From the NCBI RefSeq assembly GCF_032917945.1, contig NZ_CP136624.1, positions 3,410,001 through 3,474,000 of the forward strand: a DNA stretch of 64,000 nucleotides. Reading direction: 5' to 3'. The position numbers were made by a program, and so were the translations under genes. Each line of letters starts with the position of its first letter. Positions within the stretch are counted from its first letter, which is position 1. This DNA is from Bradyrhizobium sp. sBnM-33. Its GTDB lineage: Bacteria; Pseudomonadota; Alphaproteobacteria; Rhizobiales; Xanthobacteraceae. This document shows positions 1-64,000 of this stretch, piece by piece. The notes beneath the pieces are model-generated. The model was not told the origin of the DNA and searched no databases. It saw only the letters and a list, made by a program, of their open reading frames with translations.

Positions 1-663
1 CCTGAGCTGTTCGTCAATCATTACGGCAGCTCCGAGATCTACACCTTCACGATCGACCAGAATGCGCCGGCCAAGCCCGGCTCAGCCGGCAAGGCCGGCA
101 TCAACCAGCACATCAGGGTAGTCCGGATCAACTCCCGCTCGGTGGACGAACTGGCTGCACCGGGAGAGGAAGGCGAGATCATCGCCTCGCTCGCCGGCGA
201 CGAGGCATTCGAAGGCTATTGGCGGCGGCCCGAAGCCGATGCCAAGGCGTTGCGCGAGGGCTGGTACTTTACCGGCGACACTGGCTTTATCGATGCCGAG
301 GGCGATCTCTTCGTCACCGGCCGCGTCGATGACATGATCATCACCGGCGGCGAGAATGTTTCGCCGGTGGAGATCGAGAGCTGCTTGTCGCTGCATCCCG
401 CAGTTTCTGAAGTAGCGGTGGTCGGTCTTGCCGACGAGAAATGGGGCAAGGTCGTCGCAGCCTTTATCAAGCGCAATCGGCCGGTGTCGGAGGCGGAGCT
501 CGAGCAGTTCTGCCGCACCTCGGGCCTTGCCAACTTCAAGCGCCCGCGGCGCTACGTCTTCGTCGATGCCATCCCGAAATCGCCGGTCGGCAAGCTGCTG
601 CGGCGCCTGCTCGTCGCCGGAGAGTATGACGCCGAGCGCCGGCCGCCACCGGACGCGGCCTGA
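1..663 (+). CDS. Acyl-CoA synthetase (ANL superfamily), 3' part only
   Basis: The reading frame is open from the first base, so the N-terminal part lies outside the window. The visible 220 residues are the C-terminal part of an AMP-forming acyl-CoA ligase, which activates a carboxylic acid to an acyl-AMP and then to a CoA thioester. Core motifs in order are NHYGSSEIY (A5 region), WYFTGD (A7), GRVDDMIITGGENVSP (A8 hinge) and PKSPVGKLLRR with the A10 catalytic lysine. The gene ends 27 bp before an enoyl-CoA hydratase in the same direction, so the pair probably belongs to one degradation operon for an aromatic, alicyclic or fatty acid. The substrate cannot be read from this fragment. It is unlikely to be a siderophore gene. 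Confidence 0.9.
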   Translation, partial: PELFVNHYGSSEIYTFTIDQNAPAKPGSAGKAGINQHIRVVRINSRSVDELAAPGEEGEIIASLAGDEAFEGYWRRPEADAKALREGWYFTGDTGFIDAEGDLFVTGRVDDMIITGGENVSPVEIESCLSLHPAVSEVAVVGLADEKWGKVVAAFIKRNRPVSEAELEQFCRTSGLANFKRPRRYVFVDAIPKSPVGKLLRRLLVAGEYDAERRPPPDAA

Positions 664-690
664 TCACTTACAAACAGAAGGAAGCAAGAA

Positions 691-1497
691 ATGCCGTCAT
701 CCTACACTTTTACCGATCCTCGCCTCGCCAAACTCGACGGATTCAAGGTCGAGCTCGATGAGCAGCGCGAACGCGCCGACATTATCCTTGGCCGACCGCC
801 CTATAACGTCGTTGCGATGCCGCAGCGCGACCAACTGCGGCTGACCTTCGAGACGCTCGACGAAGATCCGCGTGTTCGTGTCATCGTGCTGCGGGCCGAA
901 GGCGAGCATTTCTCCAGTGGCGGTAATATCGGCGGCTTCATGGAAGCGAGCCCCGAGCATGTGTCAAAACTGGCCTGGAATATCGCAGCGCCCGCGCGCT
1001 GCGCCAAGCCGGTGATCGTGGCCAACCGCGGCTATTGCTTCGGCGTCGGTTTCGAGCTGTCGCTCGCCTGTGACTTCCGCATCGCCTCCGAGACCACGCA
1101 ATATGCCCTGCCGGAGCAGAAGCTTGGGCAAATCCCGGGGTCGGGCGGGTCCGCACGTCTGCAGAAGATGGTCGGCATTACACGTACGAAGGACATCGTG
1201 ATGCGCTCCAAGCGCATCCCAGCAAAGCAGGCGCTGGAATGGGGGATTGCGACCGAATGCGTGCCCGATGGTGAGCTAGAGAAGGCGACAGATAAGCTCG
1301 TTGACGAGCTCCGCACCTTCTCGCCGCTGGCCCAGCGCACCGCGAAGAAGCTCTTGAATGATACGGAAGATTCGACGCTTTCGATCGCCATCGAACTCGA
1401 AGGGCACTGCTACAGCCGCCTGCGCCAATCCGAGGACTTCAAGGAAGGCGTCGAAGCCTTTAACGCCAAGCGTCCGCCGAAATTCGCCGGGCGCTGA
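691..1497 (+). CDS. Enoyl-CoA hydratase/isomerase family protein
   Basis: This is a 268-residue crotonase-fold protein, the usual length for the family. Both glutamates of the classical hydratase are present 20 residues apart (E122 in GFELSLACD and E142 in LPEQKLGQIPG). An oxyanion-hole segment, FSSGGNIGGF, lies near residue 73. This supports hydration of a 2-enoyl-CoA to a 3-hydroxyacyl-CoA, although related hydrolases and isomerases share the fold. The start has a good ribosome binding site (AAGGAAG) 7 bp upstream. It follows the acyl-CoA synthetase closely and probably acts next in the same catabolic pathway. The exact substrate is unknown. Confidence 0.9.
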   Translation: MPSSYTFTDPRLAKLDGFKVELDEQRERADIILGRPPYNVVAMPQRDQLRLTFETLDEDPRVRVIVLRAEGEHFSSGGNIGGFMEASPEHVSKLAWNIAAPARCAKPVIVANRGYCFGVGFELSLACDFRIASETTQYALPEQKLGQIPGSGGSARLQKMVGITRTKDIVMRSKRIPAKQALEWGIATECVPDGELEKATDKLVDELRTFSPLAQRTAKKLLNDTEDSTLSIAIELEGHCYSRLRQSEDFKEGVEAFNAKRPPKFAGR

Positions 1498-2256
1498 CGA
1501 GAGGCAACCGGAACTAGCGACACTGCAGATGGCACCGCGGCCGGTCTCATCGGGGCGACTCAAGCCTGGCCTCAACAAGAACAGGATGGCAGCGCGGTCA
1601 TACCGCGTTGCAGCTAACGCTTCGGTAACGGTGTAACATGGGTTCGCTGCGGGACTCTTGAACCGCCTCATGCGAAGGATTGGATAAGATACCGTAGGTC
1701 TAGTTGGTGTGGGGAAAGGCGATAGCGTTCCCGTGACTCGAACCCCCGACAGCCACTGAGCCAATCATCCTACAAGTCCGAGTTGTGGCTGAGCAAGTTT
1801 CGATCCAACGACGCCGCTTCTCTAACTTCGGCGCCCGTTCCTCACGCACGCGATTCGGGATCGCGGCATTCTGAACACTGGAAATTCACTAATGCTGTCA
1901 ATGGGTGAACCCAAGGCGAAAATTCAGAAGGCTCGTTGATTTTACTCGCGAATTCACCGGGTTTTTATTCCGCCATTCGAAGGTTCGCTCAAGCCAACAT
2001 TGTTTACGAACATCAAGTTCTTGCGTCGGTATCGGGTTGGTCATTCGGAACGCAGCCATTGGAAAAAAGCCGCTTGGTCGGCGAACCTGGAGTCCAGTCC
2101 AGGCCCGCATCCGAAGATCCCAATTCCTCAGCGGGTCTCGTTCTTGTTCAAGAAGGCCGCAACGAAATCGCAACGAATTGGGTGAAACGACCGTGAACAA
2201 AACCGGACGGAAAGGCACGTCACAGAAAGAAAAATCAATAACTTGGAAGATGTTCA
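1498..2256. other. Gene-free stretch left of the tRNA fragment
   Basis: No convincing coding sequence is present. Open frames here on either strand lack ribosome binding sites and recognisable protein families. The only structure noticed is a weak tRNA-like T-arm on the minus strand near 1725-1770, whose stem does not pair. The stretch looks like decayed DNA at the edge of an inserted segment. Confidence 0.5.
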
Positions 2257-2306
2257 CTGCGTTCGGGACGCAGGGGTCGCAGGTTCGAATCCTGCCACTC
2301 CGACCA
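2257..2306 (+). other. 3' part of tRNA-Pro(CGG), candidate attachment-site scar
   Basis: Fifty bases fold as the anticodon arm, variable loop, T arm and 3' acceptor strand of a tRNA. The anticodon stem CTGCG/CGCAG encloses the loop TTCGGGA with anticodon CGG. The T stem GCAGG/CCTGC encloses TTCGAAT. The acceptor strand CACTCCG, discriminator A and encoded CCA follow. The required 5' acceptor strand (CGGAGTG) and D arm are missing upstream, so this is not a working tRNA. Duplicated tRNA 3' ends are the usual footprint of tyrosine-recombinase integration. Because the fragment keeps the tRNA orientation, the inserted element would be expected to its left. No integrase is visible in the window. 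Confidence 0.75.
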
Positions 2307-2485
2307 ATTATTCCTGCCAACTATTTCTTGCCAATTATTCTTGCCATTCATTTTTCAGGGCTTTTTCTGATTGCTGGCGGTTCCCGAGTCAACCGCCGAT
2401 TCCCTTCCAAAGTCGAACACAGACCCGCGTTCCCGCGGCGCATGGCGCGTCCGGGGCTTGCCAGTCTCGCCCTCGAAATGGAGGT

Positions 2486-2593
2486 GCAGGGAATGCCGGG
2501 TGCCGGCTAGCACCCGCGGTCTCGTGTGCCGACATGGGAAGGAAATGCACACGGGGCATACAGGTACAGCCGGAGCATCCCGGCATTCCCTGC
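2486..2593. repeat. Bradyrhizobium-type dispersed palindromic repeat
   Basis: Perfect 15-base inverted arms (GCAGGGAATGCCGGG at 2486-2500 and its complement at 2579-2593) flank about 78 bp. The surrounding text, continuing to about 2630, matches from memory a sequence repeated in many Bradyrhizobium intergenic regions, where it is often mis-annotated as short hypothetical proteins. No transposase is present. It supports the genus assignment and marks non-coding DNA. The rest of 2307-2875 holds no gene that I can support. Confidence 0.6.
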
Positions 2594-2875
2594 GCAATGG
2601 TTTGACGGCTTATGCCGCGCTCTCCTCCATCATGGTCAATATTCCCGATCGCCGCGGATCGAGGCCGCTCGAGTTCGCGGTTATCACAACATGTTGCGAT
2701 TCCAAAAAGTCCGGAGCGAAGTGACGGGAGCAGCCTGCCGTCGGCTTCTCACCGGGAGGCGGACTGAGTGGTTTTGGAACATCTCGAAAGGGAGATTGAA
2801 TCCGATTGCGTATGATCGATGAATTTTTCAACGTCCGCCATATCGTCTGGACGGTCACGTACTCGGGGATAGCTC

Positions 2876-4024
2876 ATGGTCTCGCTCGAACAGGATCTGC
2901 CCGAATTGGTTGCCTGGCGCCGCGAACTGCACCGCAGGCCGGAGCTGTCGGGGCAGGAGAAGGAGACCGCGCAAACCGTGCAAGCGTTTCTCAGGGCGGC
3001 CGGGGCTGACAAGGTCATTACGGAATTGGGCGGGCATGGCGTGGCCGGGATCTATGACGGGAGTACGCCCGGCCCGACGATCATGCTTCGGGCAGAACTG
3101 GACGGATTGCCGATTCAAGAGACATCCGCGATTCCGCATCGGTCCGAGGTGCCGGGAAAAGCGCATCTCTGCGGCCATGACGGGCACATGACGATCCTCG
3201 CAGCGGTGGCGCGCGATCTCGGCCGAACGCGTCCGCGCTGCGGGCGGGCGGTGTTGCTGTTCCAGCCCGCTGAAGAGGATGGATCGGGCGCGGCTTCTGT
3301 CCTTGCCGACAAAAAATTTCAGCTGCTCCAGCCGGATTTGGTGTTTTCCCTGCACAATCTGCCGGGCCTTGCGCTGGGCGAGGTTGCCATCGCAGAAGGC
3401 CTGGTCAATTGCGCCTCGCGCGGCATGCAGATCGCATTGGTCGGCCGAACGGCGCACGCGTCGAATCCGGAGCTCGGCGTTTCGCCGCAAGGAGCCATGG
3501 TCCGGCTGCTGAACGAAATCCCTGCGCTGGGGCAGGGCGGCGAGCTGACTAGCGAATTCTCGATGGTCACGGTCACCCACGCCCGGCTGGGCGAGCCGGC
3601 GTTTGGAATCTCGCCGGGTCATGCCGAGCTTTGGTTGACGCTCAGAACGCTGACGGATGCCAAGATGGAAAGCATCCGCTTGCAGGCCGAGAATTTGGTT
3701 CGGCGCGTTGCGGAAGACGAGCGGCTGAAAGTAGAGATCGCCTATCGTGACATATTCGCTCATTGCATGAACGCGCCGGAAGCCGTCATTCATCTGAAGA
3801 ACGCGCTTGATGCCGAAGGCATCGAGCACTCCGCGCGGGGGCTGCCGCTGCGCGGCTCCGAGGATTTCGGTCTGTTCAACCAACAAGCAAAGTCTGCGAT
3901 GCTTTTCCTGGGCGCGGGTCGGGATCATGCCGGCCTGCATGCGCCGGATTATGATTTTCCGGACGAGTTGATCGAAGTCGGCTCGCGGGTCTTCATCCGC
4001 GCATTGCGCAATCTGCTGAGTTGA
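2876..4024 (+). CDS. M20 family amidohydrolase/peptidase (hippurate hydrolase-like)
   Basis: A 382-residue cytoplasmic metal-dependent amidohydrolase of the M20D subgroup, which removes acyl groups from N-acyl amino acids or small amides. Metal-site residues are visible: HLCGHDGH (H97, C99, H101, D102), the general-base pair E133/E134 in PAEEDGSGA, H160 in SLHN, and a late histidine in GRDHAGLHAPDYDF. Length is normal for the family. The start is the first ATG in frame, with only a weak GGGGATAG upstream. It stands alone before the siderophore receptor gene. A role in processing acylated siderophore or its precursors is possible but is only inferred from position. Confidence 0.9.
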   Translation: MVSLEQDLPELVAWRRELHRRPELSGQEKETAQTVQAFLRAAGADKVITELGGHGVAGIYDGSTPGPTIMLRAELDGLPIQETSAIPHRSEVPGKAHLCGHDGHMTILAAVARDLGRTRPRCGRAVLLFQPAEEDGSGAASVLADKKFQLLQPDLVFSLHNLPGLALGEVAIAEGLVNCASRGMQIALVGRTAHASNPELGVSPQGAMVRLLNEIPALGQGGELTSEFSMVTVTHARLGEPAFGISPGHAELWLTLRTLTDAKMESIRLQAENLVRRVAEDERLKVEIAYRDIFAHCMNAPEAVIHLKNALDAEGIEHSARGLPLRGSEDFGLFNQQAKSAMLFLGAGRDHAGLHAPDYDFPDELIEVGSRVFIRALRNLLS

Positions 4025-4104
4025 TGTGGCGCGAATCAATTTCCAGATATCGCTGCACAGCAAAACATCACGACTCGGCCGAGCGCTGCATTCGACTTCG
4101 CGTT

Positions 4105-4123
4105 CACCTCACAAATTAGAACG
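4105..4123 (+). promoter_or_regulatory. First copy of a 19-bp direct repeat upstream of the receptor, with Irr-box-like site
   Basis: CACCTCACAAATTAGAACG recurs at 4243-4261 with 17 of 19 bases identical, and its inner 13-mer TCACAAATTAGAA recurs exactly at 47901-47913 before the exporter gene. Extended to 4115-4131, the site reads ATTAGAA-CGC-TTAAAAA. This matches 11 of 14 positions of the Bradyrhizobium Irr control element as I remember it (TTTAGAA-n3-TTCTAAA). It is a candidate iron-responsive operator for the TonB-dependent receptor. Confidence 0.45.
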
Positions 4124-4242
4124 CTTAAAAACTTCATACGGTTTAGAGCGATTCGAAAAGCGCGCGGTGTTGCCTCATCGCCACTAACGCAATCCGTTAT
4201 GTGCACGCTTCATTACCTTAGATGGCTTCTACTCGCCGTTTC

Positions 4243-4261
4243 CACCTCAGAAGTTAGAACG
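4243..4261 (+). promoter_or_regulatory. Second copy of the 19-bp direct repeat upstream of the receptor
   Basis: CACCTCAGAAGTTAGAACG differs from the copy at 4105-4123 at two positions and ends 34 bp before the receptor start codon. Only the left half resembles the Irr element (GTTAGAA); the right half does not. The pair suggests cooperative regulator binding, but it could also be a small local duplication. Confidence 0.4.
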
Positions 4262-4295
4262 AGCCGGGACCTGCTTGTGGGCTTTGGGTGGAAGT

Positions 4296-6614
4296 ATGAC
4301 GTATCAAGTCGCTGCCAGAAATGTTGCGCGCGCTGTTTCGCTGGGAGCGGTGAGCTATCTTGCGCTCTCTCTGGATTTTGCCGGCGGCTCGAGCGCATTC
4401 GCGCAGAATTTGCCGCCCGTCACCGTCGATGCTCCAAGCCAGCAACGAGCGCGCCCCGCAGCAGCACGGAGAACGCAAACGTCGACGTCGCGCGTGCAAC
4501 GGCGCGTCGCTGCGCCGGCGCCGCGTCGCGTCGAACCGGTTCCGTATGTGGTGCCTTCGAGGGGCACCGTTGGTACAGTGCCGCCTGCATATGCTGGCGG
4601 ACAGGTGGCGACGGGCGGGAGTCTCGGACTTCTCGGCAATCGCGGCGTGATGGATACCCCGTTCAACCAAACCAGCTACACGGCGGAGTTGATCGCGAAT
4701 CAACAGGCCCGAACCATCCGCGACGTTCTGATGAATGATCCCTCCGTGCGGGTCATCCAGGCCGCCGGCGGCGGCGCCGACAGTCTGTTCGTTCGCGGCT
4801 TCTATTACGACAGCGGCGACTATGGGCTAAACGGTCTGTACGGGATCGCGCCGTACTATTCCATCGGGGCGAACTTCATCGAGCGCGTCGAAGTATTGAA
4901 GGGCCCGAGCGCCGTGCTTAACGGCATGACCACTGGCGGCACCGGTGTTGCAAGTGGCGGTGCCGTCGGCGGCAGCATCAACCTCATCACCAAGCATGCT
5001 CCCGACATCGACATTACACGGTTGACGAGCACGTACGTTTCCAAATCGCAGTTTGGCGGCAATATCGACGTCAGCCGGCGCTACGGCGAGCACAAGGAAT
5101 GGGGCGTTCGGGTTAACAGCACCTATTCGAACGGCAATACACCGTGGGACCGTCAGACCGATGAGTTCGGCAACGTCGTCCTCGGCCTCGACTACCGGGG
5201 CGAGAACGCGCGCATGGCAGTCGATGTCGGTTATCAAGCCGACAATTTGACTCCTCCGCTACGCTTCTTTGGAATTGGCCCAGGTCTCACCTCCATCCCT
5301 GCGCCGCCGAAAGCCGGAACTAATTTCCAGGTGCCGTGGGCCTACTATAAGCCGAAGGACTTCTTCACCACCGTAAAAGGTGAAGTGGACGTGACTGACT
5401 GGATGACCGCGTATGCCTCGTTTGGTTATCATGACAGCAAGATCGACTACACTTATCCTTCACCCAACATTACCAGCGCTACCGGAGCTCTGGTGGGGCG
5501 TCCGGGGCTTGGGCATGAGACGTTCGAGACCTTTGCGGGAGAAGCGGGCGTGCGCGCGTCGATCGACACCGGCCCGATAAATCATGCTCTGAACATGAAC
5601 TATTCGATCAATGACCGAACCTATGATCAGAGTGTCCTGAGTTCGGCAGGGCTAATTGCCTGGAACCTCTATACTCCGCCGACGAATGTCCCCCGTCCGA
5701 ACTTGAATGTCCCAACTCTAAGACAAAATACCAACGTAAATCTCCAAAGCATCGGCTTTTCCGATACCATGTCGATGCTAAATAATCGCATTCAGTTGAC
5801 GGTCGGTGTTCGTCGTCAGACGGCCGGAAGCGAGGTGACGAATATCCTTGCGCCCAGTTTAAGCCATCCTTTTCAGGATGAAACCGTGTGGACCCCGGCT
5901 TACGCCCTTGTCGTCAAGCCGGTCGAGAACATTTCGCTATACGCAAATTATATCGAAGGACTCCAGACGCCGCATGTCGTGGGTCCGGGGTTTTCCAATC
6001 CCGGGACTGTATTCCCGCCGGGGCAGACCCAGCAGGCTGAAGCGGGCGTGAAGATCGATACGGGCCGTCTGACGACGACCATGAGCGTGTTCGATATCGA
6101 ACAGCCGAGCATCATCACGGTGGCGACGGGGATCCCTCCGTCCCAGCAGCTTAACGGAAGGCAGCGCAATCGGGGCGTCGAACTCAATGTGTTCGGCGAA
6201 GTCACGCCTGCGATTCGGTTGCTCGGCGGTGTCGCGTTGATCGATGGCAAACAGATCAAGACGCCCAATGGTGCCACTGACGGCCGGACGGCGGTAGGCG
6301 TTCCGGCAATCACCGCCAATATCGGAGCGGAGTGGGATACGCCGTTCATGCGTGACCTGACGCTCTCGGCGAGGGTCATTTATACCAGTTCGCAATATGT
6401 CAATATTACCAACACGCTCTCGCTGCCGGAGTGGACGCGGGTCGACATCGGAGCGCGATACACCTTCACCTCGCCCTGGAACGGAAAGCCGATCGTGGTC
6501 CGCGCCAACATCGAGAACGTCTTCAACGAAGCCTATTGGGCCTCGGCCTACAGCGGCGTGATCACGCTTGCTGCCCCGCGCACCTATCTCTTGTCGACGA
6601 CGTTCAACTTCTGA
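4296..6614 (+). CDS. TonB-dependent siderophore receptor (outer membrane)
   Basis: A 772-residue FhuA/FpvA-class outer-membrane receptor for a ferric siderophore. It has a signal peptide ending near SSAFAQ, then LPPVTVDAP, which resembles a TonB box. A Pro/Ala/Arg-rich linker of about 70 residues precedes a plug domain (TAELIANQQARTIRDVLMNDPSV) and a 22-strand-type barrel ending in the typical C-terminal phenylalanine (TTFNF). I chose ATG 4296 because it has GGTGGA just upstream and gives a clean signal sequence; an upstream TTG (4275) would add seven residues. No N-terminal signalling (STN) domain is present, so it is not expected to control a FecI-type sigma factor. It is the likely uptake receptor for the siderophore made by the following genes. 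Confidence 0.93.
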   Translation: MTYQVAARNVARAVSLGAVSYLALSLDFAGGSSAFAQNLPPVTVDAPSQQRARPAAARRTQTSTSRVQRRVAAPAPRRVEPVPYVVPSRGTVGTVPPAYAGGQVATGGSLGLLGNRGVMDTPFNQTSYTAELIANQQARTIRDVLMNDPSVRVIQAAGGGADSLFVRGFYYDSGDYGLNGLYGIAPYYSIGANFIERVEVLKGPSAVLNGMTTGGTGVASGGAVGGSINLITKHAPDIDITRLTSTYVSKSQFGGNIDVSRRYGEHKEWGVRVNSTYSNGNTPWDRQTDEFGNVVLGLDYRGENARMAVDVGYQADNLTPPLRFFGIGPGLTSIPAPPKAGTNFQVPWAYYKPKDFFTTVKGEVDVTDWMTAYASFGYHDSKIDYTYPSPNITSATGALVGRPGLGHETFETFAGEAGVRASIDTGPINHALNMNYSINDRTYDQSVLSSAGLIAWNLYTPPTNVPRPNLNVPTLRQNTNVNLQSIGFSDTMSMLNNRIQLTVGVRRQTAGSEVTNILAPSLSHPFQDETVWTPAYALVVKPVENISLYANYIEGLQTPHVVGPGFSNPGTVFPPGQTQQAEAGVKIDTGRLTTTMSVFDIEQPSIITVATGIPPSQQLNGRQRNRGVELNVFGEVTPAIRLLGGVALIDGKQIKTPNGATDGRTAVGVPAITANIGAEWDTPFMRDLTLSARVIYTSSQYVNITNTLSLPEWTRVDIGARYTFTSPWNGKPIVVRANIENVFNEAYWASAYSGVITLAAPRTYLLSTTFNF

Positions 6615-6646
6615 ACGCTGCGCCGTTCTCATCATCTGAAACACCT

Positions 6647-6681
6647 GCCGCCGCGGATCTCATCCGCGGCGGCATTTCTTT
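6647..6681 (+). terminator. Rho-independent terminator after the receptor gene
   Basis: A perfect 12-bp stem (GCCGCCGCGGAT at 6647-6658, complement at 6662-6673) with a 3-base loop is followed by ATTTCTTTG. It begins 33 bp after the receptor stop codon, so the receptor is probably transcribed separately from the NRPS operon. Confidence 0.85.
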
Positions 6682-6996
6682 GATCTGATGGTGTCGCAAA
6701 ACTGACTGATCGAAACTGATGACAACGCGATGAAAAATCATCGGACGTTGAACGTGCGATTCGAAAACCGAAAAAGGTTCCCGCCTGGCGAGCTAGAATT
6801 GAAAGAAAGTGCGTATGGCTTTGCCAATCCGTCACTTGTCATGCACACCGGCTCGCAAGCGCGGAGGTTGCATCGTGTCACGCGATCGCCAACTTGGAGC
6901 TATTAAAAACTTCGTCGTCGATATTGCTTTGACCCTCATTTGCTTCTGACCTAGTCAAAACGCCATTGCTTTCGTTTTCTCAGAAGGGACCGAACC
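6682..6996 (+). promoter_or_regulatory. Promoter region of the mbtH-NRPS operon
   Basis: No gene is present. A perfect short dyad CGATGA-AAAA-TCATCG lies at 6728-6743. The 11-mer TTAAAAACTTC at 6903-6913 also occurs at 4125-4135 in the receptor promoter region. A possible -35-like TTGACC lies near 6931. I see no good Irr-box-like site here, unlike the other promoters of the locus. Confidence 0.4.
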
Positions 6997-7224
6997 ATGA
7001 TGGTGTTCGACAGAGACGACGTCACCTTCACCGTCGTTATCAATCACGAAGAGCAATACTCCATCTGGCCGACGTTCAAGGAAATTCCGGGCGGCTGGAA
7101 AGCGGTGGGCAAGACGGGCAGCAAGAAGGAATGTCTTGAACACATCGAACAGGTGTGGACCGACATGCGCCCGCTCAGCTTGCGCAAATTCATGGACGAG
7201 ACAGCGCCGCAGCAGTCGGCTTAA
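6997..7224 (+). CDS. MbtH-family NRPS accessory protein
   Basis: A 75-residue MbtH-like protein, normal in size. Family hallmarks are [10 protein letters not shown] near residues 19-28, PGGWKAVG, and the C-terminal segment [18 protein letters not shown]. MbtH proteins bind NRPS adenylation domains and are often required for their solubility or activity. The start ATG is preceded by AGAAGGGA. It is the first gene of the NRPS operon, 22 bp before the thioesterase, and presumably serves one or more of the eight adenylation domains downstream. Confidence 0.95.
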
Positions 7225-7246
7225 GCCAACGGAGCCTTGTCTTCCG

Positions 7247-8002
7247 ATGCGGCTTCTTTGTCTGCCTTACTCCGGCGGCAGCGCCATGTTCTATGCGCGG
7301 TGGCGCAAGCTCCTGCCGTCATGGATCGATGTCCGGCCGGTAGAATGGCCGGGGCGCGGCGCGCGCATGGACGAGCCGCTGGCGACCGACCCGCACGCGC
7401 TTGCATGGCAGCTCGCTGCAGAACTTCACGCCCAGCTTGATGTGCCCTATGCGCTGTTTGGACATAGCCTCGGCGCACTGATTGCGTTCGAACTCGCGCA
7501 TTTCCTGCGTGATCGTGGCGCGCCTGCTCCGGCTATTCTCTTTGCCTCGGGCGCCGATGCGCCGGCCGTTCGAGACGGTAGCAAATGGCGTCTGCCATTG
7601 AGCGACGAGGCGTTGCTGAAGGAGCTCCGCGATCTGCAGGGCACGCCGGATGAGGCGCTGTCGAATGCGGAGCTGATGCGGTCGGCATTGCCGGTGCTCC
7701 GCGCCGATTTTTTGATGTGCGGCGCCTATGTCTATCGACGGCGGCATCCGTTGTCGTGTCCCGTGCACGTCTTCGGCGGCGCCGACGACGAGACCAGCCG
7801 CGAATCGCTACAAGCCTGGCGGCAGGAAACGTCCGTGGAATTCACGCTCGACGTGCTGCCGGGCCATCACTTCTTCATTCACACGCAGCAAGCCGAACTG
7901 CTCGGCCTGATCGGATCGGCCCTGGCCCGACGGTCGGGACGATCGATTGGTTCGCATCGGAGCGAGGATCATGAGCGCATTCTCCGTCCAGCCACTCATT
8001 GA
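7247..8002 (+). CDS. Type II (editing) thioesterase
   Basis: A 251-residue GrsT-type alpha/beta hydrolase that clears mis-primed or stalled acyl groups from carrier proteins. It opens with the family signature LCLPYSGGSAMFY. It has the nucleophile in GHSLG (S74), an acidic segment GGADDE, and the catalytic histidine in GHHFF (H207/H208). I chose ATG 7247 because the conserved N-terminus begins there; longer forms would overlap mbtH. The stop lies 32 bp inside the next gene, which indicates translational coupling. It is distinct from the chain-releasing thioesterase fused to the last NRPS. Confidence 0.92.
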   Translation: MRLLCLPYSGGSAMFYARWRKLLPSWIDVRPVEWPGRGARMDEPLATDPHALAWQLAAELHAQLDVPYALFGHSLGALIAFELAHFLRDRGAPAPAILFASGADAPAVRDGSKWRLPLSDEALLKELRDLQGTPDEALSNAELMRSALPVLRADFLMCGAYVYRRRHPLSCPVHVFGGADDETSRESLQAWRQETSVEFTLDVLPGHHFFIHTQQAELLGLIGSALARRSGRSIGSHRSEDHERILRPATH

Positions 8003-8939
8003 AGGCAAGACTCTTCCGCTGTTGCTGAGGGCTGACAAGGCCGGGCAGCCGCTCGGCGCGGTGCTTCCCGTGCTGCGCGATACCATCGACCGGCATTTGA
8101 CTGATTGCGGGGGCATCGTGTTTCGCGACTTCTCGCTCGACGGTCCTGATGCCTTCCGGGCGTTCGCGGCCGACTTCGGTCATCCGCTGCTCACCTACGA
8201 GTTTGGATCGACGCCACGCTCGCAGGTTACCTCCGGCGTCTACACGTCCACGGAATACCCGCCGCACCAGCATATCCCGCTGCACAACGAGCAGGCCTAT
8301 ACGCGCGATTGGCCGATGAAGATCTGGTTCTACTGCATGCAGCCGGCGCAGGAGGGTGGCGAAACGCCGATCGCCGACAGCCGCGCCATCTATCGCGACA
8401 TGCCGCCGGACATTCGGGAGCGCTTCGCCGAGAAGGGCGTGATGTATGTGCGGAACTACGGCAACGGGCTCGACGTCGACTGGCAGCAGGTGTTCGGCAC
8501 GGAGTCCAAGGCGGAGGTCGAGGTCTACTGCGCCGGGCACGACATCGAATGCGAATGGAAGGAAGACGGCGAGCTTCGCACGCGCCAGATCTGTCAGGGG
8601 ACGGCGCGGCATCCGGTAACGGGAGAGTGGGTCTGGTTCAATCAGGCCCATTTGTTTCACGTCTCCAACCTCGAGCCGGAAGTGCGCGAGAGTCTGCTCG
8701 ACGTGGTCGGCGACGAGACTGAACTGCCGCGTAACGTCTTCTACGGCGACGGTTCGCCGATCGATGACGAGACGCTCGCCACCGTCCGCAATGTTCTCGA
8801 AACGCACAAGATCAGCTTTCCCTGGCAGGCCGGCGATGTCGTGATGCTTGACAATATGCTCACCGCGCATGCGCGCGCGCCGTTCAAGGGGCCCCGCAAG
8901 GTGATCGTTGCCATGGCGGAAGCGCATCGGCAGGGCTGA
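7971..8939 (+). CDS. SyrP/TauD-like Fe(II)/2-oxoglutarate dioxygenase, predicted aspartyl beta-hydroxylase
   Basis: A 322-residue TauD-superfamily non-heme iron oxygenase. The metal triad appears as H105-N-E107 in LHNEQAY and H300 in TAHARAPF, with an arginine-rich stretch after it for 2-oxoglutarate. The HxE form rather than HxD, and the motif HNEQAY, are characteristic of SyrP-type enzymes, which hydroxylate carrier-bound aspartate (or histidine) during NRPS synthesis. The first adenylation domain downstream has an aspartate pocket, so the expected product is beta-hydroxyaspartate, an iron-binding hydroxycarboxylate. The start ATG has GAGGAT upstream and lies inside the thioesterase gene. 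Function is inferred from family and context. Confidence 0.85.
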   Translation: MSAFSVQPLIEGKTLPLLLRADKAGQPLGAVLPVLRDTIDRHLTDCGGIVFRDFSLDGPDAFRAFAADFGHPLLTYEFGSTPRSQVTSGVYTSTEYPPHQHIPLHNEQAYTRDWPMKIWFYCMQPAQEGGETPIADSRAIYRDMPPDIRERFAEKGVMYVRNYGNGLDVDWQQVFGTESKAEVEVYCAGHDIECEWKEDGELRTRQICQGTARHPVTGEWVWFNQAHLFHVSNLEPEVRESLLDVVGDETELPRNVFYGDGSPIDDETLATVRNVLETHKISFPWQAGDVVMLDNMLTAHARAPFKGPRKVIVAMAEAHRQG

Positions 8940-8993
8940 TCGGCATTTTCGGGCGGCGGGAATAGTCGTCGCGCGCGGACTGGATTCGAACAG

Positions 8994-11900
8994 ATGTACA
9001 GAGACAACCTCGTCGAACGACTAAGGTGCCATGCCGCGTTACGCCCGGACGGGATCGCGTTGCGCTTCCTGGAGGGAGACAGCGTCGCCGAAGAGTTGAC
9101 GTTTGCCGGTCTCGACGCCCGGATTCGATCCGTCGCAGCCCGGCTGCAGCAGTTGGGCGGCGCGGGCGAGCGCGCGATTATCCTTCTGCCCAGCGGCCTC
9201 GACTATGCCGTGGCATTCTATGCCTGCCTGTATTCGGGCGTGATCGCCGTCCCGGCCTATCCGCCGGAAGGAGGCGCCGAGCGCTATGCAGGGCGTCTCA
9301 ACGGCATTCTGCGTGACGCGACGCCTCGCTTCGTACTGACCGAAACCACGCTGCTTGGTGCGGTGAAAGCGGCACTTCCCGAGCTGCCAAACGTAGAGAT
9401 CATCGCAGTAGATGCGATACCGGCGGAGTTTGCAGCGGAGTGGCGTGAGACGAGGCCGGAGGCAGATGCGGTTGCCTTCTTGCAGTACACATCGGGATCG
9501 ACCTCGCAGCCGAAAGGCGTCTGCGTCTCGCACGCTAACCTGACGGCCAATGAGAAGGCCATCGAGGCGGTGGCCCGAGGGGCGCTCGACGACGTCTTCG
9601 TGAGTTGGCTGCCGCTTTATCACGACATGGGACTGATCGGCGGGTTGTTGAATCCGCTGTTTACCGGCTTTACCGCCGTCCTGATGTCGCCACGGAATTT
9701 TCTCGAGCGGCCGCGACGCTGGCTTGAGGCCATCGATCGTCACGGCGGCACGATGAGTGGTGGACCTGATTTCGCCTTCGCGCTGTGTGCCGACCGCATT
9801 TCCGACGAAACGATCGACCGGCTCGACCTCAGCCGCTGGAAGTTCGCATTCTCCGGCTCGGAGTTTGTGCGCGAGACCACGCTGCGCAGGTTCGGGGAGC
9901 GGTTCGAGCGGGCGGGGTTCAATCGATGCGCGTTGACCGCCTGTTACGGTCTGGCCGAGGCGACGCTGCTGGTGACGGCCGGTGAGCTCACCACCGAGAC
10001 GGTCAGCCATACGCTCGATACGGCAGCGCTTGCGGCAGGGCGCGTCGCAACCGCCGACCAAGGCACTGATCTGGTGGCGTGCGGCCGGACGGTCGCCGAT
10101 CACGTCACGCGCATCATGCGCATTGATGGATCGGCTGCAGCACCGGCTGACGAAGTCGGCGAGATCTGGGTCGCCGGCCCCAGTGTCGCGCGACGATACT
10201 GGAATAATCCTGAGGCCACGCAAAAAGCCTTCGTCGAGCGTGACGGCGCGCGCTGGCTGCGTACCGGAGATCTCGGTTTCATTCAGGATGGTACGCTGAT
10301 CGTGACGGGCCGGCTCAAGGACCTGCTGATCGTTCGCGGGCAGAACGTATATCCGACTGACGTCGAGCAGGCGGTCGAGGCCGAGGTCGAATCCGTCCGC
10401 AGCGGACGGGTTGCCGCGTTTGCGGTCGAGATCGATGGACGGGAAAGCATCGGCGTCGCGGCAGAGTTCAGCCGCACCGTTCTCAAGCGCAGCGATCCCG
10501 AAGTTCTCGCCCACGCGATCGGCGAGGCCGTGCTTCGGCAGGTGCAGGAATATCCGGCCGTGATCGTCCTGCTGAATCCGCAAGCGATGCCGCTGACGAC
10601 GAGCGGAAAACTGCAGCGCTCCGCCTGCGCCGCCGGCTGGGCCAACAACACGCTCGACAGCTTTATGGTCTTTGAGCGAGGACGACGCCGCGACGGCGCG
10701 CTACTGACGGCGCCCGCGACCGACACCGATCGCGCGCTGGCACCGATCTGGTGCGAGGCGCTTGGCGTCCAGGCGGTGCATCGCGAGGATGATTTCTTCG
10801 TGCTGGGCGGAAACTCGATCACGGCCGGACAGATCGCCGCCGCTGTCCGTGAACGCTTCGGCGTCGAGTTGGAACTGCGCAGCTTTTTCGACGCGCCGAA
10901 GCTTGCAGCATTCGCGGATCATATCGAGGCCCTGCTGCGCGACGGCGTGAAGAGGGCACTTCCTCCGATCCAGCGGGCCGCGCTGGCCGACCGCGCCACC
11001 TTGTCCCATGCTCAGGAGCGGCTGTGGTTTCTCTGGAATCTGGACCCCGGCGGCACCGCCTATACGGTCGCGAGCACGATCCGGCTCAAGGGCAAGCTCG
11101 ACCATACGGCCTTGTCGCAGGCGATTGCGGAAATCGTTCAGCGTCATGAGGTGCTGCGCACAACGTTCGTCGCAACAGATGGTCGGGCAAGGCAGATTAT
11201 TCACAATGCCCTAAGCGTCGATATCAGGCACGAGGATCTCCGGGGGCGTTCCAAGGAGCATGCGGCGGAGGTCAGACGGTCCGAACTCGGCAAGCCGTTC
11301 GACCTTGTCAATGGGCCGCTATTGCGGGCGGTGCTGCTTCAGGTCGCAGATGATGCGCACGAACTGCTGCTGCTTGCCCACCACATCGTTGTCGATGGAT
11401 GGTCGCTCGATGTGATGCTCGAAGAGCTGGCGGGACTCTACCGCAACGGCATCGGGCACGACGCAGGCCGGCCGCCGGTGCCGATGATGCAGTATGCGGA
11501 CTTCGCCGTCTGGCAGCGAAACTGGCTCGCAGGTGGCGAGAGAGATCGGCAACTCGCCTATTGGCGCGCAAAGCTGGGTGATGCGCACCCGGTGCTGGCG
11601 CTGCAACATGACCGGCCGCGTCTGGCAACGCAAAGTCATGCCGGCGATACGATCGGCCTTGCCATCGACGGCGCGCTGGCCGCTCGATTGCGGGAGATCG
11701 CCGCAAAATATCGCGTGAGCGTTTTCATGTTGCTGCTCGGGGCATATCAGGCGCTGTTGTATCGCTATACGGGGCAGAGCGATTTGCGCATCGGCGTGCC
11801 GGTAGCGGGACGCCGTCACGCGCAGCTCGAGCGGCTGATTGGCTGCTTCGTCAACACGCTGGTGCTGCGTGCCGAGATTGCCGATGAAGCGACTTTCCCG

Positions 11901-14900
11901 AACCTGCTCCGGCAGGTCAAGGACGCGGTGATCGAGGCGCTGTCGCATCAGGATCTGCCGTTCGAAATGCTAGTCGACGGGCTGCGCCCTGAACGAAACG
12001 GTGGGCACAATCCGCTGTTCCAGGCCAAGTTCAATTACATGACAGCGCCGCGCGGGTTCGACGGCGTCGAAGGGCTCACCGCCGAGGTCGACATCATGGA
12101 CCTCGCGGGATCGCATTTCGATCTTGCGCTTGATGTCGTCGATGGCGTTGGCAGCATGAAGGCGACATTCAACTACGCCACCGACCTGTTCGATTCCCCG
12201 ACGATTGCGCGGCTGGCGGCGCAGTTCGGTTCGATGCTGCGCCAGATCGCCGAAGATGCGGAGCGGCGGATTTCGGACTTCGTCATCGACGATGCGAACC
12301 GGCAGGCGGTGCCGAGCGAGACAGCCGTATTCGGATTCACCGATGTCGTTGGTCTTCATCGCGCGTCAACGGCCGATCGCCAGGCCGCCGTCGCCATCCG
12401 ATGCGGCAGCGAGACGCTGACGTTCACCGAGCTGGAGCGGAAATCGAACCGAGTAGCTCACATGCTTGCAGGCAAGGGGGTGACGCGCGAGGTGCCGGTT
12501 GCGCTCTGGATCGAGCGCTCGCCGGCATTTGTCATCGCGCTGCTTGGTGTGCTGAAGGCGGGCGGCGCCTATGTGCCGCTTGATCCGAAGTGGCCGCTGG
12601 AGCGCATCAGCCGCATCCTGAAGGATGGCGGCATCGAAATCGTGCTGGCGGCGGGCGATAAGCTGGCCGAAGCGCGTGCACTCGATTGCGCTGTGCTCGA
12701 TGCGGAAGCCGAAGCTGCGCGCGAGGAAACATCAAGCGTGCCGCCCGACAATGTGATCCATCCGGCGCAGACCGCTTACGTCATCTATACCTCCGGATCG
12801 ACCGGAACGCCGAAGGGTGTCGCCGTTTCGCACGGCGCGTTGGCCAACTATGTGCAGGCCCTGCTGCAGCGCCTGCAGCCGCAGCATTTGGCGAGCATGG
12901 CGATGGTCTCGACCGTGGCGGCGGATCTCGGCCACACCGTCCTGTTTGGCGCGCTCGCCTCCGGCGCGACGCTGCATCTGCTGCCGCCCGAAGTGGTGTT
13001 CGATGCGGATGCGTTCGCGAAAGCCATGCGGGACGGCGAAGTCGGTATTCTCAAGATCGTGCCCAGCCATCTGCGCGGGCTGCTCAAGGCGTCACGCTCG
13101 GCCGATCTCCTGCCCAGCGATGCGCTGATCCTCGGTGGCGAGGCCAGCGATCCCGCGCTGTTGAACGAGATCCGGCAGTTGCGGCCGCAATGCCGAATTC
13201 TGAATCACTACGGACCGACGGAAACGACAATCGGCGCAGTCACGCATGAATGTGGGCCAGCAGGCGAGACAGGCGCGATTCCCATTGGCCTGCCGATCGC
13301 CAATCTGCGTGCCCATGTTCTGGATGATGCGCTCAACGAGGTTCCGATCGGCGTATCCGGCGAACTCTACATTGGAGGCGCCGGCGTCGCGCGGGGCTAT
13401 CTTGGCGAGGCCGGCTTGACCGCCGAGCGCTTCGTGCCGGACCCGTTTGGGCCGGCCGGAGAGCGGTTGTACCGGACCGGCGATCGCGTTCGCTGCGATC
13501 GAGCCGGCCGGCTGATATTCGTCGGCCGTGGCGATGATCAGATCAAGCTACGCGGCTATCGCATCGAGCTAGGCGAGGTCGGGCGCGCGATCAAGGCGCT
13601 GCAGGGGATCGATGACGCGGTGGTTATCGCGCGCGCCTTCGGCGACAGCGCCGAACGCCAGGAGCTCGTTGCGTACTGCGTGCCCGCGATGGGCGTCACG
13701 CCGAAGCCGGATGCAATCAAGCAGCAATTGGCGGCGGTGGTGCCGGAATACATGTTGCCGTCGCATACTATTATTCTGCAGCGCCTGCCGCTGACGCCAA
13801 ACGGCAAGGTCGACCGCAAGGCGCTACCGGATCCGGCTGCAGATGTCGTTGCCACGAACTATTCCGTGCCGCTTGGAGAAACCGAGGAACAGATTGCGGC
13901 GGTGTGGCGCGAGGTGCTCGGTCGCGAACGCATCGGCCGCAATGACAATTTCTTCGAGCTTGGCGGCGATTCCATTCTCAGCCTGCAGATTATTGCACGC
14001 CTGCGCAAGCGCGGCATTCGCCTGACGCCGAAGCAGGTCTTCGGCCAACAGACCGTGGCCGGATTAGCAGCCGTCGCCGCCGTCGCGACGGCACCTGCGG
14101 CAAGGAAGGAGCGTTCGGCCGCAAAGGCATCGACCAATGCGGCCACCGGCATGCGTCATTTGCTGCCAATTCTGACCCGCTTTTTCGGCGAAGACATCGG
14201 CAACCGGAACCATTGGAACCAGTCAGTGCTGCTGGTGCCGCAAGCGCGGATGGACTGGGAGACACTGCGGCGTGCGCTCATGGCAATCGTCGATCACCAC
14301 GATGCGTTGCGCCTGCAGTTCAAGCAAGTTGACGGCGCCTGGCAGGCAGAGCAGGGCGCTCCGTCGGAATTGCTGTGGATTCGTACCGATGTCGAAGATG
14401 CGACAGAGGTCACCGCGATTGCATCGGCCGCGCAGGAAAGCCTGTCGCTGTCCTCGGGCCCCTTGCTGCGTGCGGTTGCGATGGATCTTGCGGACAGCAG
14501 CCAGCGGCTGCTGATCGTGATCCACCATTTGGTTGTCGACGGCGTATCCTGGCGTGTCCTGCTCGAAGACCTGGCTTCAGCTTACGACCAATTGAAGCAA
14601 GGCGCCGTCGTGACGCTGCCGCCGAAGAGCGAGTCCTATGCGTCCTGGGGCGAGCGGTTGCATTCCTACGGGACGACCAGGGAGCTTGCTGACGAACTGC
14701 CGTTCTGGCTCGGTTGTGCGGCGGGTCCAAGCCTGCCATGCGACGATGATCATGGCGGCATCGATCGCGTCGGTGACGGCGAAGAGGTGTCACTGGTGTT
14801 CGATACCGAAGTGACGTCGAGGCTGCTGCAGGAGGCGTCCTCCGCCTATCGGACGCAGGTCAACGATCTGATGCTGGCGAGTCTGGCGCGTGCCGTGTCG

Positions 14901-17900
14901 CGCTGGAGCCAGCGCGACGGTGTCACGGTCGAGCTCGAGGGCCATGGCCGCGAGGACATCTTTCCCGGAGCGGATATTTCCCGCACGGTCGGGTGGTTCA
15001 CGACGGCCTTCCCGGTGCGACTCCCCGGCGGGTCGGGCGACGACGCCTCCCTGATCAAGACCGTCAAGGAAAGGCTTCGCGCGATTCCGAACCGCGGGCT
15101 TGGCTACGGCGTGTTGCGCTATCTCGGTTCCGAGGACCAGCGCAGCGCGCTGGCGCGACTGGCGGAGCCGCAGGTCGTCTTCAACTATCTCGGCCGCTTC
15201 GACGGCAACGTGGGGGCTTCCTCGCTCTTCGGATTCGCGCCCGAGAACGCAGCTGCGTCGCGCAGCGCCACCGCTCCGTTGCGGGGATGGCTGAACATCA
15301 CCGGGTTGGTGCGCGAGGGACGTTTGCATTTGTCCTTCGGATATGGACGCAAGCGCTACCGGCGAGAGACGGTCGAGCGGCTGGCGAAGCTTTACGAAGC
15401 GGCGCTGCGCGAACTGGTGGCGCATTGCTGCGGCGGCGCGTTTGGTCTCACGCCTTCGGACGTCGCTTTGTCCGGGCTCGATCAGGCCGATCTCGATCGG
15501 TTGGCGACGACTTTTGATCTCCGCAGCATCGAGGACATCTATCCGCTGTCGCCGATGCAGCAGGGCATGCTGTTCCACGCGGTTCGGGATGGCGACAATG
15601 ATGCTTATGTGAATCAGGTCGGGCTTGAGCTATTCGGCTTCGATGCCGACAGGCTTCGAGCCGCGTGGCAAGCGGTGAGCGACCGGCACGCCGCCTTGCG
15701 GACCGGCTTTGTCTGGCAGCCCTTGTCAGGCGCGGCCCAGCAGGTCGTGCACCGTCATGTGAGGGTACCGTTCGTCGAAGAGGATTGGCGCAGCCGGACG
15801 GCAGCGCTGGAACGCAACGGCGGACGAGCTGAATTGGATGCCGCGCTGGCGGACGCGTCGCGGCGCGAGCGCGAGAACGGCTTCGACGTCTCTCAGTCGC
15901 CGTTGCAGCGGGTGCGGTTGATCCGGCTCGACGACAAGCGTCACTGGCTGATCTGGACCCATCATCACATCTTTGTCGACGGCTGGAGCTCGGCGCGGCT
16001 GGTGGCGGAGGTGCTGCAGCATGTGAGCGGCGGCACACTGCCAGCTGTACAGGGCAGCTATCGCGACTACATTGCCTGGCTGCAGGGCCGCGATCACGCA
16101 GGCGCCGAAAAATTCTGGCGCGACGCTTTGGCAGGGCTCGAAGCGCCGATCCTGCTGGCGAATGCGCCGGTTACGAATAATGCATCGGGGGAGGGACACG
16201 CCAGCATTGCGCTTTCCGCGAATCCGGAGCTGACCGAACGCATGAAGGCATTTGCGAAGCGCGAGCGGGTGACGCTCAATACGCTCGTTCAGGCCGCGTG
16301 GGCGCAGTTGTTGCGGCGGCATTCGGGGCAGGCCGCCGTCTGTTTCGGGGTGACCGTGTCGGGCCGTCCGGCAGACCTGCCGGGCTCCGAGGAGATGGTG
16401 GGCCTCTTCATCAATACGCTGCCGATTGTCGACGCGCCGAGCCCGCAAGTGCGAGTCAGTGAGTGGCTGCGTCAGTTGCAGGAGCAGAACCTGGCCTTGC
16501 GCGAGCATGGCTGGACGCCGCTCTACGAAATCCAGCGCCTTGCCGGCCAGGCCGGGCGGGCGCTGTTCGACAGCATTCTGGTGTTCGAAAACTATCCGAT
16601 CGATGAGGCGCTGCGGCGGACGGGGGAGAGCGGCCCGCGCCTGGGATGGGTGCAACATGTGACGCCGACAAATTATGCGCTGGCGGTTGCCGTATTCGCC
16701 GGAAGCGAACGGCTCGATCTCGAGTTCAACTACGACCGCGCCCGCTTTGACGAGGGTGCCGTCCGGCGCCTTCGTGACATCCTGCACGGATTGCTGGAGC
16801 GGATCGCCGCCAATGCGGAGCGACCGATCGGCGATCTCGGATTATCCGCCGGTGACGAGGCTCGGCGGATCCTGGAATGGAGCGGCGCCGGTCGCTTGGC
16901 GACAGGCGCTTCATATGTCGGCGTCGTCGCGCATATCGAGGCGCAAGCCGCGCGGGCGCCTTCTGCCCTTGCGATTGTGTGGGGCGACCAGCGCCTGAGC
17001 TATGGCGAGTTGAATGCCCGGGCCAACCAGCTTGCGGGGCGGCTCCGTCACTTCGACGCCGGTCCGGATCGCCTGATCGGCATCGCCTTGGCGCGCAGCC
17101 CTGAAATGATGGTCGCGCTGCTGGCTGTTCTGAAAGCAGGCGGCGCCTATCTTCCGCTCGATCCGAATTACCCGGCCGAGCGGCTCGCCTACATGCTGCG
17201 CGACAGCGCGGCGACACTGGTATTGACGCAAAGCGCGCTGCTCGAACCTCTCGCGCCGGTGCTGCGCGAGACCGGCGTCGAGGCCTGGTGCATCGATGAG
17301 CCGCAGCGGCCCGTCGGCGACGATGCAGCCAATCTGAATTTCGAGATCCATCCGGATAGCCTGGCGTATGTGATCTACACGTCGGGTTCGACCGGGATCC
17401 CGAAGGGCGTGGCTGTAACGCACGGGCCGCTGGCCATGCATTGCGAGGCGATCGGTCGGCTGTACCGCATGACGTCGCGCGACCGGGAATTCCAGTCGGC
17501 ATCGATCAGTTTCGACATTGCCCACGAGCGCTGGCTGGTGCCGCTGATGACGGGCGGCTCGCTCGTGCTGCCGTCCAGGCCAGGCCTGCTGATCGACGAC
17601 CTCGTCGATGAGATTGCGAGAAACTCGGTCTCGACGATCTTTCTGCCGCCAGCGTATGCGGATCAATTGAGTGCAGCGTTGCGGCAGAGTGGGCGCCGGC
17701 TTGCGATCAGGGCGTGCATTGTCGGCGGCGAGGCCTGGTCGGATAGCGGAATCAAGGCGCTCCGCCAGGCCGCCGACATAGACCTTCTGGTCAACGCCTA
17801 CGGCCCGACCGAAACGGTGATCGCGCCGACAGCGTGGCTCGTCGACGACGCCGCATTGACGCCGGGCCAGCCGGCGCCGATCGGACGGCCCGTTGGTATC

Positions 17901-18734
17901 AGGTCCGCCTACATTCTCGACGCCGATCTCAACGTCGCACCCGTCGGTGTCACCGGCGAGCTGTTCATCGGCGGTGTTGGGCTGGCGCGAGGCTATCTGA
18001 ACCGGGGTGCGCTGACGGCGGAACGGTTTGTCCCGGATCCGTTCGACGGGTGCGGCGCGCGTCTCTACCGGACCGGCGATCTTGTGCGGTGGCGGGCGGA
18101 CGGCGTGATCGAGTATGTCGGCCGCGCGGACCAGCAGGTGAAGATCCGCGGCTTCCGTATCGAACTGGGAGAGATCGAGGCGCGCCTGCTCGAGCAGCGC
18201 GGCGTGCGCGCCGCCGCCGTGGTGGCACACGAGAGCAGGACCGGGCGTCAATTGATCGCCTATGCGAGCGGCGAGCCGACGCTTGATGGCCGCGCCTTGC
18301 GCGATGCGCTGTCGGCCACTCTGCCTGATTACATGGTGCCGTCGACGATCATGGTGCTCGAGCAATTGCCGCTGACCCCCAATGGCAAGATCGACCGTCG
18401 GGCTTTGCCGTCGCCGCACGAGGATGCTCAGGCCCGCCGCTTCTATGAAGCGCCCGAGGACGAAATCGAGATCGCGCTGGCGAAGATCTGGGCCGAACTG
18501 CTCGGTGTCAGCCAGGTCGGACGTAACGATCACTTCTTCGAGCTCGGAGGACACTCACTGCTGGCGGTGCGGGTGCTCAGCCGCGTGTCGCAGGAGATCG
18601 GCGTGTCGATCCCGGTTTCAGATCTGTTCATTCATCCCGACCTCGCGTCATTCGCGCGCGTCGTGTCGATCAGGCTGATCGAGCAGGCGTTCCATGCAGA
18701 TGAACTCCAGGATCTGATCGCGGCGGGGCAGTGA
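8994..18734 (+). CDS. NRPS 1: FAAL-ACP-C-A(Asp)-PCP-E-C-A-PCP
   Basis: A 3246-residue starter synthetase. Residues 1-560 are a fatty acyl-AMP ligase (YTSGSTSQPKG near 165, PLTTSGKLQR near 533). A carrier domain follows with serine 608 (LGGNS). The first C domain (655-1100) has HHIVVDG at 796-802 and probably joins the fatty acid to residue 1. A1 (about 1110-1620) has an aspartate-type pocket: D1311, L1312, T, K1354, I, G, H1405, I, G, in line with the published Asp code DLTKVGHIGK. Carrier S1660 and an epimerisation domain (1720-2160, HHLVVDGVSW at 1844) follow. C2 (2180-2610) is of the type that accepts D-residues. A2 (2640-3140, D2841 in FDIAHER) reads roughly DIEFIGAIA(K), which I cannot assign. 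The last carrier serine is 3188. There is no terminal release domain, so the chain passes to NRPS 2. Confidence 0.95.
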   Translation: MYRDNLVERLRCHAALRPDGIALRFLEGDSVAEELTFAGLDARIRSVAARLQQLGGAGERAIILLPSGLDYAVAFYACLYSGVIAVPAYPPEGGAERYAGRLNGILRDATPRFVLTETTLLGAVKAALPELPNVEIIAVDAIPAEFAAEWRETRPEADAVAFLQYTSGSTSQPKGVCVSHANLTANEKAIEAVARGALDDVFVSWLPLYHDMGLIGGLLNPLFTGFTAVLMSPRNFLERPRRWLEAIDRHGGTMSGGPDFAFALCADRISDETIDRLDLSRWKFAFSGSEFVRETTLRRFGERFERAGFNRCALTACYGLAEATLLVTAGELTTETVSHTLDTAALAAGRVATADQGTDLVACGRTVADHVTRIMRIDGSAAAPADEVGEIWVAGPSVARRYWNNPEATQKAFVERDGARWLRTGDLGFIQDGTLIVTGRLKDLLIVRGQNVYPTDVEQAVEAEVESVRSGRVAAFAVEIDGRESIGVAAEFSRTVLKRSDPEVLAHAIGEAVLRQVQEYPAVIVLLNPQAMPLTTSGKLQRSACAAGWANNTLDSFMVFERGRRRDGALLTAPATDTDRALAPIWCEALGVQAVHREDDFFVLGGNSITAGQIAAAVRERFGVELELRSFFDAPKLAAFADHIEALLRDGVKRALPPIQRAALADRATLSHAQERLWFLWNLDPGGTAYTVASTIRLKGKLDHTALSQAIAEIVQRHEVLRTTFVATDGRARQIIHNALSVDIRHEDLRGRSKEHAAEVRRSELGKPFDLVNGPLLRAVLLQVADDAHELLLLAHHIVVDGWSLDVMLEELAGLYRNGIGHDAGRPPVPMMQYADFAVWQRNWLAGGERDRQLAYWRAKLGDAHPVLALQHDRPRLATQSHAGDTIGLAIDGALAARLREIAAKYRVSVFMLLLGAYQALLYRYTGQSDLRIGVPVAGRRHAQLERLIGCFVNTLVLRAEIADEATFPNLLRQVKDAVIEALSHQDLPFEMLVDGLRPERNGGHNPLFQAKFNYMTAPRGFDGVEGLTAEVDIMDLAGSHFDLALDVVDGVGSMKATFNYATDLFDSPTIARLAAQFGSMLRQIAEDAERRISDFVIDDANRQAVPSETAVFGFTDVVGLHRASTADRQAAVAIRCGSETLTFTELERKSNRVAHMLAGKGVTREVPVALWIERSPAFVIALLGVLKAGGAYVPLDPKWPLERISRILKDGGIEIVLAAGDKLAEARALDCAVLDAEAEAAREETSSVPPDNVIHPAQTAYVIYTSGSTGTPKGVAVSHGALANYVQALLQRLQPQHLASMAMVSTVAADLGHTVLFGALASGATLHLLPPEVVFDADAFAKAMRDGEVGILKIVPSHLRGLLKASRSADLLPSDALILGGEASDPALLNEIRQLRPQCRILNHYGPTETTIGAVTHECGPAGETGAIPIGLPIANLRAHVLDDALNEVPIGVSGELYIGGAGVARGYLGEAGLTAERFVPDPFGPAGERLYRTGDRVRCDRAGRLIFVGRGDDQIKLRGYRIELGEVGRAIKALQGIDDAVVIARAFGDSAERQELVAYCVPAMGVTPKPDAIKQQLAAVVPEYMLPSHTIILQRLPLTPNGKVDRKALPDPAADVVATNYSVPLGETEEQIAAVWREVLGRERIGRNDNFFELGGDSILSLQIIARLRKRGIRLTPKQVFGQQTVAGLAAVAAVATAPAARKERSAAKASTNAATGMRHLLPILTRFFGEDIGNRNHWNQSVLLVPQARMDWETLRRALMAIVDHHDALRLQFKQVDGAWQAEQGAPSELLWIRTDVEDATEVTAIASAAQESLSLSSGPLLRAVAMDLADSSQRLLIVIHHLVVDGVSWRVLLEDLASAYDQLKQGAVVTLPPKSESYASWGERLHSYGTTRELADELPFWLGCAAGPSLPCDDDHGGIDRVGDGEEVSLVFDTEVTSRLLQEASSAYRTQVNDLMLASLARAVSRWSQRDGVTVELEGHGREDIFPGADISRTVGWFTTAFPVRLPGGSGDDASLIKTVKERLRAIPNRGLGYGVLRYLGSEDQRSALARLAEPQVVFNYLGRFDGNVGASSLFGFAPENAAASRSATAPLRGWLNITGLVREGRLHLSFGYGRKRYRRETVERLAKLYEAALRELVAHCCGGAFGLTPSDVALSGLDQADLDRLATTFDLRSIEDIYPLSPMQQGMLFHAVRDGDNDAYVNQVGLELFGFDADRLRAAWQAVSDRHAALRTGFVWQPLSGAAQQVVHRHVRVPFVEEDWRSRTAALERNGGRAELDAALADASRRERENGFDVSQSPLQRVRLIRLDDKRHWLIWTHHHIFVDGWSSARLVAEVLQHVSGGTLPAVQGSYRDYIAWLQGRDHAGAEKFWRDALAGLEAPILLANAPVTNNASGEGHASIALSANPELTERMKAFAKRERVTLNTLVQAAWAQLLRRHSGQAAVCFGVTVSGRPADLPGSEEMVGLFINTLPIVDAPSPQVRVSEWLRQLQEQNLALREHGWTPLYEIQRLAGQAGRALFDSILVFENYPIDEALRRTGESGPRLGWVQHVTPTNYALAVAVFAGSERLDLEFNYDRARFDEGAVRRLRDILHGLLERIAANAERPIGDLGLSAGDEARRILEWSGAGRLATGASYVGVVAHIEAQAARAPSALAIVWGDQRLSYGELNARANQLAGRLRHFDAGPDRLIGIALARSPEMMVALLAVLKAGGAYLPLDPNYPAERLAYMLRDSAATLVLTQSALLEPLAPVLRETGVEAWCIDEPQRPVGDDAANLNFEIHPDSLAYVIYTSGSTGIPKGVAVTHGPLAMHCEAIGRLYRMTSRDREFQSASISFDIAHERWLVPLMTGGSLVLPSRPGLLIDDLVDEIARNSVSTIFLPPAYADQLSAALRQSGRRLAIRACIVGGEAWSDSGIKALRQAADIDLLVNAYGPTETVIAPTAWLVDDAALTPGQPAPIGRPVGIRSAYILDADLNVAPVGVTGELFIGGVGLARGYLNRGALTAERFVPDPFDGCGARLYRTGDLVRWRADGVIEYVGRADQQVKIRGFRIELGEIEARLLEQRGVRAAAVVAHESRTGRQLIAYASGEPTLDGRALRDALSATLPDYMVPSTIMVLEQLPLTPNGKIDRRALPSPHEDAQARRFYEAPEDEIEIALAKIWAELLGVSQVGRNDHFFELGGHSLLAVRVLSRVSQEIGVSIPVSDLFIHPDLASFARVVSIRLIEQAFHADELQDLIAAGQ

Positions 18735-18736
18735 AT

Positions 18737-21700
18737 ATGGCTGAATCATCGAAGCCGAGCTTGCGCGATCTGGACTCCACGCAAGTGAAAAAACTCCTGT
18801 CGCTGGCGAGGGACCGCGGTCGAAATGCCGGCAACAACGGGATCTCCTCGATTCCGGCGGTGCCGCGCGATGGCCCGCTGGAATTGTCCTTTGCCCAGCA
18901 GCGGCTTTGGCTATTGACACAGCTCGATGGCGCCAGCGCCAACTATCACATTCGCGGCGCGTTGCACCTCGCGGGGGATCTCGACGTCGATGCATGGCGT
19001 CGCAGCCTTGATCAGTTGTTTGCGCGTCACGAAGCGCTGCGCAGTGTCTTCCGCGCGGTCGATGGAAAGCCTGGCGTTGAATTGCTGCCGCCCGATGCGT
19101 GCCTGCCGGTGCTCGAACACGATTTGCGACAACGCCTGGATGCCGAACAGGAACTCGCGCGCTTGTGCCGCGAGGAGGCCGATGCGCCGTTCGATCTCGC
19201 CGCGGGCCCATTGATCCGCGGCCGCCTCATCCGTATCGCGGAGAGGAAATATCTATTCCTGCTCACCCAGCATCACATCGTATCCGACGGCTGGTCGATG
19301 GGCGTGCTCGTGCGCGAGCTGGGTGCGCTTTACCGAGCCTTCACGGCAGGCCAAAGCGATCCGCTGCCGCGGCTGGCAATCCAGTATCCGGACTACGCCG
19401 CCTGGCAACGGCAGTGGCTGGCGGGTGAGCGATTGCAGCGCCAGGTTGATTATTGGCGGCAGGCGCTCGCGGGCGCTCCCGCGGTGCTCGAATTGCCGGC
19501 AGACCGGCCGAGACCACGGGAAAGGTCTCTCGCCGGCGCGTCATTGCCGATTGAGATCGACGTCGAGCTTGCGCATCGCATCAGGCTATTCGGCCAGTCG
19601 CATCGCGCGACGGCATTCATGACGGTGCTGGCGGCCTGGGCGGCGGTGCTGTCAAAACTTTCCGGGCAGACCGATCTCGTGATCGGCACGCCGACGGCCA
19701 ACCGCAACAGGCGCGAAATCGAGGGCCTGGTCGGCTTCTTCGTCAACATGCTGGCGCTCCGCGTGGATTTGTCGGGTGAGCCTGATGTGGCGCAGTTGCT
19801 CAGCCGCGTGCGCGGTGCAGCGCTGGCGGCTCAGGATCATCAGGATCTGCCGTTCGAGCAACTCGTCGAGATCATTCAGCCGCCGCGGCGATTGGACCAT
19901 ACGCCGGTCTTCCAAACCGTGTTCGCCTGGCAGAACAATGAAGCGGCGGCACTTGAGTTGCCCGGCCTCCAGGCCGAAATTGCCGATATCCCGCTGCAGC
20001 AGGTCAAGTTCGATCTCGAACTCAATCTGGGCGAAGCGGATGGCCGCATTGTCGGCGCCTTGAACTATGCAACGGCGCTGTTCGACGAAGCGACAATCAG
20101 GCGTCACCGGGACTATCTGCTGGTCTTGCTGCGGGCCATGGTCGCCGACGCGGATCAGATCGTCGACCGGATCGATATGATTGGCGCCGAGGAGCGCAAG
20201 CTTGTTCTGGACACATGGAACGAGACGGCCGCACCGTTCCCGTCCGAGCTCTGCATTCACGAACTGTTCGCAGAGCAAGTCCGAACCGCGCCCGAAGCCA
20301 CAGCGCTGGTTCACGAGGACGTTCGCCTGAGCTATGGCGAACTTGATGCGAAGGCCAATCAACTCGCACGGCATTTGATCGCTTTGGGTGTGGGACCGGA
20401 TCAGCCGGTCGCGATCTGCCTAGAGCGCGGCGTCACCATGGTCGTCAGCATGCTGGCCCTGCTGAAGGCGGGGGGCGCTTATCTGCCGCTGGATCCGGCT
20501 TACCCGGCGGAGCGGCTGCGCCAGATCGTCGAGGATGCAAAACCGAAATTGTTGATCGCGGATGCTGCCGGACGCGCAATCTTCGCGAATGTCGCGTCCG
20601 AGATCGTCGATCTCGGCGCGTGTGCGCCCGCGATCGCAGCGCTCGCGACATCGAATCCACGTGACCTCGTCACGGGGCTAACCTCAAATCTCGCCTACAT
20701 CATCTACACGTCCGGCTCGACCGGCCGGCCGAAAGGAGTAATGGTCGAGCATCGCGGCCTGGTAAATCTGGCGCTGGCCCAGCGAGCGCTGTTTGACGTT
20801 TCCCCACGCAGCCGTGTCGTGCAGTTTGCTTCGTTCAGCTTCGACGCCAGCATCTGGGAAATTGTCATGGCCCTGTGCTCAGGGGCCGAGCTGTTTATTG
20901 TCGGTCCGCGACATCATCAAGATACGTCGGAACTGCTCGACTATCTCTCGAACAACGCCGTTACGCACGCGACCTTGCCGCCGGCCATGCTGCAGGGGCG
21001 GGATGATCTCGACAGGCTGGCGTCGCTGCGGGTGCTCGTCCTCGCCGGAGAATTGCCCAAGGCGGAATTGATCAAGGCTCTGCCGCCTGGCGTTGCTGTT
21101 TTTAACGGCTACGGGCCGACTGAAACGACGGTCTGCGCTACCAGTTGGCTGCGGCCGGCGGGCTTTGATAGCGATGTCGTCCCAATCGGTCGCCCGCTTC
21201 CCAACACGCGGATCTATTTGTTGGACCGGCTCGGTGCGCCCGTTCCGCTCGGAGCGACCGGCGAAATCTATATCGGCGGAGCAGGAATAGCCCGCGGGTA
21301 TCTCAATCGCGCCGACCTGACAGTGGAACGTTTCGTGCGCGATCCCTTCAGTGGCGACGCTACCGCGCGAATGTATCGCAGCGGCGACCTCGGACGTTAC
21401 CTGCCGGATGGGAATATCGCGTTCCTCGGCCGCAGCGATCATCAGGTCAAGATCCGCGGCTTTCGCATCGAGCTCGGCGAGATCGAGTTTCGTCTCAATG
21501 AGCACGCCGGAGTCACCGACGCGGTGGTGCTGGTGCGTCAGGATCACAGCGCTGACCCGCGGCTGGTCGCCTACGTGGCCGCGAAGGACGATGGCGTGAA
21601 GCTTGACGCCGGTGAATTTGCGGCTGCGATGCGCAATCACCTTCGTGCGTGCCTGCCGGACTACATGGTGCCGTCGGCCTTCGTGCGCCTGGATACACTG

Positions 21701-24700
21701 CCGCTCACGCCGAACGGCAAGGTCGATCGCAAGGCGCTGCCCGCGCCGGAGGATGATGCCTTTGCAAGGCGCAGCTTCGAGCCGCCGCAGAGCGAGATCG
21801 AGCAGATCGTCGCAAACATCTGGACCGAGCTGCTCGGCGTTGATCGGATTGGGCGCAACGATCACTTCTTTGAACTGGGCGGCCACTCGCTGCTCGCAGT
21901 CCGCATGCTCGAGCGTTTGCAGCGACATTCGCTCCGCGCCGATGTGCGCACGCTGTTTGCAAAGCCGGTGCTGGACGATTTCGCCGCCAGCCTCAATGGT
22001 GGCGTCGCCGTCTCTGTTCCGGCCAACTTGATCACGCCGCAGACGACGGCAATTACACCTGAAATGTTGCCGCTGATCGCATTGAGGCAGTCCGACATCG
22101 ACAGCATTGTGGCGAGGATTCCCGGAGGCGTTGCCAACATCCAGGACATTTACAGCCTGTCACCGCTTCAGGACGGCATCCTGTTTCACCATCTGCTGTC
22201 GAAGCAGGGCGATCCATACCTGCTGGTCGGACAGATGGCGTTTGCAAGTCGCGACCTGCTCGACCGCTATCTCGCCGCCGTTCAGCAAGTGATCGATCGC
22301 CACGACATTCTCCGCACATCAATTCAATGGGAGGGACTATCAGCTCCGGCGCAGGTGGTTTGGCGGCGCGCTTCTGTGGCCGTCACTGAGGTCGTGCTGA
22401 ACCGCGAGAGTCCGGCGCAGGAACAGCTTACGCGGCGTTTCGACCCGCGCCGCCATCGGATCGATCTCGATCAGGCGCCGCTATTGCGATTTGTGATCGC
22501 CCGCGATCCCGGCATGGAGCGATGGCTGCTGTTGGTATTGCTGCATCATTTGATCGGCGATCACTCCACGCTGGAGGTGATGCACGACGAAATTCGGAAG
22601 ATATTGTCCGGACGCGGACATGAGCTTTCGGCTCCGTATCCGTTTCGAAATCTGGTGGCGCAGTCGCGTGGATCGGCAGCCACCGCGGAGCACGAGCGCT
22701 TCTTCCGCAGCATGCTGTCTGACATCGATGAGCCGACCACGCCGTTTGGGCTCGATCGCGTGCATGGCGACGGTGATGGTGTGGCGGAAGCGAAGCGAAC
22801 GCTGCCGGAACCGCTCAATGCACGACTCCGCGTTTTAGCGCGGCGGCTGGGGCTGAGCCTAGCCAGCCTCTGCCATCTCGCCTGGGGGCAGGTGGTGGCG
22901 CGAAGCAGCGGACGCGAGCGCGTCGTGTTCGGCACGGTTCTGTTCGGCCGCTTGCATGCCGGCGCCGGCGGCGATCGCACCATGGGACTGTTCATCAATA
23001 CATTGCCGCTGCGGCTCGATCTCGATGGCACCGCGGTTGAAGACAGTGTTCATCATGCGCACGCCCGGCTGGCCGAGCTGATGGCGCATGAACATGCCTC
23101 GCTGGCGCTCGCGCAACGATGCAGCGGTGTCGCCGCGCCGGCGCCCCTGTTCAGTTCGATCCTGAATTACCGGCACAATGCGATGCCGGCGAACTCGTCT
23201 ACGGACCAGAATAACGCAGGCGTGCACGGCATCGAGTGGCTCGGCGGCGAAGAGCGCACCAATTATCCCTTGATGCTGGCGATCGAGGATTATGGTCAGG
23301 CACTGGGGTTGGCCGCTCAGGTTGTCCATCCGCTCTCGGCCGATCGCATCTGCGCCTTGATGCAGCAGGCGCTCGATCAATTGGCGGAGGCGCTGGAGCA
23401 TGCGCCTCGGTCTCCGATCAGACAATTGGATGTTCTGCCTAACGAAGAGCGTCAGCTTTTGCTGGAAAAGTGGAATCGGACGCAGGATCTATATCGACGA
23501 GACCGCTCGTTTGTCGAACAGTTCGAGGCGCAGGTCGGTCGATCGCCTGACGCTGTGGCGCTGGTGTTTGGCGATGCGAAGCTGAGCTACGGCGCGTTGA
23601 ATGCGCGCGCCAACCGGCTGGCGCGGCGGTTGCGCGATCGCGGCGTCGGAACCGACGTGGTGGTCGGACTGGCGCTCGACCGCGGCGTCGAGATGATGGT
23701 CGCGCTGCTCGCGGTGCTGAAGGCCGGCGGGGCCTATCTGCCGCTCGATCCGGATTACCCGGTGGAGCGGCTGGCGCACATGCTGCGCGACAGCGGCGCT
23801 GCGCTGGTGCTGACGCAGCGGACACTGCTCGATCAGTTAACCCCCGTGCTGAAGGAGACCGGCGCCGAAGCGTGGCTGCCTGACGAAAATGAGAGCGGCG
23901 AGGGCGGTGCCGGCAATCTTGATGTCACGGTCCATCCCGAAAGCCTGGCCTATGTGATCTACACCTCGGGTTCGACCGGCCTGCCCAAGGGCGTCATGGT
24001 TCGCCACCACGCGGTGACGAACTTCTTGGCGACGATGGCGGAGCAGCCGGGCATGACGGCCGAGGACCGTGTACTCGGCCTGACCTCGCTGTCGTTCGAT
24101 ATCGCGGTGCTGGAGCTGTGGCTGCCACTGACGCTCGGGGCATGCGTGGTGCTGGCCGATCGCGCGGCCGCGCATGATCCGGCCCGGCTCATGGGGTTGG
24201 TCGCGAAGCACGGGGTCACCATGATCCAGGCAACGCCCTCGACCTGGCGGATGCTGCTCGATCATGACGGCCCGCCGCTGCCGGCGAACTGCCGTGTGCT
24301 GTGTGGCGGCGAGGCCTTGCCGCCGGACCTGGCGCGGCGGCTGGTGGCGCAGGCCGGCGAGGTCTGGAACCTGTATGGCCCGACCGAGACCACGGTGTGG
24401 TCGGCCCGCCACCGCCTCGATGCACAGGACGATCGTCCGCTTCTGGGCGGCCCGATCGGCAACACCATGCTGCATATCCTCGACAACGATCTCAACCTGG
24501 CGCCGGTCGGCGTGGCGGGCGAGCTCTATATCGGCGGCGCAGGTTTGGCGCGCGGCTACTGGCGGCGCGGCGCGCTGACGGCGGAGCGCTTCATCCCCGA
24601 TCCGTTCGGCCCGCCAGGGGCGCGGCTGTACCGCACCGGCGACGTGGCGCGGTGGCGCGCCGACGGCGTGATCGAGTATATCGGCCGCGCCGACCACCAG

Positions 24701-25312
24701 GTGAAGATCCGCGGCTTTCGGATCGAACTCGGCGAGATCGAGGCGCGGCTTCTCGAACAGCATGGCGTGCGCTCGGCGGTCGTGGTGGCGCGCGAGGTTG
24801 GCGCTGCCCGTCAGCTCGTCGGCTATGTTAGCGGCGCGGCGTCGCTGGACGGGACAGCTCTCAAGACCGCGCTGTCGTCGTTGCTGCCGGACTACATGGT
24901 GCCGGCACGGATCGTCGTGCTGGACCGGCTGCCGCTGACGCCGAACGGCAAGATCGACCGCAAGGCGCTGCCGGCGCCGGACCAGCTCGCGACATCAACC
25001 GAGCGCGTCGCACCGCGCACGCCGGCAGAAGTGGCGCTCACCGCGATCTGGGCCGACCTGCTGCGCCAGCCCAACATCGGCGTCACCGACAACTTCTTCG
25101 AGCTCGGCGGCGACTCTCTCACCGCCGTCCAGCTCGTCAGCCGCATCAAGCGCGATCTCGGCCATGACCTGCCGCTGAACCGCCTGTTTGAAATGACGAC
25201 CGTCGAAACGATGGCGGCGGCTCTTGCCCAGGAGATTCAGGTCGACAAGCGCAGCGACGACATCGCCGCGATGCTCGACATGTTGAAGGAAGTCGAACTT
25301 TCCGATGAATGA
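18737..25312 (+). CDS. NRPS 2: C-A(aromatic-like)-PCP-C*-A(Gly)-PCP
   Basis: A two-module elongation synthetase of about 2191 residues. C1 (about 50-480) is a normal elongating domain with HHIVSDG at 179-185. A1 (FDASIWE, D703) reads about DAWTVAGVC(K), one position away from phenylalanine-type codes, so an aromatic residue is likely. Carrier S1051 follows. The second C domain (about 1130-1570) has HHLIGDH at 1270-1276, replacing the usual HHxxxDG. A2 (FDIAVLE, D1788) reads DILQLGLVW(K), the glycine code. The final carrier serine is S2127. There is no epimerase and no release domain. I chose ATG 18737, spaced 9 bp from GGGG; a GTG at 18731 overlapping the NRPS 1 stop is an alternative. The end overlaps NRPS 3 by 8 bp. 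Confidence 0.95.
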   Translation: MAESSKPSLRDLDSTQVKKLLSLARDRGRNAGNNGISSIPAVPRDGPLELSFAQQRLWLLTQLDGASANYHIRGALHLAGDLDVDAWRRSLDQLFARHEALRSVFRAVDGKPGVELLPPDACLPVLEHDLRQRLDAEQELARLCREEADAPFDLAAGPLIRGRLIRIAERKYLFLLTQHHIVSDGWSMGVLVRELGALYRAFTAGQSDPLPRLAIQYPDYAAWQRQWLAGERLQRQVDYWRQALAGAPAVLELPADRPRPRERSLAGASLPIEIDVELAHRIRLFGQSHRATAFMTVLAAWAAVLSKLSGQTDLVIGTPTANRNRREIEGLVGFFVNMLALRVDLSGEPDVAQLLSRVRGAALAAQDHQDLPFEQLVEIIQPPRRLDHTPVFQTVFAWQNNEAAALELPGLQAEIADIPLQQVKFDLELNLGEADGRIVGALNYATALFDEATIRRHRDYLLVLLRAMVADADQIVDRIDMIGAEERKLVLDTWNETAAPFPSELCIHELFAEQVRTAPEATALVHEDVRLSYGELDAKANQLARHLIALGVGPDQPVAICLERGVTMVVSMLALLKAGGAYLPLDPAYPAERLRQIVEDAKPKLLIADAAGRAIFANVASEIVDLGACAPAIAALATSNPRDLVTGLTSNLAYIIYTSGSTGRPKGVMVEHRGLVNLALAQRALFDVSPRSRVVQFASFSFDASIWEIVMALCSGAELFIVGPRHHQDTSELLDYLSNNAVTHATLPPAMLQGRDDLDRLASLRVLVLAGELPKAELIKALPPGVAVFNGYGPTETTVCATSWLRPAGFDSDVVPIGRPLPNTRIYLLDRLGAPVPLGATGEIYIGGAGIARGYLNRADLTVERFVRDPFSGDATARMYRSGDLGRYLPDGNIAFLGRSDHQVKIRGFRIELGEIEFRLNEHAGVTDAVVLVRQDHSADPRLVAYVAAKDDGVKLDAGEFAAAMRNHLRACLPDYMVPSAFVRLDTLPLTPNGKVDRKALPAPEDDAFARRSFEPPQSEIEQIVANIWTELLGVDRIGRNDHFFELGGHSLLAVRMLERLQRHSLRADVRTLFAKPVLDDFAASLNGGVAVSVPANLITPQTTAITPEMLPLIALRQSDIDSIVARIPGGVANIQDIYSLSPLQDGILFHHLLSKQGDPYLLVGQMAFASRDLLDRYLAAVQQVIDRHDILRTSIQWEGLSAPAQVVWRRASVAVTEVVLNRESPAQEQLTRRFDPRRHRIDLDQAPLLRFVIARDPGMERWLLLVLLHHLIGDHSTLEVMHDEIRKILSGRGHELSAPYPFRNLVAQSRGSAATAEHERFFRSMLSDIDEPTTPFGLDRVHGDGDGVAEAKRTLPEPLNARLRVLARRLGLSLASLCHLAWGQVVARSSGRERVVFGTVLFGRLHAGAGGDRTMGLFINTLPLRLDLDGTAVEDSVHHAHARLAELMAHEHASLALAQRCSGVAAPAPLFSSILNYRHNAMPANSSTDQNNAGVHGIEWLGGEERTNYPLMLAIEDYGQALGLAAQVVHPLSADRICALMQQALDQLAEALEHAPRSPIRQLDVLPNEERQLLLEKWNRTQDLYRRDRSFVEQFEAQVGRSPDAVALVFGDAKLSYGALNARANRLARRLRDRGVGTDVVVGLALDRGVEMMVALLAVLKAGGAYLPLDPDYPVERLAHMLRDSGAALVLTQRTLLDQLTPVLKETGAEAWLPDENESGEGGAGNLDVTVHPESLAYVIYTSGSTGLPKGVMVRHHAVTNFLATMAEQPGMTAEDRVLGLTSLSFDIAVLELWLPLTLGACVVLADRAAAHDPARLMGLVAKHGVTMIQATPSTWRMLLDHDGPPLPANCRVLCGGEALPPDLARRLVAQAGEVWNLYGPTETTVWSARHRLDAQDDRPLLGGPIGNTMLHILDNDLNLAPVGVAGELYIGGAGLARGYWRRGALTAERFIPDPFGPPGARLYRTGDVARWRADGVIEYIGRADHQVKIRGFRIELGEIEARLLEQHGVRSAVVVAREVGAARQLVGYVSGAASLDGTALKTALSSLLPDYMVPARIVVLDRLPLTPNGKIDRKALPAPDQLATSTERVAPRTPAEVALTAIWADLLRQPNIGVTDNFFELGGDSLTAVQLVSRIKRDLGHDLPLNRLFEMTTVETMAAALAQEIQVDKRSDDIAAMLDMLKEVELSDE

Positions 25313-28300
25313 TATCGCCGCCACGCAGAAGCAGCAGCTTCGCGACATCTCGCAACGCTTGATGCGTCTTGATGCCAACAAGCAGCAAGCGTTCCTGACG
25401 CAGCTCGCGGCAAAGGGCGTCAATCTCGCCATGCTGCCGATTGCGCGCCAGGAGAAAACGCGGACGCCGCTTTCCTTTGCGCAGTCGCGCCTCTGGTTCC
25501 TGTGGCGGATGGATCCGGGTAGTGCCGCTTACAACATATCGGCGACGGTACGGGTGCGAGGGCAGCTTCAACGGCACGCCCTGCAGCAGGCCTTCGATGC
25601 GCTGGTCGCCCGTCACAGCGCGCTTCGCACGGTGTTTCGGCAGGAGGGCAAGGAAGCCGAGCAGGTCGTGCTCGATCCGCAACCGGTTACGTTGCGGCAT
25701 GTAACGCTCGATGGCGATGATCGCGAACAGCAGGCGCATCGGCTGGCACGGCAGGAAGCATCACGGCCGTTCGATCTCGAGGCCGGCCCGCTCATGCGCG
25801 CCGCGCTGCTGACGCTGCAAGAAGGCGCCCATTTGCTCGTCGTCAGCCTGCATCACATCGTGGCCGACGGCTGGTCGATGGGTTTGCTGGTTGATGAGTT
25901 CTGGCGCTTGTATGCGGCGGCTGCGTGCGGCGAGTCGCCGGCGTTGCCGGAGCCTGACATCGAATATGCCGACTATGCCTGTTGGCAGCGACTCTGGATG
26001 AGTGCGGTCGATGGCGAGCGCCAGGTCAATTACTGGACGGCGCGCCTCGCGGATCCGGCGGTGCTGCAGCTTCCGATCGATCGGGCGCGGCCGGCGGTTC
26101 CCGATCTCGCCGGCGCCGCGCTCCGCATGACGCTCGATCCCACGCTCGCCGATGGCTTGCGCGCGCTGGCGCGCCGGCATCAGACCACGCTGTTCGTCGT
26201 CCTGCTGGCGAGCTTCAAACTGCTGCTTTATCGCTACACCGGCCAATCCGACATCAGCGTCGGCGTGCCGGTCGCCAATCGCGATCGCGATGAGACGCGC
26301 GGCGTGATCGGGCTGTTCGTCAACACCCAGGTCCTTCGTACGCAGCTCGACGGGTGCGCGACGATCGCTGACTTCATCGCATCCGTTCATTCGGCCGCGA
26401 TCGAAGCCCAGGAGAACCAGGACCTTCCGTTCGAGCGATTGCTGGAAATGCTGCAGCCCAAGCGCAGCCTGAGCCAGAATCCGCTCTTTCAGGTGCTCTA
26501 CAATCATCAGCGCCGGCGCGTGTCGGGCAATCCGCCCGGCCGGACCGGCCTGCAGATCGAGAAGGTCGAGGCCGAAGTCGACACGGTCAAATTCGACCTC
26601 GCGCTCGACAGCGAAGAGGGACCGGCAGGAGAGATCCGCGCGATCTTTACCTATGCGACGGCGTTGTTCGAGCCGGCGACGATCGAACGGCTTGCGTCGC
26701 ATTGGATCACGATCCTGAGCACGATGGTTGAGGACGGCGCGCAGCCGGTCGCCGGCATCGCACTGCTTTCCGAGCAGGAAATGGCCACGCTGCGTGAGTG
26801 GAACGGCGGGGGTGCCGGAACGGCCGCGCCGTTTACGCCGGTGCACCAGACGGTCGCCCGGCTCGCCGCTGAAACGCCTGACGCTCCGGCGCTCATCTTT
26901 GGCGACGACGTGGTCTCATATGCCGAGCTTGACCGTCGCGCCAATCGGCTCGCACATCGTCTGATCCGCTTGGGCATCGGTCCTGCCGATCTGGTCGGTA
27001 TCTCGGCGCGGCGCTCGCCATCGCTCGTTGCAGCCTTGCTGGCCATCTTGAAAGCTGGCGCGGCCTATCTGCCGCTCGATCCCGAGCATCCGGCGAAGCG
27101 GCAAGTCGGTACCATGCACGACGCCGGCGTGCGTTTCGTGCTGGTTGATGCAGAAGGTTCGGCAGTCACTGCGCTGTCAGGCATCGCGGCTGTCGCGCTC
27201 GACGCAAGCGATCTCGACCAGGAGGCGGAGAACGATCCCGGCATTGCCGTCGAAGCAGCTAGCCTTGCCTATGTGATCTACACCTCGGGCTCCACCGGCA
27301 TGCCGAAGGGTGTCGCGGTCGAGCACGGGCCGTTTGCGATGCATTGCGAGGTGACTGCCGGGCTCTACGACATGGACCGGCACTCGCGCGAGCTGCACTT
27401 CCTGTCCTTTACGTTCGACGGCGCCCATGAGCGGCTCTGGACGGCCCTGACCTGCGGCGCGGCGCTCGTGATGCGTGACGAGAATCTGTGGTCCGCCGAA
27501 CAGACGCTCGACGTGCTGCGCAAGCAGCGTGTCACCAATGCGGGCTTTCCGCCGCCCTATTTGCAGCAGCTCGCCGACTTTGCGGCGTGGCGCGGCGATC
27601 CGCCGCCGGTCAAACTTTACTCGTTCGGCGGCGAGGCCATGCCGAAGGCCGGCTTCGACAAAGTCAAGCGCGCGCTCAAGCCGCGGACATTGATCAACGG
27701 CTACGGCCCGACCGAAACCGTCGTGACGCCGCTGGTCTGGAAGGTCGATGCCAGCGAGGAGATCGAGGGAAACTATGCGCCGATCGGCCGTCCGGTGGGA
27801 CGCCGCACCGCCTACATTCTGGATGGCGATCTGAACATCGTGCCGGTCGGCGTGACCGGCGAATTGTTCATCGGCGGCGAGGGACTGGCACGCGGCTATT
27901 GGCGGCGCGCCGGACTGACGGCCGAGCGATTCGTTCCCGATCCCTTTGGTGCGCCCGGCGCACGGCTATATCGCACCGGCGATCTGGCGCGATGGCGCGC
28001 CGATGGCGTGATCGGGTATGTCGGGCGCTCCGATCATCAGGTGAAAATCCGCGGCTTCCGGATCGAGCTCGGCGAGATTGAGGCGTGGCTGATGCGTCAG
28101 CCGGGCGTGCGGTCGGCGGTCGTCGTCGCCCGTGAAGCCGGTGTCACCCGCCAACTGGTCGGCTATGTCGCCGGCGAGGGCGCGTTCGATGAAGCGGCGA
28201 TGCGCGCTGCCCTTTCGGACGAACTGCCCGACTACATGGTGCCGGCGCGTGTCGTGAAGCTTGAGCGGCTGCCGCTCACGGCTCACGGCAAGGTGGATCG

Positions 28301-31300
28301 GGAAGCGTTGCCTGCTCTCGATATGCCTGCAGCAACGGCCGCACATGTCGCGCCGCGTACCGCGGCAGAGGCGACGCTTGCCGCGATCTGGGACGAACTC
28401 CTTGGCCAGCCCGTGATTGGCGCTGACGACAATTTCTTCGAGCTCGGCGGCGATTCGATCATCTCGCTGCAACTGGTTGGCCGCGCCCGGCAGGCGGGCC
28501 TCGTGATCGAACCGCGTGACGTTTTCCGGCACCAGACCTTGCAGGAGCTGGCGCGGGTAGCGCGCATCGAACGGCCGGTGGAAGCGGCGGCTCCCGAAAA
28601 AGCTCTCGATGGCAGCGAACATCCGCTATTGCCGATCCAAGCGCGTTTCTTCAGCGAGGATGCCGGGGAGCGTCATCACTGGAATCAGGCTGTCCTTTTG
28701 ATGCCGAAGGCGCGCCTGGATTGGGCGACCGTTGAGCGCGCGGTCGCCGCCGTCGTCGCGCATCACGATGCCTTGCGTCTTAGCTTCAGGGAAGTCGATG
28801 GCGCTTGGCGCGCAACCTATGGTGCCGCGCCGGCAGTTTCGGAGTTGTTGTGGATTCGGAGCGGCATTCGCGATGCAGCCGAGGTAACGGCCGTCGCTTC
28901 TGCAGCCCAGGCGAGCCTGTCGTTGGCAGGACCGCTGCTGCGCGTGGTCGGCATGGATCTCGCCGACCGCAGCCAGCGGCTCCTCATTGTGGTGCACCAT
29001 CTTGTTGTCGATGGCGTGTCGTGGCGCGTGCTGCTCGAAGACTTTGCGGCGGCGTACGGGCAGCTTCAGCAAGGCGCCGCGTCGATCGCGCTGGCGAGCA
29101 GCCAGTCCTATGCATCCTGGGGCGCGCGGTTGCAGGCATATAGCGGCACCGAAGAGGTCTCTGCCGAGTTGCCCTATTGGCTCGAACGGGGATCGCACGC
29201 CGATCTGCCCTGCGACGATCATCATGACGTCGACCTTGTTGCCGAGGGCGAGGACATCCTGCTGGCATTCGATGCCGGGCTGACGACGCGGCTGCTCAAG
29301 GAAGCGCCGGCTGCCTATCGAACCCACGTCAATGATCTGCTGCTGGCGGCATTGACGCGGGCGATATCGCGCTGGAGTGGAATCGAGGAGGTTGTCGTCG
29401 AGCTCGAAGGGCACGGCCGCGAGGACGTCTTCTCTGGGGCAGACATTTCCCGCACGGTCGGCTGGCTCACCACCGCTTTCCCTGTGCGCTTGCCGGGAGG
29501 CTCCGGCGGCGACGCTTCGCTGATCAAATCCGTCAAGGAGGAGCTTCGGGCGATTCCTGCCCGCGGCTTGGGCTACGGCGTGTTGCGCTATCTCGGCACC
29601 GACGCGCAGCGCCACGCGCTGGCCGCGCTGCCCGAGCCGCGCATCGTTTTCAACTATCTCGGCCAGTTCGATTCCAGCGTGGGTGAGGGCACGTCGTTCA
29701 GGATCGCGCCTGAGAGCGCCGGGCCGGCGCGCAGCGACAGTGCGCCGCTTGGCCGCTGGCTGAGTATCAACGGCCAGGTGCGGGAAGGCCAGCTGCGGTT
29801 GTCGTTCAGCTACGGCCGCAGGCGTTATCGGCGAGCCACGATCGAACGCCTCGCAGAGCATTATGCCGCGGCGCTGAGAGAACTCGTCGGCCATTGCACA
29901 AGCGGTGCCCGCGGCATGACGCCTTCGGACTTCGCATTGTCGAATTTGAGCCAAGCCGATCTCGATCTCCTGGGCGCCACGATCGATTGCCGCGACATCG
30001 AAGACATCTATCCGCTGTCGCCGATGCAGCAGGGCATGCTTTTCCACGCGCTGCGCGACGGAGAAAGCGGCAACTACGTCAACCAGGTTGGTCTCGAAGT
30101 GCGAGGTCTCGATGCCGGCAGGTTGCGCGCAGCCTGGCATGAGGTGAGCGCGCGGCACGCGGTGCTGCGAACTGGCTTTGCCTGGCGCGAACTTTCGGGC
30201 GCGGCACAGCAAGTCGTTTATCGTCATGTGACGCTGCCATTCGTGGAAGAAGACTGGCGCGGGCAGGCCGCAGCCATGGACCGCAGCGAACTCGAGGCGG
30301 CGCTGGCGCGGGCGTCGCAGGCCGAGCGCGCCAAGAGTTTTGACCTGTCGCAAGCGCCGTTGCAGCGTGTGCGGCTGATCCGGCTAGATGAAAGCCGCCA
30401 CTGGGTGATCTGGACGCACCATCACATCTTGCTGGACGGCTGGAGCTCGGCGCGCCTGGTGGCCGAGATACTGCAACATGAGCATGGCTATCGTTTGCCT
30501 GCCGTACAGGGCCGCTACCGCGACTACATCGCCTGGCTGCAACGGCAGGAACGCGAAGCGTCGGCGACGTTCTGGCGCACGGCATTAGCGGAACTGGATG
30601 AGCCGGGCTTCGTGGCCGATAGGCTGGGAGGACCTGCAGCCACTGGTGCATCGGGCCATGGTTCACTCGACCTGCTTCTCACTGCCGATCTGACTGCAAG
30701 GCTGCAAGCATTTGCAAAGCGCGAGCGCGTCACGCTCAACACCCTGTTGCAGGGGGCGTGGGCGCAGTTGTTGCGTCGTCATACCGGCCAGCGCGTGGTT
30801 TGCTTCGGCGCGACCGTGTCGGGCAGGCCCGCAGAGATCGGCGGGTCCGAGGAAATGGTGGGCCTGTTCATCAACACACTGCCGGTCGTGGATCAGGCAA
30901 GCCCGCAGACCGATGTGGGTGCGTGGCTTCGCGACCTGCAGGAACGCAACATCGATTTGCGCGATCACGGCTGGATGCCGCTCTACGAAATCCAGCGTCT
31001 CGCAGGACGATCCGGCAGGCCGCTGTTCGACAATATCCTGGTGTTCGAGAACTATCCGATCGATCAGGCGTTGCGCGGCGAAAACGAAAGCGGTCACCGT
31101 TTCGGGCGGGTCGAGCAGATCTCGATCACCAACTATGCCCTTACGGTGGCGGTGTTCGCTAAGACCGACGGCATCAACCTCGGCTTTCGCTACCACCGCA
31201 ACCGGTTCGATGAAGACCAGATCAGATATCTGCAGCACACGTTGTCGCGGCTCCTTGCCGAGATCGTCGCAGACGCCTCCCGGCCGCTGGGTGAGATCAG

Positions 31301-34300
31301 CGGTCTCGATACGGATGAGACGCGAAAAGTACTCGGCTGGAGCGGCGGCTTCGCCAATGCTCCGAATGTTGGCAACAGCATTGTCGCTCAGATCGAGGCA
31401 CGGGCGGCTGTTTCGCCAGCCGCCATTGCGTTGGTATTTGGCGGCCAGCAGGTCGGCTATGGCGACCTGAACGCTCGCGCCAATCGTCTGGCGCGCCGGT
31501 TGCGAGACGACGGCATCGGTCGCGATCGGCTGGTCGGCCTCGCACTGGAGCGCAGCGTCGAGTTGATCGTCGGCGTTCTCGCCGTGCTGAAAGCCGGCGG
31601 AGCCTATCTGCCGCTCGATCCCGATTATCCGCCGGATCGTCTTCTGCATATGCTGCGCGACAGCGGAGCCGCGCTGGTGCTGACGCAAGGCCGGTTAGTA
31701 GAGCGCCTTGCGCCTGTGATCGCGGAAGCTGCCGTCGAGGCCTGGCCCATCGATGAAGAGACTAGGGCGCCGACCGGAGTGCCGGCTCGTAATCCGGACG
31801 TGGCGCTGCATCCGGACAGCCTCGCCTACGTGATGTACACGTCGGGATCGTCGGGTGCGCCCAAGGGCGTGGCGTGCACACATGGCGCGCTGGCCGCGCG
31901 GCTTGGCTGGATGCAGGCGGAATATCGCCTCGATGCCGGCGAGACCTTGCTGCAGAAGACGCCGTTCAGTTTCGACGTCTCGGTCTGGGAGATCCTGTGG
32001 CCGCTAGCTACCGGCGCACGGCTTGCGATCGCGACGCCGGGCGCGCATCGGGAGCCGCGGCTGCTGGTTGAGGCCATCGTTGCCCATGAGGTGACGACGC
32101 TGCATTTCGTGCCGCAGATGCTCGAACATTTCGTTGCCGAGCCCGAAGCGAAACGCTGCGGCACCCTCAAGCGTCTATTTGCCGGCGGCGAGGCCTTGTC
32201 GGCGGAGTTGAAGGCGCGTGTGCTTGCAACGTTTCCCAATGTGCGTTTCGATAATCGCTACGGTCCAACCGAAGCCTTGATCAATGCCACGTTCTGGAAC
32301 TGTCGTGACGACGGCGCAACGCGGGTGCCGATCGGACGGCCGATTCCAGGTACGGCAATTCGTATCCTTGATGCTGACATGAACATGGTCCCCGCCGGCG
32401 TGACCGGTGAACTGTTCATTGGCGGAGCAGGGCTGGCGCGGGGCTACTGGCGACGTCAGGCGCTGACGGCGGAACGTTTCCTTCCCGATCCCTTTGGCGC
32501 CACTGGCGCGCGGCTATATCGAACGGGCGATTTGGCGCGTTGGCACGCCGACGGTGCAATCGATTATATCGGCCGGTCCGATCACCAGATCAAGATTCGC
32601 GGCTTCCGCATCGAGCTTGGAGAGATCGAGGCGCGGCTGCTCGAGCAGCCCGGCGTCCGCGCTGCGGTGGTCGTGGCGCGCGAGGTCGGAGCCGGTCGAC
32701 AACTCGTTGGTTATGTCAGTGGCGCGAGTGAACTGGAGGAGTCGGTCCTGCGGACGGCGCTGTCGGCCGTACTGCCTGATTACATGGTGCCGTCGCGGAT
32801 CGCGGTGCTGGAGCGGCTGCCGCTGGCGCCAAACGGCAAGATCGACCGCCAAGCGCTCCCGGCGCCTGACGTGGCGTATATCGGCGCCGAATATCAGGCG
32901 CCGCGCACGCCAGCCGAACTGGCGCTCGCGGCGATCTGGGCCGAACTGCTCGGCCGTCCTGCTGTCGGCCTTGCCGACAATTTCTTCGAACTCGGCGGCG
33001 ATTCGATCATCTCGCTGCAGATGGTGAGCCGGGCCCGCCGCGCCGGTTACCTGATCGAACCGCGCGACGTGTTTCAGCATCAGACGCTCGAAGCGCTGGC
33101 GCTGGCCGCACGTGCCGAGCAGCGCAGCGAAGCGCTCGCCGAGCAGGGCCAGGCCACCGGCCCGCACTCGTTGCTGCCGATCCAGGCGAGGTTCTTTGCG
33201 GAGGACGCAGGAAAACGCGATTACTGGAACCAGGCGGTGCTGCTGCGGCCGAGAGATCATCTCGATTGGGAAATGATGCGGCGCGCGATAGCTGCCATGG
33301 TCGATCATCACGACGCGCTGCGGCTTCGCTTCCAGGAAAGCGCCGGAAGGTGGCGCGCGGAGCACGGCCCTGCACCCGCCGCCGGCGATTTGCTTTGGAT
33401 CCGAAGCGCGGCCGACGGGGAAGCCGTGACAGCGTTGGCGTCTTTGGCGCAGGCAAGTCTCTCGATATCGAGAGGACCGCTGTTGCGTGCGGTCGGGATC
33501 GATGTCGCCGATGGCACTCAGCGTCTCCTGATCGTGATCCATCATCTGGTTGTCGACGGCGTGTCATGGCGGGTTCTGCTGGAAGACATCGCCGCCGCGT
33601 ACGCGCAGCTAGTGAACGGCGACGCGACGGGCGCGCTTCCGCCGAAGAGCCACGCCTATACTGTGTGGAGCAAGCGGCTGCAAGATTATGCAGCATCGCC
33701 CGAACTGGCGACTGAACTTTCTTATTGGGTCGATCGCCGTGCGAATGCGGACATTCCCTGCGATGACGACCATGGCGGCACCGACTATGTCGCCGATGCC
33801 GATGAGGTCCTGCTCACGTTCGAACGGGAATTGACGCAGCGCCTGCTGACGGATGCGCCGTCCGCCTACCGTACGCAGATCAACGATCTTCTTCTCGCCA
33901 GCCTGGCACGCGCTGTCTGGCAGTGGAGCGGGCAGGACGATGTGCTGGTCGAGCTGGAGGGCCACGGCCGCGAGGACCTGTTCGGCGATCTCGATATCTC
34001 GCGCACCGTCGGCTGGTTCACGACCGCCTTTCCCGTGCAGCTGGCTGGTGGATCGCAGAACCCATCGTCATTGATCAAGACCGTGAAGGAGGATCTGCGC
34101 GGCATTCCTGGGAGGGGGCTCGGCTATGGCGTGTTGCGCTATCTCGGCTCGGAACAGCAGCGCACGGCGCTGTCTGACATTGCCGAGCCGAAGATTGCCT
34201 TCAATTATCTCGGCCAGATCGACGGCGGCGTCGACGACACGGCATTGTTCGCCATGGCATCGGAAAGCGCGGGCCCCTCGCGTGATGCATCGAGCCCGTT

Positions 34301-37300
34301 GCGGCGCTGGCTCAGCGTGAATGGCACCGTCCGCGAGGGCCAGTTGCGGCTCTCGTTCGGGTTCGGTCGCAAGCGCTATCGGCGCGAGACGATCGAGCAA
34401 TTGGCTGGGTTGTACGAAGCGGCGCTGCGCGAGTTGGTCGAGCATTGCACCAGCGGCGCCTGCGGCCTGACGCCATCGGATGTGGCACTGTCACGACTTG
34501 GCCAAGCCGATCTCGACAGGCTGGAGTTGGATTGGCGAGAGATCGAGGACATCTATCCGTTGTCGCCGATGCAGCAGGGAATGCTGTTCCATGCCATGCA
34601 CGATGGCGAGCGTGGGCTTTACGTCAACCAGGTCGCCGCGGAAGTGCGAGGCCTGGATGCCGGAAAGCTTCATCGCGCCTGGCAGGCGGTCAGTGATCGG
34701 CATGCGGTGCTGAGAACCGGTTTTGTCTGGCGCGACTTGGCAGGCTCGCCGCAACAGATTGTCTATCGTCGTGCTGAGGTGCCGTTCATCGAGGAGGACT
34801 GGCGCCCGCGAGCCGCGGCGTCCGAGCCGTCCCAGTTGGAGGCCGCGCTAGCCGATGTTTCGCTGCGCGAGCGGATCGAAGGGTTTGACCTGTCGAAGCC
34901 GCCCCTGCAGCGCGTGCGGCTGATCCGGCTCGGAGACGATCGTCATTGGCTGATCTGGACCCACCATCACATTCTTCTCGACGGATGGAGCTTGGCGCGG
35001 CTGATCGCCGAGGTGATGCAGCACAACGGCGACGGGCGGTTGCCTGCATTGCAGCGTCGTTATCGCGACTACATCGGTTGGCTACAGAGCCGGGACAGCG
35101 ATGCATCGGCGGCGTTCTGGCGCAATGCAGTGGCAAAGCTCGAAGAGCCAAGCTTCCTGGCAGGCGGTTCGACCGAACATGCAGACGCAGAGTCGTCCGG
35201 CCACGGCATGCTCGCGCTGGAGCTGGATGTTGCCGCGACGGAACGCCTGCAACAATTTGCTGCGCGCGAGCGTGTGACGCTGAACACGCTGGTACAGGCG
35301 GCATGGGCGCAATTGCTGCGCCAGTATACCGGGCAGGGCACGGTTTGCTTCGGCGTCACCGTATCAGGCAGGCCGCCGGAATTGGCCGGCGCCGAGGACA
35401 TGGTGGGTTTGTTCATCAACACCTTGCCGGTCGTCGACGATGCCAATCCGCAGCAGAAGGTCGGCGCATGGCTGCGCGACCTGCAGGATCGCAATCTGAC
35501 CTTGCGCGAATACGGCTGGACGCCGCTCTATGAGATCCAGCGCCTGGCGGGACGTCCCGGACGGCCGCTGTTCGACAGCATCCTGGTGTTTGAGAATTAT
35601 CCGGTCGACCGCGCGCTGATTGGGAAAAATCGACAGATTCGGGTTGGCGAGACCAGGATCATCGAGACCAGCAATTATCCGCTGTTCGCGAGCATCGGCC
35701 TTGATGAGCGATTGCGGTTGGCCTTCAACTATCAGCGCAAGCATTTCGATGAGGCGCAGATCGCGCGGCTGCAGCGCGCCCTTGTGCGGTTGATGGAGGC
35801 GTTGAGCGCCGATGCCGATCGGCCTGTCGGCATGATCGCGGCCAGCGATCCCGCGGATGATGCGCTGCTCTCCCGGGCGAACGACACGCGCTGCGATGAG
35901 CCGCGCCGGGGAATTATCGAGCAGTTCGAGGCGCAGGTCCGTCAATCTCCTGACGCTGTGGCGCTGGTGTTTGGCGATGCAGAGCTGAGTTATCGCGCGT
36001 TGAACGCGCGCGCCAACCGGCTGGCGCGGCGGCTGTGCGATCGCGGCGTTGGAGCCGACGTGGTGGTCGGGCTGGCGCTGGAGCGCGGCGTCGAGATGAT
36101 GGTCGCGCTGCTCGCGGTATTGAAGGTGGGCGGGGCCTATCTGCCGCTCGATCCGGATTACCCGCCGGAGCGGCTAGCGCACATGCTGCGCGACAGCGGC
36201 GCCGCGCTGGTGCTGACGCAACGCACGCTGCTCGATCGGTTTGCGCCCGTGCTGAAGGAGACCGGCGCCGAGGCCTGGCTGCTCGACGAGCAGGATAGCG
36301 GCGAGGGCGATGAGGCCGGCAATCTTGACGTCGCCGTCCATCCCGAGAGCCTCGCCTATGTGATCTACACCTCAGGCTCGACCGGCCTGCCCAAGGGCGT
36401 GATGGTCCGTCATGACGCGGTGACAAACTTTTTGGCGACGATGGCGGAGCGGCCGGGCATGACGGCCGAGGACCGCGTGCTCGGCCTGACCTCGCTGTCG
36501 TTCGACATTGCGGTGCTGGAACTGTGGCTGCCACTGACGCTCGGGGCATGCGTGGTGCTGGCCGATCGCGCGGCCGCGCATGATCCGTCGCGGCTCAAGG
36601 CGATGGTGGCCAAGCACGGGGTCACCATGATCCAGGCAACGCCCTCGACCTGGCGGATGCTGCTCGATCATGACGGCTCATCGTTACCCGCAAGCTGCCA
36701 CGTGCTGTGCGGCGGCGAGGCCTTGCCGCCGAACCTGGCGCGGCGGCTGGTGGCGCACGCCGGCGAACTCTGGAACCTGTATGGCCCGACCGAGACCACG
36801 GTGTGGTCGACCCGCCACCGCCTCGATGCCAACGACGACCGTCCGCTTCTGGGCGGCCCGATCGGCAACACCACGCTGCATATTCTCGACAACGACCTCA
36901 ATCTGGCGCCGGTCGGTGTGGCGGGCGAGCTCTATATCGGCGGCGCGGGACTTGCGCGCGGCTACTGGCGGCGTGGCGCGCTGACAGCGGAACGCTTCAT
37001 CCCCGATCCGTTCGGCACCTCCGGCGCGCGGCTGTACCGCACCGGCGACGTAGCGCGGTGGCGCGCCGACGGCGTGATCGAATATATCGGCCGTGCCGAC
37101 CACCAGGTGAAGATCCGCGGCTTCCGGATCGAGCTTGGCGAGATCGAGGCGCGGCTTCTCGAACAGGATGGCGTGCGGTCGGCGGTCGTGGTGGCGCGCG
37201 AGATCGGCGCTGCCCGCCAGCTCGTCGGCTATGTCAGCGGCGAAGCGTCGCTGGATGCGGCCACACTCAAGGCCGCGCTGTCGTCGGTGCTGCCGGACTA

Positions 37301-40300
37301 CATGGTGCCGGCGCGGATCGTGGTGCTGGACCGGTTGCCGCTGACACCGAACGGCAAGATCGATCGCAAGGCGCTGCCGGCGCCGGATCAGCTTGCGGCA
37401 TCGGCCGAACATGTCGCGCCGCGTACGCCGGCAGAAGCGGCGCTCGCCGCGATCTGGGCCGACCTGCTGCGCCAGCCCCATATCGGCATCACCGACAACT
37501 TCTTCGAGCTCGGCGGCGACTCGATCATTTCGCTGCAGATGGTGAGCCGCGCGCGTCGTGAAGGCGTACTCATCGACCCGCGCGATGTCTTCCGGCACCA
37601 GACGATCGAAGCGCTGGCCGCGTTGTCCCGCAACGTAGGCCCGAACAAGGACACTCCGGCACCTGCGCGTGGTTCACTGTCGGGTTTGACCAGCGAGCAG
37701 CTCGATCGGCTCGATCTAGACTGGAATCGCATTGAGGACATCTACCCGCTGTCGCCGATGCAGCAGGGCATGCTGTTCCACAGCCTGCGCGACGCCGGCA
37801 GCGGCGTTTACGTCAACCAGGTTAGCGTTGAAATCCGCGGACTTGACGCGGAGCGTCTCGGGAGAGCATGGCGCGAGGTGACCGCACGCCATCAGATGCT
37901 TCGGACCGGATTCCTGTGGCGCGAGCTTGCCGGGTCTCCATTGCAAGCCGTCTATCGCGACGCCATCGCGCCGTTCGAACAGGAGGACTGGCGCGGGCAA
38001 GCCATAACCGCTGAACGGATTGCGGAGGCGCTTGCCGGCGAACGCGCCGCCGAGTTCGATCTCTCGATGCCGCCGCTGCAGCGCGTGCGGCTGCTGCGCC
38101 TCGAGGCCGATCTTTATCGGCTGATCTGGACCTATCATCACATCCTGATGGACGGGTGGAGTTCGGCAAGGTTCGTCGGGGAAGTGCTGGAATGCTATTA
38201 TGGCGGCGCGCCGGCGGCGAACCCGACGCGTTACCGCGACTATATCGCTTGGCTGCTGGCGCAGGACGCCAAGGCTGCCGAATCTTTCTGGCGCCAACAG
38301 CTCAAGTCATTCGACGAGCCGACGCAATTGGCCGATGCCTTCGGCTCGCGCCGCCATGATGCTTCCCGCCACGAGCGCTGTTACACGCGGCTTGGAGAGA
38401 CGGCGACCGCGGAGCTGAAAGCATTCGCGCGCCGTGAGCGGATCACGCTCAATACAATCGTTCAGGGCGTATGGGCGTTGCTGTTGCAACGCTATACCGG
38501 CCAGCAGACCGTGACGTTTGGCGTCACCGTCGCCGGCCGCCCGGCTAGTCTCGACGGATCGCAGCAGATGCTCGGGTTGTTCATCAACACGCTGCCCGTG
38601 ATTGAAACGCCAAAGCCTGCGAGCACGGTTGGAGACTGGTTGCGCGCGCTTCAGGATCGCAATTCGGCGATACGGGATTATGAGCATACGCCGCTCTACG
38701 ATATCCAGAGCTGGGCCGGCCGTGCCGGTCAGGCCATGTTCGACAGCATCATCGTGTTCGAGAACTATCCGATCGAGCGCAGCATGCACCGCGGCGACGG
38801 CTCGCTGCAGTTCGGCGGCCTCAGGAATGTAGACGTCACGAACTATCCGATGGACCTGTCGGTGCTCGTCGAGGACACGCTTCAGGTCGAGTACACCTAT
38901 ATGCCGAGCCATTTCACGGCGGCACAGGCGACGCAGATCAAGGCGCAATTCGAGCAACTGCTGGCCGCGCTGACGCGCGATGCATCGGCCTTGCTCGGCA
39001 GCATCGATCCGGTCACGGCGGTCGACGCCGCGCTCGCCGAAAATTGCAATCGTCACGCGACCTCGGCGGCTTCATTGCCGCTGGTTCATGAGTCGATCGG
39101 CTTCCACGCGCAGCGTCATCCGCAACGGACGGCGCTTACCATCGGCGGCAGGACGCTCTCGTTCGGTACGCTCGACGCCAGGGCCAATCGTCTTGCCCAT
39201 CACCTGATTGCGCGCGGGCTTAAGCCCGAACAGCGCGTGGGCGTCGTGGTCGAACGAACAGACGTCACGATGGTTGCGCTGCTGGCAGTCCTGAAGGCGG
39301 GCGGGGCCTACGTTCCGCTCGACCCGGAGATACCGGCCGATCGGCGCGCCTTTGTCATGCGCGATGCCGGGATCTCGTTCTTGCTGACGGGACAGCTCGA
39401 TGTCCGCGAAGGCTTGGATGGTGTCGAGAGAATCTCCCTTTCGACATTCGATTTCGATGCCGGGCCGGACCATGCTCCGCAACCGGAGCTGCATCCCGAT
39501 AACCTCGCTTATTTGATCTACACGTCGGGCTCGACGGGCACGCCAAAGGGCGTCGCCGTCGCCCATGGGCCGCTCGCGATGCACTGTCATGTCACGGGCC
39601 AGCTTTACGAGATCGACGAGAATTCGTGCGAGCTGCACTTCCTGTCGCTTGTCTTCGATGGCGCCCACGAACGCTGGTTGACGGTCCTGTCGCATGGCGC
39701 CCGGCTCTTGATGCGGGACTCGGAATTGTGGACGCCGGAGCAGACGGTCGAAAACCTGCACGCGCATCGTGTCAGCCATATCGGATTGCCGCCGGCCTAT
39801 CTGCTACAGGTCGCAGAGTCGGCCGAGCAGGCAGGCAATCCGCCGCCGGTCAAGCTCTACTCGTTCGGCGGCGAGGCGATGCCGAAGGCGGGCTTCGACA
39901 AAGTCAGGCGCGTTCTGAAGCCGCGTATCCTGATCAATGGCTACGGTCCGACCGAAACCGTCGTTACGCCGCTGGTATGGAAGGTCGATGGCGCCTCCGA
40001 ATGCGAGACACCTTACGCGCCGATTGGTTTGCCGGTCGGCGACCGCCGCGCCTACATCCTCGATAGTTCGCTCAATATCATTCCCGCCGGTGTCGCCGGC
40101 GAGCTCTATCTCGGCGGCTTCGGACTGGCGCGCGGCTATCACGGTAAGGCGGGCATGACCGCCGAGCGGTTCGTGCCCGATCCATTCTCGGCGGTGCCGG
40201 GGGCGCGGCTATACCGGTCCGGTGACCTCGCGCGCTGGCGCGAAGACGGTACCGTCGAATATCTCGGCCGCAGCGACGACCAGGTCAAGGTCAACGGCTT

Positions 40301-41744
40301 CCGGATCGAGCTTGGGGAGATCCAGACCTCGCTGCTTCGTCACGAGGAGATCGAACAGGCAGCCGTAGGGGCGCTAGCGGGCGCGGCCGGAAACCAACTC
40401 ATTGCCTATGTCGCGCCGAAGACGGCAAAGAACGCAGCGGGAGATGCTGCCGAGGCTTTGGTCGGCAGATTGACGGATTTCCTGAAGCAGACCTTGCCTG
40501 TTTACATGGTGCCGGCGCGGATCATGGTGCTTGAGCGGCTGCCGGTGTTGTCGAGCGGCAAGGTTGACCGGCGTGCGCTGCCGGCCCCCGACTCGGCCGG
40601 GCGAAGCTTCGTGGCTCCGCAAGGGCCGGCAGAAACCGCGATGGCGCGGCTATGGGCCGACATCCTCAAGCTGCCGCAGGTCGGCGTCACAGATAATTTC
40701 TTCGAGCTCGGCGGCAATTCGATTCTCAGCCTGAAGGTCGTGGCCCGGCTGCGGCAGGACAAGACGTTCGGCATCGAGATCAAGCTTCGTGATCTCCTGC
40801 AGAAGCCGACGATCCGTGCGCTGCTTGCGGACAACGCTTCATCGGCGCCCGCCGCTGCGCTGCAGCCGACAGCGCTGCTGCCGCTGAATGCCGCGGTTCG
40901 TGGCGTGCATCCGGTATTCTGCGTGCATGGCGGTTTTGGTACCGTTTTCGATTACGGGCCGCTGGCGCGCCGCCTTGAAGGACGCCGGCAGGTGACCGGT
41001 CTGCAGTCCAGGATGCTGGTCGACAGTTCGTGGAGCGACCGGTCGCTCGAGGCGATGGCGTCCGACTATGCGAACGAGATCAGGCGGGTTCAGCCAAACG
41101 GTCCCTATAGTTTGATCGGCTGGTCGCTCGGAGGCCTTCTCGTCACTCTTGTTGCCGCCGAACTCGAACTGTGCGGTGAACGGGTCGATTGTCTCCTGAT
41201 GGTCGACAGCTTTGTGCTGCGTCAGCACGGCGGATCGGAGCGGCAGGAAACGGTCGCCCACTGGGCTGATGATCTCGCGGGATTGCTCTCGGCCGTTCTT
41301 CCGCATACCGCAGCCGTTCGTATCCACGCGCACACGGAAGCCGCAAAGCGCACGGGCATGCTGGAGACGTCAGAGACTGTCCGGCGTCTGGTTGCGCAGA
41401 TATTGGAGGAGGTGCAGGGAGCATCGGCGGACGACACATTGCTCGGTATCGACGACGTGTCCGGCGCCTTCGCAGTCGGCCGGCACCTCAAGACCCTGAC
41501 GCAGAACGCTGCGCCGCCGCGGAGTCTTGCGGCCAAGCCATTGTGCTGGTGGACGTCGGGCCGCCTGACGCAGCGTGATCGGCTGGAGACGCAACTGCCT
41601 GATGCCATTGACCGCGGCATCGTTGGAGATAATCACTTCACGATCCTCAGGGATGCCGGCTTGCTCGATGAGATCTGCAGGCTGCTCGTACCGGAGACGG
41701 CATCCGCGGCGCCGCAAGACACGGTGCCGGAACCGGCGGAGTGA
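25305..41744 (+). CDS. NRPS 3: C-A-PCP-E-C-A-PCP-E-C-A(Gly)-PCP-C-A-PCP-TE
   Basis: A 5479-residue, four-module terminating synthetase. Module 1: C (HH183-184), A (FDGAHER, D705; pocket about DGEGSGGVT), carrier S1051, E (HHLVVDGVSW at 1231). Module 2: C (H1706), A (FDVSVWE, D2224; about DVWHFGRIN, between serine and glutamate codes), carrier S2567, E (near 2746). Module 3: C (H3221), A (FDIAVLE, D3734; glycine code DILQLGLVW), carrier S4073, no E. Module 4: C (H4278, D4283), A (FDGAHER, D4785; same pocket as module 1), carrier S5139. A thioesterase (about 5185-5470) has S5274 in GWSLGG and H5444 in GDNHF. Modules 1 and 4 probably load N-hydroxyornithine derivatives, because three tailoring functions for that residue are encoded nearby; this is inference. 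The thioesterase releases the chain by hydrolysis or cyclisation. Confidence 0.95.
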   Translation: MNDIAATQKQQLRDISQRLMRLDANKQQAFLTQLAAKGVNLAMLPIARQEKTRTPLSFAQSRLWFLWRMDPGSAAYNISATVRVRGQLQRHALQQAFDALVARHSALRTVFRQEGKEAEQVVLDPQPVTLRHVTLDGDDREQQAHRLARQEASRPFDLEAGPLMRAALLTLQEGAHLLVVSLHHIVADGWSMGLLVDEFWRLYAAAACGESPALPEPDIEYADYACWQRLWMSAVDGERQVNYWTARLADPAVLQLPIDRARPAVPDLAGAALRMTLDPTLADGLRALARRHQTTLFVVLLASFKLLLYRYTGQSDISVGVPVANRDRDETRGVIGLFVNTQVLRTQLDGCATIADFIASVHSAAIEAQENQDLPFERLLEMLQPKRSLSQNPLFQVLYNHQRRRVSGNPPGRTGLQIEKVEAEVDTVKFDLALDSEEGPAGEIRAIFTYATALFEPATIERLASHWITILSTMVEDGAQPVAGIALLSEQEMATLREWNGGGAGTAAPFTPVHQTVARLAAETPDAPALIFGDDVVSYAELDRRANRLAHRLIRLGIGPADLVGISARRSPSLVAALLAILKAGAAYLPLDPEHPAKRQVGTMHDAGVRFVLVDAEGSAVTALSGIAAVALDASDLDQEAENDPGIAVEAASLAYVIYTSGSTGMPKGVAVEHGPFAMHCEVTAGLYDMDRHSRELHFLSFTFDGAHERLWTALTCGAALVMRDENLWSAEQTLDVLRKQRVTNAGFPPPYLQQLADFAAWRGDPPPVKLYSFGGEAMPKAGFDKVKRALKPRTLINGYGPTETVVTPLVWKVDASEEIEGNYAPIGRPVGRRTAYILDGDLNIVPVGVTGELFIGGEGLARGYWRRAGLTAERFVPDPFGAPGARLYRTGDLARWRADGVIGYVGRSDHQVKIRGFRIELGEIEAWLMRQPGVRSAVVVAREAGVTRQLVGYVAGEGAFDEAAMRAALSDELPDYMVPARVVKLERLPLTAHGKVDREALPALDMPAATAAHVAPRTAAEATLAAIWDELLGQPVIGADDNFFELGGDSIISLQLVGRARQAGLVIEPRDVFRHQTLQELARVARIERPVEAAAPEKALDGSEHPLLPIQARFFSEDAGERHHWNQAVLLMPKARLDWATVERAVAAVVAHHDALRLSFREVDGAWRATYGAAPAVSELLWIRSGIRDAAEVTAVASAAQASLSLAGPLLRVVGMDLADRSQRLLIVVHHLVVDGVSWRVLLEDFAAAYGQLQQGAASIALASSQSYASWGARLQAYSGTEEVSAELPYWLERGSHADLPCDDHHDVDLVAEGEDILLAFDAGLTTRLLKEAPAAYRTHVNDLLLAALTRAISRWSGIEEVVVELEGHGREDVFSGADISRTVGWLTTAFPVRLPGGSGGDASLIKSVKEELRAIPARGLGYGVLRYLGTDAQRHALAALPEPRIVFNYLGQFDSSVGEGTSFRIAPESAGPARSDSAPLGRWLSINGQVREGQLRLSFSYGRRRYRRATIERLAEHYAAALRELVGHCTSGARGMTPSDFALSNLSQADLDLLGATIDCRDIEDIYPLSPMQQGMLFHALRDGESGNYVNQVGLEVRGLDAGRLRAAWHEVSARHAVLRTGFAWRELSGAAQQVVYRHVTLPFVEEDWRGQAAAMDRSELEAALARASQAERAKSFDLSQAPLQRVRLIRLDESRHWVIWTHHHILLDGWSSARLVAEILQHEHGYRLPAVQGRYRDYIAWLQRQEREASATFWRTALAELDEPGFVADRLGGPAATGASGHGSLDLLLTADLTARLQAFAKRERVTLNTLLQGAWAQLLRRHTGQRVVCFGATVSGRPAEIGGSEEMVGLFINTLPVVDQASPQTDVGAWLRDLQERNIDLRDHGWMPLYEIQRLAGRSGRPLFDNILVFENYPIDQALRGENESGHRFGRVEQISITNYALTVAVFAKTDGINLGFRYHRNRFDEDQIRYLQHTLSRLLAEIVADASRPLGEISGLDTDETRKVLGWSGGFANAPNVGNSIVAQIEARAAVSPAAIALVFGGQQVGYGDLNARANRLARRLRDDGIGRDRLVGLALERSVELIVGVLAVLKAGGAYLPLDPDYPPDRLLHMLRDSGAALVLTQGRLVERLAPVIAEAAVEAWPIDEETRAPTGVPARNPDVALHPDSLAYVMYTSGSSGAPKGVACTHGALAARLGWMQAEYRLDAGETLLQKTPFSFDVSVWEILWPLATGARLAIATPGAHREPRLLVEAIVAHEVTTLHFVPQMLEHFVAEPEAKRCGTLKRLFAGGEALSAELKARVLATFPNVRFDNRYGPTEALINATFWNCRDDGATRVPIGRPIPGTAIRILDADMNMVPAGVTGELFIGGAGLARGYWRRQALTAERFLPDPFGATGARLYRTGDLARWHADGAIDYIGRSDHQIKIRGFRIELGEIEARLLEQPGVRAAVVVAREVGAGRQLVGYVSGASELEESVLRTALSAVLPDYMVPSRIAVLERLPLAPNGKIDRQALPAPDVAYIGAEYQAPRTPAELALAAIWAELLGRPAVGLADNFFELGGDSIISLQMVSRARRAGYLIEPRDVFQHQTLEALALAARAEQRSEALAEQGQATGPHSLLPIQARFFAEDAGKRDYWNQAVLLRPRDHLDWEMMRRAIAAMVDHHDALRLRFQESAGRWRAEHGPAPAAGDLLWIRSAADGEAVTALASLAQASLSISRGPLLRAVGIDVADGTQRLLIVIHHLVVDGVSWRVLLEDIAAAYAQLVNGDATGALPPKSHAYTVWSKRLQDYAASPELATELSYWVDRRANADIPCDDDHGGTDYVADADEVLLTFERELTQRLLTDAPSAYRTQINDLLLASLARAVWQWSGQDDVLVELEGHGREDLFGDLDISRTVGWFTTAFPVQLAGGSQNPSSLIKTVKEDLRGIPGRGLGYGVLRYLGSEQQRTALSDIAEPKIAFNYLGQIDGGVDDTALFAMASESAGPSRDASSPLRRWLSVNGTVREGQLRLSFGFGRKRYRRETIEQLAGLYEAALRELVEHCTSGACGLTPSDVALSRLGQADLDRLELDWREIEDIYPLSPMQQGMLFHAMHDGERGLYVNQVAAEVRGLDAGKLHRAWQAVSDRHAVLRTGFVWRDLAGSPQQIVYRRAEVPFIEEDWRPRAAASEPSQLEAALADVSLRERIEGFDLSKPPLQRVRLIRLGDDRHWLIWTHHHILLDGWSLARLIAEVMQHNGDGRLPALQRRYRDYIGWLQSRDSDASAAFWRNAVAKLEEPSFLAGGSTEHADAESSGHGMLALELDVAATERLQQFAARERVTLNTLVQAAWAQLLRQYTGQGTVCFGVTVSGRPPELAGAEDMVGLFINTLPVVDDANPQQKVGAWLRDLQDRNLTLREYGWTPLYEIQRLAGRPGRPLFDSILVFENYPVDRALIGKNRQIRVGETRIIETSNYPLFASIGLDERLRLAFNYQRKHFDEAQIARLQRALVRLMEALSADADRPVGMIAASDPADDALLSRANDTRCDEPRRGIIEQFEAQVRQSPDAVALVFGDAELSYRALNARANRLARRLCDRGVGADVVVGLALERGVEMMVALLAVLKVGGAYLPLDPDYPPERLAHMLRDSGAALVLTQRTLLDRFAPVLKETGAEAWLLDEQDSGEGDEAGNLDVAVHPESLAYVIYTSGSTGLPKGVMVRHDAVTNFLATMAERPGMTAEDRVLGLTSLSFDIAVLELWLPLTLGACVVLADRAAAHDPSRLKAMVAKHGVTMIQATPSTWRMLLDHDGSSLPASCHVLCGGEALPPNLARRLVAHAGELWNLYGPTETTVWSTRHRLDANDDRPLLGGPIGNTTLHILDNDLNLAPVGVAGELYIGGAGLARGYWRRGALTAERFIPDPFGTSGARLYRTGDVARWRADGVIEYIGRADHQVKIRGFRIELGEIEARLLEQDGVRSAVVVAREIGAARQLVGYVSGEASLDAATLKAALSSVLPDYMVPARIVVLDRLPLTPNGKIDRKALPAPDQLAASAEHVAPRTPAEAALAAIWADLLRQPHIGITDNFFELGGDSIISLQMVSRARREGVLIDPRDVFRHQTIEALAALSRNVGPNKDTPAPARGSLSGLTSEQLDRLDLDWNRIEDIYPLSPMQQGMLFHSLRDAGSGVYVNQVSVEIRGLDAERLGRAWREVTARHQMLRTGFLWRELAGSPLQAVYRDAIAPFEQEDWRGQAITAERIAEALAGERAAEFDLSMPPLQRVRLLRLEADLYRLIWTYHHILMDGWSSARFVGEVLECYYGGAPAANPTRYRDYIAWLLAQDAKAAESFWRQQLKSFDEPTQLADAFGSRRHDASRHERCYTRLGETATAELKAFARRERITLNTIVQGVWALLLQRYTGQQTVTFGVTVAGRPASLDGSQQMLGLFINTLPVIETPKPASTVGDWLRALQDRNSAIRDYEHTPLYDIQSWAGRAGQAMFDSIIVFENYPIERSMHRGDGSLQFGGLRNVDVTNYPMDLSVLVEDTLQVEYTYMPSHFTAAQATQIKAQFEQLLAALTRDASALLGSIDPVTAVDAALAENCNRHATSAASLPLVHESIGFHAQRHPQRTALTIGGRTLSFGTLDARANRLAHHLIARGLKPEQRVGVVVERTDVTMVALLAVLKAGGAYVPLDPEIPADRRAFVMRDAGISFLLTGQLDVREGLDGVERISLSTFDFDAGPDHAPQPELHPDNLAYLIYTSGSTGTPKGVAVAHGPLAMHCHVTGQLYEIDENSCELHFLSLVFDGAHERWLTVLSHGARLLMRDSELWTPEQTVENLHAHRVSHIGLPPAYLLQVAESAEQAGNPPPVKLYSFGGEAMPKAGFDKVRRVLKPRILINGYGPTETVVTPLVWKVDGASECETPYAPIGLPVGDRRAYILDSSLNIIPAGVAGELYLGGFGLARGYHGKAGMTAERFVPDPFSAVPGARLYRSGDLARWREDGTVEYLGRSDDQVKVNGFRIELGEIQTSLLRHEEIEQAAVGALAGAAGNQLIAYVAPKTAKNAAGDAAEALVGRLTDFLKQTLPVYMVPARIMVLERLPVLSSGKVDRRALPAPDSAGRSFVAPQGPAETAMARLWADILKLPQVGVTDNFFELGGNSILSLKVVARLRQDKTFGIEIKLRDLLQKPTIRALLADNASSAPAAALQPTALLPLNAAVRGVHPVFCVHGGFGTVFDYGPLARRLEGRRQVTGLQSRMLVDSSWSDRSLEAMASDYANEIRRVQPNGPYSLIGWSLGGLLVTLVAAELELCGERVDCLLMVDSFVLRQHGGSERQETVAHWADDLAGLLSAVLPHTAAVRIHAHTEAAKRTGMLETSETVRRLVAQILEEVQGASADDTLLGIDDVSGAFAVGRHLKTLTQNAAPPRSLAAKPLCWWTSGRLTQRDRLETQLPDAIDRGIVGDNHFTILRDAGLLDEICRLLVPETASAAPQDTVPEPAE

Positions 41745-41752
41745 ACATCTAC

Positions 41753-42766
41753 ATGAGCCTTGATCCCGATATTGCCGCACTGCTCGAGATGGTGCAGGCC
41801 GGCACCGAAAGCGGGGCGCGCATTCCGTTTCCGCAACTGACAGCCGCACAGGCACGCACCGATTTCGATGCATCCTCGCCGCTGCTCGATGTCGATCCGC
41901 CGGCGCTAGCGTATGAGCGCCATCTTGCGCTACCGACGCGCGATGGAGCCTCGATCGACGCGCGGCTCTACGCGAAGGAGGAGCCGAGCCGTCGCAGTCC
42001 GACGCCGGTCCTGCTCTATATGCACGGCGGCGGCTTTGTGGTCGGAAGCCTGGACTCACATCAGCCATTGTGCCGCGGTCTCGCCGAAGACAGCGGTGCG
42101 GCCGTGCTGTCGCTTGGCTACCGGCTTGCGCCGGAGCACACGTTTCCGACTGCGTTCGAGGATGCGGTCGATGCACTGGCCTGGATCGGCCGTGAGGGGC
42201 CTGCTGCGGGACTAGATGCCGGCCGCGTCGCCATTGGGGGCGATAGCGCTGGCGGAACGCTCGCCGCGGCGCTCGCCATCGAAGCCAAGGCGAACCGAAG
42301 CCTGCCGCAGCCCGTCCTCCAGGTGCTCGCCTATCCCGGCCTGAGCTCCCGGCAAACGTCCAATTCCCACGAACGGTATGGCTCCGGCTATCTCCTGGAA
42401 CGCAGCACCGTCGACTGGTTCTTCCGGCAGTATCTCCGCGACGATTCCGACCGCGACGATTGGCGCTTTGCGCCGCTGGCCGCCAAGGATATCTCGGAGC
42501 TGCCACCGGCGCTGATCGTGCTTGCCGAATATGATCCGCTGGTGGACGAAGGGCGCGAATACGCAGCAAAGCTCTGTGCCGCCGGCGTTCCCGTCGACTT
42601 GCAGATCTATCCGGGCATGATTCACGAATTCCTACGCATGGGAAATGTCGTGGCCGATGCCCTGCGGGCGCGGGCGGCGATCGGGCAGGCGCTGGCCAGC
42701 GCTTTTCGGGCCGCAAGCGAAGGCGGCCGGACATGGAAAGACAGGGCATATGAAGGTATGTCATAA
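41753..42766 (+). CDS. Alpha/beta hydrolase (hormone-sensitive-lipase-like esterase)
   Basis: A 337-residue esterase of the HSL/alpha-beta hydrolase-3 family. It has the oxyanion motif MHGGGFVVGS, the nucleophile motif GDSAGG, an acid in the EYDPLVDEG segment, and a C-terminal histidine in GMIHEFLRM. I chose ATG 41753, 11 bp after GGAG; a GTG at 41741 overlapping the NRPS 3 stop is also possible. No signal peptide is seen, so it should act in the cytoplasm. Its place between the NRPS genes and the uptake genes suggests cleavage of an ester in the siderophore or its acyl tail, or iron release after uptake. That role is inferred from position only. Confidence 0.88.
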   Translation: MSLDPDIAALLEMVQAGTESGARIPFPQLTAAQARTDFDASSPLLDVDPPALAYERHLALPTRDGASIDARLYAKEEPSRRSPTPVLLYMHGGGFVVGSLDSHQPLCRGLAEDSGAAVLSLGYRLAPEHTFPTAFEDAVDALAWIGREGPAAGLDAGRVAIGGDSAGGTLAAALAIEAKANRSLPQPVLQVLAYPGLSSRQTSNSHERYGSGYLLERSTVDWFFRQYLRDDSDRDDWRFAPLAAKDISELPPALIVLAEYDPLVDEGREYAAKLCAAGVPVDLQIYPGMIHEFLRMGNVVADALRARAAIGQALASAFRAASEGGRTWKDRAYEGMS

Positions 42767-42814
42767 CTCTCGTCTCTCGCAGCCTCGCCGCAAGCCGTTC
42801 CCGAGCCGCACCCC

Positions 42815-43750
42815 ATGAGCAAGAATTTACTCTCCGATTACAGGCTGTCTCGCCGCGCGCTTCTCACAGTGGGCGCAGGCATCGGCGGCGGGGTGCTTGC
42901 AGGTGGCTGGCCAATCGCGCGTGCTCAAGCCGTCGCACCGCAGGCCGGCCCGCGCGTCGCCGCGCTCGGCTGGGCCTGCGCGCAGACCATTCTGGCGCTC
43001 GGCGTCGTGCCGGTGGTCATTCCGGAAATCGAGCGTTACAGCCGGCTCGTCGTCGAGCCGGCTGTCCCGTCAAGCGTTCAGGAAATCGGCCTGCGTTCGG
43101 AGCCAAATCTCGAACTGCTGCAGAGTTTTGCGCCTGACATCATCATCATCGATCCCAGTATCACGGCCGCAATACCGCGGCTCAAGCTGATTGCCCCCGT
43201 CGAGGTCTTCACGATTTTCAAGCCCGGCCGGCATCCGCTTGAAACCGCACGCAGTTCGACGATGGAGCTGGCACAGCGTCTCGGCGTGCAGGCCGCATGC
43301 GAGGCTTATCTCGCGCGGTTCGATGCCGCCATGGCTGGGTATCGTGATCAGCTTCGCGGTCGCAGCGACAAGCCGCTGTATCTCGTCAGCGAAATCGCGC
43401 GCAACCGTGCGCTCGTATTCGGCCCGAACAGCCTCTATCAGGAGGTGCTCAGCCAGTTCGGCTTAAAGAATGCCTGGACCGGACAGAGCGGCCCGTGGGG
43501 ACACACCAGCGTGGGCCTCGAAGTGCTCGCTGCGGTTCCGGATGCGCGACTGGTTCTGATGAGTTCGCGGGTTGCCGATATCGAAGCCCTGCTCAACGCA
43601 AGCCCGGTGCTGCGGACCCTGCCGTTCCTCCGCTCGGGGCGGCTGACGGTGCTGGGAAATCAATTCTTCTATGGCGGCGTGCCGGCGGCCGAACGCTTCG
43701 CACGCCTTCTCGCCGAACGTTTGCCGCAGGAAAACAATGAGCAAGGTTGA
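42815..43750 (+). CDS. fhuD: Periplasmic ferric-siderophore binding protein, FhuD-like
   Basis: A 311-residue solute-binding protein of the FhuD/BtuF class for hydroxamate-type siderophores. The N-terminus carries a twin-arginine motif (SRRALLTVGAG) and a hydrophobic stretch ending near ARAQA, so export by Tat is likely. The body has the class pattern (ALGWACAQTILALG, EPNLELLQSFAPDIIII, GPWGHTSVGLEVL). It overlaps the permease gene by 14 bp, which indicates coupling. It should deliver the ferric siderophore from the receptor to the FhuB/FhuC pair. The hydroxamate preference fits the hydroxyornithine tailoring genes nearby. Confidence 0.92.
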   Translation: MSKNLLSDYRLSRRALLTVGAGIGGGVLAGGWPIARAQAVAPQAGPRVAALGWACAQTILALGVVPVVIPEIERYSRLVVEPAVPSSVQEIGLRSEPNLELLQSFAPDIIIIDPSITAAIPRLKLIAPVEVFTIFKPGRHPLETARSSTMELAQRLGVQAACEAYLARFDAAMAGYRDQLRGRSDKPLYLVSEIARNRALVFGPNSLYQEVLSQFGLKNAWTGQSGPWGHTSVGLEVLAAVPDARLVLMSSRVADIEALLNASPVLRTLPFLRSGRLTVLGNQFFYGGVPAAERFARLLAERLPQENNEQG

Positions 43751-45743
43751 CGCGCTGCCCGCCCGGTCCGGGATAGAGATGCATCCTGCGATACTGATCG
43801 GCTTGCTGTTTGTGGCGGCTTCTGCGCTGACCTTTCGGCATCTGTCGGGATATCTGCCTGTTAACGCGTGGTTGCCGGTGCTTTGGCGTCCTGAAATCAA
43901 CGATCCGCAGCAGATGCTCGTGCATTATACGGTGTTTCCGCGAATTGCGGTGGCGCTGCTGGCCGGGGCAGCATTGGGCCTTGCCGGCGCCGTCTGTCAG
44001 CAGGTGCTACGCAATCCGCTGGCCGAGCCGACCACGCTCGGCATCTCGAACGGCGCCTATCTCGCGCTGGCCATGACGACCTTGTGGGCACCGTCGCTGC
44101 TTGCTTTCGGCCGCGAGTGGATCGCGCTGCTCGGCGGATTCGCTGCGTTCCTGTGCGTGTTCGGCCTGACCTGGAAACGTGCGCTGTCGCCGGTCGTGCT
44201 GGTGCTGGCGGGGTTGATCGTGGGCTACTACTGCGCCGTGACGACCCAGGCCCTGGTGTTGCTCAACCATGACTACCTGATCGGTCTGTTCATCTGGGGC
44301 GCGGGCTATCTCAATCAGCAGGACTGGAGCAATGCGGCGTTCCTGGCGCCGCGGCTTCTGATTTCGTTCGTGCTGATCGCGGCGATGGTCCGCCCGCTGA
44401 CCTTGCTCGGCTTCGACGATGAGACCGCGCGCAATCTCGGCCTCGGATTAACGGGCGCGCGGGTCTGCGCGCTGGCCATTGCAATCGCTCTCAGCGCTTC
44501 GGTGGTCAGCGTCGTCGGCGTGTTGGGCTTTGTCGGCCTGACCGGGCCGGCTCTCGCCATGCTTGCAGGCGCGCGACGTTTCCGCGATCGGCTGATTTGG
44601 GCGCCGCTCTGCGGCGCCGGCTTGCTGTGGCTGGCAGACGAACTTGTGCTGCTGATTCCACCGGGCTATCGCGAGATGCCGGCCGGCGCAGCCACGGCCT
44701 TGATCGGCGCGCCCTTGTTGCTGGTGCTGTTGCCGCGCCTACGGTCCGCAGCGCCGGTCGGAAGCCTCACACCATCCGTTCCACCACGTCTTGATCATCC
44801 CTGGCGGGTGATCCTGTTTGGTCTGGCCTTGCTGTTGTTCGTGATCTGGATCGCGCTCGCAGTCGGGGTCGGCGCCGAGGGCTGGAGCTGGAGTGGTCTC
44901 GCCGGCATCCAGGAATTCCTGCCGTGGCGCTGGCCGCGCGTGGTGTCGGCGTTGGCTGCGGGGGCCACGCTGGCAGTGGCTGGCACGCTGCTTCAACGCA
45001 TGACCGGAAATCCAATGGCGGCTCCGGAGGTGATGGGGATCAGCTACGGCGCCGCGATGGGTGTGATCGTTCTTCTCTATCTTCTTCCCTCCCACACGCG
45101 CGTGGCGCAGATTGCGGGCGGCGGGATCGGAGCCTTCATCGTGCTCGGGCTGGTTCTGCTGTTCAGCCGGCGGTCCGAATTCAGTCCGGAGCGCGTGCTG
45201 CTGGCTGGGGTCGCCATGAGCGCGGCGTTCGGCGCGATCATCGCCATGGCATTGGCGACCGGCGATCCGCGCATCGGCATGCTGCTGTCGTTGCTGACCG
45301 GATCGCTCTATCAGATCAGTCCGGCCGAGGCCTCGGTTCTTGCCGCCGCGGCGCTCCTTCTGCTGATCATGGTGCCGATGCTGTCACGCTGGCTCGACAT
45401 TCTGCCGCTCGGCCGGGCGGCCTCGCGTTCGGTAGGTGTATCGATGGCGAGAAGCCGCATCATCATCATGCTGCTGACCGCATTGTTGACGGCGACCGCG
45501 ACGCTGATGGTTGGGCTGCTGAGCCTGGTCGGTTTCATCGCGCCGCATATGGCGCGGATGATGGGTGCGCAGCGCGCGCTTCATCAGACGGCGCTGGCCG
45601 CGCTGATTGGAGCCATCCTGATGGTGTCAGCCGATTGGGCCGGGCGAATGGTGATATTTCCGTTCCAGATGCCGGCCGGCATTTTTGCGATGATGCTCGC
45701 CGGGCCCTATCTTCTCTGGCTGTTGCGACCGCAGCGCGGATAA
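43737..45743 (+). CDS. fhuB: Ferric-siderophore ABC permease, FhuB-like (fused double permease)
   Basis: A 668-residue inner-membrane protein made of two homologous FecCD-type halves, the length and layout characteristic of FhuB. The first half holds QQVLRNPLAEPTTLGISNGA and VLGFVGLTGPALA. The second holds the matching LLQRMTGNPMAAPEVMGISYGA and LSLVGFIAPHMARM, with about 20 hydrophobic segments in total. I chose ATG 43737, preceded by AGGA; frames opening further upstream lie within fhuD. It moves ferric siderophore into the cytoplasm with FhuD and FhuC. It converges on fhuC with only 34 bp between the stops and no obvious terminator. Confidence 0.94.
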   Translation: MSKVDALPARSGIEMHPAILIGLLFVAASALTFRHLSGYLPVNAWLPVLWRPEINDPQQMLVHYTVFPRIAVALLAGAALGLAGAVCQQVLRNPLAEPTTLGISNGAYLALAMTTLWAPSLLAFGREWIALLGGFAAFLCVFGLTWKRALSPVVLVLAGLIVGYYCAVTTQALVLLNHDYLIGLFIWGAGYLNQQDWSNAAFLAPRLLISFVLIAAMVRPLTLLGFDDETARNLGLGLTGARVCALAIAIALSASVVSVVGVLGFVGLTGPALAMLAGARRFRDRLIWAPLCGAGLLWLADELVLLIPPGYREMPAGAATALIGAPLLLVLLPRLRSAAPVGSLTPSVPPRLDHPWRVILFGLALLLFVIWIALAVGVGAEGWSWSGLAGIQEFLPWRWPRVVSALAAGATLAVAGTLLQRMTGNPMAAPEVMGISYGAAMGVIVLLYLLPSHTRVAQIAGGGIGAFIVLGLVLLFSRRSEFSPERVLLAGVAMSAAFGAIIAMALATGDPRIGMLLSLLTGSLYQISPAEASVLAAAALLLLIMVPMLSRWLDILPLGRAASRSVGVSMARSRIIIMLLTALLTATATLMVGLLSLVGFIAPHMARMMGAQRALHQTALAALIGAILMVSADWAGRMVIFPFQMPAGIFAMMLAGPYLLWLLRPQRG

Positions 45744-45777
45744 CGCGAGACGGTGAAGCGCCGAATGATTTACGAGC

Positions 45778-46602
45778 TCACCGTGCGAAGCTGATGAGAT
45801 GGCTGTGATCCGGAGACGGCATCACCCCCATCGGAATGCCGTAGATGGTTTCGAGTTCGGCCGGCGTCATGATCTTGTCCGGCGCGCCGCGCGAAATCAG
45901 TTTGCCCGAATGCAGGGCGATGATCTCGTTGCAGAAGCGCGCCGCCATGTTGACGTCATGGAGCACGACGACCACGCCGAGATTGCGCTCCCGCGCGAGC
46001 CGCTTCACCAGCGACAGAACTTCGATCTGATGGGCAATGTCGAGCGCCGACGTCGGCTCATCGAGCAACAGGCATTCGGCATCCTGCGCAACCAGCATGG
46101 CGATCCAAACCCGCTGGCGCTCGCCGCCTGACAATGTATCGACCAACCGGTCCGCAAACGGCTCGATGTGGGTCAGCGCCATGGCTTCCGCCACCTTATC
46201 GCGGTCAGTGTCGCCAAACCGGCCGAGCGCGCCATGCCAGGGATAGCGCCCCAGCGCGACCAGTTCCTTCACCAGCATGCCGGCGGCGGGCGGCGTCTGC
46301 TGCGGCAAATAGGCGACCTTGCGGGCGTAGTCCCGGTCGCTCCATTCGCGCAACGCGCGCCCTTCGAACCGGATCGTGCCGGATGAGCTTGGCTGTTGCC
46401 GCGCCAGCAATTTCAGCAAGGTCGATTTGCCGGAGCCATTGTGCCCGATCAGGCCGACGACGCTGCGCGCGGGAAGCGACAGGGTGAGCGGTTCGAGCAG
46501 CGCGCGCCCCGCCACAGCAAACCGCACCTGGTCCAGCTCGAACAAGGGCGCGGTCGCATCGAGCGAGGCTCGCGCGATGTCGGTTGGCCGAACTACGTGC
46601 AT
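45778..46602 (-). CDS. fhuC: Ferric-siderophore ABC ATPase, FhuC-like
   Basis: A 274-residue ABC ATPase of the iron-chelate class. Walker A is GHNGSGKST, the Q-loop is YLPQQ, the signature is LSGGERQR, Walker B is LLLDEPTSALD, and the switch histidine is in VVLHD. It should energise the FhuB permease encoded convergently on the other strand. I chose the ATG at 46602, giving an N-terminus just ahead of the ATPase domain; longer frames upstream lack family similarity. It lies 70 bp downstream of the siderophore-interacting protein gene on the same strand, so both are probably co-transcribed from the divergent promoter near 47.8 kb. Confidence 0.94.
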   Translation of the reverse strand: MHVVRPTDIARASLDATAPLFELDQVRFAVAGRALLEPLTLSLPARSVVGLIGHNGSGKSTLLKLLARQQPSSSGTIRFEGRALREWSDRDYARKVAYLPQQTPPAAGMLVKELVALGRYPWHGALGRFGDTDRDKVAEAMALTHIEPFADRLVDTLSGGERQRVWIAMLVAQDAECLLLDEPTSALDIAHQIEVLSLVKRLARERNLGVVVVLHDVNMAARFCNEIIALHSGKLISRGAPDKIMTPAELETIYGIPMGVMPSPDHSHLISFAR

Positions 46603-46672
46603 TGGAAAATGCCTGCGGGGACGATGCGGTGCGAGGTGAACGTCGTCCCGTCGCTCTGTGGATATGGGGACG

Positions 46673-47740
46673 TCATGGCTGCCGCAGGCTCCAATACGCG
46701 ACCGCAAGATGTTGCTCGCGGGAGAGCTTCCGCTCGTCGCGCAGATGGTTTCGCAGCGCCTTCAGCGCCTGCGCTTCGCACGCGACCCATGCAAAGACCT
46801 CGCGATGTTCAGGCCATCGCACGGCCTTGACGGCATCGACCAATAGCTGCGTCGTGCCGGCCGGACGGTCGCCGCGATGCAGCCAGCGGATCGATACGCC
46901 GGCTGGCGCTATCAGCGGAACCTGCTCAAGCCGGTCGGCGACTTCGATGAAGACTTCACCGGTTGCCGTCGCCGGCAGTGTCTCAAGAATTCGCGCAATT
47001 GCGGGAAGGGCGGTCTCGTCGCCCGCCAGCAGCAACCAGCGCGCCGGACGAATGCTTCGTCCGAGCGGACCGGCCATGCCGCAAATGGCTCCGGCCTTCG
47101 CGTTGAGGGCAAACGCCGAGCCCGGTCCGGCATGATCGTGGACCACGAAATCGATGTCGATCTCGCGGGCCCGCAGATCGATGCGGCGGATCGTGTAGTA
47201 GCGGGTGATAGGCCTGCGGTCCGGCTCCGGCCAGAGGATTCGCCCGTCGGGGGCGGGCCACGGCCATTCGGGCTTGGCAAGGCCTTCCGGCGGAAAATAC
47301 AGACGGACGTGCAGATCATCGTCGTTCACAAAGCGGGCGATGTCGTCGCCGGTGAATGTCAGCCGGCGCATGCGGGGCGTCAGGTCGATCGCTGCCTTCA
47401 GCCGCACCTCGCGGAAATTGGCCAGCGTGCCGCCGTTCGATTCATGGCCGGACCAGACGATGGTCGGCGACTCATCGCCGGCAAACTCAATGACGTGGGA
47501 AGCGACAACCGATCGCAGCATTTCAAGGTTGCCCTTGTCGTTGGCCTCGACGCGGATCTTGAGCGCCTCGGCCTCGACGGCGAGCGAACTGGTTCCAAAC
47601 GGCAGTTTCGCCACCATCAGGCCGCCCCGGTCCTCGAAGGCGATATCATGCTCGGCAAGATGATCGATCATTCGGGCCGCAAGGCCGGCGGCATCAGCAA
47701 TCGGAATGCGGGTTTCGGAAACAAGCGAGTCCAAAGTCAT
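46673..47740 (-). CDS. DUF2218 domain fused to siderophore-interacting protein (ferric-siderophore reductase)
   Basis: A 355-residue two-domain cytoplasmic protein. Residues about 5-90 match DUF2218. Residues about 105-355 are a ViuB/YqjH-type siderophore-interacting flavoprotein with the FAD-binding motif RYYTIR (180-185), a Gly-rich GMAGPLGRS segment and the C-terminal LAVAYWSLR. Such proteins reduce ferric siderophore with NAD(P)H so that iron is released inside the cell. I chose ATG 47740, which has GGAG 5 bp upstream. It is the first gene of a minus-strand pair with fhuC and diverges from the exporter gene. The function of the DUF2218 part is unknown to me. Confidence 0.9.
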   Translation of the reverse strand: MTLDSLVSETRIPIADAAGLAARMIDHLAEHDIAFEDRGGLMVAKLPFGTSSLAVEAEALKIRVEANDKGNLEMLRSVVASHVIEFAGDESPTIVWSGHESNGGTLANFREVRLKAAIDLTPRMRRLTFTGDDIARFVNDDDLHVRLYFPPEGLAKPEWPWPAPDGRILWPEPDRRPITRYYTIRRIDLRAREIDIDFVVHDHAGPGSAFALNAKAGAICGMAGPLGRSIRPARWLLLAGDETALPAIARILETLPATATGEVFIEVADRLEQVPLIAPAGVSIRWLHRGDRPAGTTQLLVDAVKAVRWPEHREVFAWVACEAQALKALRNHLRDERKLSREQHLAVAYWSLRQP

Positions 47741-47900
47741 TTCTCCAGTCGGGCCTGCCCGATGCTGGCCTGCGCACGCTTCGATTTCCGGATGCCGCAG
47801 CCCGACACTGGACCCATGTCCTAGTGGATCCATGTCCTACTCGCTCGTCGGCTGCGATGCAAAGGCGGTACTACTCACATTTTATTAAACGCATTGCCGA

Positions 47901-47923
47901 TCACAAATTAGAATCAATCGAAA
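47901..47923 (+). promoter_or_regulatory. Irr-box-like site between the reductase and exporter genes
   Basis: The 13-mer TCACAAATTAGAA (47901-47913) is identical to that at 4109-4121 before the receptor. Bases 47907-47923 read ATTAGAA-TCA-ATCGAAA, matching 11 of 14 positions of the remembered Irr element. It sits in the 309-bp gap between divergent genes starting at 47740 and 48050, and could control both. No gene is seen in this gap. Confidence 0.45.
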
Positions 47924-48049
47924 AAAGCCGAAAAATAAGCTCTGGATGAGTGGTGCTGCCATCATGTATTCGCATCGCACCGGCAAGGCTGTTCGTATCA
48001 CGACGGGCCGTGTAGGTTCGCTTCAGCTCTACTCCAGCGCGCGGCACTC

Positions 48050-49753
48050 ATGATGAATCCACGAAGCGGCCTGACGGCGCAGATCCTGCATCTCCTGCGG
48101 TCCTACTGGCCGATCGTGCTAGGCGGCACCGTTCTCGGCGTTGTCGGCGGCGCCAGCGTTGCGGGGCTGCTCGCGGTCGTCAATCGCGGCCTCTACGCGT
48201 CGCAAGACGACGTCGCCACGCTGCTGTTCGCGTTTGCGGGGCTGTGTCTCCTAATCCTGATCGGCTCGATCGGCGCCGATATCAGCGCCAACTATGTTGG
48301 ACAACGGATTATCGCCGAGCTGCGCAAGTCGCTCGCCGCCAAGATCCTGGCGGCTCCGATCGATCAACTCGAAATCTACCGGACGCATCGGCTGATTCCG
48401 GTCCTCACCCACGACGTCGATACCATCAGCGATTTCGCGTTCTTCTTCTCCTCCTTCTTCGTGTCCGTCGTCATCACGCTCGGCTGCATGGTCTATCTGG
48501 CGGTGCTGTCGTGGCCGCTTTTTCTGATTACGGGGCTGGTCATCGTCCTAGGCTCGCTGGCGCACGCCTATGCGCGAACGCGAGGCGTTCAGGGCTTCAA
48601 TATCGCCCGCGATTCCGAAGACCAACTGCAGAAGCACTACCGCGCGATCGCCGAGGGCGCGAAGGAGCTGCGCCTGAACCGCGCCCGCCGTCAGCGCGTC
48701 TATGTCGACCAGCTTCAGCGCACCGTCGACCATATCAGCGCGGTGCAGATCAAATCGATCAATCTCTTCGTGACGGCGCGCGCGCTCGGCACGATGTTGT
48801 TCTTCGTCGTGATCGGCGTCGCGCTGACTTTGCGTCCGTTCCTCTGGCCCGACAGCCCGGCTGCGGTGTCCAGCGGCTTCGTCCTGGTGCTGCTCTATAT
48901 GCGGGGGCCTATCGATCAGGTGATCGGGATCCTGCCGGCATTGGGCCGCGCGCAGGTGGCGATGAAGCGGATCGCCGAGCTTTCGGAGCAGTTCGCGACG
49001 CCCGAGCAGGACTTGCTGTCCGCGTCATCGACCGCGCCGGATGGATCGGGCAGAATCGAATCGATCGAGCTCCGTGGCGTCTCGTACGGCTTTCGCGCGG
49101 TGCCCGGCAGCAACCCCTTCGTGCTCGGACCGATTGACCTGCATGTCCGGCAGGGAGACATCGTTTTCATTGTCGGTGAAAATGGAAGCGGAAAAACCAC
49201 GCTGATCAAGTTGCTGCTGGGTCTCTACGCGCCGCAGAGAGGTACGCTGCTTCGGGACGGTATACCCGTCGTGACGGAAACGCGGGATGATTACCGGCAG
49301 CTCTTCACGACCATCTTTTCCGACTACTACCTGTTTGAAGATCTTCTGCAGGGAGCGGGAATGGTGCCTGACGTCGCGGAGCGCTATCTCGAGCGATTGG
49401 AGGTCGCGCATAAGGTCTCGGTGGAGAACGGCGTATTTACTACGACGGACCTGTCGACCGGTCAACGCAAGCGGCTGGCGCTGATGAATGCCTGGCTCGA
49501 GGAGAGGCCGGTCCTTGTGTTCGACGAGTGGGCCGCGGATCAGGACCCTGCCTTCCGGCATATCTTTTACACGGAACTGCTGCCTGATCTGAAACGCATG
49601 GGAAAGACGATCATCGTGATCTCACACGATGACCGCTATTTCGGCGTGGCAGATCATCTGGTGCGACTGCGCAACGGCAAGATTGTCGCGGGCGATGCGA
49701 GAACCCATGACATCATCAAATCGTCATCGGTTCCAACCGACGCCTCTCTTTAG
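48050..49753 (+). CDS. Cyclic-peptide/siderophore exporter, PvdE/SyrD-type ABC transporter
   Basis: A 567-residue half-size ABC exporter with an N-terminal six-helix membrane domain (about residues 15-300) fused to an ATPase. Walker A is GENGSGKTT (about 376), the signature is the variant LSTGQRKR, and Walker B is VLVFDEWAADQDP. The variant signature and the DEWAADQDP segment are typical of the PvdE/SyrD/YojI family, which exports pyoverdine precursors and lipopeptides. It is the obvious candidate for moving the acylated peptide across the inner membrane. Two ATGs in tandem (48050 and 48053) are possible starts. No outer-membrane or periplasmic maturation partner is encoded beside it. Confidence 0.93.
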   Translation: MMNPRSGLTAQILHLLRSYWPIVLGGTVLGVVGGASVAGLLAVVNRGLYASQDDVATLLFAFAGLCLLILIGSIGADISANYVGQRIIAELRKSLAAKILAAPIDQLEIYRTHRLIPVLTHDVDTISDFAFFFSSFFVSVVITLGCMVYLAVLSWPLFLITGLVIVLGSLAHAYARTRGVQGFNIARDSEDQLQKHYRAIAEGAKELRLNRARRQRVYVDQLQRTVDHISAVQIKSINLFVTARALGTMLFFVVIGVALTLRPFLWPDSPAAVSSGFVLVLLYMRGPIDQVIGILPALGRAQVAMKRIAELSEQFATPEQDLLSASSTAPDGSGRIESIELRGVSYGFRAVPGSNPFVLGPIDLHVRQGDIVFIVGENGSGKTTLIKLLLGLYAPQRGTLLRDGIPVVTETRDDYRQLFTTIFSDYYLFEDLLQGAGMVPDVAERYLERLEVAHKVSVENGVFTTTDLSTGQRKRLALMNAWLEERPVLVFDEWAADQDPAFRHIFYTELLPDLKRMGKTIIVISHDDRYFGVADHLVRLRNGKIVAGDARTHDIIKSSSVPTDASL

Positions 49754-49856
49754 AGCGATTTTAGTCTTCGGAAAAACTTGAATCGAAGTTCAGACTCTTT
49801 CGAGATGCACATCGTCGAAAGCGTGTGATCGCCTTTGGCGACGCCGTCTTGTCAGA

Positions 49857-49873
49857 TTTGTAAGAAATCTAAA
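49857..49873 (-). promoter_or_regulatory. Irr-box-like site upstream of the acyltransferase-monooxygenase pair
   Basis: Read on the minus strand this is TTTAGAT-TTC-TTACAAA, 11 of 14 matches to the remembered Irr element. It also forms part of the dyad AGATTT-n5-AAATCT (49854-49870). It lies 111 bp before the acyltransferase start, in a 230-bp gap that holds no gene. This is the weakest of the four candidate sites by core match. Confidence 0.35.
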
Positions 49874-49983
49874 CTGCGTGTGCCTGCATTTCTTGTCATC
49901 CTGTACGCGAGTGCTTTACATCGCAAGCGCGAGTGAAGATCGCGTGTTGTTTCAAGCAACCACGTTTGCGATGCGAGGGCCGG

Positions 49984-51045
49984 ATGAACAAAGCTTCGAG
50001 CTCCGCGATAGGGCCTCGCGCATTCCCGATCGGGCCGGACTTTTCCATGACCGTCGTTCAAGACGGCGGGGGAGATATCCGCATTGCGGTGGGCATCACG
50101 ACGGTGATGCGCCTGCGTCTCGATGACGGGCTCGATCATCTGAAAATATTGACCACTCCTGACGATCCGCAACTGGCGGTCTCGGCGATTTCGGCGGCGG
50201 CTGAAGCCATGTTTGGATGGCGGCCGAGTCTTGACCGGCTTGTGGTGGATTCAGCCAGCGCAGAGCTTGCGCGCGAGTTGATGAGCCACGGTCTCGCTCT
50301 CATGGCGGGGGCAGACCTAGTGCTGCTTCCCGAACTAATCATGCAGCGGCGGGACAATTGGCTGGTCAATGCCGAACGGCCGCCATTGCCGCAACTCCAC
50401 GTCATGACGGACGGCAAGCGCCATCCGCGACGCTCGCCAAAGCCGGTGGGAAAGGTCTATGCCCGCTTCATACCATGGCTCGCCGAAGTGATCTCCTTTC
50501 GCGTCGCGAACGTGGACGGCGACCTGCATCTGCTGCACCGCTGGATGAACGATCCCCGCGTCGACGCGTTCTGGAACGAAGCGGGCGATCTCGAAAAGCA
50601 TCGGCGCTATCTCTCCGGCATTCTGGCGGACCCGCACATGCTGCCGCTCATCGGCTGCTTCGACGACGAGCCGTTTGGCTACTTCGAGCTCTACTGGGCC
50701 AAGGAGAATCGTCTCGCGCCGTTCTATGATGCCGACGATTACGATCGCGGCTGGCATGTCGTCGTCGGCGAGGACGCCTATCGCGGGCGCCGCTATATCA
50801 GCGCCTGGCTGCCGTCACTGATGCACTACATGTTCCTTGACGATTGTCGAACGCAACGAATCGTCGGCGAGCCGGCGGCGGCGCATGCGCAGCAGCTCCG
50901 CAATCTGGAAGTCTCGGGATTCGCAAAGATCAAAAACTTCGATTTTCCGCACAAGCGGGCCACGCTCGTGATGCTGTTGCGCGAACGCTTCTTTGGTGAC
51001 CGGCTGTGGCTGCCGGCAGCGACCAGCCCTGCGACCACGTCCTAA
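49984..51045 (+). CDS. Siderophore hydroxyornithine N-acyltransferase (IucB/RhbD/VbsA-like GNAT)
   Basis: A 353-residue GNAT protein of the siderophore acetyltransferase class. The conserved half (about residues 180-335) has HRWMNDPRVDAFWNEAGD, FGYFELYWAKE and AYRGRRYISAWLPSLMHYMF, followed by an acetyl-CoA-binding segment. Relatives transfer acetyl, 3-hydroxybutyryl or other acyl groups to N-hydroxylated lysine or ornithine, forming hydroxamates. The monooxygenase gene starts 21 bp after this one, so the pair should make N5-acyl-N5-hydroxyornithine. I chose ATG 49984, preceded by GAGGG; an earlier ATG at 49933 has no family support. The acyl group cannot be read from the sequence. Confidence 0.9.
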   Translation: MNKASSSAIGPRAFPIGPDFSMTVVQDGGGDIRIAVGITTVMRLRLDDGLDHLKILTTPDDPQLAVSAISAAAEAMFGWRPSLDRLVVDSASAELARELMSHGLALMAGADLVLLPELIMQRRDNWLVNAERPPLPQLHVMTDGKRHPRRSPKPVGKVYARFIPWLAEVISFRVANVDGDLHLLHRWMNDPRVDAFWNEAGDLEKHRRYLSGILADPHMLPLIGCFDDEPFGYFELYWAKENRLAPFYDADDYDRGWHVVVGEDAYRGRRYISAWLPSLMHYMFLDDCRTQRIVGEPAAAHAQQLRNLEVSGFAKIKNFDFPHKRATLVMLLRERFFGDRLWLPAATSPATTS

Positions 51046-51066
51046 CGCCCGAACGGAGCGCAGCTT

Positions 51067-52365
51067 ATGTCTCACCAGTTTGCGATCGAGCACGACGTCA
51101 TCGGGGTCGGATTCGGGCCGTCCAATCTTGCGCTCGCGATCGCATTGGATGAATGCGCCAGAAGATCACGTCTGAAATGCGCCGCTCTGTTCGTGGAGAA
51201 GCAGCCGCAATTCACCTGGCACGGCGGCATGCTGCTTCCAGGCAGCGACATGCAGATCTCGTTTCTCAAGGACCTCGTTTCATTGCGTGATCCGACCAGT
51301 CCGTTCACCTTCGTGAACTATCTCCACAAGCGCGGCCGTTTGCAGGATTTCATCAACTGCCGAACGTTCTATCCGAGCCGGATTGAATTCAACGACTATC
51401 TGCGGTGGGTCGCGGCCCAGTTCAAGTCTCAGGCGGTCTACGGCGAAACCATCATCGTTATCGAGCCGGTGACTGTCGGCCAGTCGGTGACGTCCTTGCG
51501 CGTTCATTCACGGACGCTCGCCGGCGGGGAGACGGTTCGGCTTGCAAGGAACCTGGTGGTCGCGGTCGGAGGGCGACCGTTTATCCCGCAAGTATTTGCG
51601 AAGATCGCCGATGATCCCAGATTGTTGCACTCCAGCCGCTATCTCGACAGGGTCGAGGACATCGACCTCGGTGGAAAGGCCGCGCGCGTGGCCGTGGTCG
51701 GGGGAGGGCAGAGCGCGACCGAGGTGACGGTGGACCTTCGCGGGCGATTTCCGGACGCGAGCATTGATCTGATCTTTCGCGGCCATGCCTTGAAGCCGTC
51801 CGACAGCAGCCCGTTCGTCAACGAGATTTTCAATCCGGATTACACCGACTTCATCTATGCGCAGCCCGCCGAGCGGCGAGACGCTATCGTTCGCAACTTC
51901 CGGAACACGAACTATGCGGTGGTCGATTCTGATCTCCTCGACCAGTTGTATCGATTGCTCTACCAGCAGCGCGTCAGCGGCACGACGGGGATCGCGTTGC
52001 ACCCGCGCAGCGAGATAACGAGTATAGATGCCAGACCGGAAGGCATCGAGATTGGCACGATTGACAAGTTCGGCGGTGCAAAGCGCCGATCGGCCTATGA
52101 TGCCGTCATTCTGGCAACGGGCTACGACAGGGAGACGCCGCACGCGTTTCTGGAGCCGATCCAGCGTTATATTCGCGATGCCGTGCTGGACCGTAACTAC
52201 AAGCTCGTCACCAGCCCGGCATTTCGGCCGCAAATCCATCTCCAGGGATACTCCGAGGCGTCTCACGGCCTGAGTGATACGTTGCTGTCCGTTCTTGCAA
52301 CGCGCTCGCAGGAAATCGCGGAATCGCTGCTTTCGACGATTTCGCGCCGCGAGCTCATCGCGTAA
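51067..52365 (+). CDS. L-ornithine/L-lysine N-monooxygenase (PvdA/IucD family)
   Basis: A 432-residue flavin- and NADPH-dependent N-hydroxylating monooxygenase, the standard length. The FAD motif is GVGFGPSNLAL near residues 14-24. The NADPH motif is VVGGGQSATEV near 210, and the late family motif LATGYDRETPH is present. It hydroxylates the side-chain amine of free ornithine (or lysine), the first step to a hydroxamate. The active-site neighbourhood WHGGMLLPGSDMQISFLKDL resembles ornithine-specific PvdA enzymes, so ornithine is favoured. It follows the acyltransferase and converges on the phosphopantetheinyl transferase with a 4-bp gap. Confidence 0.93.
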   Translation: MSHQFAIEHDVIGVGFGPSNLALAIALDECARRSRLKCAALFVEKQPQFTWHGGMLLPGSDMQISFLKDLVSLRDPTSPFTFVNYLHKRGRLQDFINCRTFYPSRIEFNDYLRWVAAQFKSQAVYGETIIVIEPVTVGQSVTSLRVHSRTLAGGETVRLARNLVVAVGGRPFIPQVFAKIADDPRLLHSSRYLDRVEDIDLGGKAARVAVVGGGQSATEVTVDLRGRFPDASIDLIFRGHALKPSDSSPFVNEIFNPDYTDFIYAQPAERRDAIVRNFRNTNYAVVDSDLLDQLYRLLYQQRVSGTTGIALHPRSEITSIDARPEGIEIGTIDKFGGAKRRSAYDAVILATGYDRETPHAFLEPIQRYIRDAVLDRNYKLVTSPAFRPQIHLQGYSEASHGLSDTLLSVLATRSQEIAESLLSTISRRELIA

Positions 52366-52369
52366 GCCA

Positions 52370-53242
52370 TCAGATAGCGGGGGCAATGAGTCGCCACTGT
52401 GCGGCGGATCCAAGCGCGGGCGGCACCGAAAGCACGGCGGGTGACGGGCCTGCGTCGACGATCACGGTGCTCGGAGCTATCGTGAATCCGAGTGCGGCCG
52501 CCTTCAGCAGGGCTTCCTTGAGGGTCCAATAGCGAAGAAAGAGCCGGGACCGAAGTGCCGCGGGAGCGTTCCGTAGAACCTCCCGCTCTTCTGCCGCCAG
52601 GACGATTTCGCCGATCGAATCCATATCGGCAATTTCCCGCAGCGGTTCGATATCGACGCCGATAGGCATGCGGGCGGCTGCAACGGCCACAGTGCCCCTC
52701 GCGTGGCTCAGGCTGAAGTCGATCTCCACTGGACCAGCAACGAGCATGGGCTTGCCATGCGCCGATGGTTGAAACCGCAGGGCTTCAGCCGATTGACCGA
52801 CAAGCCCGCCAAGCATGAGGCGAATCCCCGTATGCGCAGCCAGATAGCTCATTCGATCTTCGATGTGCAGGAATCGCACCATGCGATCGGTCTCACCGGC
52901 ATCGAGCAGTTTCGCAGCTCGCTCGACGCTGAGCATGCCGGGTTCGCCGGCAGCGACCTCCGGCGATGGAGGTATCGCTGCCAGCCAGAGAAGGATCTCT
53001 TCCGGTTCCAAATGTCCGACCGACCTCGCGATATCAGCATCCAGCAGCCATCGCACCCGCAAATGATCCTGCGGAGCCGCACATCTCACGGCGATCGACC
53101 ACGCGAGGGAGGCGCTTGCACGCGTCATTGAAAGCGATGCAGCAAATGGTCGTTGTCCAGCCTTCAGGAAGTCCGTCATGTCCACGGGCTTATCGACCAA
53201 TGCGCAACCGTCTGCAACCCCCGGGTGTACAGAGGCACGCAT
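52370..53242 (-). CDS. 4'-phosphopantetheinyl transferase, Sfp type
   Basis: A 290-residue enzyme that attaches phosphopantetheine to carrier-domain serines, as needed by the nine carrier domains of the three synthetases. Family motifs are FSLSHARG (176-183), IGVDIEP (194-200) and RYWTLKEALLKA (237-248), with the acidic and KEA residues that bind magnesium and CoA. The conserved region starts near residue 105. The first 100 residues are longer than usual for the family, and later starts (for example 53179) are possible. It is transcribed toward the monooxygenase gene from a promoter region shared with the small gene at 53358. Confidence 0.9.
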   Translation of the reverse strand: MRASVHPGVADGCALVDKPVDMTDFLKAGQRPFAASLSMTRASASLAWSIAVRCAAPQDHLRVRWLLDADIARSVGHLEPEEILLWLAAIPPSPEVAAGEPGMLSVERAAKLLDAGETDRMVRFLHIEDRMSYLAAHTGIRLMLGGLVGQSAEALRFQPSAHGKPMLVAGPVEIDFSLSHARGTVAVAAARMPIGVDIEPLREIADMDSIGEIVLAAEEREVLRNAPAALRSRLFLRYWTLKEALLKAAALGFTIAPSTVIVDAGPSPAVLSVPPALGSAAQWRLIAPAI

Positions 53243-53255
53243 CGAGATGATCTGC

Positions 53256-53272
53256 CTTAGAATCCATCTAAC
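53256..53272 (+). promoter_or_regulatory. Irr-box-like site before the phosphopantetheinyl transferase gene
   Basis: CTTAGAA-TCC-ATCTAAC matches 11 of 12 core positions (TTAGAA-n3-TTCTAA) of the remembered Irr element, the best match in the window. It ends 14 bp before the start codon of the minus-strand transferase gene and lies in the gap divergent to the gene at 53358. Its position near the start would suit repression. Confidence 0.5.
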
Positions 53273-53306
53273 TGAGACAAGCCGAGATCATGTGCGCTTG
53301 CGATGC

Positions 53307-53323
53307 TGATAGATTCATTCTCA
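53307..53323 (+). promoter_or_regulatory. Possible second iron-regulator site (TGA-n11-TCA dyad)
   Basis: TGATAGATTCATTCTCA has the TGA...TCA ends and AT-rich centre seen in Fur- and RirA-type boxes, but the interior symmetry is poor. It lies 35 bp before ATG 53358. This is a weak call and may be chance. Confidence 0.25.
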
Positions 53324-53357
53324 ATCGCATCTGCAGATATTCAACGTGGAACTGGTC

Positions 53358-53804
53358 ATGATAAAATCCGTCCCTCTCGAGCAGCATATCGATAGCTATC
53401 TGCCGGAGCGAATTGCAACCATACTGGTTCGCAGTCACCACGCGGGGCTCGTCAGCAAGGAGCCATCCACGCGCATCAACTATCTCCTCGAGATTGCGTC
53501 GCTCCATACCAGGGGCGAACTCCTCGGGCAGCCGGGCCTGGGACGCCTGCGTTTGCAACGGATCGAGAAGTGGATGGAATTTCATGGCCGCCGCCTTCGG
53601 CGCAACGAAGAGAGTCTGGATAGTGTGATCTGCCGGTTTGGTTTTCGGCAAGCTCTGCTTGAGAAAAAGGCCAGCCGCTCCGCGCCCAGATCGGTCATCT
53701 CGTCCGAGGACAAAGACAAGATCTTGCGCGAGTTCGGTTCATACGCCGAGCGTGAAGATATCCGGCGGGTGGAACGGCGGATCGCGATCAGCCATAACAC
53801 CTGA
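53358..53804 (+). CDS. Hypothetical protein, possibly part of the siderophore regulon
   Basis: A 148-residue, strongly basic soluble protein that I do not recognise. It has no signal peptide or membrane helix. The middle (about 45-100) is rich in leucine and arginine and probably helical (GLGRLRLQRIEKWMEFHGRR), and the C-terminal third is charged (SSEDKDKILREFGSYAERED). I chose ATG 53358, with GGA 8 bp upstream; a GTG at 53346 would add four residues. It is divergent from the phosphopantetheinyl transferase gene and shares its putative iron-regulated promoter. A regulatory or DNA-binding role is conceivable from charge alone but is unsupported. Confidence 0.6.
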   Translation: MIKSVPLEQHIDSYLPERIATILVRSHHAGLVSKEPSTRINYLLEIASLHTRGELLGQPGLGRLRLQRIEKWMEFHGRRLRRNEESLDSVICRFGFRQALLEKKASRSAPRSVISSEDKDKILREFGSYAEREDIRRVERRIAISHNT

Positions 53805-54060
53805 TGCGAGGGTGCCGCAACTTGTTCGACAGAAGTTGATCGTCGCGTGGACGTTGGACGCGAAGAGATGCACGTGCTGCAGATGATAGCGCTGCCGAGT
53901 GCCGCAGGGAGGCTGCCAGTCGTTCTTCGGCGTCGTCACGCCTGCTCCTTTCGGCGCGAAGGGCTGCGCCTTGAACGTCGGAGTGTCTGTATCAGTGCAG
54001 AGCCCGGCTGGCAAACGAGCTTTTTTTGAACGCGCCTTGAGCGAAACTCAACAGTGAAAC
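53805..54060. other. Gap at the right edge of the siderophore locus
   Basis: No gene is supported. The only structure seen is a tandem 10-mer GAAACTCAAC (about 54040-54064) just before the end of the convergent LysR gene. No clear terminator hairpin was found. Confidence 0.4.
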
Positions 54061-54999
54061 TCAACGCGCATACTCTGCGCCTGCCTTCGTCGCAGTCTTC
54101 TTCACGGCGAGCTTCTTCGGCGCTTGCTGGCCGCGTGCATTATTCAGCCAGGCGACGAAAGCTGTCAGCGCGGGATCATCAGCCATGCGCTGCTCGTATT
54201 CGAGCACGAACTGCCGGCGTGTCGGGCGAACGATTGGATGGGCCTTGACGAGATTGCCGCGTGCGAGGTCAGGCGCAAGAAGACCGTCGATGGCGATGGC
54301 GACGCCCATGCCGGCGGCCGCGGCTTCAATAGTCAAGCCAAGGCTTTCGAAGCTGCTGCCGCCCTGCACGGGCACGTCGGCGAATTGCGCGTGATCGAGC
54401 CACCGCCGCCAATCGTCCGGGCGCGGCCGCGCATGCAGGAGAGGAACGGTGGCGAAATCCACCGCGCCGTTCTTCATGTACTGCGGCGCGCAGACCGGCA
54501 CGGTCGCGATCGGCATCAAGGAATGGGTGACGAGCCCGGCGCGCGGCTGCCCGTCTGAGACGGCGATCACCGCGTCGTAACGGCTGGCGAGAAGGTCGAG
54601 CGGATTGGAGCTCGTGTGCAGGTCGACTTCCAGATCGGGATAGGCCGCATTGAGCGTGGGCCAGATCGGCAGCAGGAAGCGCGAGACGAAGAAGCCATAG
54701 ACCCCGACCGAAAGCCGCCTGAAACGCCGCAACCGCAGGCCGTCGGCGGCATCTGCGATCCGGTCCAATGCCTCGCGGGCGGAATCGGCAAACGTCTTGC
54801 CTGCGGAGGTAAGAACCAGACCACGCGAGCCGCGCAGGAAAAGGGCGGTCCCCATTCGTGCTTCCAGGGCGCGGACGTGCCGGCTCACGGCGCCGACCGT
54901 CACGTTCAACTCATCCGCGGCCCGGGTGATCGACAGGTGCCGTGCGGCGGCCTCGAACGCCCGCACCGCATGCAAGGGAGGAAGTCGTCGTGATGCCAT
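54061..54999 (-). CDS. LysR-family transcriptional regulator (GcvA-like)
   Basis: A 312-residue LysR regulator. The N-terminal helix-turn-helix is at about residues 8-65 (HAVRAFEAAARHLSITRAADEL, then VTVGAVSRHVRALE) and is followed by a substrate-binding domain. The opening RRLPPLHAVRAFEAAAR is typical of the GcvA/AmpR-like branch. The last 25 residues form a Lys/Ala-rich tail (KKLAVKKTATKAG), which is unusual and may contact DNA or simply be disordered. It is divergent from the acyl-CoA dehydrogenase gene, with 169 bp between starts, and probably controls that operon. Its effector is unknown, and I see no reason to link it to iron. Confidence 0.9.
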   Translation of the reverse strand: MASRRLPPLHAVRAFEAAARHLSITRAADELNVTVGAVSRHVRALEARMGTALFLRGSRGLVLTSAGKTFADSAREALDRIADAADGLRLRRFRRLSVGVYGFFVSRFLLPIWPTLNAAYPDLEVDLHTSSNPLDLLASRYDAVIAVSDGQPRAGLVTHSLMPIATVPVCAPQYMKNGAVDFATVPLLHARPRPDDWRRWLDHAQFADVPVQGGSSFESLGLTIEAAAAGMGVAIAIDGLLAPDLARGNLVKAHPIVRPTRRQFVLEYEQRMADDPALTAFVAWLNNARGQQAPKKLAVKKTATKAGAEYAR

Positions 55000-55168
55000 C
55001 GCGCGAGCTTAGTGGAAAAGGGCCGGCCGGAAAACGGGGGATTGCGAGCGTTGAGTCTGGCTCAAGCCCCCGACCCAAGAAGTCGTTTGCAGGGGAGCTC
55101 CGCCGGTCATACGCCGACATCTGCCCCGGGGCTTCGGCCCAGGCGGGTGAAAGCCGAGGGAGTTGCCC

Positions 55169-56920
55169 ATGACCACCCATGCCGATCTGACCGGCCGCGA
55201 CGCCGCGGCGCGGCGCTCCAGAGCACTGGCGCCGACCTGTCGCGGGCTAAACTATTATTCGCTTGACCAAAGCCTGCGCGACCTCTTGCCCCATTATATG
55301 GAGGCGCCGCTGCTGGCGCATCTCGCGCCACACCTTTCCGAACTCGGCGAACTCGCCGGAGGCCGGCTGCACGACTTGTCAGACCAGGCCGAGCATCATC
55401 AGCCGGTGCTGCATCCGCGGGACGGCTATGGCCGCGACGAGGAATGGGTCGAATATCACCCGGCCTATCGCGAGATGGAAAGCATCGCGTTCGGAAAATT
55501 CGGCATGCACGCGATGTGCAACCGCGGCGGCGTCATGGGCTGGCCTTCGCCGATGCCGCCGATCGCCAAATACGTCTTTCACTATCTGTTCGCGCAAGCC
55601 GAGTTCGGCCTGCTTTGCCCGGTCAATCTCACCGACAGCTCTTCGGAGTTGGTACGCCGTTTCGGCACGGATGAGCTGCGCCAGCGCTATCTCGAACGGA
55701 TGTGGAGCCAGGATCCCGCCACGCTGCTCAAGTGCGCGCAATTCATGACCGAGAAGACCGGCGGCTCCGATGTGGGTGCCGGCGAACTCGTTGCTGTCAG
55801 CGACGGCAAGGATTGGAAGCTGTGGGGCGAGAAGTGGTTCTGCTCGAACGTCGACGCCGAACTGGCGGTGCTGCTCGCCCGGCCCGAGGGCGCTGTGCCC
55901 GGCGGCCGCGGCCTCGGCCTGTTTCTGATGCCAAAAGTCCTTCCCGATGGACGGCGGAATTCGTACCGGATCCTGCGGTTGAAGGACAAGCTCGGCAGCC
56001 GCACCATGGCAAGCGGCGAGATCGTTTTCGAGGGAGCCACAGCCTACCAGCTCGGCGAACTGGATCAGGGTCTCAAGCACATGCTGGTGATGGTGAATTC
56101 GAGCCGGGTGTCGCATCTTGCGCGCGCGGCCGGCATGATGCGGCGATGCCTCAATGAGGCGATGATCGCCGCGCGGCATCGCAACGCGTTCGGGCGCGCC
56201 GTGATCGACCATCCGCTGATGCGCAGGCAGTTGCTCAAGCTCATGGTCCCAACGGAGCAGGCGCTGTCGGCGCTACTGTATTCGGCAACCGCATCCGACA
56301 AGGTGCTGCGGCTGCTGACGCCGATCGCAAAATACCGGGCGTGCCGGGATAATGTCACGGTCGCCACGGGTGCGATGGAGGCCCGCGGCGGCAATGGCTA
56401 TATCGAGGATTGGCCGAACGCGCGGCTGGTTCGCGATGCCCATCTCGGCCTGCTGTGGGAAGGCACCAGCAACATCAACGCGCTCGATGCGGTTCAGCGC
56501 GCGGTCGGAAAGGCGCGGGGCCATGAAGCGTTGCGCGACGATCTCGGCCGCCGCCTGGAAGATACGGCCGGGATGCCGGGTCAGTTCCGAACGCGCCTTT
56601 CCGGCGCGCTGACGGACGCCATACGCTTTGCGGAACAGGTTGCGGCCGATCCGGAGAACGAGCGATTTTGCAGGATTGCCGCCGGAAAGCTGTACCACGC
56701 TACGACGGCTGCGCTGCTGGCATTCGAAGGCACGCGCCTCGGCAACGGCGGCGGCGATGCACGCCGCCTGCTGCTTTCGCGTTTTGTGCTCGAGCATCGC
56801 TCGGCCGAACATTCGTCTACCAATCTGCAGGCGCAGGATTGGGAGAACGCAGCGATCAATTTGCTGCTCAGCAATGCGCCGGTCTCGATGCGCGAGGCTG
56901 CCGCGCTGGTGCAGGGATAG
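55169..56920 (+). CDS. Acyl-CoA dehydrogenase family protein, AidB-like
   Basis: A 583-residue flavoprotein of the acyl-CoA dehydrogenase superfamily, longer than classical members (about 380) and similar in layout to the AidB branch. Visible features are CAQFMTEKTGGSDVG in the FAD/substrate region, RLKDKLGSRTMASGEIVFEGA, AFGRAVIDHPLMRRQL, and EARGGNGYIEDWPNARLVRDAHLGLLWEGTSNI near 400-430. It probably dehydrogenates an acyl-CoA, though AidB itself is linked to alkylation stress. I chose ATG 55169, with GAGGGAG 8 bp upstream. The next start (56924) begins 3 bp after the stop, so the two genes form an operon, probably under the divergent LysR regulator. Confidence 0.9.
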   Translation: MTTHADLTGRDAAARRSRALAPTCRGLNYYSLDQSLRDLLPHYMEAPLLAHLAPHLSELGELAGGRLHDLSDQAEHHQPVLHPRDGYGRDEEWVEYHPAYREMESIAFGKFGMHAMCNRGGVMGWPSPMPPIAKYVFHYLFAQAEFGLLCPVNLTDSSSELVRRFGTDELRQRYLERMWSQDPATLLKCAQFMTEKTGGSDVGAGELVAVSDGKDWKLWGEKWFCSNVDAELAVLLARPEGAVPGGRGLGLFLMPKVLPDGRRNSYRILRLKDKLGSRTMASGEIVFEGATAYQLGELDQGLKHMLVMVNSSRVSHLARAAGMMRRCLNEAMIAARHRNAFGRAVIDHPLMRRQLLKLMVPTEQALSALLYSATASDKVLRLLTPIAKYRACRDNVTVATGAMEARGGNGYIEDWPNARLVRDAHLGLLWEGTSNINALDAVQRAVGKARGHEALRDDLGRRLEDTAGMPGQFRTRLSGALTDAIRFAEQVAADPENERFCRIAAGKLYHATTAALLAFEGTRLGNGGGDARRLLLSRFVLEHRSAEHSSTNLQAQDWENAAINLLLSNAPVSMREAAALVQG

Positions 56921-56975
56921 CTCATGGACATTGCTCACCAACGTGAACTCGCCCGCCTGCTCGCGACGCTGCGCC

Positions 56976-57707
56976 GTGAACGACGCACGCAAAAGCGGCC
57001 TCGATCAACGGCTGGTGCCGCCTGACAAGGCGACAGCCTATCGCGTTGCCGGAATGGTCGCGGAAGAACTGGGCTGGGACGTCGTCGGCTGGAAGATCGC
57101 CGGCATGAAGCAGGGGCTGCAGCGCCAGCTTCGCACGGACTCGCCGATCTATGGCCGGGTGTTCGCACCGATCATGGAGTCGCCGGCCAGCGTCGAGCAC
57201 GCCAAACTCTGCAGCCCGATTCCCGAAGTCGAGTATCAGGCGCGCCTGGGGGCCGATCTGCCGCCGCGCGAAAAACCCTATACACTTGCGGAAGTCAGAG
57301 AGTCAGTGGCGTCGCTGCATACGGGAATCGAACTCGCCGAATGCCGCTTCGTCCACGACGCCGCGTTTCCGCCGCTGCCTGCGATCCTCGCCGATGGCGC
57401 GGGAAGCGGCATCGTCGTCTGCGGCGCCGCGATCCCCGATTGGAAGACGCGCGACATCGCCGGGCAGGAAGTGTTGTTGACCTGCAACGGCTCGCTGCGT
57501 CGAAAGGGCACGGCGGGCGAAGCGCTCGACCATCCCATGGTGCCGCTCACCTGGCTTGCCAACGAGCTCTCGCGCACCGGCATCGGAATGAAGGCGGGAC
57601 AGACCGTCAGCACGGGGACGGTAACAGGCATGTTGCGGCCGAAGCCTGGCGAGATCTATGTCGCGGACTTCGGCCCGTTCGGGAGCGTGATGGCCACCTA
57701 CGCGTGA
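56976..57707 (+). CDS. 2-keto-4-pentenoate hydratase/fumarylacetoacetate hydrolase family protein, apparent 5' frameshift
   Basis: The frame encodes about 243 residues of a hydratase-like enzyme: RLVPPDKATAYRVAGMVAEELGW, WKIAGMKQGLQRQL, the metal-site region PIPEVEYQARLGADLP, and the C-terminal GEIYVADFGPFGSVMATY. Such enzymes hydrate or decarboxylate 2-oxo acids in catabolic pathways. The natural start appears to be ATG 56924, which has AGGGA 8 bp upstream and opens 3 bp after the dehydrogenase stop. That frame reads MDIAHQRELARLLATLRR and then diverges, while the conserved protein continues in another frame. The span 56924-57707 is 784 bp, one more than a multiple of three. GTG 56976 is the first start codon in the conserved frame but lacks a ribosome binding site. 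Either a real frameshift or a sequencing error is possible. Confidence 0.75.
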   Translation: MNDARKSGLDQRLVPPDKATAYRVAGMVAEELGWDVVGWKIAGMKQGLQRQLRTDSPIYGRVFAPIMESPASVEHAKLCSPIPEVEYQARLGADLPPREKPYTLAEVRESVASLHTGIELAECRFVHDAAFPPLPAILADGAGSGIVVCGAAIPDWKTRDIAGQEVLLTCNGSLRRKGTAGEALDHPMVPLTWLANELSRTGIGMKAGQTVSTGTVTGMLRPKPGEIYVADFGPFGSVMATYA

Positions 57708-57722
57708 TTGTCTGTCCCGCTC

Positions 57723-58034
57723 TCACGCGCTCTGTTTGGGAAGATCGCCAAGGAGATTTGACAGCTTGACCGCAAGCTTTCGAAGCCGGGTATTCTCTTC
57801 GAGCAGCCGTCCAACGTTGTTGGTGTCATGCTGCGCTTGATATTTCCGAAGTCCGTCGACCTCGTCGAGCAGGGGCGATATAGCGGCGAGCAGTTTATCG
57901 CTCCGGTGCGGCGCTTCGTCTGCCTGGCGCGCATCACGGCCCTGACGCAGCGGCACGACGTTGTCGCGGTGTCCGGCGTCCCGAAATGCATCGACGCCGG
58001 CCTGTCTGTAACGCGCTGAAAATTTGGTACTCAT
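57723..58034 (-). CDS. Small hypothetical protein with C-terminal coiled-coil motif
   Basis: A 103-residue soluble protein of unknown function. The C-terminal part is predicted coiled coil (LLEENTRLRKLAVKLSNLLGD) and resembles the C-terminus of the protein encoded at 59291 (LIEENARLRELLSQLSDLIRK). I chose ATG 58034, which has AGGA 8 bp upstream and opens MSTKFSARYRQAG. It is convergent with the hydratase gene. No domain with a known role is visible. Confidence 0.65.
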   Translation of the reverse strand: MSTKFSARYRQAGVDAFRDAGHRDNVVPLRQGRDARQADEAPHRSDKLLAAISPLLDEVDGLRKYQAQHDTNNVGRLLEENTRLRKLAVKLSNLLGDLPKQSA

Positions 58035-58262
58035 GACAATTTCCTGATCACAAGGTGGCGCAGTCGCCTTTTCAGCGACGAGTTTTCCATTGAGTCCGGG
58101 GCAAATTTGCGTCGGAAAGGCAACGGCGAAAAGGCTCGCCAGAGAACTCATGCGTCGGTCGAGTCACACGGCAGATCGGATTAGGCCCAATTTTTGACGT
58201 ACCGCGGGCCTTTCTGGCGTGTCGGGGTGGGCTGGGGAGCAAACCACCTTAGGGGCGTACCG

Positions 58263-58463
58263 ATGACGGATTTCCTGACCAATGCAGATCACTGGCGCAA
58301 GCGCGCGGAACGGACGAGGGCGCTAGCTGCGGTTGCCGTCAAGGACCAGGAACGCCTGCTCAAAGTGGCGGAAGAATATGATCGCCTGGCGGCGCTCGCC
58401 GAACGGCGGCGAAGCGCGCCGGTTCCGCCCGGTTCCTACGTTCCGGCAAGCCGACCCGAATAA
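58263..58463 (+). CDS. Small hypothetical protein, helical
   Basis: A 66-residue protein, mostly helical and charged (HWRKRAERTRALAAVAVKDQ, VAEEYDRLAALAERR) with a Pro-rich tail. Proteins with this layout are common and unnamed in Bradyrhizobium and related genera, from memory. The start ATG has AGGGGC 8 bp upstream. It stands alone between gaps of about 220 bp. Function is unknown. Confidence 0.6.
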   Translation: MTDFLTNADHWRKRAERTRALAAVAVKDQERLLKVAEEYDRLAALAERRRSAPVPPGSYVPASRPE

Positions 58464-58681
58464 ACCTTCAATAGAGAGAAGCCGTCGTAAGAGGCGGGCA
58501 ATTTCCGCTTCCGCAGGCGCGTGGCTGCGTCATCGCGGCGGCGAAATGCGCCGCCATACCCAGATGTGTGACCTCTAAAACACAACCGCCAAGCAACGTT
58601 CAAGCCATTGTGATCGCGCGATTGCGGTCGAATCAACGAATCACCTAGACCGTTAGCGGGGCTGGGAAGCGGAGAGTTAGT

Positions 58682-58780
58682 ATGAGAGTCGCTTCCTTAG
58701 AAAGTGTACTGACGGCGGCTACGCTGGTATTGGCCATCGTCATCGTGCTGTGGGGAATCAAGATTTTCCACGGCGTGTGA
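58682..58780 (+). CDS. 32-residue single-pass membrane microprotein
   Basis: A short frame MRVASLESVLTAATLVLAIV continues to WGIKIFHGV and stops at 58778-58780. About 20 residues in the middle are hydrophobic enough to span the membrane. GGAGAG lies 6 bp before the ATG, a good ribosome binding site for so short a frame. No known domain is present. A small membrane-associated regulatory peptide is possible, but nothing shows its target. Confidence 0.45.
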   Translation: MRVASLESVLTAATLVLAIVIVLWGIKIFHGV

Positions 58781-58889
58781 ACAGGCGAGCTGGCGTCGAA
58801 CTCGAGACCTCCGGTCAAGAAGAGGCTCGCGACAAAAGCAGGGGTAAAGGCGTCACTTCCGCGGCGGCGGAGGCCTTTTTTGTTCTTGC

Positions 58890-59096
58890 TTGCCCGACCC
58901 ATGGTTCGCCGGAGGCTTGTCCCCTTCCGACGCGTATCGAGTTTGGTTTACGGCCTGGCGCGATTCCGCACTGGCCGCGAGAGGCATTGGTTTCAAGTTC
59001 CGCATGCATTTTGGTTATTATCTGATGATTGCGGCCCTCGTTCTCATGGGGCTGGAAGTCCTTTACGCGCTCTATCAATTGTCCACGTTTCTCTAA
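58890..59096 (+). CDS. Small hypothetical membrane protein
   Basis: A 68-residue frame from a TTG codon with one hydrophobic helix near the C-terminus (YYLMIAALVLMGLEVLYALYQ). The N-terminal half (PSDAYRVWFTAWRDSALAARG) is amphipathic. No ATG gives a longer product, and another TTG at about 58917 is an alternative start. The reading frame looks coding, but start choice and function are uncertain. Confidence 0.45.
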   Translation: MPDPWFAGGLSPSDAYRVWFTAWRDSALAARGIGFKFRMHFGYYLMIAALVLMGLEVLYALYQLSTFL

Positions 59097-59290
59097 ATCG
59101 CACGCGCAGGCTGCAGGTTTGCCCCGCGCGGGCCCTACGACTTGCCGCAATGACGCCGTTTTAGCGCCGGGGTCGTCTTCGCGCGATTCCAATTTTAGTC
59201 GCAAATTTGCCTGCCGACTCACCTCATTCTCCGCGCGCGAGACAAGGTGACTGGGGGCACGTTCCGCTTTTTAAAATTGGAGTATCAATC

Positions 59291-59536
59291 ATGCGAGTAG
59301 ACCATCCGCAGCTTAATAAGCGAGACCGCCGCGCTGAACCTTCATTTTGGGTTGAGGAACCGACCGACGACGCTCTTTCACTGCTTGAGAATGCCCTGCG
59401 CGGGGACGAGCCCGCCCTTCGTCGCAACGAGCAGGCTGACGAAGCCCATGCACTGATTGAGGAGAATGCAAGGCTTCGGGAGCTTTTGTCCCAGCTCTCG
59501 GACTTGATCCGCAAAAACGGCATTCACCAGAAGTAA
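59291..59536 (+). CDS. Small hypothetical protein with C-terminal coiled-coil motif
   Basis: An 81-residue acidic protein. Its C-terminal helix (AHALIEENARLRELLSQLSD) resembles the C-terminus of the protein encoded at 57723-58034, so the two may be distant paralogues or share an oligomerisation motif. ATG 59291 has GGAG 9 bp upstream. A strong terminator follows the stop by 17 bp. Function is unknown. Confidence 0.65.
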   Translation: MRVDHPQLNKRDRRAEPSFWVEEPTDDALSLLENALRGDEPALRRNEQADEAHALIEENARLRELLSQLSDLIRKNGIHQK

Positions 59537-59553
59537 CGCCCACGATGTGATTT

Positions 59554-59611
59554 CGGCCCCGCCCCGGCACGAGTGGTTCGACCGCTGCCGGGGCGGGGCC
59601 GCATTGTTTTC
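59554..59611 (+). terminator. Strong rho-independent terminator
   Basis: A perfect 16-bp GC-rich stem (59554-59569 and 59586-59601) with a 16-base loop is followed by CATTGTTTTC. It ends the transcript of the small gene at 59291. On the other strand the hairpin lacks a T-run, so it is a weaker stop for the converging transporter operon. Confidence 0.85.
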
Positions 59612-59678
59612 AAGGATTGAATTCTTTGCCGCCGCCGCATGAGAAGCGGTGGATGGCGCGGCCGGATACGCGCCGCCG

Positions 59679-60647
59679 TCAGGCCAGATGGCAGGCCACG
59701 AAATGCCCGTCGCTGCCTTGCTTCAGCTCGGGCGCGCTTTCCCGGCAGCGCGGTTCGGCGACCGGGCAGCGGGTGTGGAAGTGGCAGCCGCGCGGCGGGT
59801 TCATCGGACTGGGCACATCGCCCTGCAGCCGGATCCGCTTGCGCTTCACCTTCGGGTCTGGCACCGGCACGGCGGAAAGCAGCGCCTGCGTATAGGGGTG
59901 TCGGGGATTGCGGTAGAGGTCGTTCGCGTCAGCCAGCTCGACGATACGGCCGAGATACATCACCGCGACGCGGTCGGAAATGTGCTCGACGACCGAGAGA
60001 TCGTGGGCGACGAACAGATAGGTGAGCTTGAGCTCGGACTGCAGGTCTTCCAACAGATTGATCACCTGCGCCTGGATGGAGACGTCGAGCGCGGAAACCG
60101 GCTCGTCGCAGACGATGAATTTCGGCTCCACCGCAAGTGCGCGCGCAATCACGATGCGCTGGCGCTGGCCGCCGGAAAATTCGTGCGGATAGCGGCGCAT
60201 GTGCTCGGCCTTCAGCCCGACCTTGACGAGAAGACTCGCCACGCGGTCATCCCGCTCGCTTGCCGAGGAAGCGAGCGCGTGGATGGTGAAGGCTTCGCCG
60301 AGAATCGCGCCGACGGTCATGCGCGGATTGAGCGAGGCAAAGGGGTCCTGGAAGACGATCTGCATGTTGCGCCGCATGGCGCGCAGGTCGCCGCCGGAAA
60401 GTCCCCGCACGTCGCGCCCATCGAAGACAATCTCGCCTTCGCTGGGTTCGACCAGGCGCAGCACGCAGCGCGCGGTGGTGGACTTGCCGCAGCCGGACTC
60501 GCCGACGAGGCCGAGCGTTTCGCCGCGATTGACCGCAAAGGACACGCCGTCGACAGCATGAACGCGGCCGACCTCGCGCGAAAGGAGTCCGCCCTTGACC
60601 GGAAAATGCTTTTTCAGGCCGGTGACGCGGAGCAGGGGCTCGCTCAT
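59679..60647 (-). CDS. Dipeptide/oligopeptide ABC transporter ATPase, DppF/OppF-like
   Basis: A 322-residue ATPase. Walker A is GESGCGKST, the Q-loop is [13 protein letters not shown], the signature is FSGGQRQR and Walker B is [12 protein letters not shown]. The C-terminal oligopeptide-transporter domain has the cysteine-containing segment [15 protein letters not shown]. The family energises uptake of di- or oligopeptides, or other short compounds such as opines and nickel chelates. It is the last gene of a five-gene minus-strand operon. I chose ATG 60647, which overlaps the preceding ATPase stop by 4 bp. The substrate cannot be decided here. Confidence 0.92.
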
Positions 60648-61636
60648 GCTGGCTCTCCCTGCTTCTCTCCGAGGTGGCAGGCCATGCGATGGCCCGGTGC
60701 GACCTCGCGCAGCAGCGGTTCTTCTTCCGCGCAACGGCTAAAGGCGTAGCGGCAGCGCGGCGCGAAGCGGCAGCCGGGCGCGGGATTGATCAGGATCGGC
60801 ACCGAGCCGCCGATCGCTTCCAGCCGGGTCTTGTGCGTGCTGGCGAGATCGATGCGCGGGATCGAGCGGATCAGGCCCTGCGTGTAGGGATGGCGCGGGC
60901 TTTCGAACAGGCTATCGACATCGGCTTCTTCGACCACCTTGCCGGCATACATGACGACGACCCGCTGCGCGGTTTCGGCCACCACGCCCATAGCGTGGGT
61001 GATCAGCATCACCGCCATGCCGAAGCGTTCCTTCATGTCCTGCAACAAATCGAGGATTTGCGCCTGGATGGTCACGTCGAGCGCGGTGGTCGGCTCGTCG
61101 GCGATGACGAGCTTGGGCTTGCAGGCAAGCGCCATCGCGATCATGACGCGCTGGCGCATGCCGCCGGAGAACTGGTGCGGGTAATCATGCACGCGGGCTT
61201 CCGCATTGGGAATCTGCACCAGCTTGAACATGTCGACGGTGCGGGCGAGCGCGTCCTTGTTCGAGAGGCCCTCATGGCGGCGCAGGCTCTCGGCAACCTG
61301 TTCGCCGACGGTCAGCACCGGGTTGAGCGAGGTCATCGGCTCCTGGAAGATGAAGCCAATATTCTTGGCGCGGATGTCATCGAGTTCGCTGCTGGTGAGC
61401 GGCACGAGGTCGCGGCCCTCGAACAGGATCTTGCCCTCGACGATGCGGCCGGGCGGCATTGCGATCAGTTTCAGGATCGACATAGCGGTGACGGTCTTGC
61501 CGCAGCCGGACTCGCCGACAACGCAGAGCGTCTCGCCCTTATTGAGCGTGATATCGATGCCGTCGACCGCCCTCAGCATGCCGTCGTCGGTGGCGAAGTG
61601 GGTTTTCAGGCCCTTGATTTCGAGCAATGGGACCAT
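60644..61636 (-). CDS. Dipeptide/oligopeptide ABC transporter ATPase, DppD/OppD-like
   Basis: A 330-residue ATPase, partner of the one at 59679. Walker A is GESGCGKTV, the Q-loop is [13 protein letters not shown], the signature is FSGGMRQR and Walker B is [12 protein letters not shown]. The C-terminal domain carries [15 protein letters not shown]. Two different ATPases are normal for Dpp/Opp-type importers. The start ATG overlaps the permease stop by one base (TGATG), indicating translational coupling. Frames continuing further upstream are within the permease gene and are not part of this protein. Confidence 0.92.
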
Positions 61637-62565
61637 CAGATCACCCGCCTCGCATCGAGCGCATCGCGCATGCCGTCGCCGATGAAATTGATGGCCACGA
61701 CCGCGATGAAGATGGCGCCGCCCGGAAACAACGCCCAATGCGGACCGATGTCGAGATAGTCCTTGGCGTCGAACAATAGCCGCCCCCAGGTCGGGGTATC
61801 CGGCGGAAAGCCGAGGCCGAGAAACGACAGCGTGGATTCCGCGATGATCGCGGCGGCGACGTCGATGGTGCCGGCGATAATCACGGGGCCGACTGCGTTC
61901 GGCAGGATGTGCCGCACCACCTGCCGGAACGGGCTGGCGCCGAGGGCGCGCGCGGCTTCGACGAATTCCTTCTCGCGCAAGGAGAGGAACTGAGCGCGCA
62001 CCAGCCGCGCGACCGGCATCCAGCGCAGGCCGCCGATGACGAGCACGATCAGGATGAAGATGCCGCCCTCGGGCCCGAACACGGATTTGAGCCCGTCGCG
62101 GAACAGATAGATGAGTAGCAGCAGCAGCGGCAATTGCGGCAGCGAGAGGAACAGGTCGGTCAGCCACATCAGCGCGTGCCCGAGCGCCCCGCGCGACATG
62201 CCGGCGAGCGCACCGATCAGCGTACCGACGAGGACGGCGACCGCCATGGCGGCAAGCCCAACCGCGAGCGAGATACGTCCACCATAGATCATGCGGGCGA
62301 GGATATCCTGTCCGAGATCATCGGTGCCGAAGGGGTGGGCGAGCGAGGGGCCCTCAAGGCGCGCGGTGAAATCGATGTCGTTGATGCTGACACGCCAGAC
62401 GAACGGGCCGAATACCACCGCCACGATCAGAACAAGCAGCAGGAATGCGCTGACCACGGCGAGCTTGTGGCGGCGATAGCGCCGCCACGTCTCGCGCCAG
62501 GGCGACCAGGCGGGCCGCCGCTCAGCGGAAGGAGATGCGAGGGTCAAGCCAGCCATAGAGGACAT
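61636..62565 (-). CDS. Peptide ABC transporter permease, DppC/OppC-like
   Basis: A 309-residue inner-membrane permease. It has one N-terminal membrane helix, the OppC-type periplasmic segment FGTDDLGQDILARMIYGGR, and the coupling-helix region REKEFVEAARALGASPFRQV typical of BPD-transport permeases, with about six membrane helices in total. It pairs with the DppB-like permease upstream. Its 5' end overlaps the dppB-like stop by 44 bp from ATG 62565, or by 35 bp from ATG 62556; neither has a clear ribosome binding site, so the start is uncertain. Confidence 0.92.
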   Translation of the reverse strand: MSSMAGLTLASPSAERRPAWSPWRETWRRYRRHKLAVVSAFLLLVLIVAVVFGPFVWRVSINDIDFTARLEGPSLAHPFGTDDLGQDILARMIYGGRISLAVGLAAMAVAVLVGTLIGALAGMSRGALGHALMWLTDLFLSLPQLPLLLLLIYLFRDGLKSVFGPEGGIFILIVLVIGGLRWMPVARLVRAQFLSLREKEFVEAARALGASPFRQVVRHILPNAVGPVIIAGTIDVAAAIIAESTLSFLGLGFPPDTPTWGRLLFDAKDYLDIGPHWALFPGGAIFIAVVAINFIGDGMRDALDARRVI

Positions 62566-63481
62566 CCGCGATCAGGTTGAAGAGCACCACAAGACAGGCG
62601 AAGACGAAGGTCACGGCCATCACGACCGGCGTGTCGTTAGAGAGGATGGAGGAAATCAGCAGTGAGCCGATTCCCGGAATCCGGAAGATCTGCTCGGTTA
62701 CAATGGCGCCGCCGAACACAGCGGGCATCTGCAGCGCGATCAGAGTGACGACCGGAATCATCGCGTTGCGCATCGCGTGCTTGACGATCACCCTCGATTG
62801 CCCGAGGCCCTTGGCGCGGGCGGTGGTGACGTAGTCAAGGCGGATCACATCCAGCATGGCCGAACGCACGAAGCGCGTCATCGAAGCCGCCTGGAACAGG
62901 CCGAGCACCATCACCGGCATGATGGCCTGGCGGATCTGCTCGAAGAGCCAGCGTATCCCGGTCGCCTTGATATCGCTGGAATAGACAAAGGGCAGCCAGT
63001 CCAGCGTGATCGAGAAGACCAGGATGAACAAAAGGCCGGTAAAGAACGTCGGCAGCGAAAAGCCGATGAAGGCGAACGTGTTGGCGATCTGGTCGAAGAT
63101 GGAGTAGGGCCTGGTGGCGGCATAGACGCCAACCGGTATGGCAATCAGCAGCGCGAGCAGCTGCGCCGAGCCGATCACATAGAGCGTCGTCGGCAGTCGC
63201 TGCAGGATCAGCGTGTCGACATCCATCCGGCTGACAAAGGAAAAGCCCCAGTCGCCTTGCGTCATGGCGGCGAGCCAGCGCAGGTAACGGATATGGACCG
63301 GATCGTCGAGGCCGAACTTGGTCCGAAGCGCCATTGCCACTTCGGGCGGCACGTTTGGATTGGTCGCGAGCTCTGCGAACGGATCGCCGGGCGCGAGCGC
63401 AAGTACCGTGAACAGAACGAGCGAAATGCCGAGCAAGCTCGGCACCGCGATAAGCAGGCGACGCAGGATATACTGACGCAT
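62522..63481 (-). CDS. Peptide ABC transporter permease, DppB/OppB-like
   Basis: A 319-residue permease opening with the classic MRQYILRRLLIAVPSLLGIS helix. It continues with the OppB-type loop DPFAELATNPNVPPEV, GDWGFSFVSRMDV, and the coupling segment LDYVTTARAKGLGQSRVI. About six membrane helices are visible. It ends with WLDPRISFR, normal for the family. It lies 27 bp downstream of the binding-protein gene and overlaps the DppC-like gene. Confidence 0.94.
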   Translation of the reverse strand: MRQYILRRLLIAVPSLLGISLVLFTVLALAPGDPFAELATNPNVPPEVAMALRTKFGLDDPVHIRYLRWLAAMTQGDWGFSFVSRMDVDTLILQRLPTTLYVIGSAQLLALLIAIPVGVYAATRPYSIFDQIANTFAFIGFSLPTFFTGLLFILVFSITLDWLPFVYSSDIKATGIRWLFEQIRQAIMPVMVLGLFQAASMTRFVRSAMLDVIRLDYVTTARAKGLGQSRVIVKHAMRNAMIPVVTLIALQMPAVFGGAIVTEQIFRIPGIGSLLISSILSNDTPVVMAVTFVFACLVVLFNLIADVLYGWLDPRISFR

Positions 63482-63508
63482 GAGAAACGATCCGCCTAAC
63501 GCCGGCTA

Positions 63509-64000
63509 TCAGATCTCTCGATACCAGTCCTGGATATTGTCGGTGTCGTTGGTCCAGCCGCTGAGCACCGGGCGCAGCGAGTTGGTTGCCGCGCCCACCT
63601 TCAGGCGGTGCATCACCGGGATGACCACGGTGTCCTGCCACATGATGTCGTTGGCCTTGATGTAGAACGCGGCCCGCTTAACCGGATCGACTTCAGCCTC
63701 GGCCGCGTCGATCGCAGCGTCAAACTCCTTGTTGACCCAGCGCGGGAAATTCCTGCCCTGCCACTTGTTTTCCTTGGTGGCCACGAAGCGCGAATGAAAG
63801 CGCCGCATATGCTGGGCCGGGTCGGGCTGGGTCATCGGAATCTGGAACATTTCGATGTCGGCATAGAATTTGGAATAGGTGTCGGGGTTGGCGACATCCG
63901 AAGAGAAAAAGACCGAGGCTACGACCGATTTCAATTCGATGTCGATGCCGGCCTTCTGGCAGGCCTGCTTGACGATCGCCTGGGTCTTCTGGCGCGGGCC
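63509..64000 (-). CDS. Peptide ABC transporter periplasmic binding protein, DppA/OppA-like, C-terminal part
   Basis: The frame runs off the right edge, so only about 163 C-terminal residues are visible. They match the SBP_bac_5 family: QKTQAIVKQACQKAGIDIEL, then RWVNKEFDAAIDAAEAEVDPVKRAAFYIKANDIMWQDTVVIPV. The protein captures the substrate in the periplasm and hands it to the DppB/C-like permeases. It is the first visible gene of the operon. The promoter and signal peptide lie outside the window, and the ligand is unknown. Confidence 0.93.
   Translation of the reverse strand, partial: GPRQKTQAIVKQACQKAGIDIELKSVVASVFFSSDVANPDTYSKFYADIEMFQIPMTQPDPAQHMRRFHSRFVATKENKWQGRNFPRWVNKEFDAAIDAAEAEVDPVKRAAFYIKANDIMWQDTVVIPVMHRLKVGAATNSLRPVLSGWTNDTDNIQDWYREI

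Follow-up and report, generated by a model that had tools for sequence, protein, structure and literature searches.

What does a large NRPS locus on a Bradyrhizobium chromosome make, and is its product new? A sequence-only reading of the 64,000-nucleotide stretch analyzed here (the window) had proposed a self-contained pathway to an acylated octapeptide siderophore with mixed OHAsp and hydroxamate ligands that could be new in its sequence, in its length and for a rhizobium. Our analysis led to the prediction that this locus serves the synthesis, export and re-uptake of an acylated octapeptide siderophore under iron control, a reading to which we assign a probability of roughly 80%.

Gene content of the cassette

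Pfam, NCBIfam and motif searches delimited an apparently complete siderophore cassette at positions 4299-53804 of the window (genes are on the plus strand unless marked minus, and several start codons were chosen among alternative in-frame starts). Three NRPS genes encode, according to domain and motif calls and A codes, FAAL-T-C1-A1(Asp)-T-E1-C2-A2(X)-T (NRPS1, 8994..18734), C3-A3(aromatic)-T-C4(dual C/E)-A4(Gly)-T (NRPS2, 18731..25312) and C5-A5(OHOrn)-T-E5-C6-A6(Z)-T-E6-C7-A7(Gly)-T-C8-A8(OHOrn)-T-TE (NRPS3, 25305..41744). Residues 6-552 of NRPS1 matched the fatty-acid--AMP ligase (FAAL) model PRK05850 with 543.3 bits as the whole-protein score, under the model cut-off of 775. The domain calls gave the eight A domains, three E domains and single C-terminal TE stated earlier.

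A TauD-family, SyrP-like protein (7971..8939; PF02668, E = 1e-50), the predicted Asp beta-hydroxylase, carries an HxE iron motif at residues 105-107. It is 68% identical to a homolog in Pseudomonas khazarica L053, 68-69% to Pandoraea homologs and 63% to the Pseudomonas lactucae homolog (L062), and had no match above cut-off in the NCBIfam profile search. The hydroxamate enzymes comprise an L-ornithine N5-monooxygenase (51067..52365; PF13434, E = 1.1e-114), whose best PDB match was L-ornithine 5-monooxygenase 3s5w (E = 6e-132), and a GNAT-type, SidF-like N5-hydroxyornithine acyltransferase (about 49981..51045, start inferred; PF13523, E = 5.3e-56), whose best PDB match was SidF 7qf6 (E = 3.8e-51). 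A phosphopantetheinyl transferase (PPTase) is encoded at 52370..53242 (minus; PF01648, E = 3.1e-14).

The export and uptake genes encode a TonB-dependent siderophore receptor (4299..6614; PF00593 and PF07715; TIGR01783, 306.6 bits against a cut-off of 223.5), a FhuD-like periplasmic binding protein (42815..43750; PF01497), a FhuB-like fused permease (about 43737..45743, start inferred; two stretches of PF01032), a FhuC-like ATPase (about 45778..46602, minus, start inferred; NF007863, 399.8 bits, slightly under the cut-off of 433), a siderophore-interacting (SIP) FAD reductase with DUF2218 (about 46673..47740, minus, start inferred; PF04954, PF08021 and PF09981) and a cyclic-peptide-type, PvdE-like ABC exporter (48050..49753; TIGR01194, E = 3.8e-205, 682.6 bits against a cut-off of 286.2). 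All components named in the sequence-only reading were thus recovered: the FAAL start, hydroxylase, monooxygenase, N-acyltransferase, PPTase, exporter, TonB receptor, FhuDBC and reductase. With biosynthesis, exporter, receptor, FhuDBC and reductase inside one cassette, the proposal of a self-contained set for making, exporting and importing the compound is supported.

Five features had gone unlisted before: an MbtH-like protein (6997..7224; PF03621, E = 2.3e-25), a stand-alone type II thioesterase (7247..8002, start inferred; PF00975, E = 2.6e-46), an alpha/beta hydrolase of LipP1/HSL-like type (41741..42766; PF07859, E = 7.1e-73) that is kept in 24/24 relatives compared, a small open reading frame at 53358..53804, and the dual C/E motif of C4.

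Three traits of acylated OHAsp/hydroxamate siderophore clusters were found here: a FAAL-primed multimodular NRPS, as FAAL plus eight A domains; Asp beta-hydroxylation, as a TauD protein (PF02668) plus an Asp-type A1; and hydroxamate formation, as Orn N5-monooxygenase, N5-acyltransferase and OHOrn-type A domains. Gene content and A codes support the class assigned before, that of acylated peptide siderophores carrying OHAsp plus two hydroxamates.

Adenylation codes and predicted peptide

Nine-residue codes were read at positions that we take to map onto GrsA. A1 gave DLTKIGHIG (Asp-type), A2 DIEFIGAIA (residue X), A3 DAWTVAGVC (aromatic, Phe-like) and A6 DVWHFGRIN (residue Z); A4 and A7 share the identical code DILQLGLVW (Gly), and A5 and A8 share DGEGSGGVT (OHOrn-type). 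The Z code is Ser-like with G301, R322 and N331, and we know of no code that matches it. The codes of A1 (DLTK[IV]GH[IV]G) and A5/A8 resemble those of modules 2 (DLTKVGHVG) and 1 (DGEACGGVT) of P. khazarica L053, and the available text of PMC11574851 places OHAsp and AcOHOrn at those module positions in the bokeelamides of another P. khazarica strain. The eight codes bear out the module order given earlier. On our best reading, the predicted product is acyl-D-OHAsp-X-D-aromatic-Gly-D-(acyl)OHOrn-D-Z-Gly-OHOrn.

Condensation domains and stereochemistry

The three E domains had been read as setting three D residues, a count that proved incomplete. The N terminus of C4 contains HHLLSKQGD (22187..22213, plus strand), which fits the elongated His motif HHI/LXXXXGD of dual C/E domains as given in the available part of PMC3039948, so that residue 3 is probably D-configured as well. 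Among the 26 records searched, this motif occurred in 21, at C4 only. In G760, the sole sister genus whose residue 3 is not aromatic, the motif is absent and module 3 has an E domain in its stead.

In a tree, C2, C6, C7 and C8 formed one clade, separate from C1, C3 and C5. These clades fit the E positions except for C8, which falls in the D-accepting clade though module 7 (Gly) has no E domain. A D configuration at residue 1 is not safe, since bokeelamide OHAsp is reported, in the portion of PMC11574851 at hand, as L-erythro despite an E domain in the OHAsp module.

A FAAL-primed lipopeptide with a dual C/E domain also resembles the Pseudomonas lipopeptides treated in the same section of PMC3039948, and the product might act chiefly as a surfactant or antibiotic and less in iron uptake. 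We consider this very improbable, given that a single cassette combines OHAsp and hydroxamate enzymes with a TonB receptor, FhuDBC and a SIP reductase and has Irr-box-like sites at its promoters.

Proposed siderophore pathway

From gene content, domain order, codes, motifs and conservation, which were read from the sequence, we infer substrates, stereochemistry, acyl groups, cyclization, iron binding and regulation as follows. The FAAL would adenylate a fatty acid and load it onto the first carrier, after which the eight modules would add Asp, X, an aromatic (Phe-like) residue, Gly, N5-OH-Orn, Z, Gly and N5-OH-Orn. Asp would be hydroxylated by the TauD enzyme, and the hydroxamates would arise from the monooxygenase and the SidF-like acyltransferase. 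D residues would be set by the E domains of modules 1, 5 and 6 and, at residue 3, by the dual C/E domain C4. The TE would release the chain, probably with cyclization of the C-terminal OHOrn. Residues 1, 5 and 8 would hold the iron. The product may leave via the PvdE-like exporter; its ferric form may then be taken back up by the TonB receptor and FhuDBC, and the SIP reductase would free the iron.

Comparison with known acylated siderophores

For the loihichelins, we assume that the printed residue list is the linear order. The available text of PMC6836290 lists loihichelins A-F of Halomonas sp. LOB-5 as cyclic OHOrn, D-Ser, Dhb, AcOHOrn, Ser, Gln, D-Ser and D-OHAsp. Like the predicted product, these are acylated octapeptides with ligands at positions 1, 5 and 8: D-threo-OHAsp at the acyl end, AcOHOrn at 5 and cyclic OHOrn at 8. 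Their residue 7, D-Ser, fits the D-accepting C8 found here. Compared at the residue level, at positions 2, 3, 4, 6 and 7 the loihichelins have D-Ser, Gln, Ser, Dhb and D-Ser, as opposed to X, aromatic, Gly, Z and Gly; in the code comparison, our spacer codes differ from Ser/Gln/Dhb, and the loihichelin sequence as printed there was not matched.

Four other systems are also among the closest known, as far as the available parts of their papers describe them. Bokeelamides (Ectopseudomonas khazarica EM133; PMC11574851) have the FAAL start, TauD hydroxylase, Orn monooxygenase, N-acyltransferase, OHAsp and two OHOrn in common with our cassette, but consist of five residues with OHOrn ahead of OHAsp and Ser spacers. 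Pandorabactins (Pandoraea; PMC12144892) likewise combine a FAAL-started NRPS, OHAsp and OHOrn, MbtH, type II TE, PPTase and acetyltransferase, but in six modules of another order with OHAsp at 2 and 6. Lactuchelins (Pseudomonas lactucae; PMC12904278) are acylated and contain OHAsp and OHOrn. Potashchelins (Halomonas sp. MG34; PMC7100376) are acylated with OHAsp first and cyclic OHOrn last, but have nine residues, two OHAsp and one OHOrn.

The supposed novelty of length, and with it any novelty of ligand spacing, consequently fell with the loihichelins, whereas that of the residue sequence stood: the predicted order was not found in print in the literature searched. The peptide could be new within a known kind of compound.

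Distribution and variation in Bradyrhizobium

The acyltransferase marker was present in 44 of 265 Bradyrhizobium genomes, 42 of them with likely clusters; the cluster is spread through the genus and also found in relatives. The suggestion that the rhizobial siderophore could be new still stands for the residue sequence. The cluster itself is not confined to a single rhizobium. Module-by-module reading covered 23 Bradyrhizobium clusters and one outside the genus. Chance does not account for the arrangement: all eight A codes were cleanly read in 21 genomes, the window included, and three more were read apart from one module that was unread, broken or outside the stretch.

The Asp code stood at position 1 in 23/23 clusters having module 1 within the stretch, and OHOrn-type codes stood at positions 5 and 8 in 24/24. 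Position 2 varied through A-domain exchange (17 X, 6 Gly and 1 Z among 24 clusters). Constancy at 1, 5 and 8 against variation at 2 is the pattern expected of ligands and spacers.

X might nonetheless be a further ornithine-type residue, giving a siderophore with four possible ligand residues: A2-type domains have Glu at code position 239 and are sister to the A5/A8/khazarica OHOrn clade with a support of 99, in a tree for which the tool issued a long-branch warning. We regard this as improbable. Replacement of X by Gly in six clusters and by Z in one, where an X-type domain sits at position 3, indicates that X is not needed for binding.

The two Gly A-T units (modules 4 and 7) evolve in concert. 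In one genome (G168), what had been considered a 10-kb insertion proved to be the A5-A6-Gly block duplicated in tandem (14,036 bp; identity 99.2%, with 64 gap positions), giving the code order Gly-OHOrn-Z-Gly-OHOrn-Z-Gly-OHOrn. One of the copies has frame breaks. Because small gaps are so numerous, the assembly or the sequencing may be at fault, and we do not claim a working 11-module line. The draft of B. yuanmingense CCBAU 10071 (G287) reads A3-A4-A8 with modules 5-7 missing, and hit spacing suggested the same in G280. We rejected these as evidence of a pentapeptide: both genomes have an A6 domain (82% and 80%) with an A5-like neighbor on another contig, the result to be expected if the assembler had failed at the near-identical Gly modules. 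A genuine module-deletion variant is possible.

Tentatively, and with rather more doubt than confidence, we propose a Bradyrhizobium-centered family with a fixed ligand frame (1, 5, 8) and spacers exchangeable by copying and swapping of A cores within the cluster. In it, the Gly A-T pair (4, 7) would be kept near-identical by gene conversion and offer the crossover point for the three-module gain to 11 modules in G168, regulation would fall to a small alpha-CTD-like protein associated with TonB receptors, and X and Z could be residues new to siderophores. The relatives form a natural set of A-domain exchanges in one assembly line, located at positions 2 and 3 and with sharply visible edges of the exchanged tracts, which is of use to NRPS engineering with harmless soil bacteria.

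Relation to reported malleobactin-type genes

An incomplete malleobactin/ornibactin-type cluster, yielding no siderophore or a malleobactin-like one, would be another explanation. The malleobactin NRPS, which we presume to be short and without an acylating FAAL start, differs from the eight modules and FAAL start seen here. No formyltransferase (MbaE) was found among the cassette ORFs scanned with Pfam and NCBIfam, but the N-acyltransferase occupies its place, and export, uptake and reductase genes are all present in a conserved gene set. The available text of a 2025 study (PMC12815270), which describes Bradyrhizobium as poor in siderophore biosynthesis, reports mbaAB homologs in 85/278 and mbaABCH in 41/278 genomes, read as incomplete malleobactin, with mbaE absent from all. 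The absence of mbaE and the closeness of 41/278 to our 42 likely clusters in 265 genomes are in keeping with that explanation. In the same text, six Bradyrhizobium strains were tested and just one made detectable siderophore, which counts against the octapeptide reading; this strain, however, carries mbaABCH, which counts against an incomplete cluster. Overall we consider an incomplete malleobactin-type cluster quite unlikely.

The octapeptide cluster probably accounts for the mbaABCH count of that study, to judge from its available part, and is a candidate source of the B. yuanmingense CCBAU25021 siderophore. The presence of a complete and conserved octapeptide pathway in about a sixth of the sampled species would revise the widespread view of Bradyrhizobium as siderophore-poor and bear on rhizosphere competition for iron.

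Probable iron regulation and a small conserved protein

Regulatory sites were scored against an Irr-box consensus whose letters we take to be correct. The exact core AGAANNNTTCT did not occur in the window; sites appeared only under a relaxed pattern with mismatches. Five Irr-box-like sites with one or two mismatches all fell inside six chosen intergenic spans of the cassette: three upstream of the receptor gene, also in relatives (4116-4130, 4143-4157 and 4218-4232), one between the reductase and exporter genes (47908-47922) and one, with a single mismatch, in the interval that separates the PPTase gene from the small orf (53257-53271). None of 195 shuffled palindromes equaled this result; at three mismatches, nine sites were found against 3.85 expected, a number reached by 1 of 100 shuffles. 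The reductase/exporter site was located in 15/15 clusters looked at, by a footprint pattern that fixes most motif letters, so that the site's place alone, and not its conservation, is independent. Irr-type regulation of the cassette is likely.

The small orf (53358..53804) is conserved, and its occurrence tracks the cluster and TonB receptors. Suggestive evidence points to an RNA polymerase alpha-CTD-like fold of its product, a candidate regulator that may act, so far unrecognized, on siderophore receptors.

The biosynthetic cassette

The 64-kb window (G000:C1:3410001-3474000, within a single-contig genome of 9.18 Mb) has a GC content of 0.57 to 0.68 across 2-kb steps and contains no tRNA genes. 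The cassette (4299-53804) is bounded by a TonB receptor gene at one end and a small open reading frame (53358-53804) at the other. Its three NRPS genes encode FAAL-T, eight A, eight C and three E domains and one TE domain; Pfam condensation stretches numbered three in NRPS1, two in NRPS2 and four plus three in NRPS3, which was scanned as two parts cut within E6, giving 11 domains in total. Among solved structures, the monooxygenase comes closest to the L-ornithine 5-monooxygenase 3s5w (E = 6e-132) and the acyltransferase to SidF (7qf6, E = 3.8e-51), a hydroxyornithine transacylase. Directly 3' of NRPS3 lies an HSL-type alpha/beta hydrolase gene (41741-42766), present in all 24 relatives compared, whose product might trim the acyl tail or hydrolyze the ferric siderophore.

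All A-domain codes given here rest on a mapping of the code positions to GrsA. On these codes, and with X and Z as placeholders for two unassigned residues, the predicted residue order is Asp, X, a Phe-like aromatic, Gly, OHOrn-like, Z, Gly, OHOrn-like. A2 (X, code DIEFIGAIA) adjoins the OHOrn A domains in the A-domain tree, and A6 (Z, code DVWHFGRIN) is Ser-like with three pocket residues changed. The OHOrn and Asp assignments are anchored by Pseudomonas khazarica TBZ2, because the codes of its first two modules, DGEACGGVT then DLTKVGHVG, fit the order of the acyl-AcOHOrn-OHAsp start of the bokeelamides, a chemistry described for another strain, E. khazarica EM133 (PMC11574851).

The siderophore pathway proposed by the sequence-only reading is real, looks complete and is of a known kind. 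The suggestion that the residue order could be new stands: we found no description of this order, nor of an acylated octapeptide siderophore of Bradyrhizobium, in the open-licence papers searched, but the kind of compound and its length are known from the loihichelins, which share both octapeptide length and ligand positions with the prediction (PMC6836290).

Conserved predicted ligand positions and exchangeable spacers

In evolutionary terms the locus offers more than had been claimed for it: the ligands are fixed, the spacers can be exchanged, the two Gly units show concerted evolution, and there is a candidate regulator. We read 24 clusters by code, namely that of the window, a further 22 from Bradyrhizobium and one, G760, from a neighboring genus (G015 is the same genome as G201). 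Clean eight-code readings were obtained for 21 of them; A3 is broken in G262 and unread in G167, and module 1 of G168 lies beyond the stretch. G287 was read only partly. Position 1 is Asp-type in all 23 clusters read there, OHOrn-type codes stand at positions 5 and 8 in 24/24 (A8 of G262 reads DGEGSGGIT), and position 6 is Z in 24/24. Position 2 is X in 17 clusters, Gly in six and Z in one, the last being G760, which also has X at position 3. Among the 23 other clusters, position 3 is aromatic in 21 and unread or broken in two.

Gly at position 2 marks the BTAi1-type clusters (G052, which is BTAi1, G111, G112, G248, G257 and G272), in whose stretches, as read, FhuDBC and SIP genes were not found. 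The module-2 A core of G112 matched its own module 4 at 0.75 to 0.92, from about +4 to +264 residues relative to motif A3, versus 0.31 to 0.54 against module 2 of the window up to +174, while its flanking C domain matched module 2 of the window mostly at 0.5 to 0.7. A core like its own module 4 within a flank like the window's module 2 indicates, at the sequence level, that module 2 of G112 changed through exchange of the A core. In G760, A2 and A6 are sisters in the A-domain tree (support 97).

The DNA identity of A4 and A7 within one genome was 0.851 to 1.000 (19 genomes); for A5 and A8, which have an identical code, it was 0.679 to 0.729 (21 genomes). A4 and A7 of one genome are tree sisters in 14 of the 19, the exceptions being the window's genome, G051, G132, G168 and G259. 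In the window, the likeness covers the A and T domains and ends inside the C domain. The two Gly A-T units evolve in concert. In the assembly of G168 (joined loci L109-L111), the OHOrn-Z-Gly block is tandemly duplicated and flanked by Gly modules; the copies are 99.2% identical over 14,036 bp, and one has frame breaks. In the drafts G287 and G280 (loci L166-L168), module 4 is joined to module 8 and modules 5 and 6 lie on other contigs; the junction probably reflects misassembly across the repeated Gly modules.

Predicted stereochemistry

Modules 1, 5 and 6 each carry an E domain. A tree built on 52 C/E domains of five clusters, for which the tree program gave a long-branch warning, places C2, C6, C7 and also C8 in a single clade. 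The C4 motif HHLLSKQGD fits HHI/LXXXXGD, the elongated His motif typical of dual C/E domains (PMC3039948). The exact motif occurred in 21 of 26 records searched, every time at C4; G111 and G272 carry the variant HHMLATEGD and G248 carries HHLLAADDD, and the motif was not found at C4 in G760 or the Methylopila record. G760, with its X-type A domain in module 3, has a module-3 E domain in place of the dual motif, so the D configuration at residue 3 appears, from sequence, to be maintained in two separate ways. Three points weigh against this stereochemical reading: dual motifs are not always active, as in the orfamide example (PMC3039948), the bokeelamide OHAsp-module E domain is without a counterpart in the product (PMC11574851), and the tree carries the long-branch warning. 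The clade membership of C8, together with the GGDSI motif of the carrier in module 7, suggests that module 7 formerly held a D residue, as in the loihichelins.

Distribution and published record

TauD shares as much as 97% identity with loci of Bradyrhizobium, which, along with the scoring of G000 in that genus, places the window there. A search of genome contigs returned 259 related stretches, and the best 80 of these included Bradyrhizobium, Nitrobacter, Methylobacterium, Inquilinus, Pandoraea, Pseudomonas and others. At E ≤ 1e-60, the acyltransferase was matched in 44 of 265 Bradyrhizobium genomes; G080 and G222 have the match but showed no such NRPS, which leaves 42 likely clusters. The monooxygenase was matched (E ≤ 1e-130) in 11/149 genomes of the family and 11/397 of the order, counts that take in the window and its congeners. 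The TonB receptor (4299-6614) shows 51 to 98% identity across the 22 relatives with a match to it and TauD 76 to 97% among 23; the receptor is much more variable than the enzymes.

In PMC12815270, malleobactin genes mbaAB are reported in 85/278 Bradyrhizobium, mbaABCH in 41/278 and mbaE in none, and a siderophore was detected in only one of six Bradyrhizobium strains tested, B. yuanmingense CCBAU25021, which carries mbaABCH; a putative dimethylcoprogen cluster is also mentioned for that strain. Because the B. yuanmingense type strain CCBAU 10071 (G287, locus L013) carries the present cluster, we infer that the genes called mbaABCH are probably this cluster. For the terms searched, PMC12971057 gave a single rhizobial mention, in its reference list.

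Candidate iron regulation

The pattern TTAGAANNNTTCTAA, taken as the Irr/ICE core, occurs nine times in the window at up to three mismatches, versus 3.85 (SD 1.84) expected; 1/100 shuffles gave nine sites or more. At up to two mismatches there are five sites, all within six cassette intergenic spans of our choosing (1,586 bp); none of 195 shuffled palindromes placed as many there. The exact core is absent from the window. Irr-box-like sites recur in relatives, and that between reductase and exporter is present in 15/15 clusters inspected. Rhizobial Irr boxes (ICE) are described in PMC3413700.

The small open reading frame at 53358-53804 (also at loci L184-L191) encodes a conserved 148-amino-acid protein without a curated family and with an alpha-CTD-like predicted fold; it is a candidate regulator. 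It is present in 41 of the 42 likely cluster genomes versus 11 of the other 223, and of eight copies located away from the cluster, seven are close to genes for TonB receptors.
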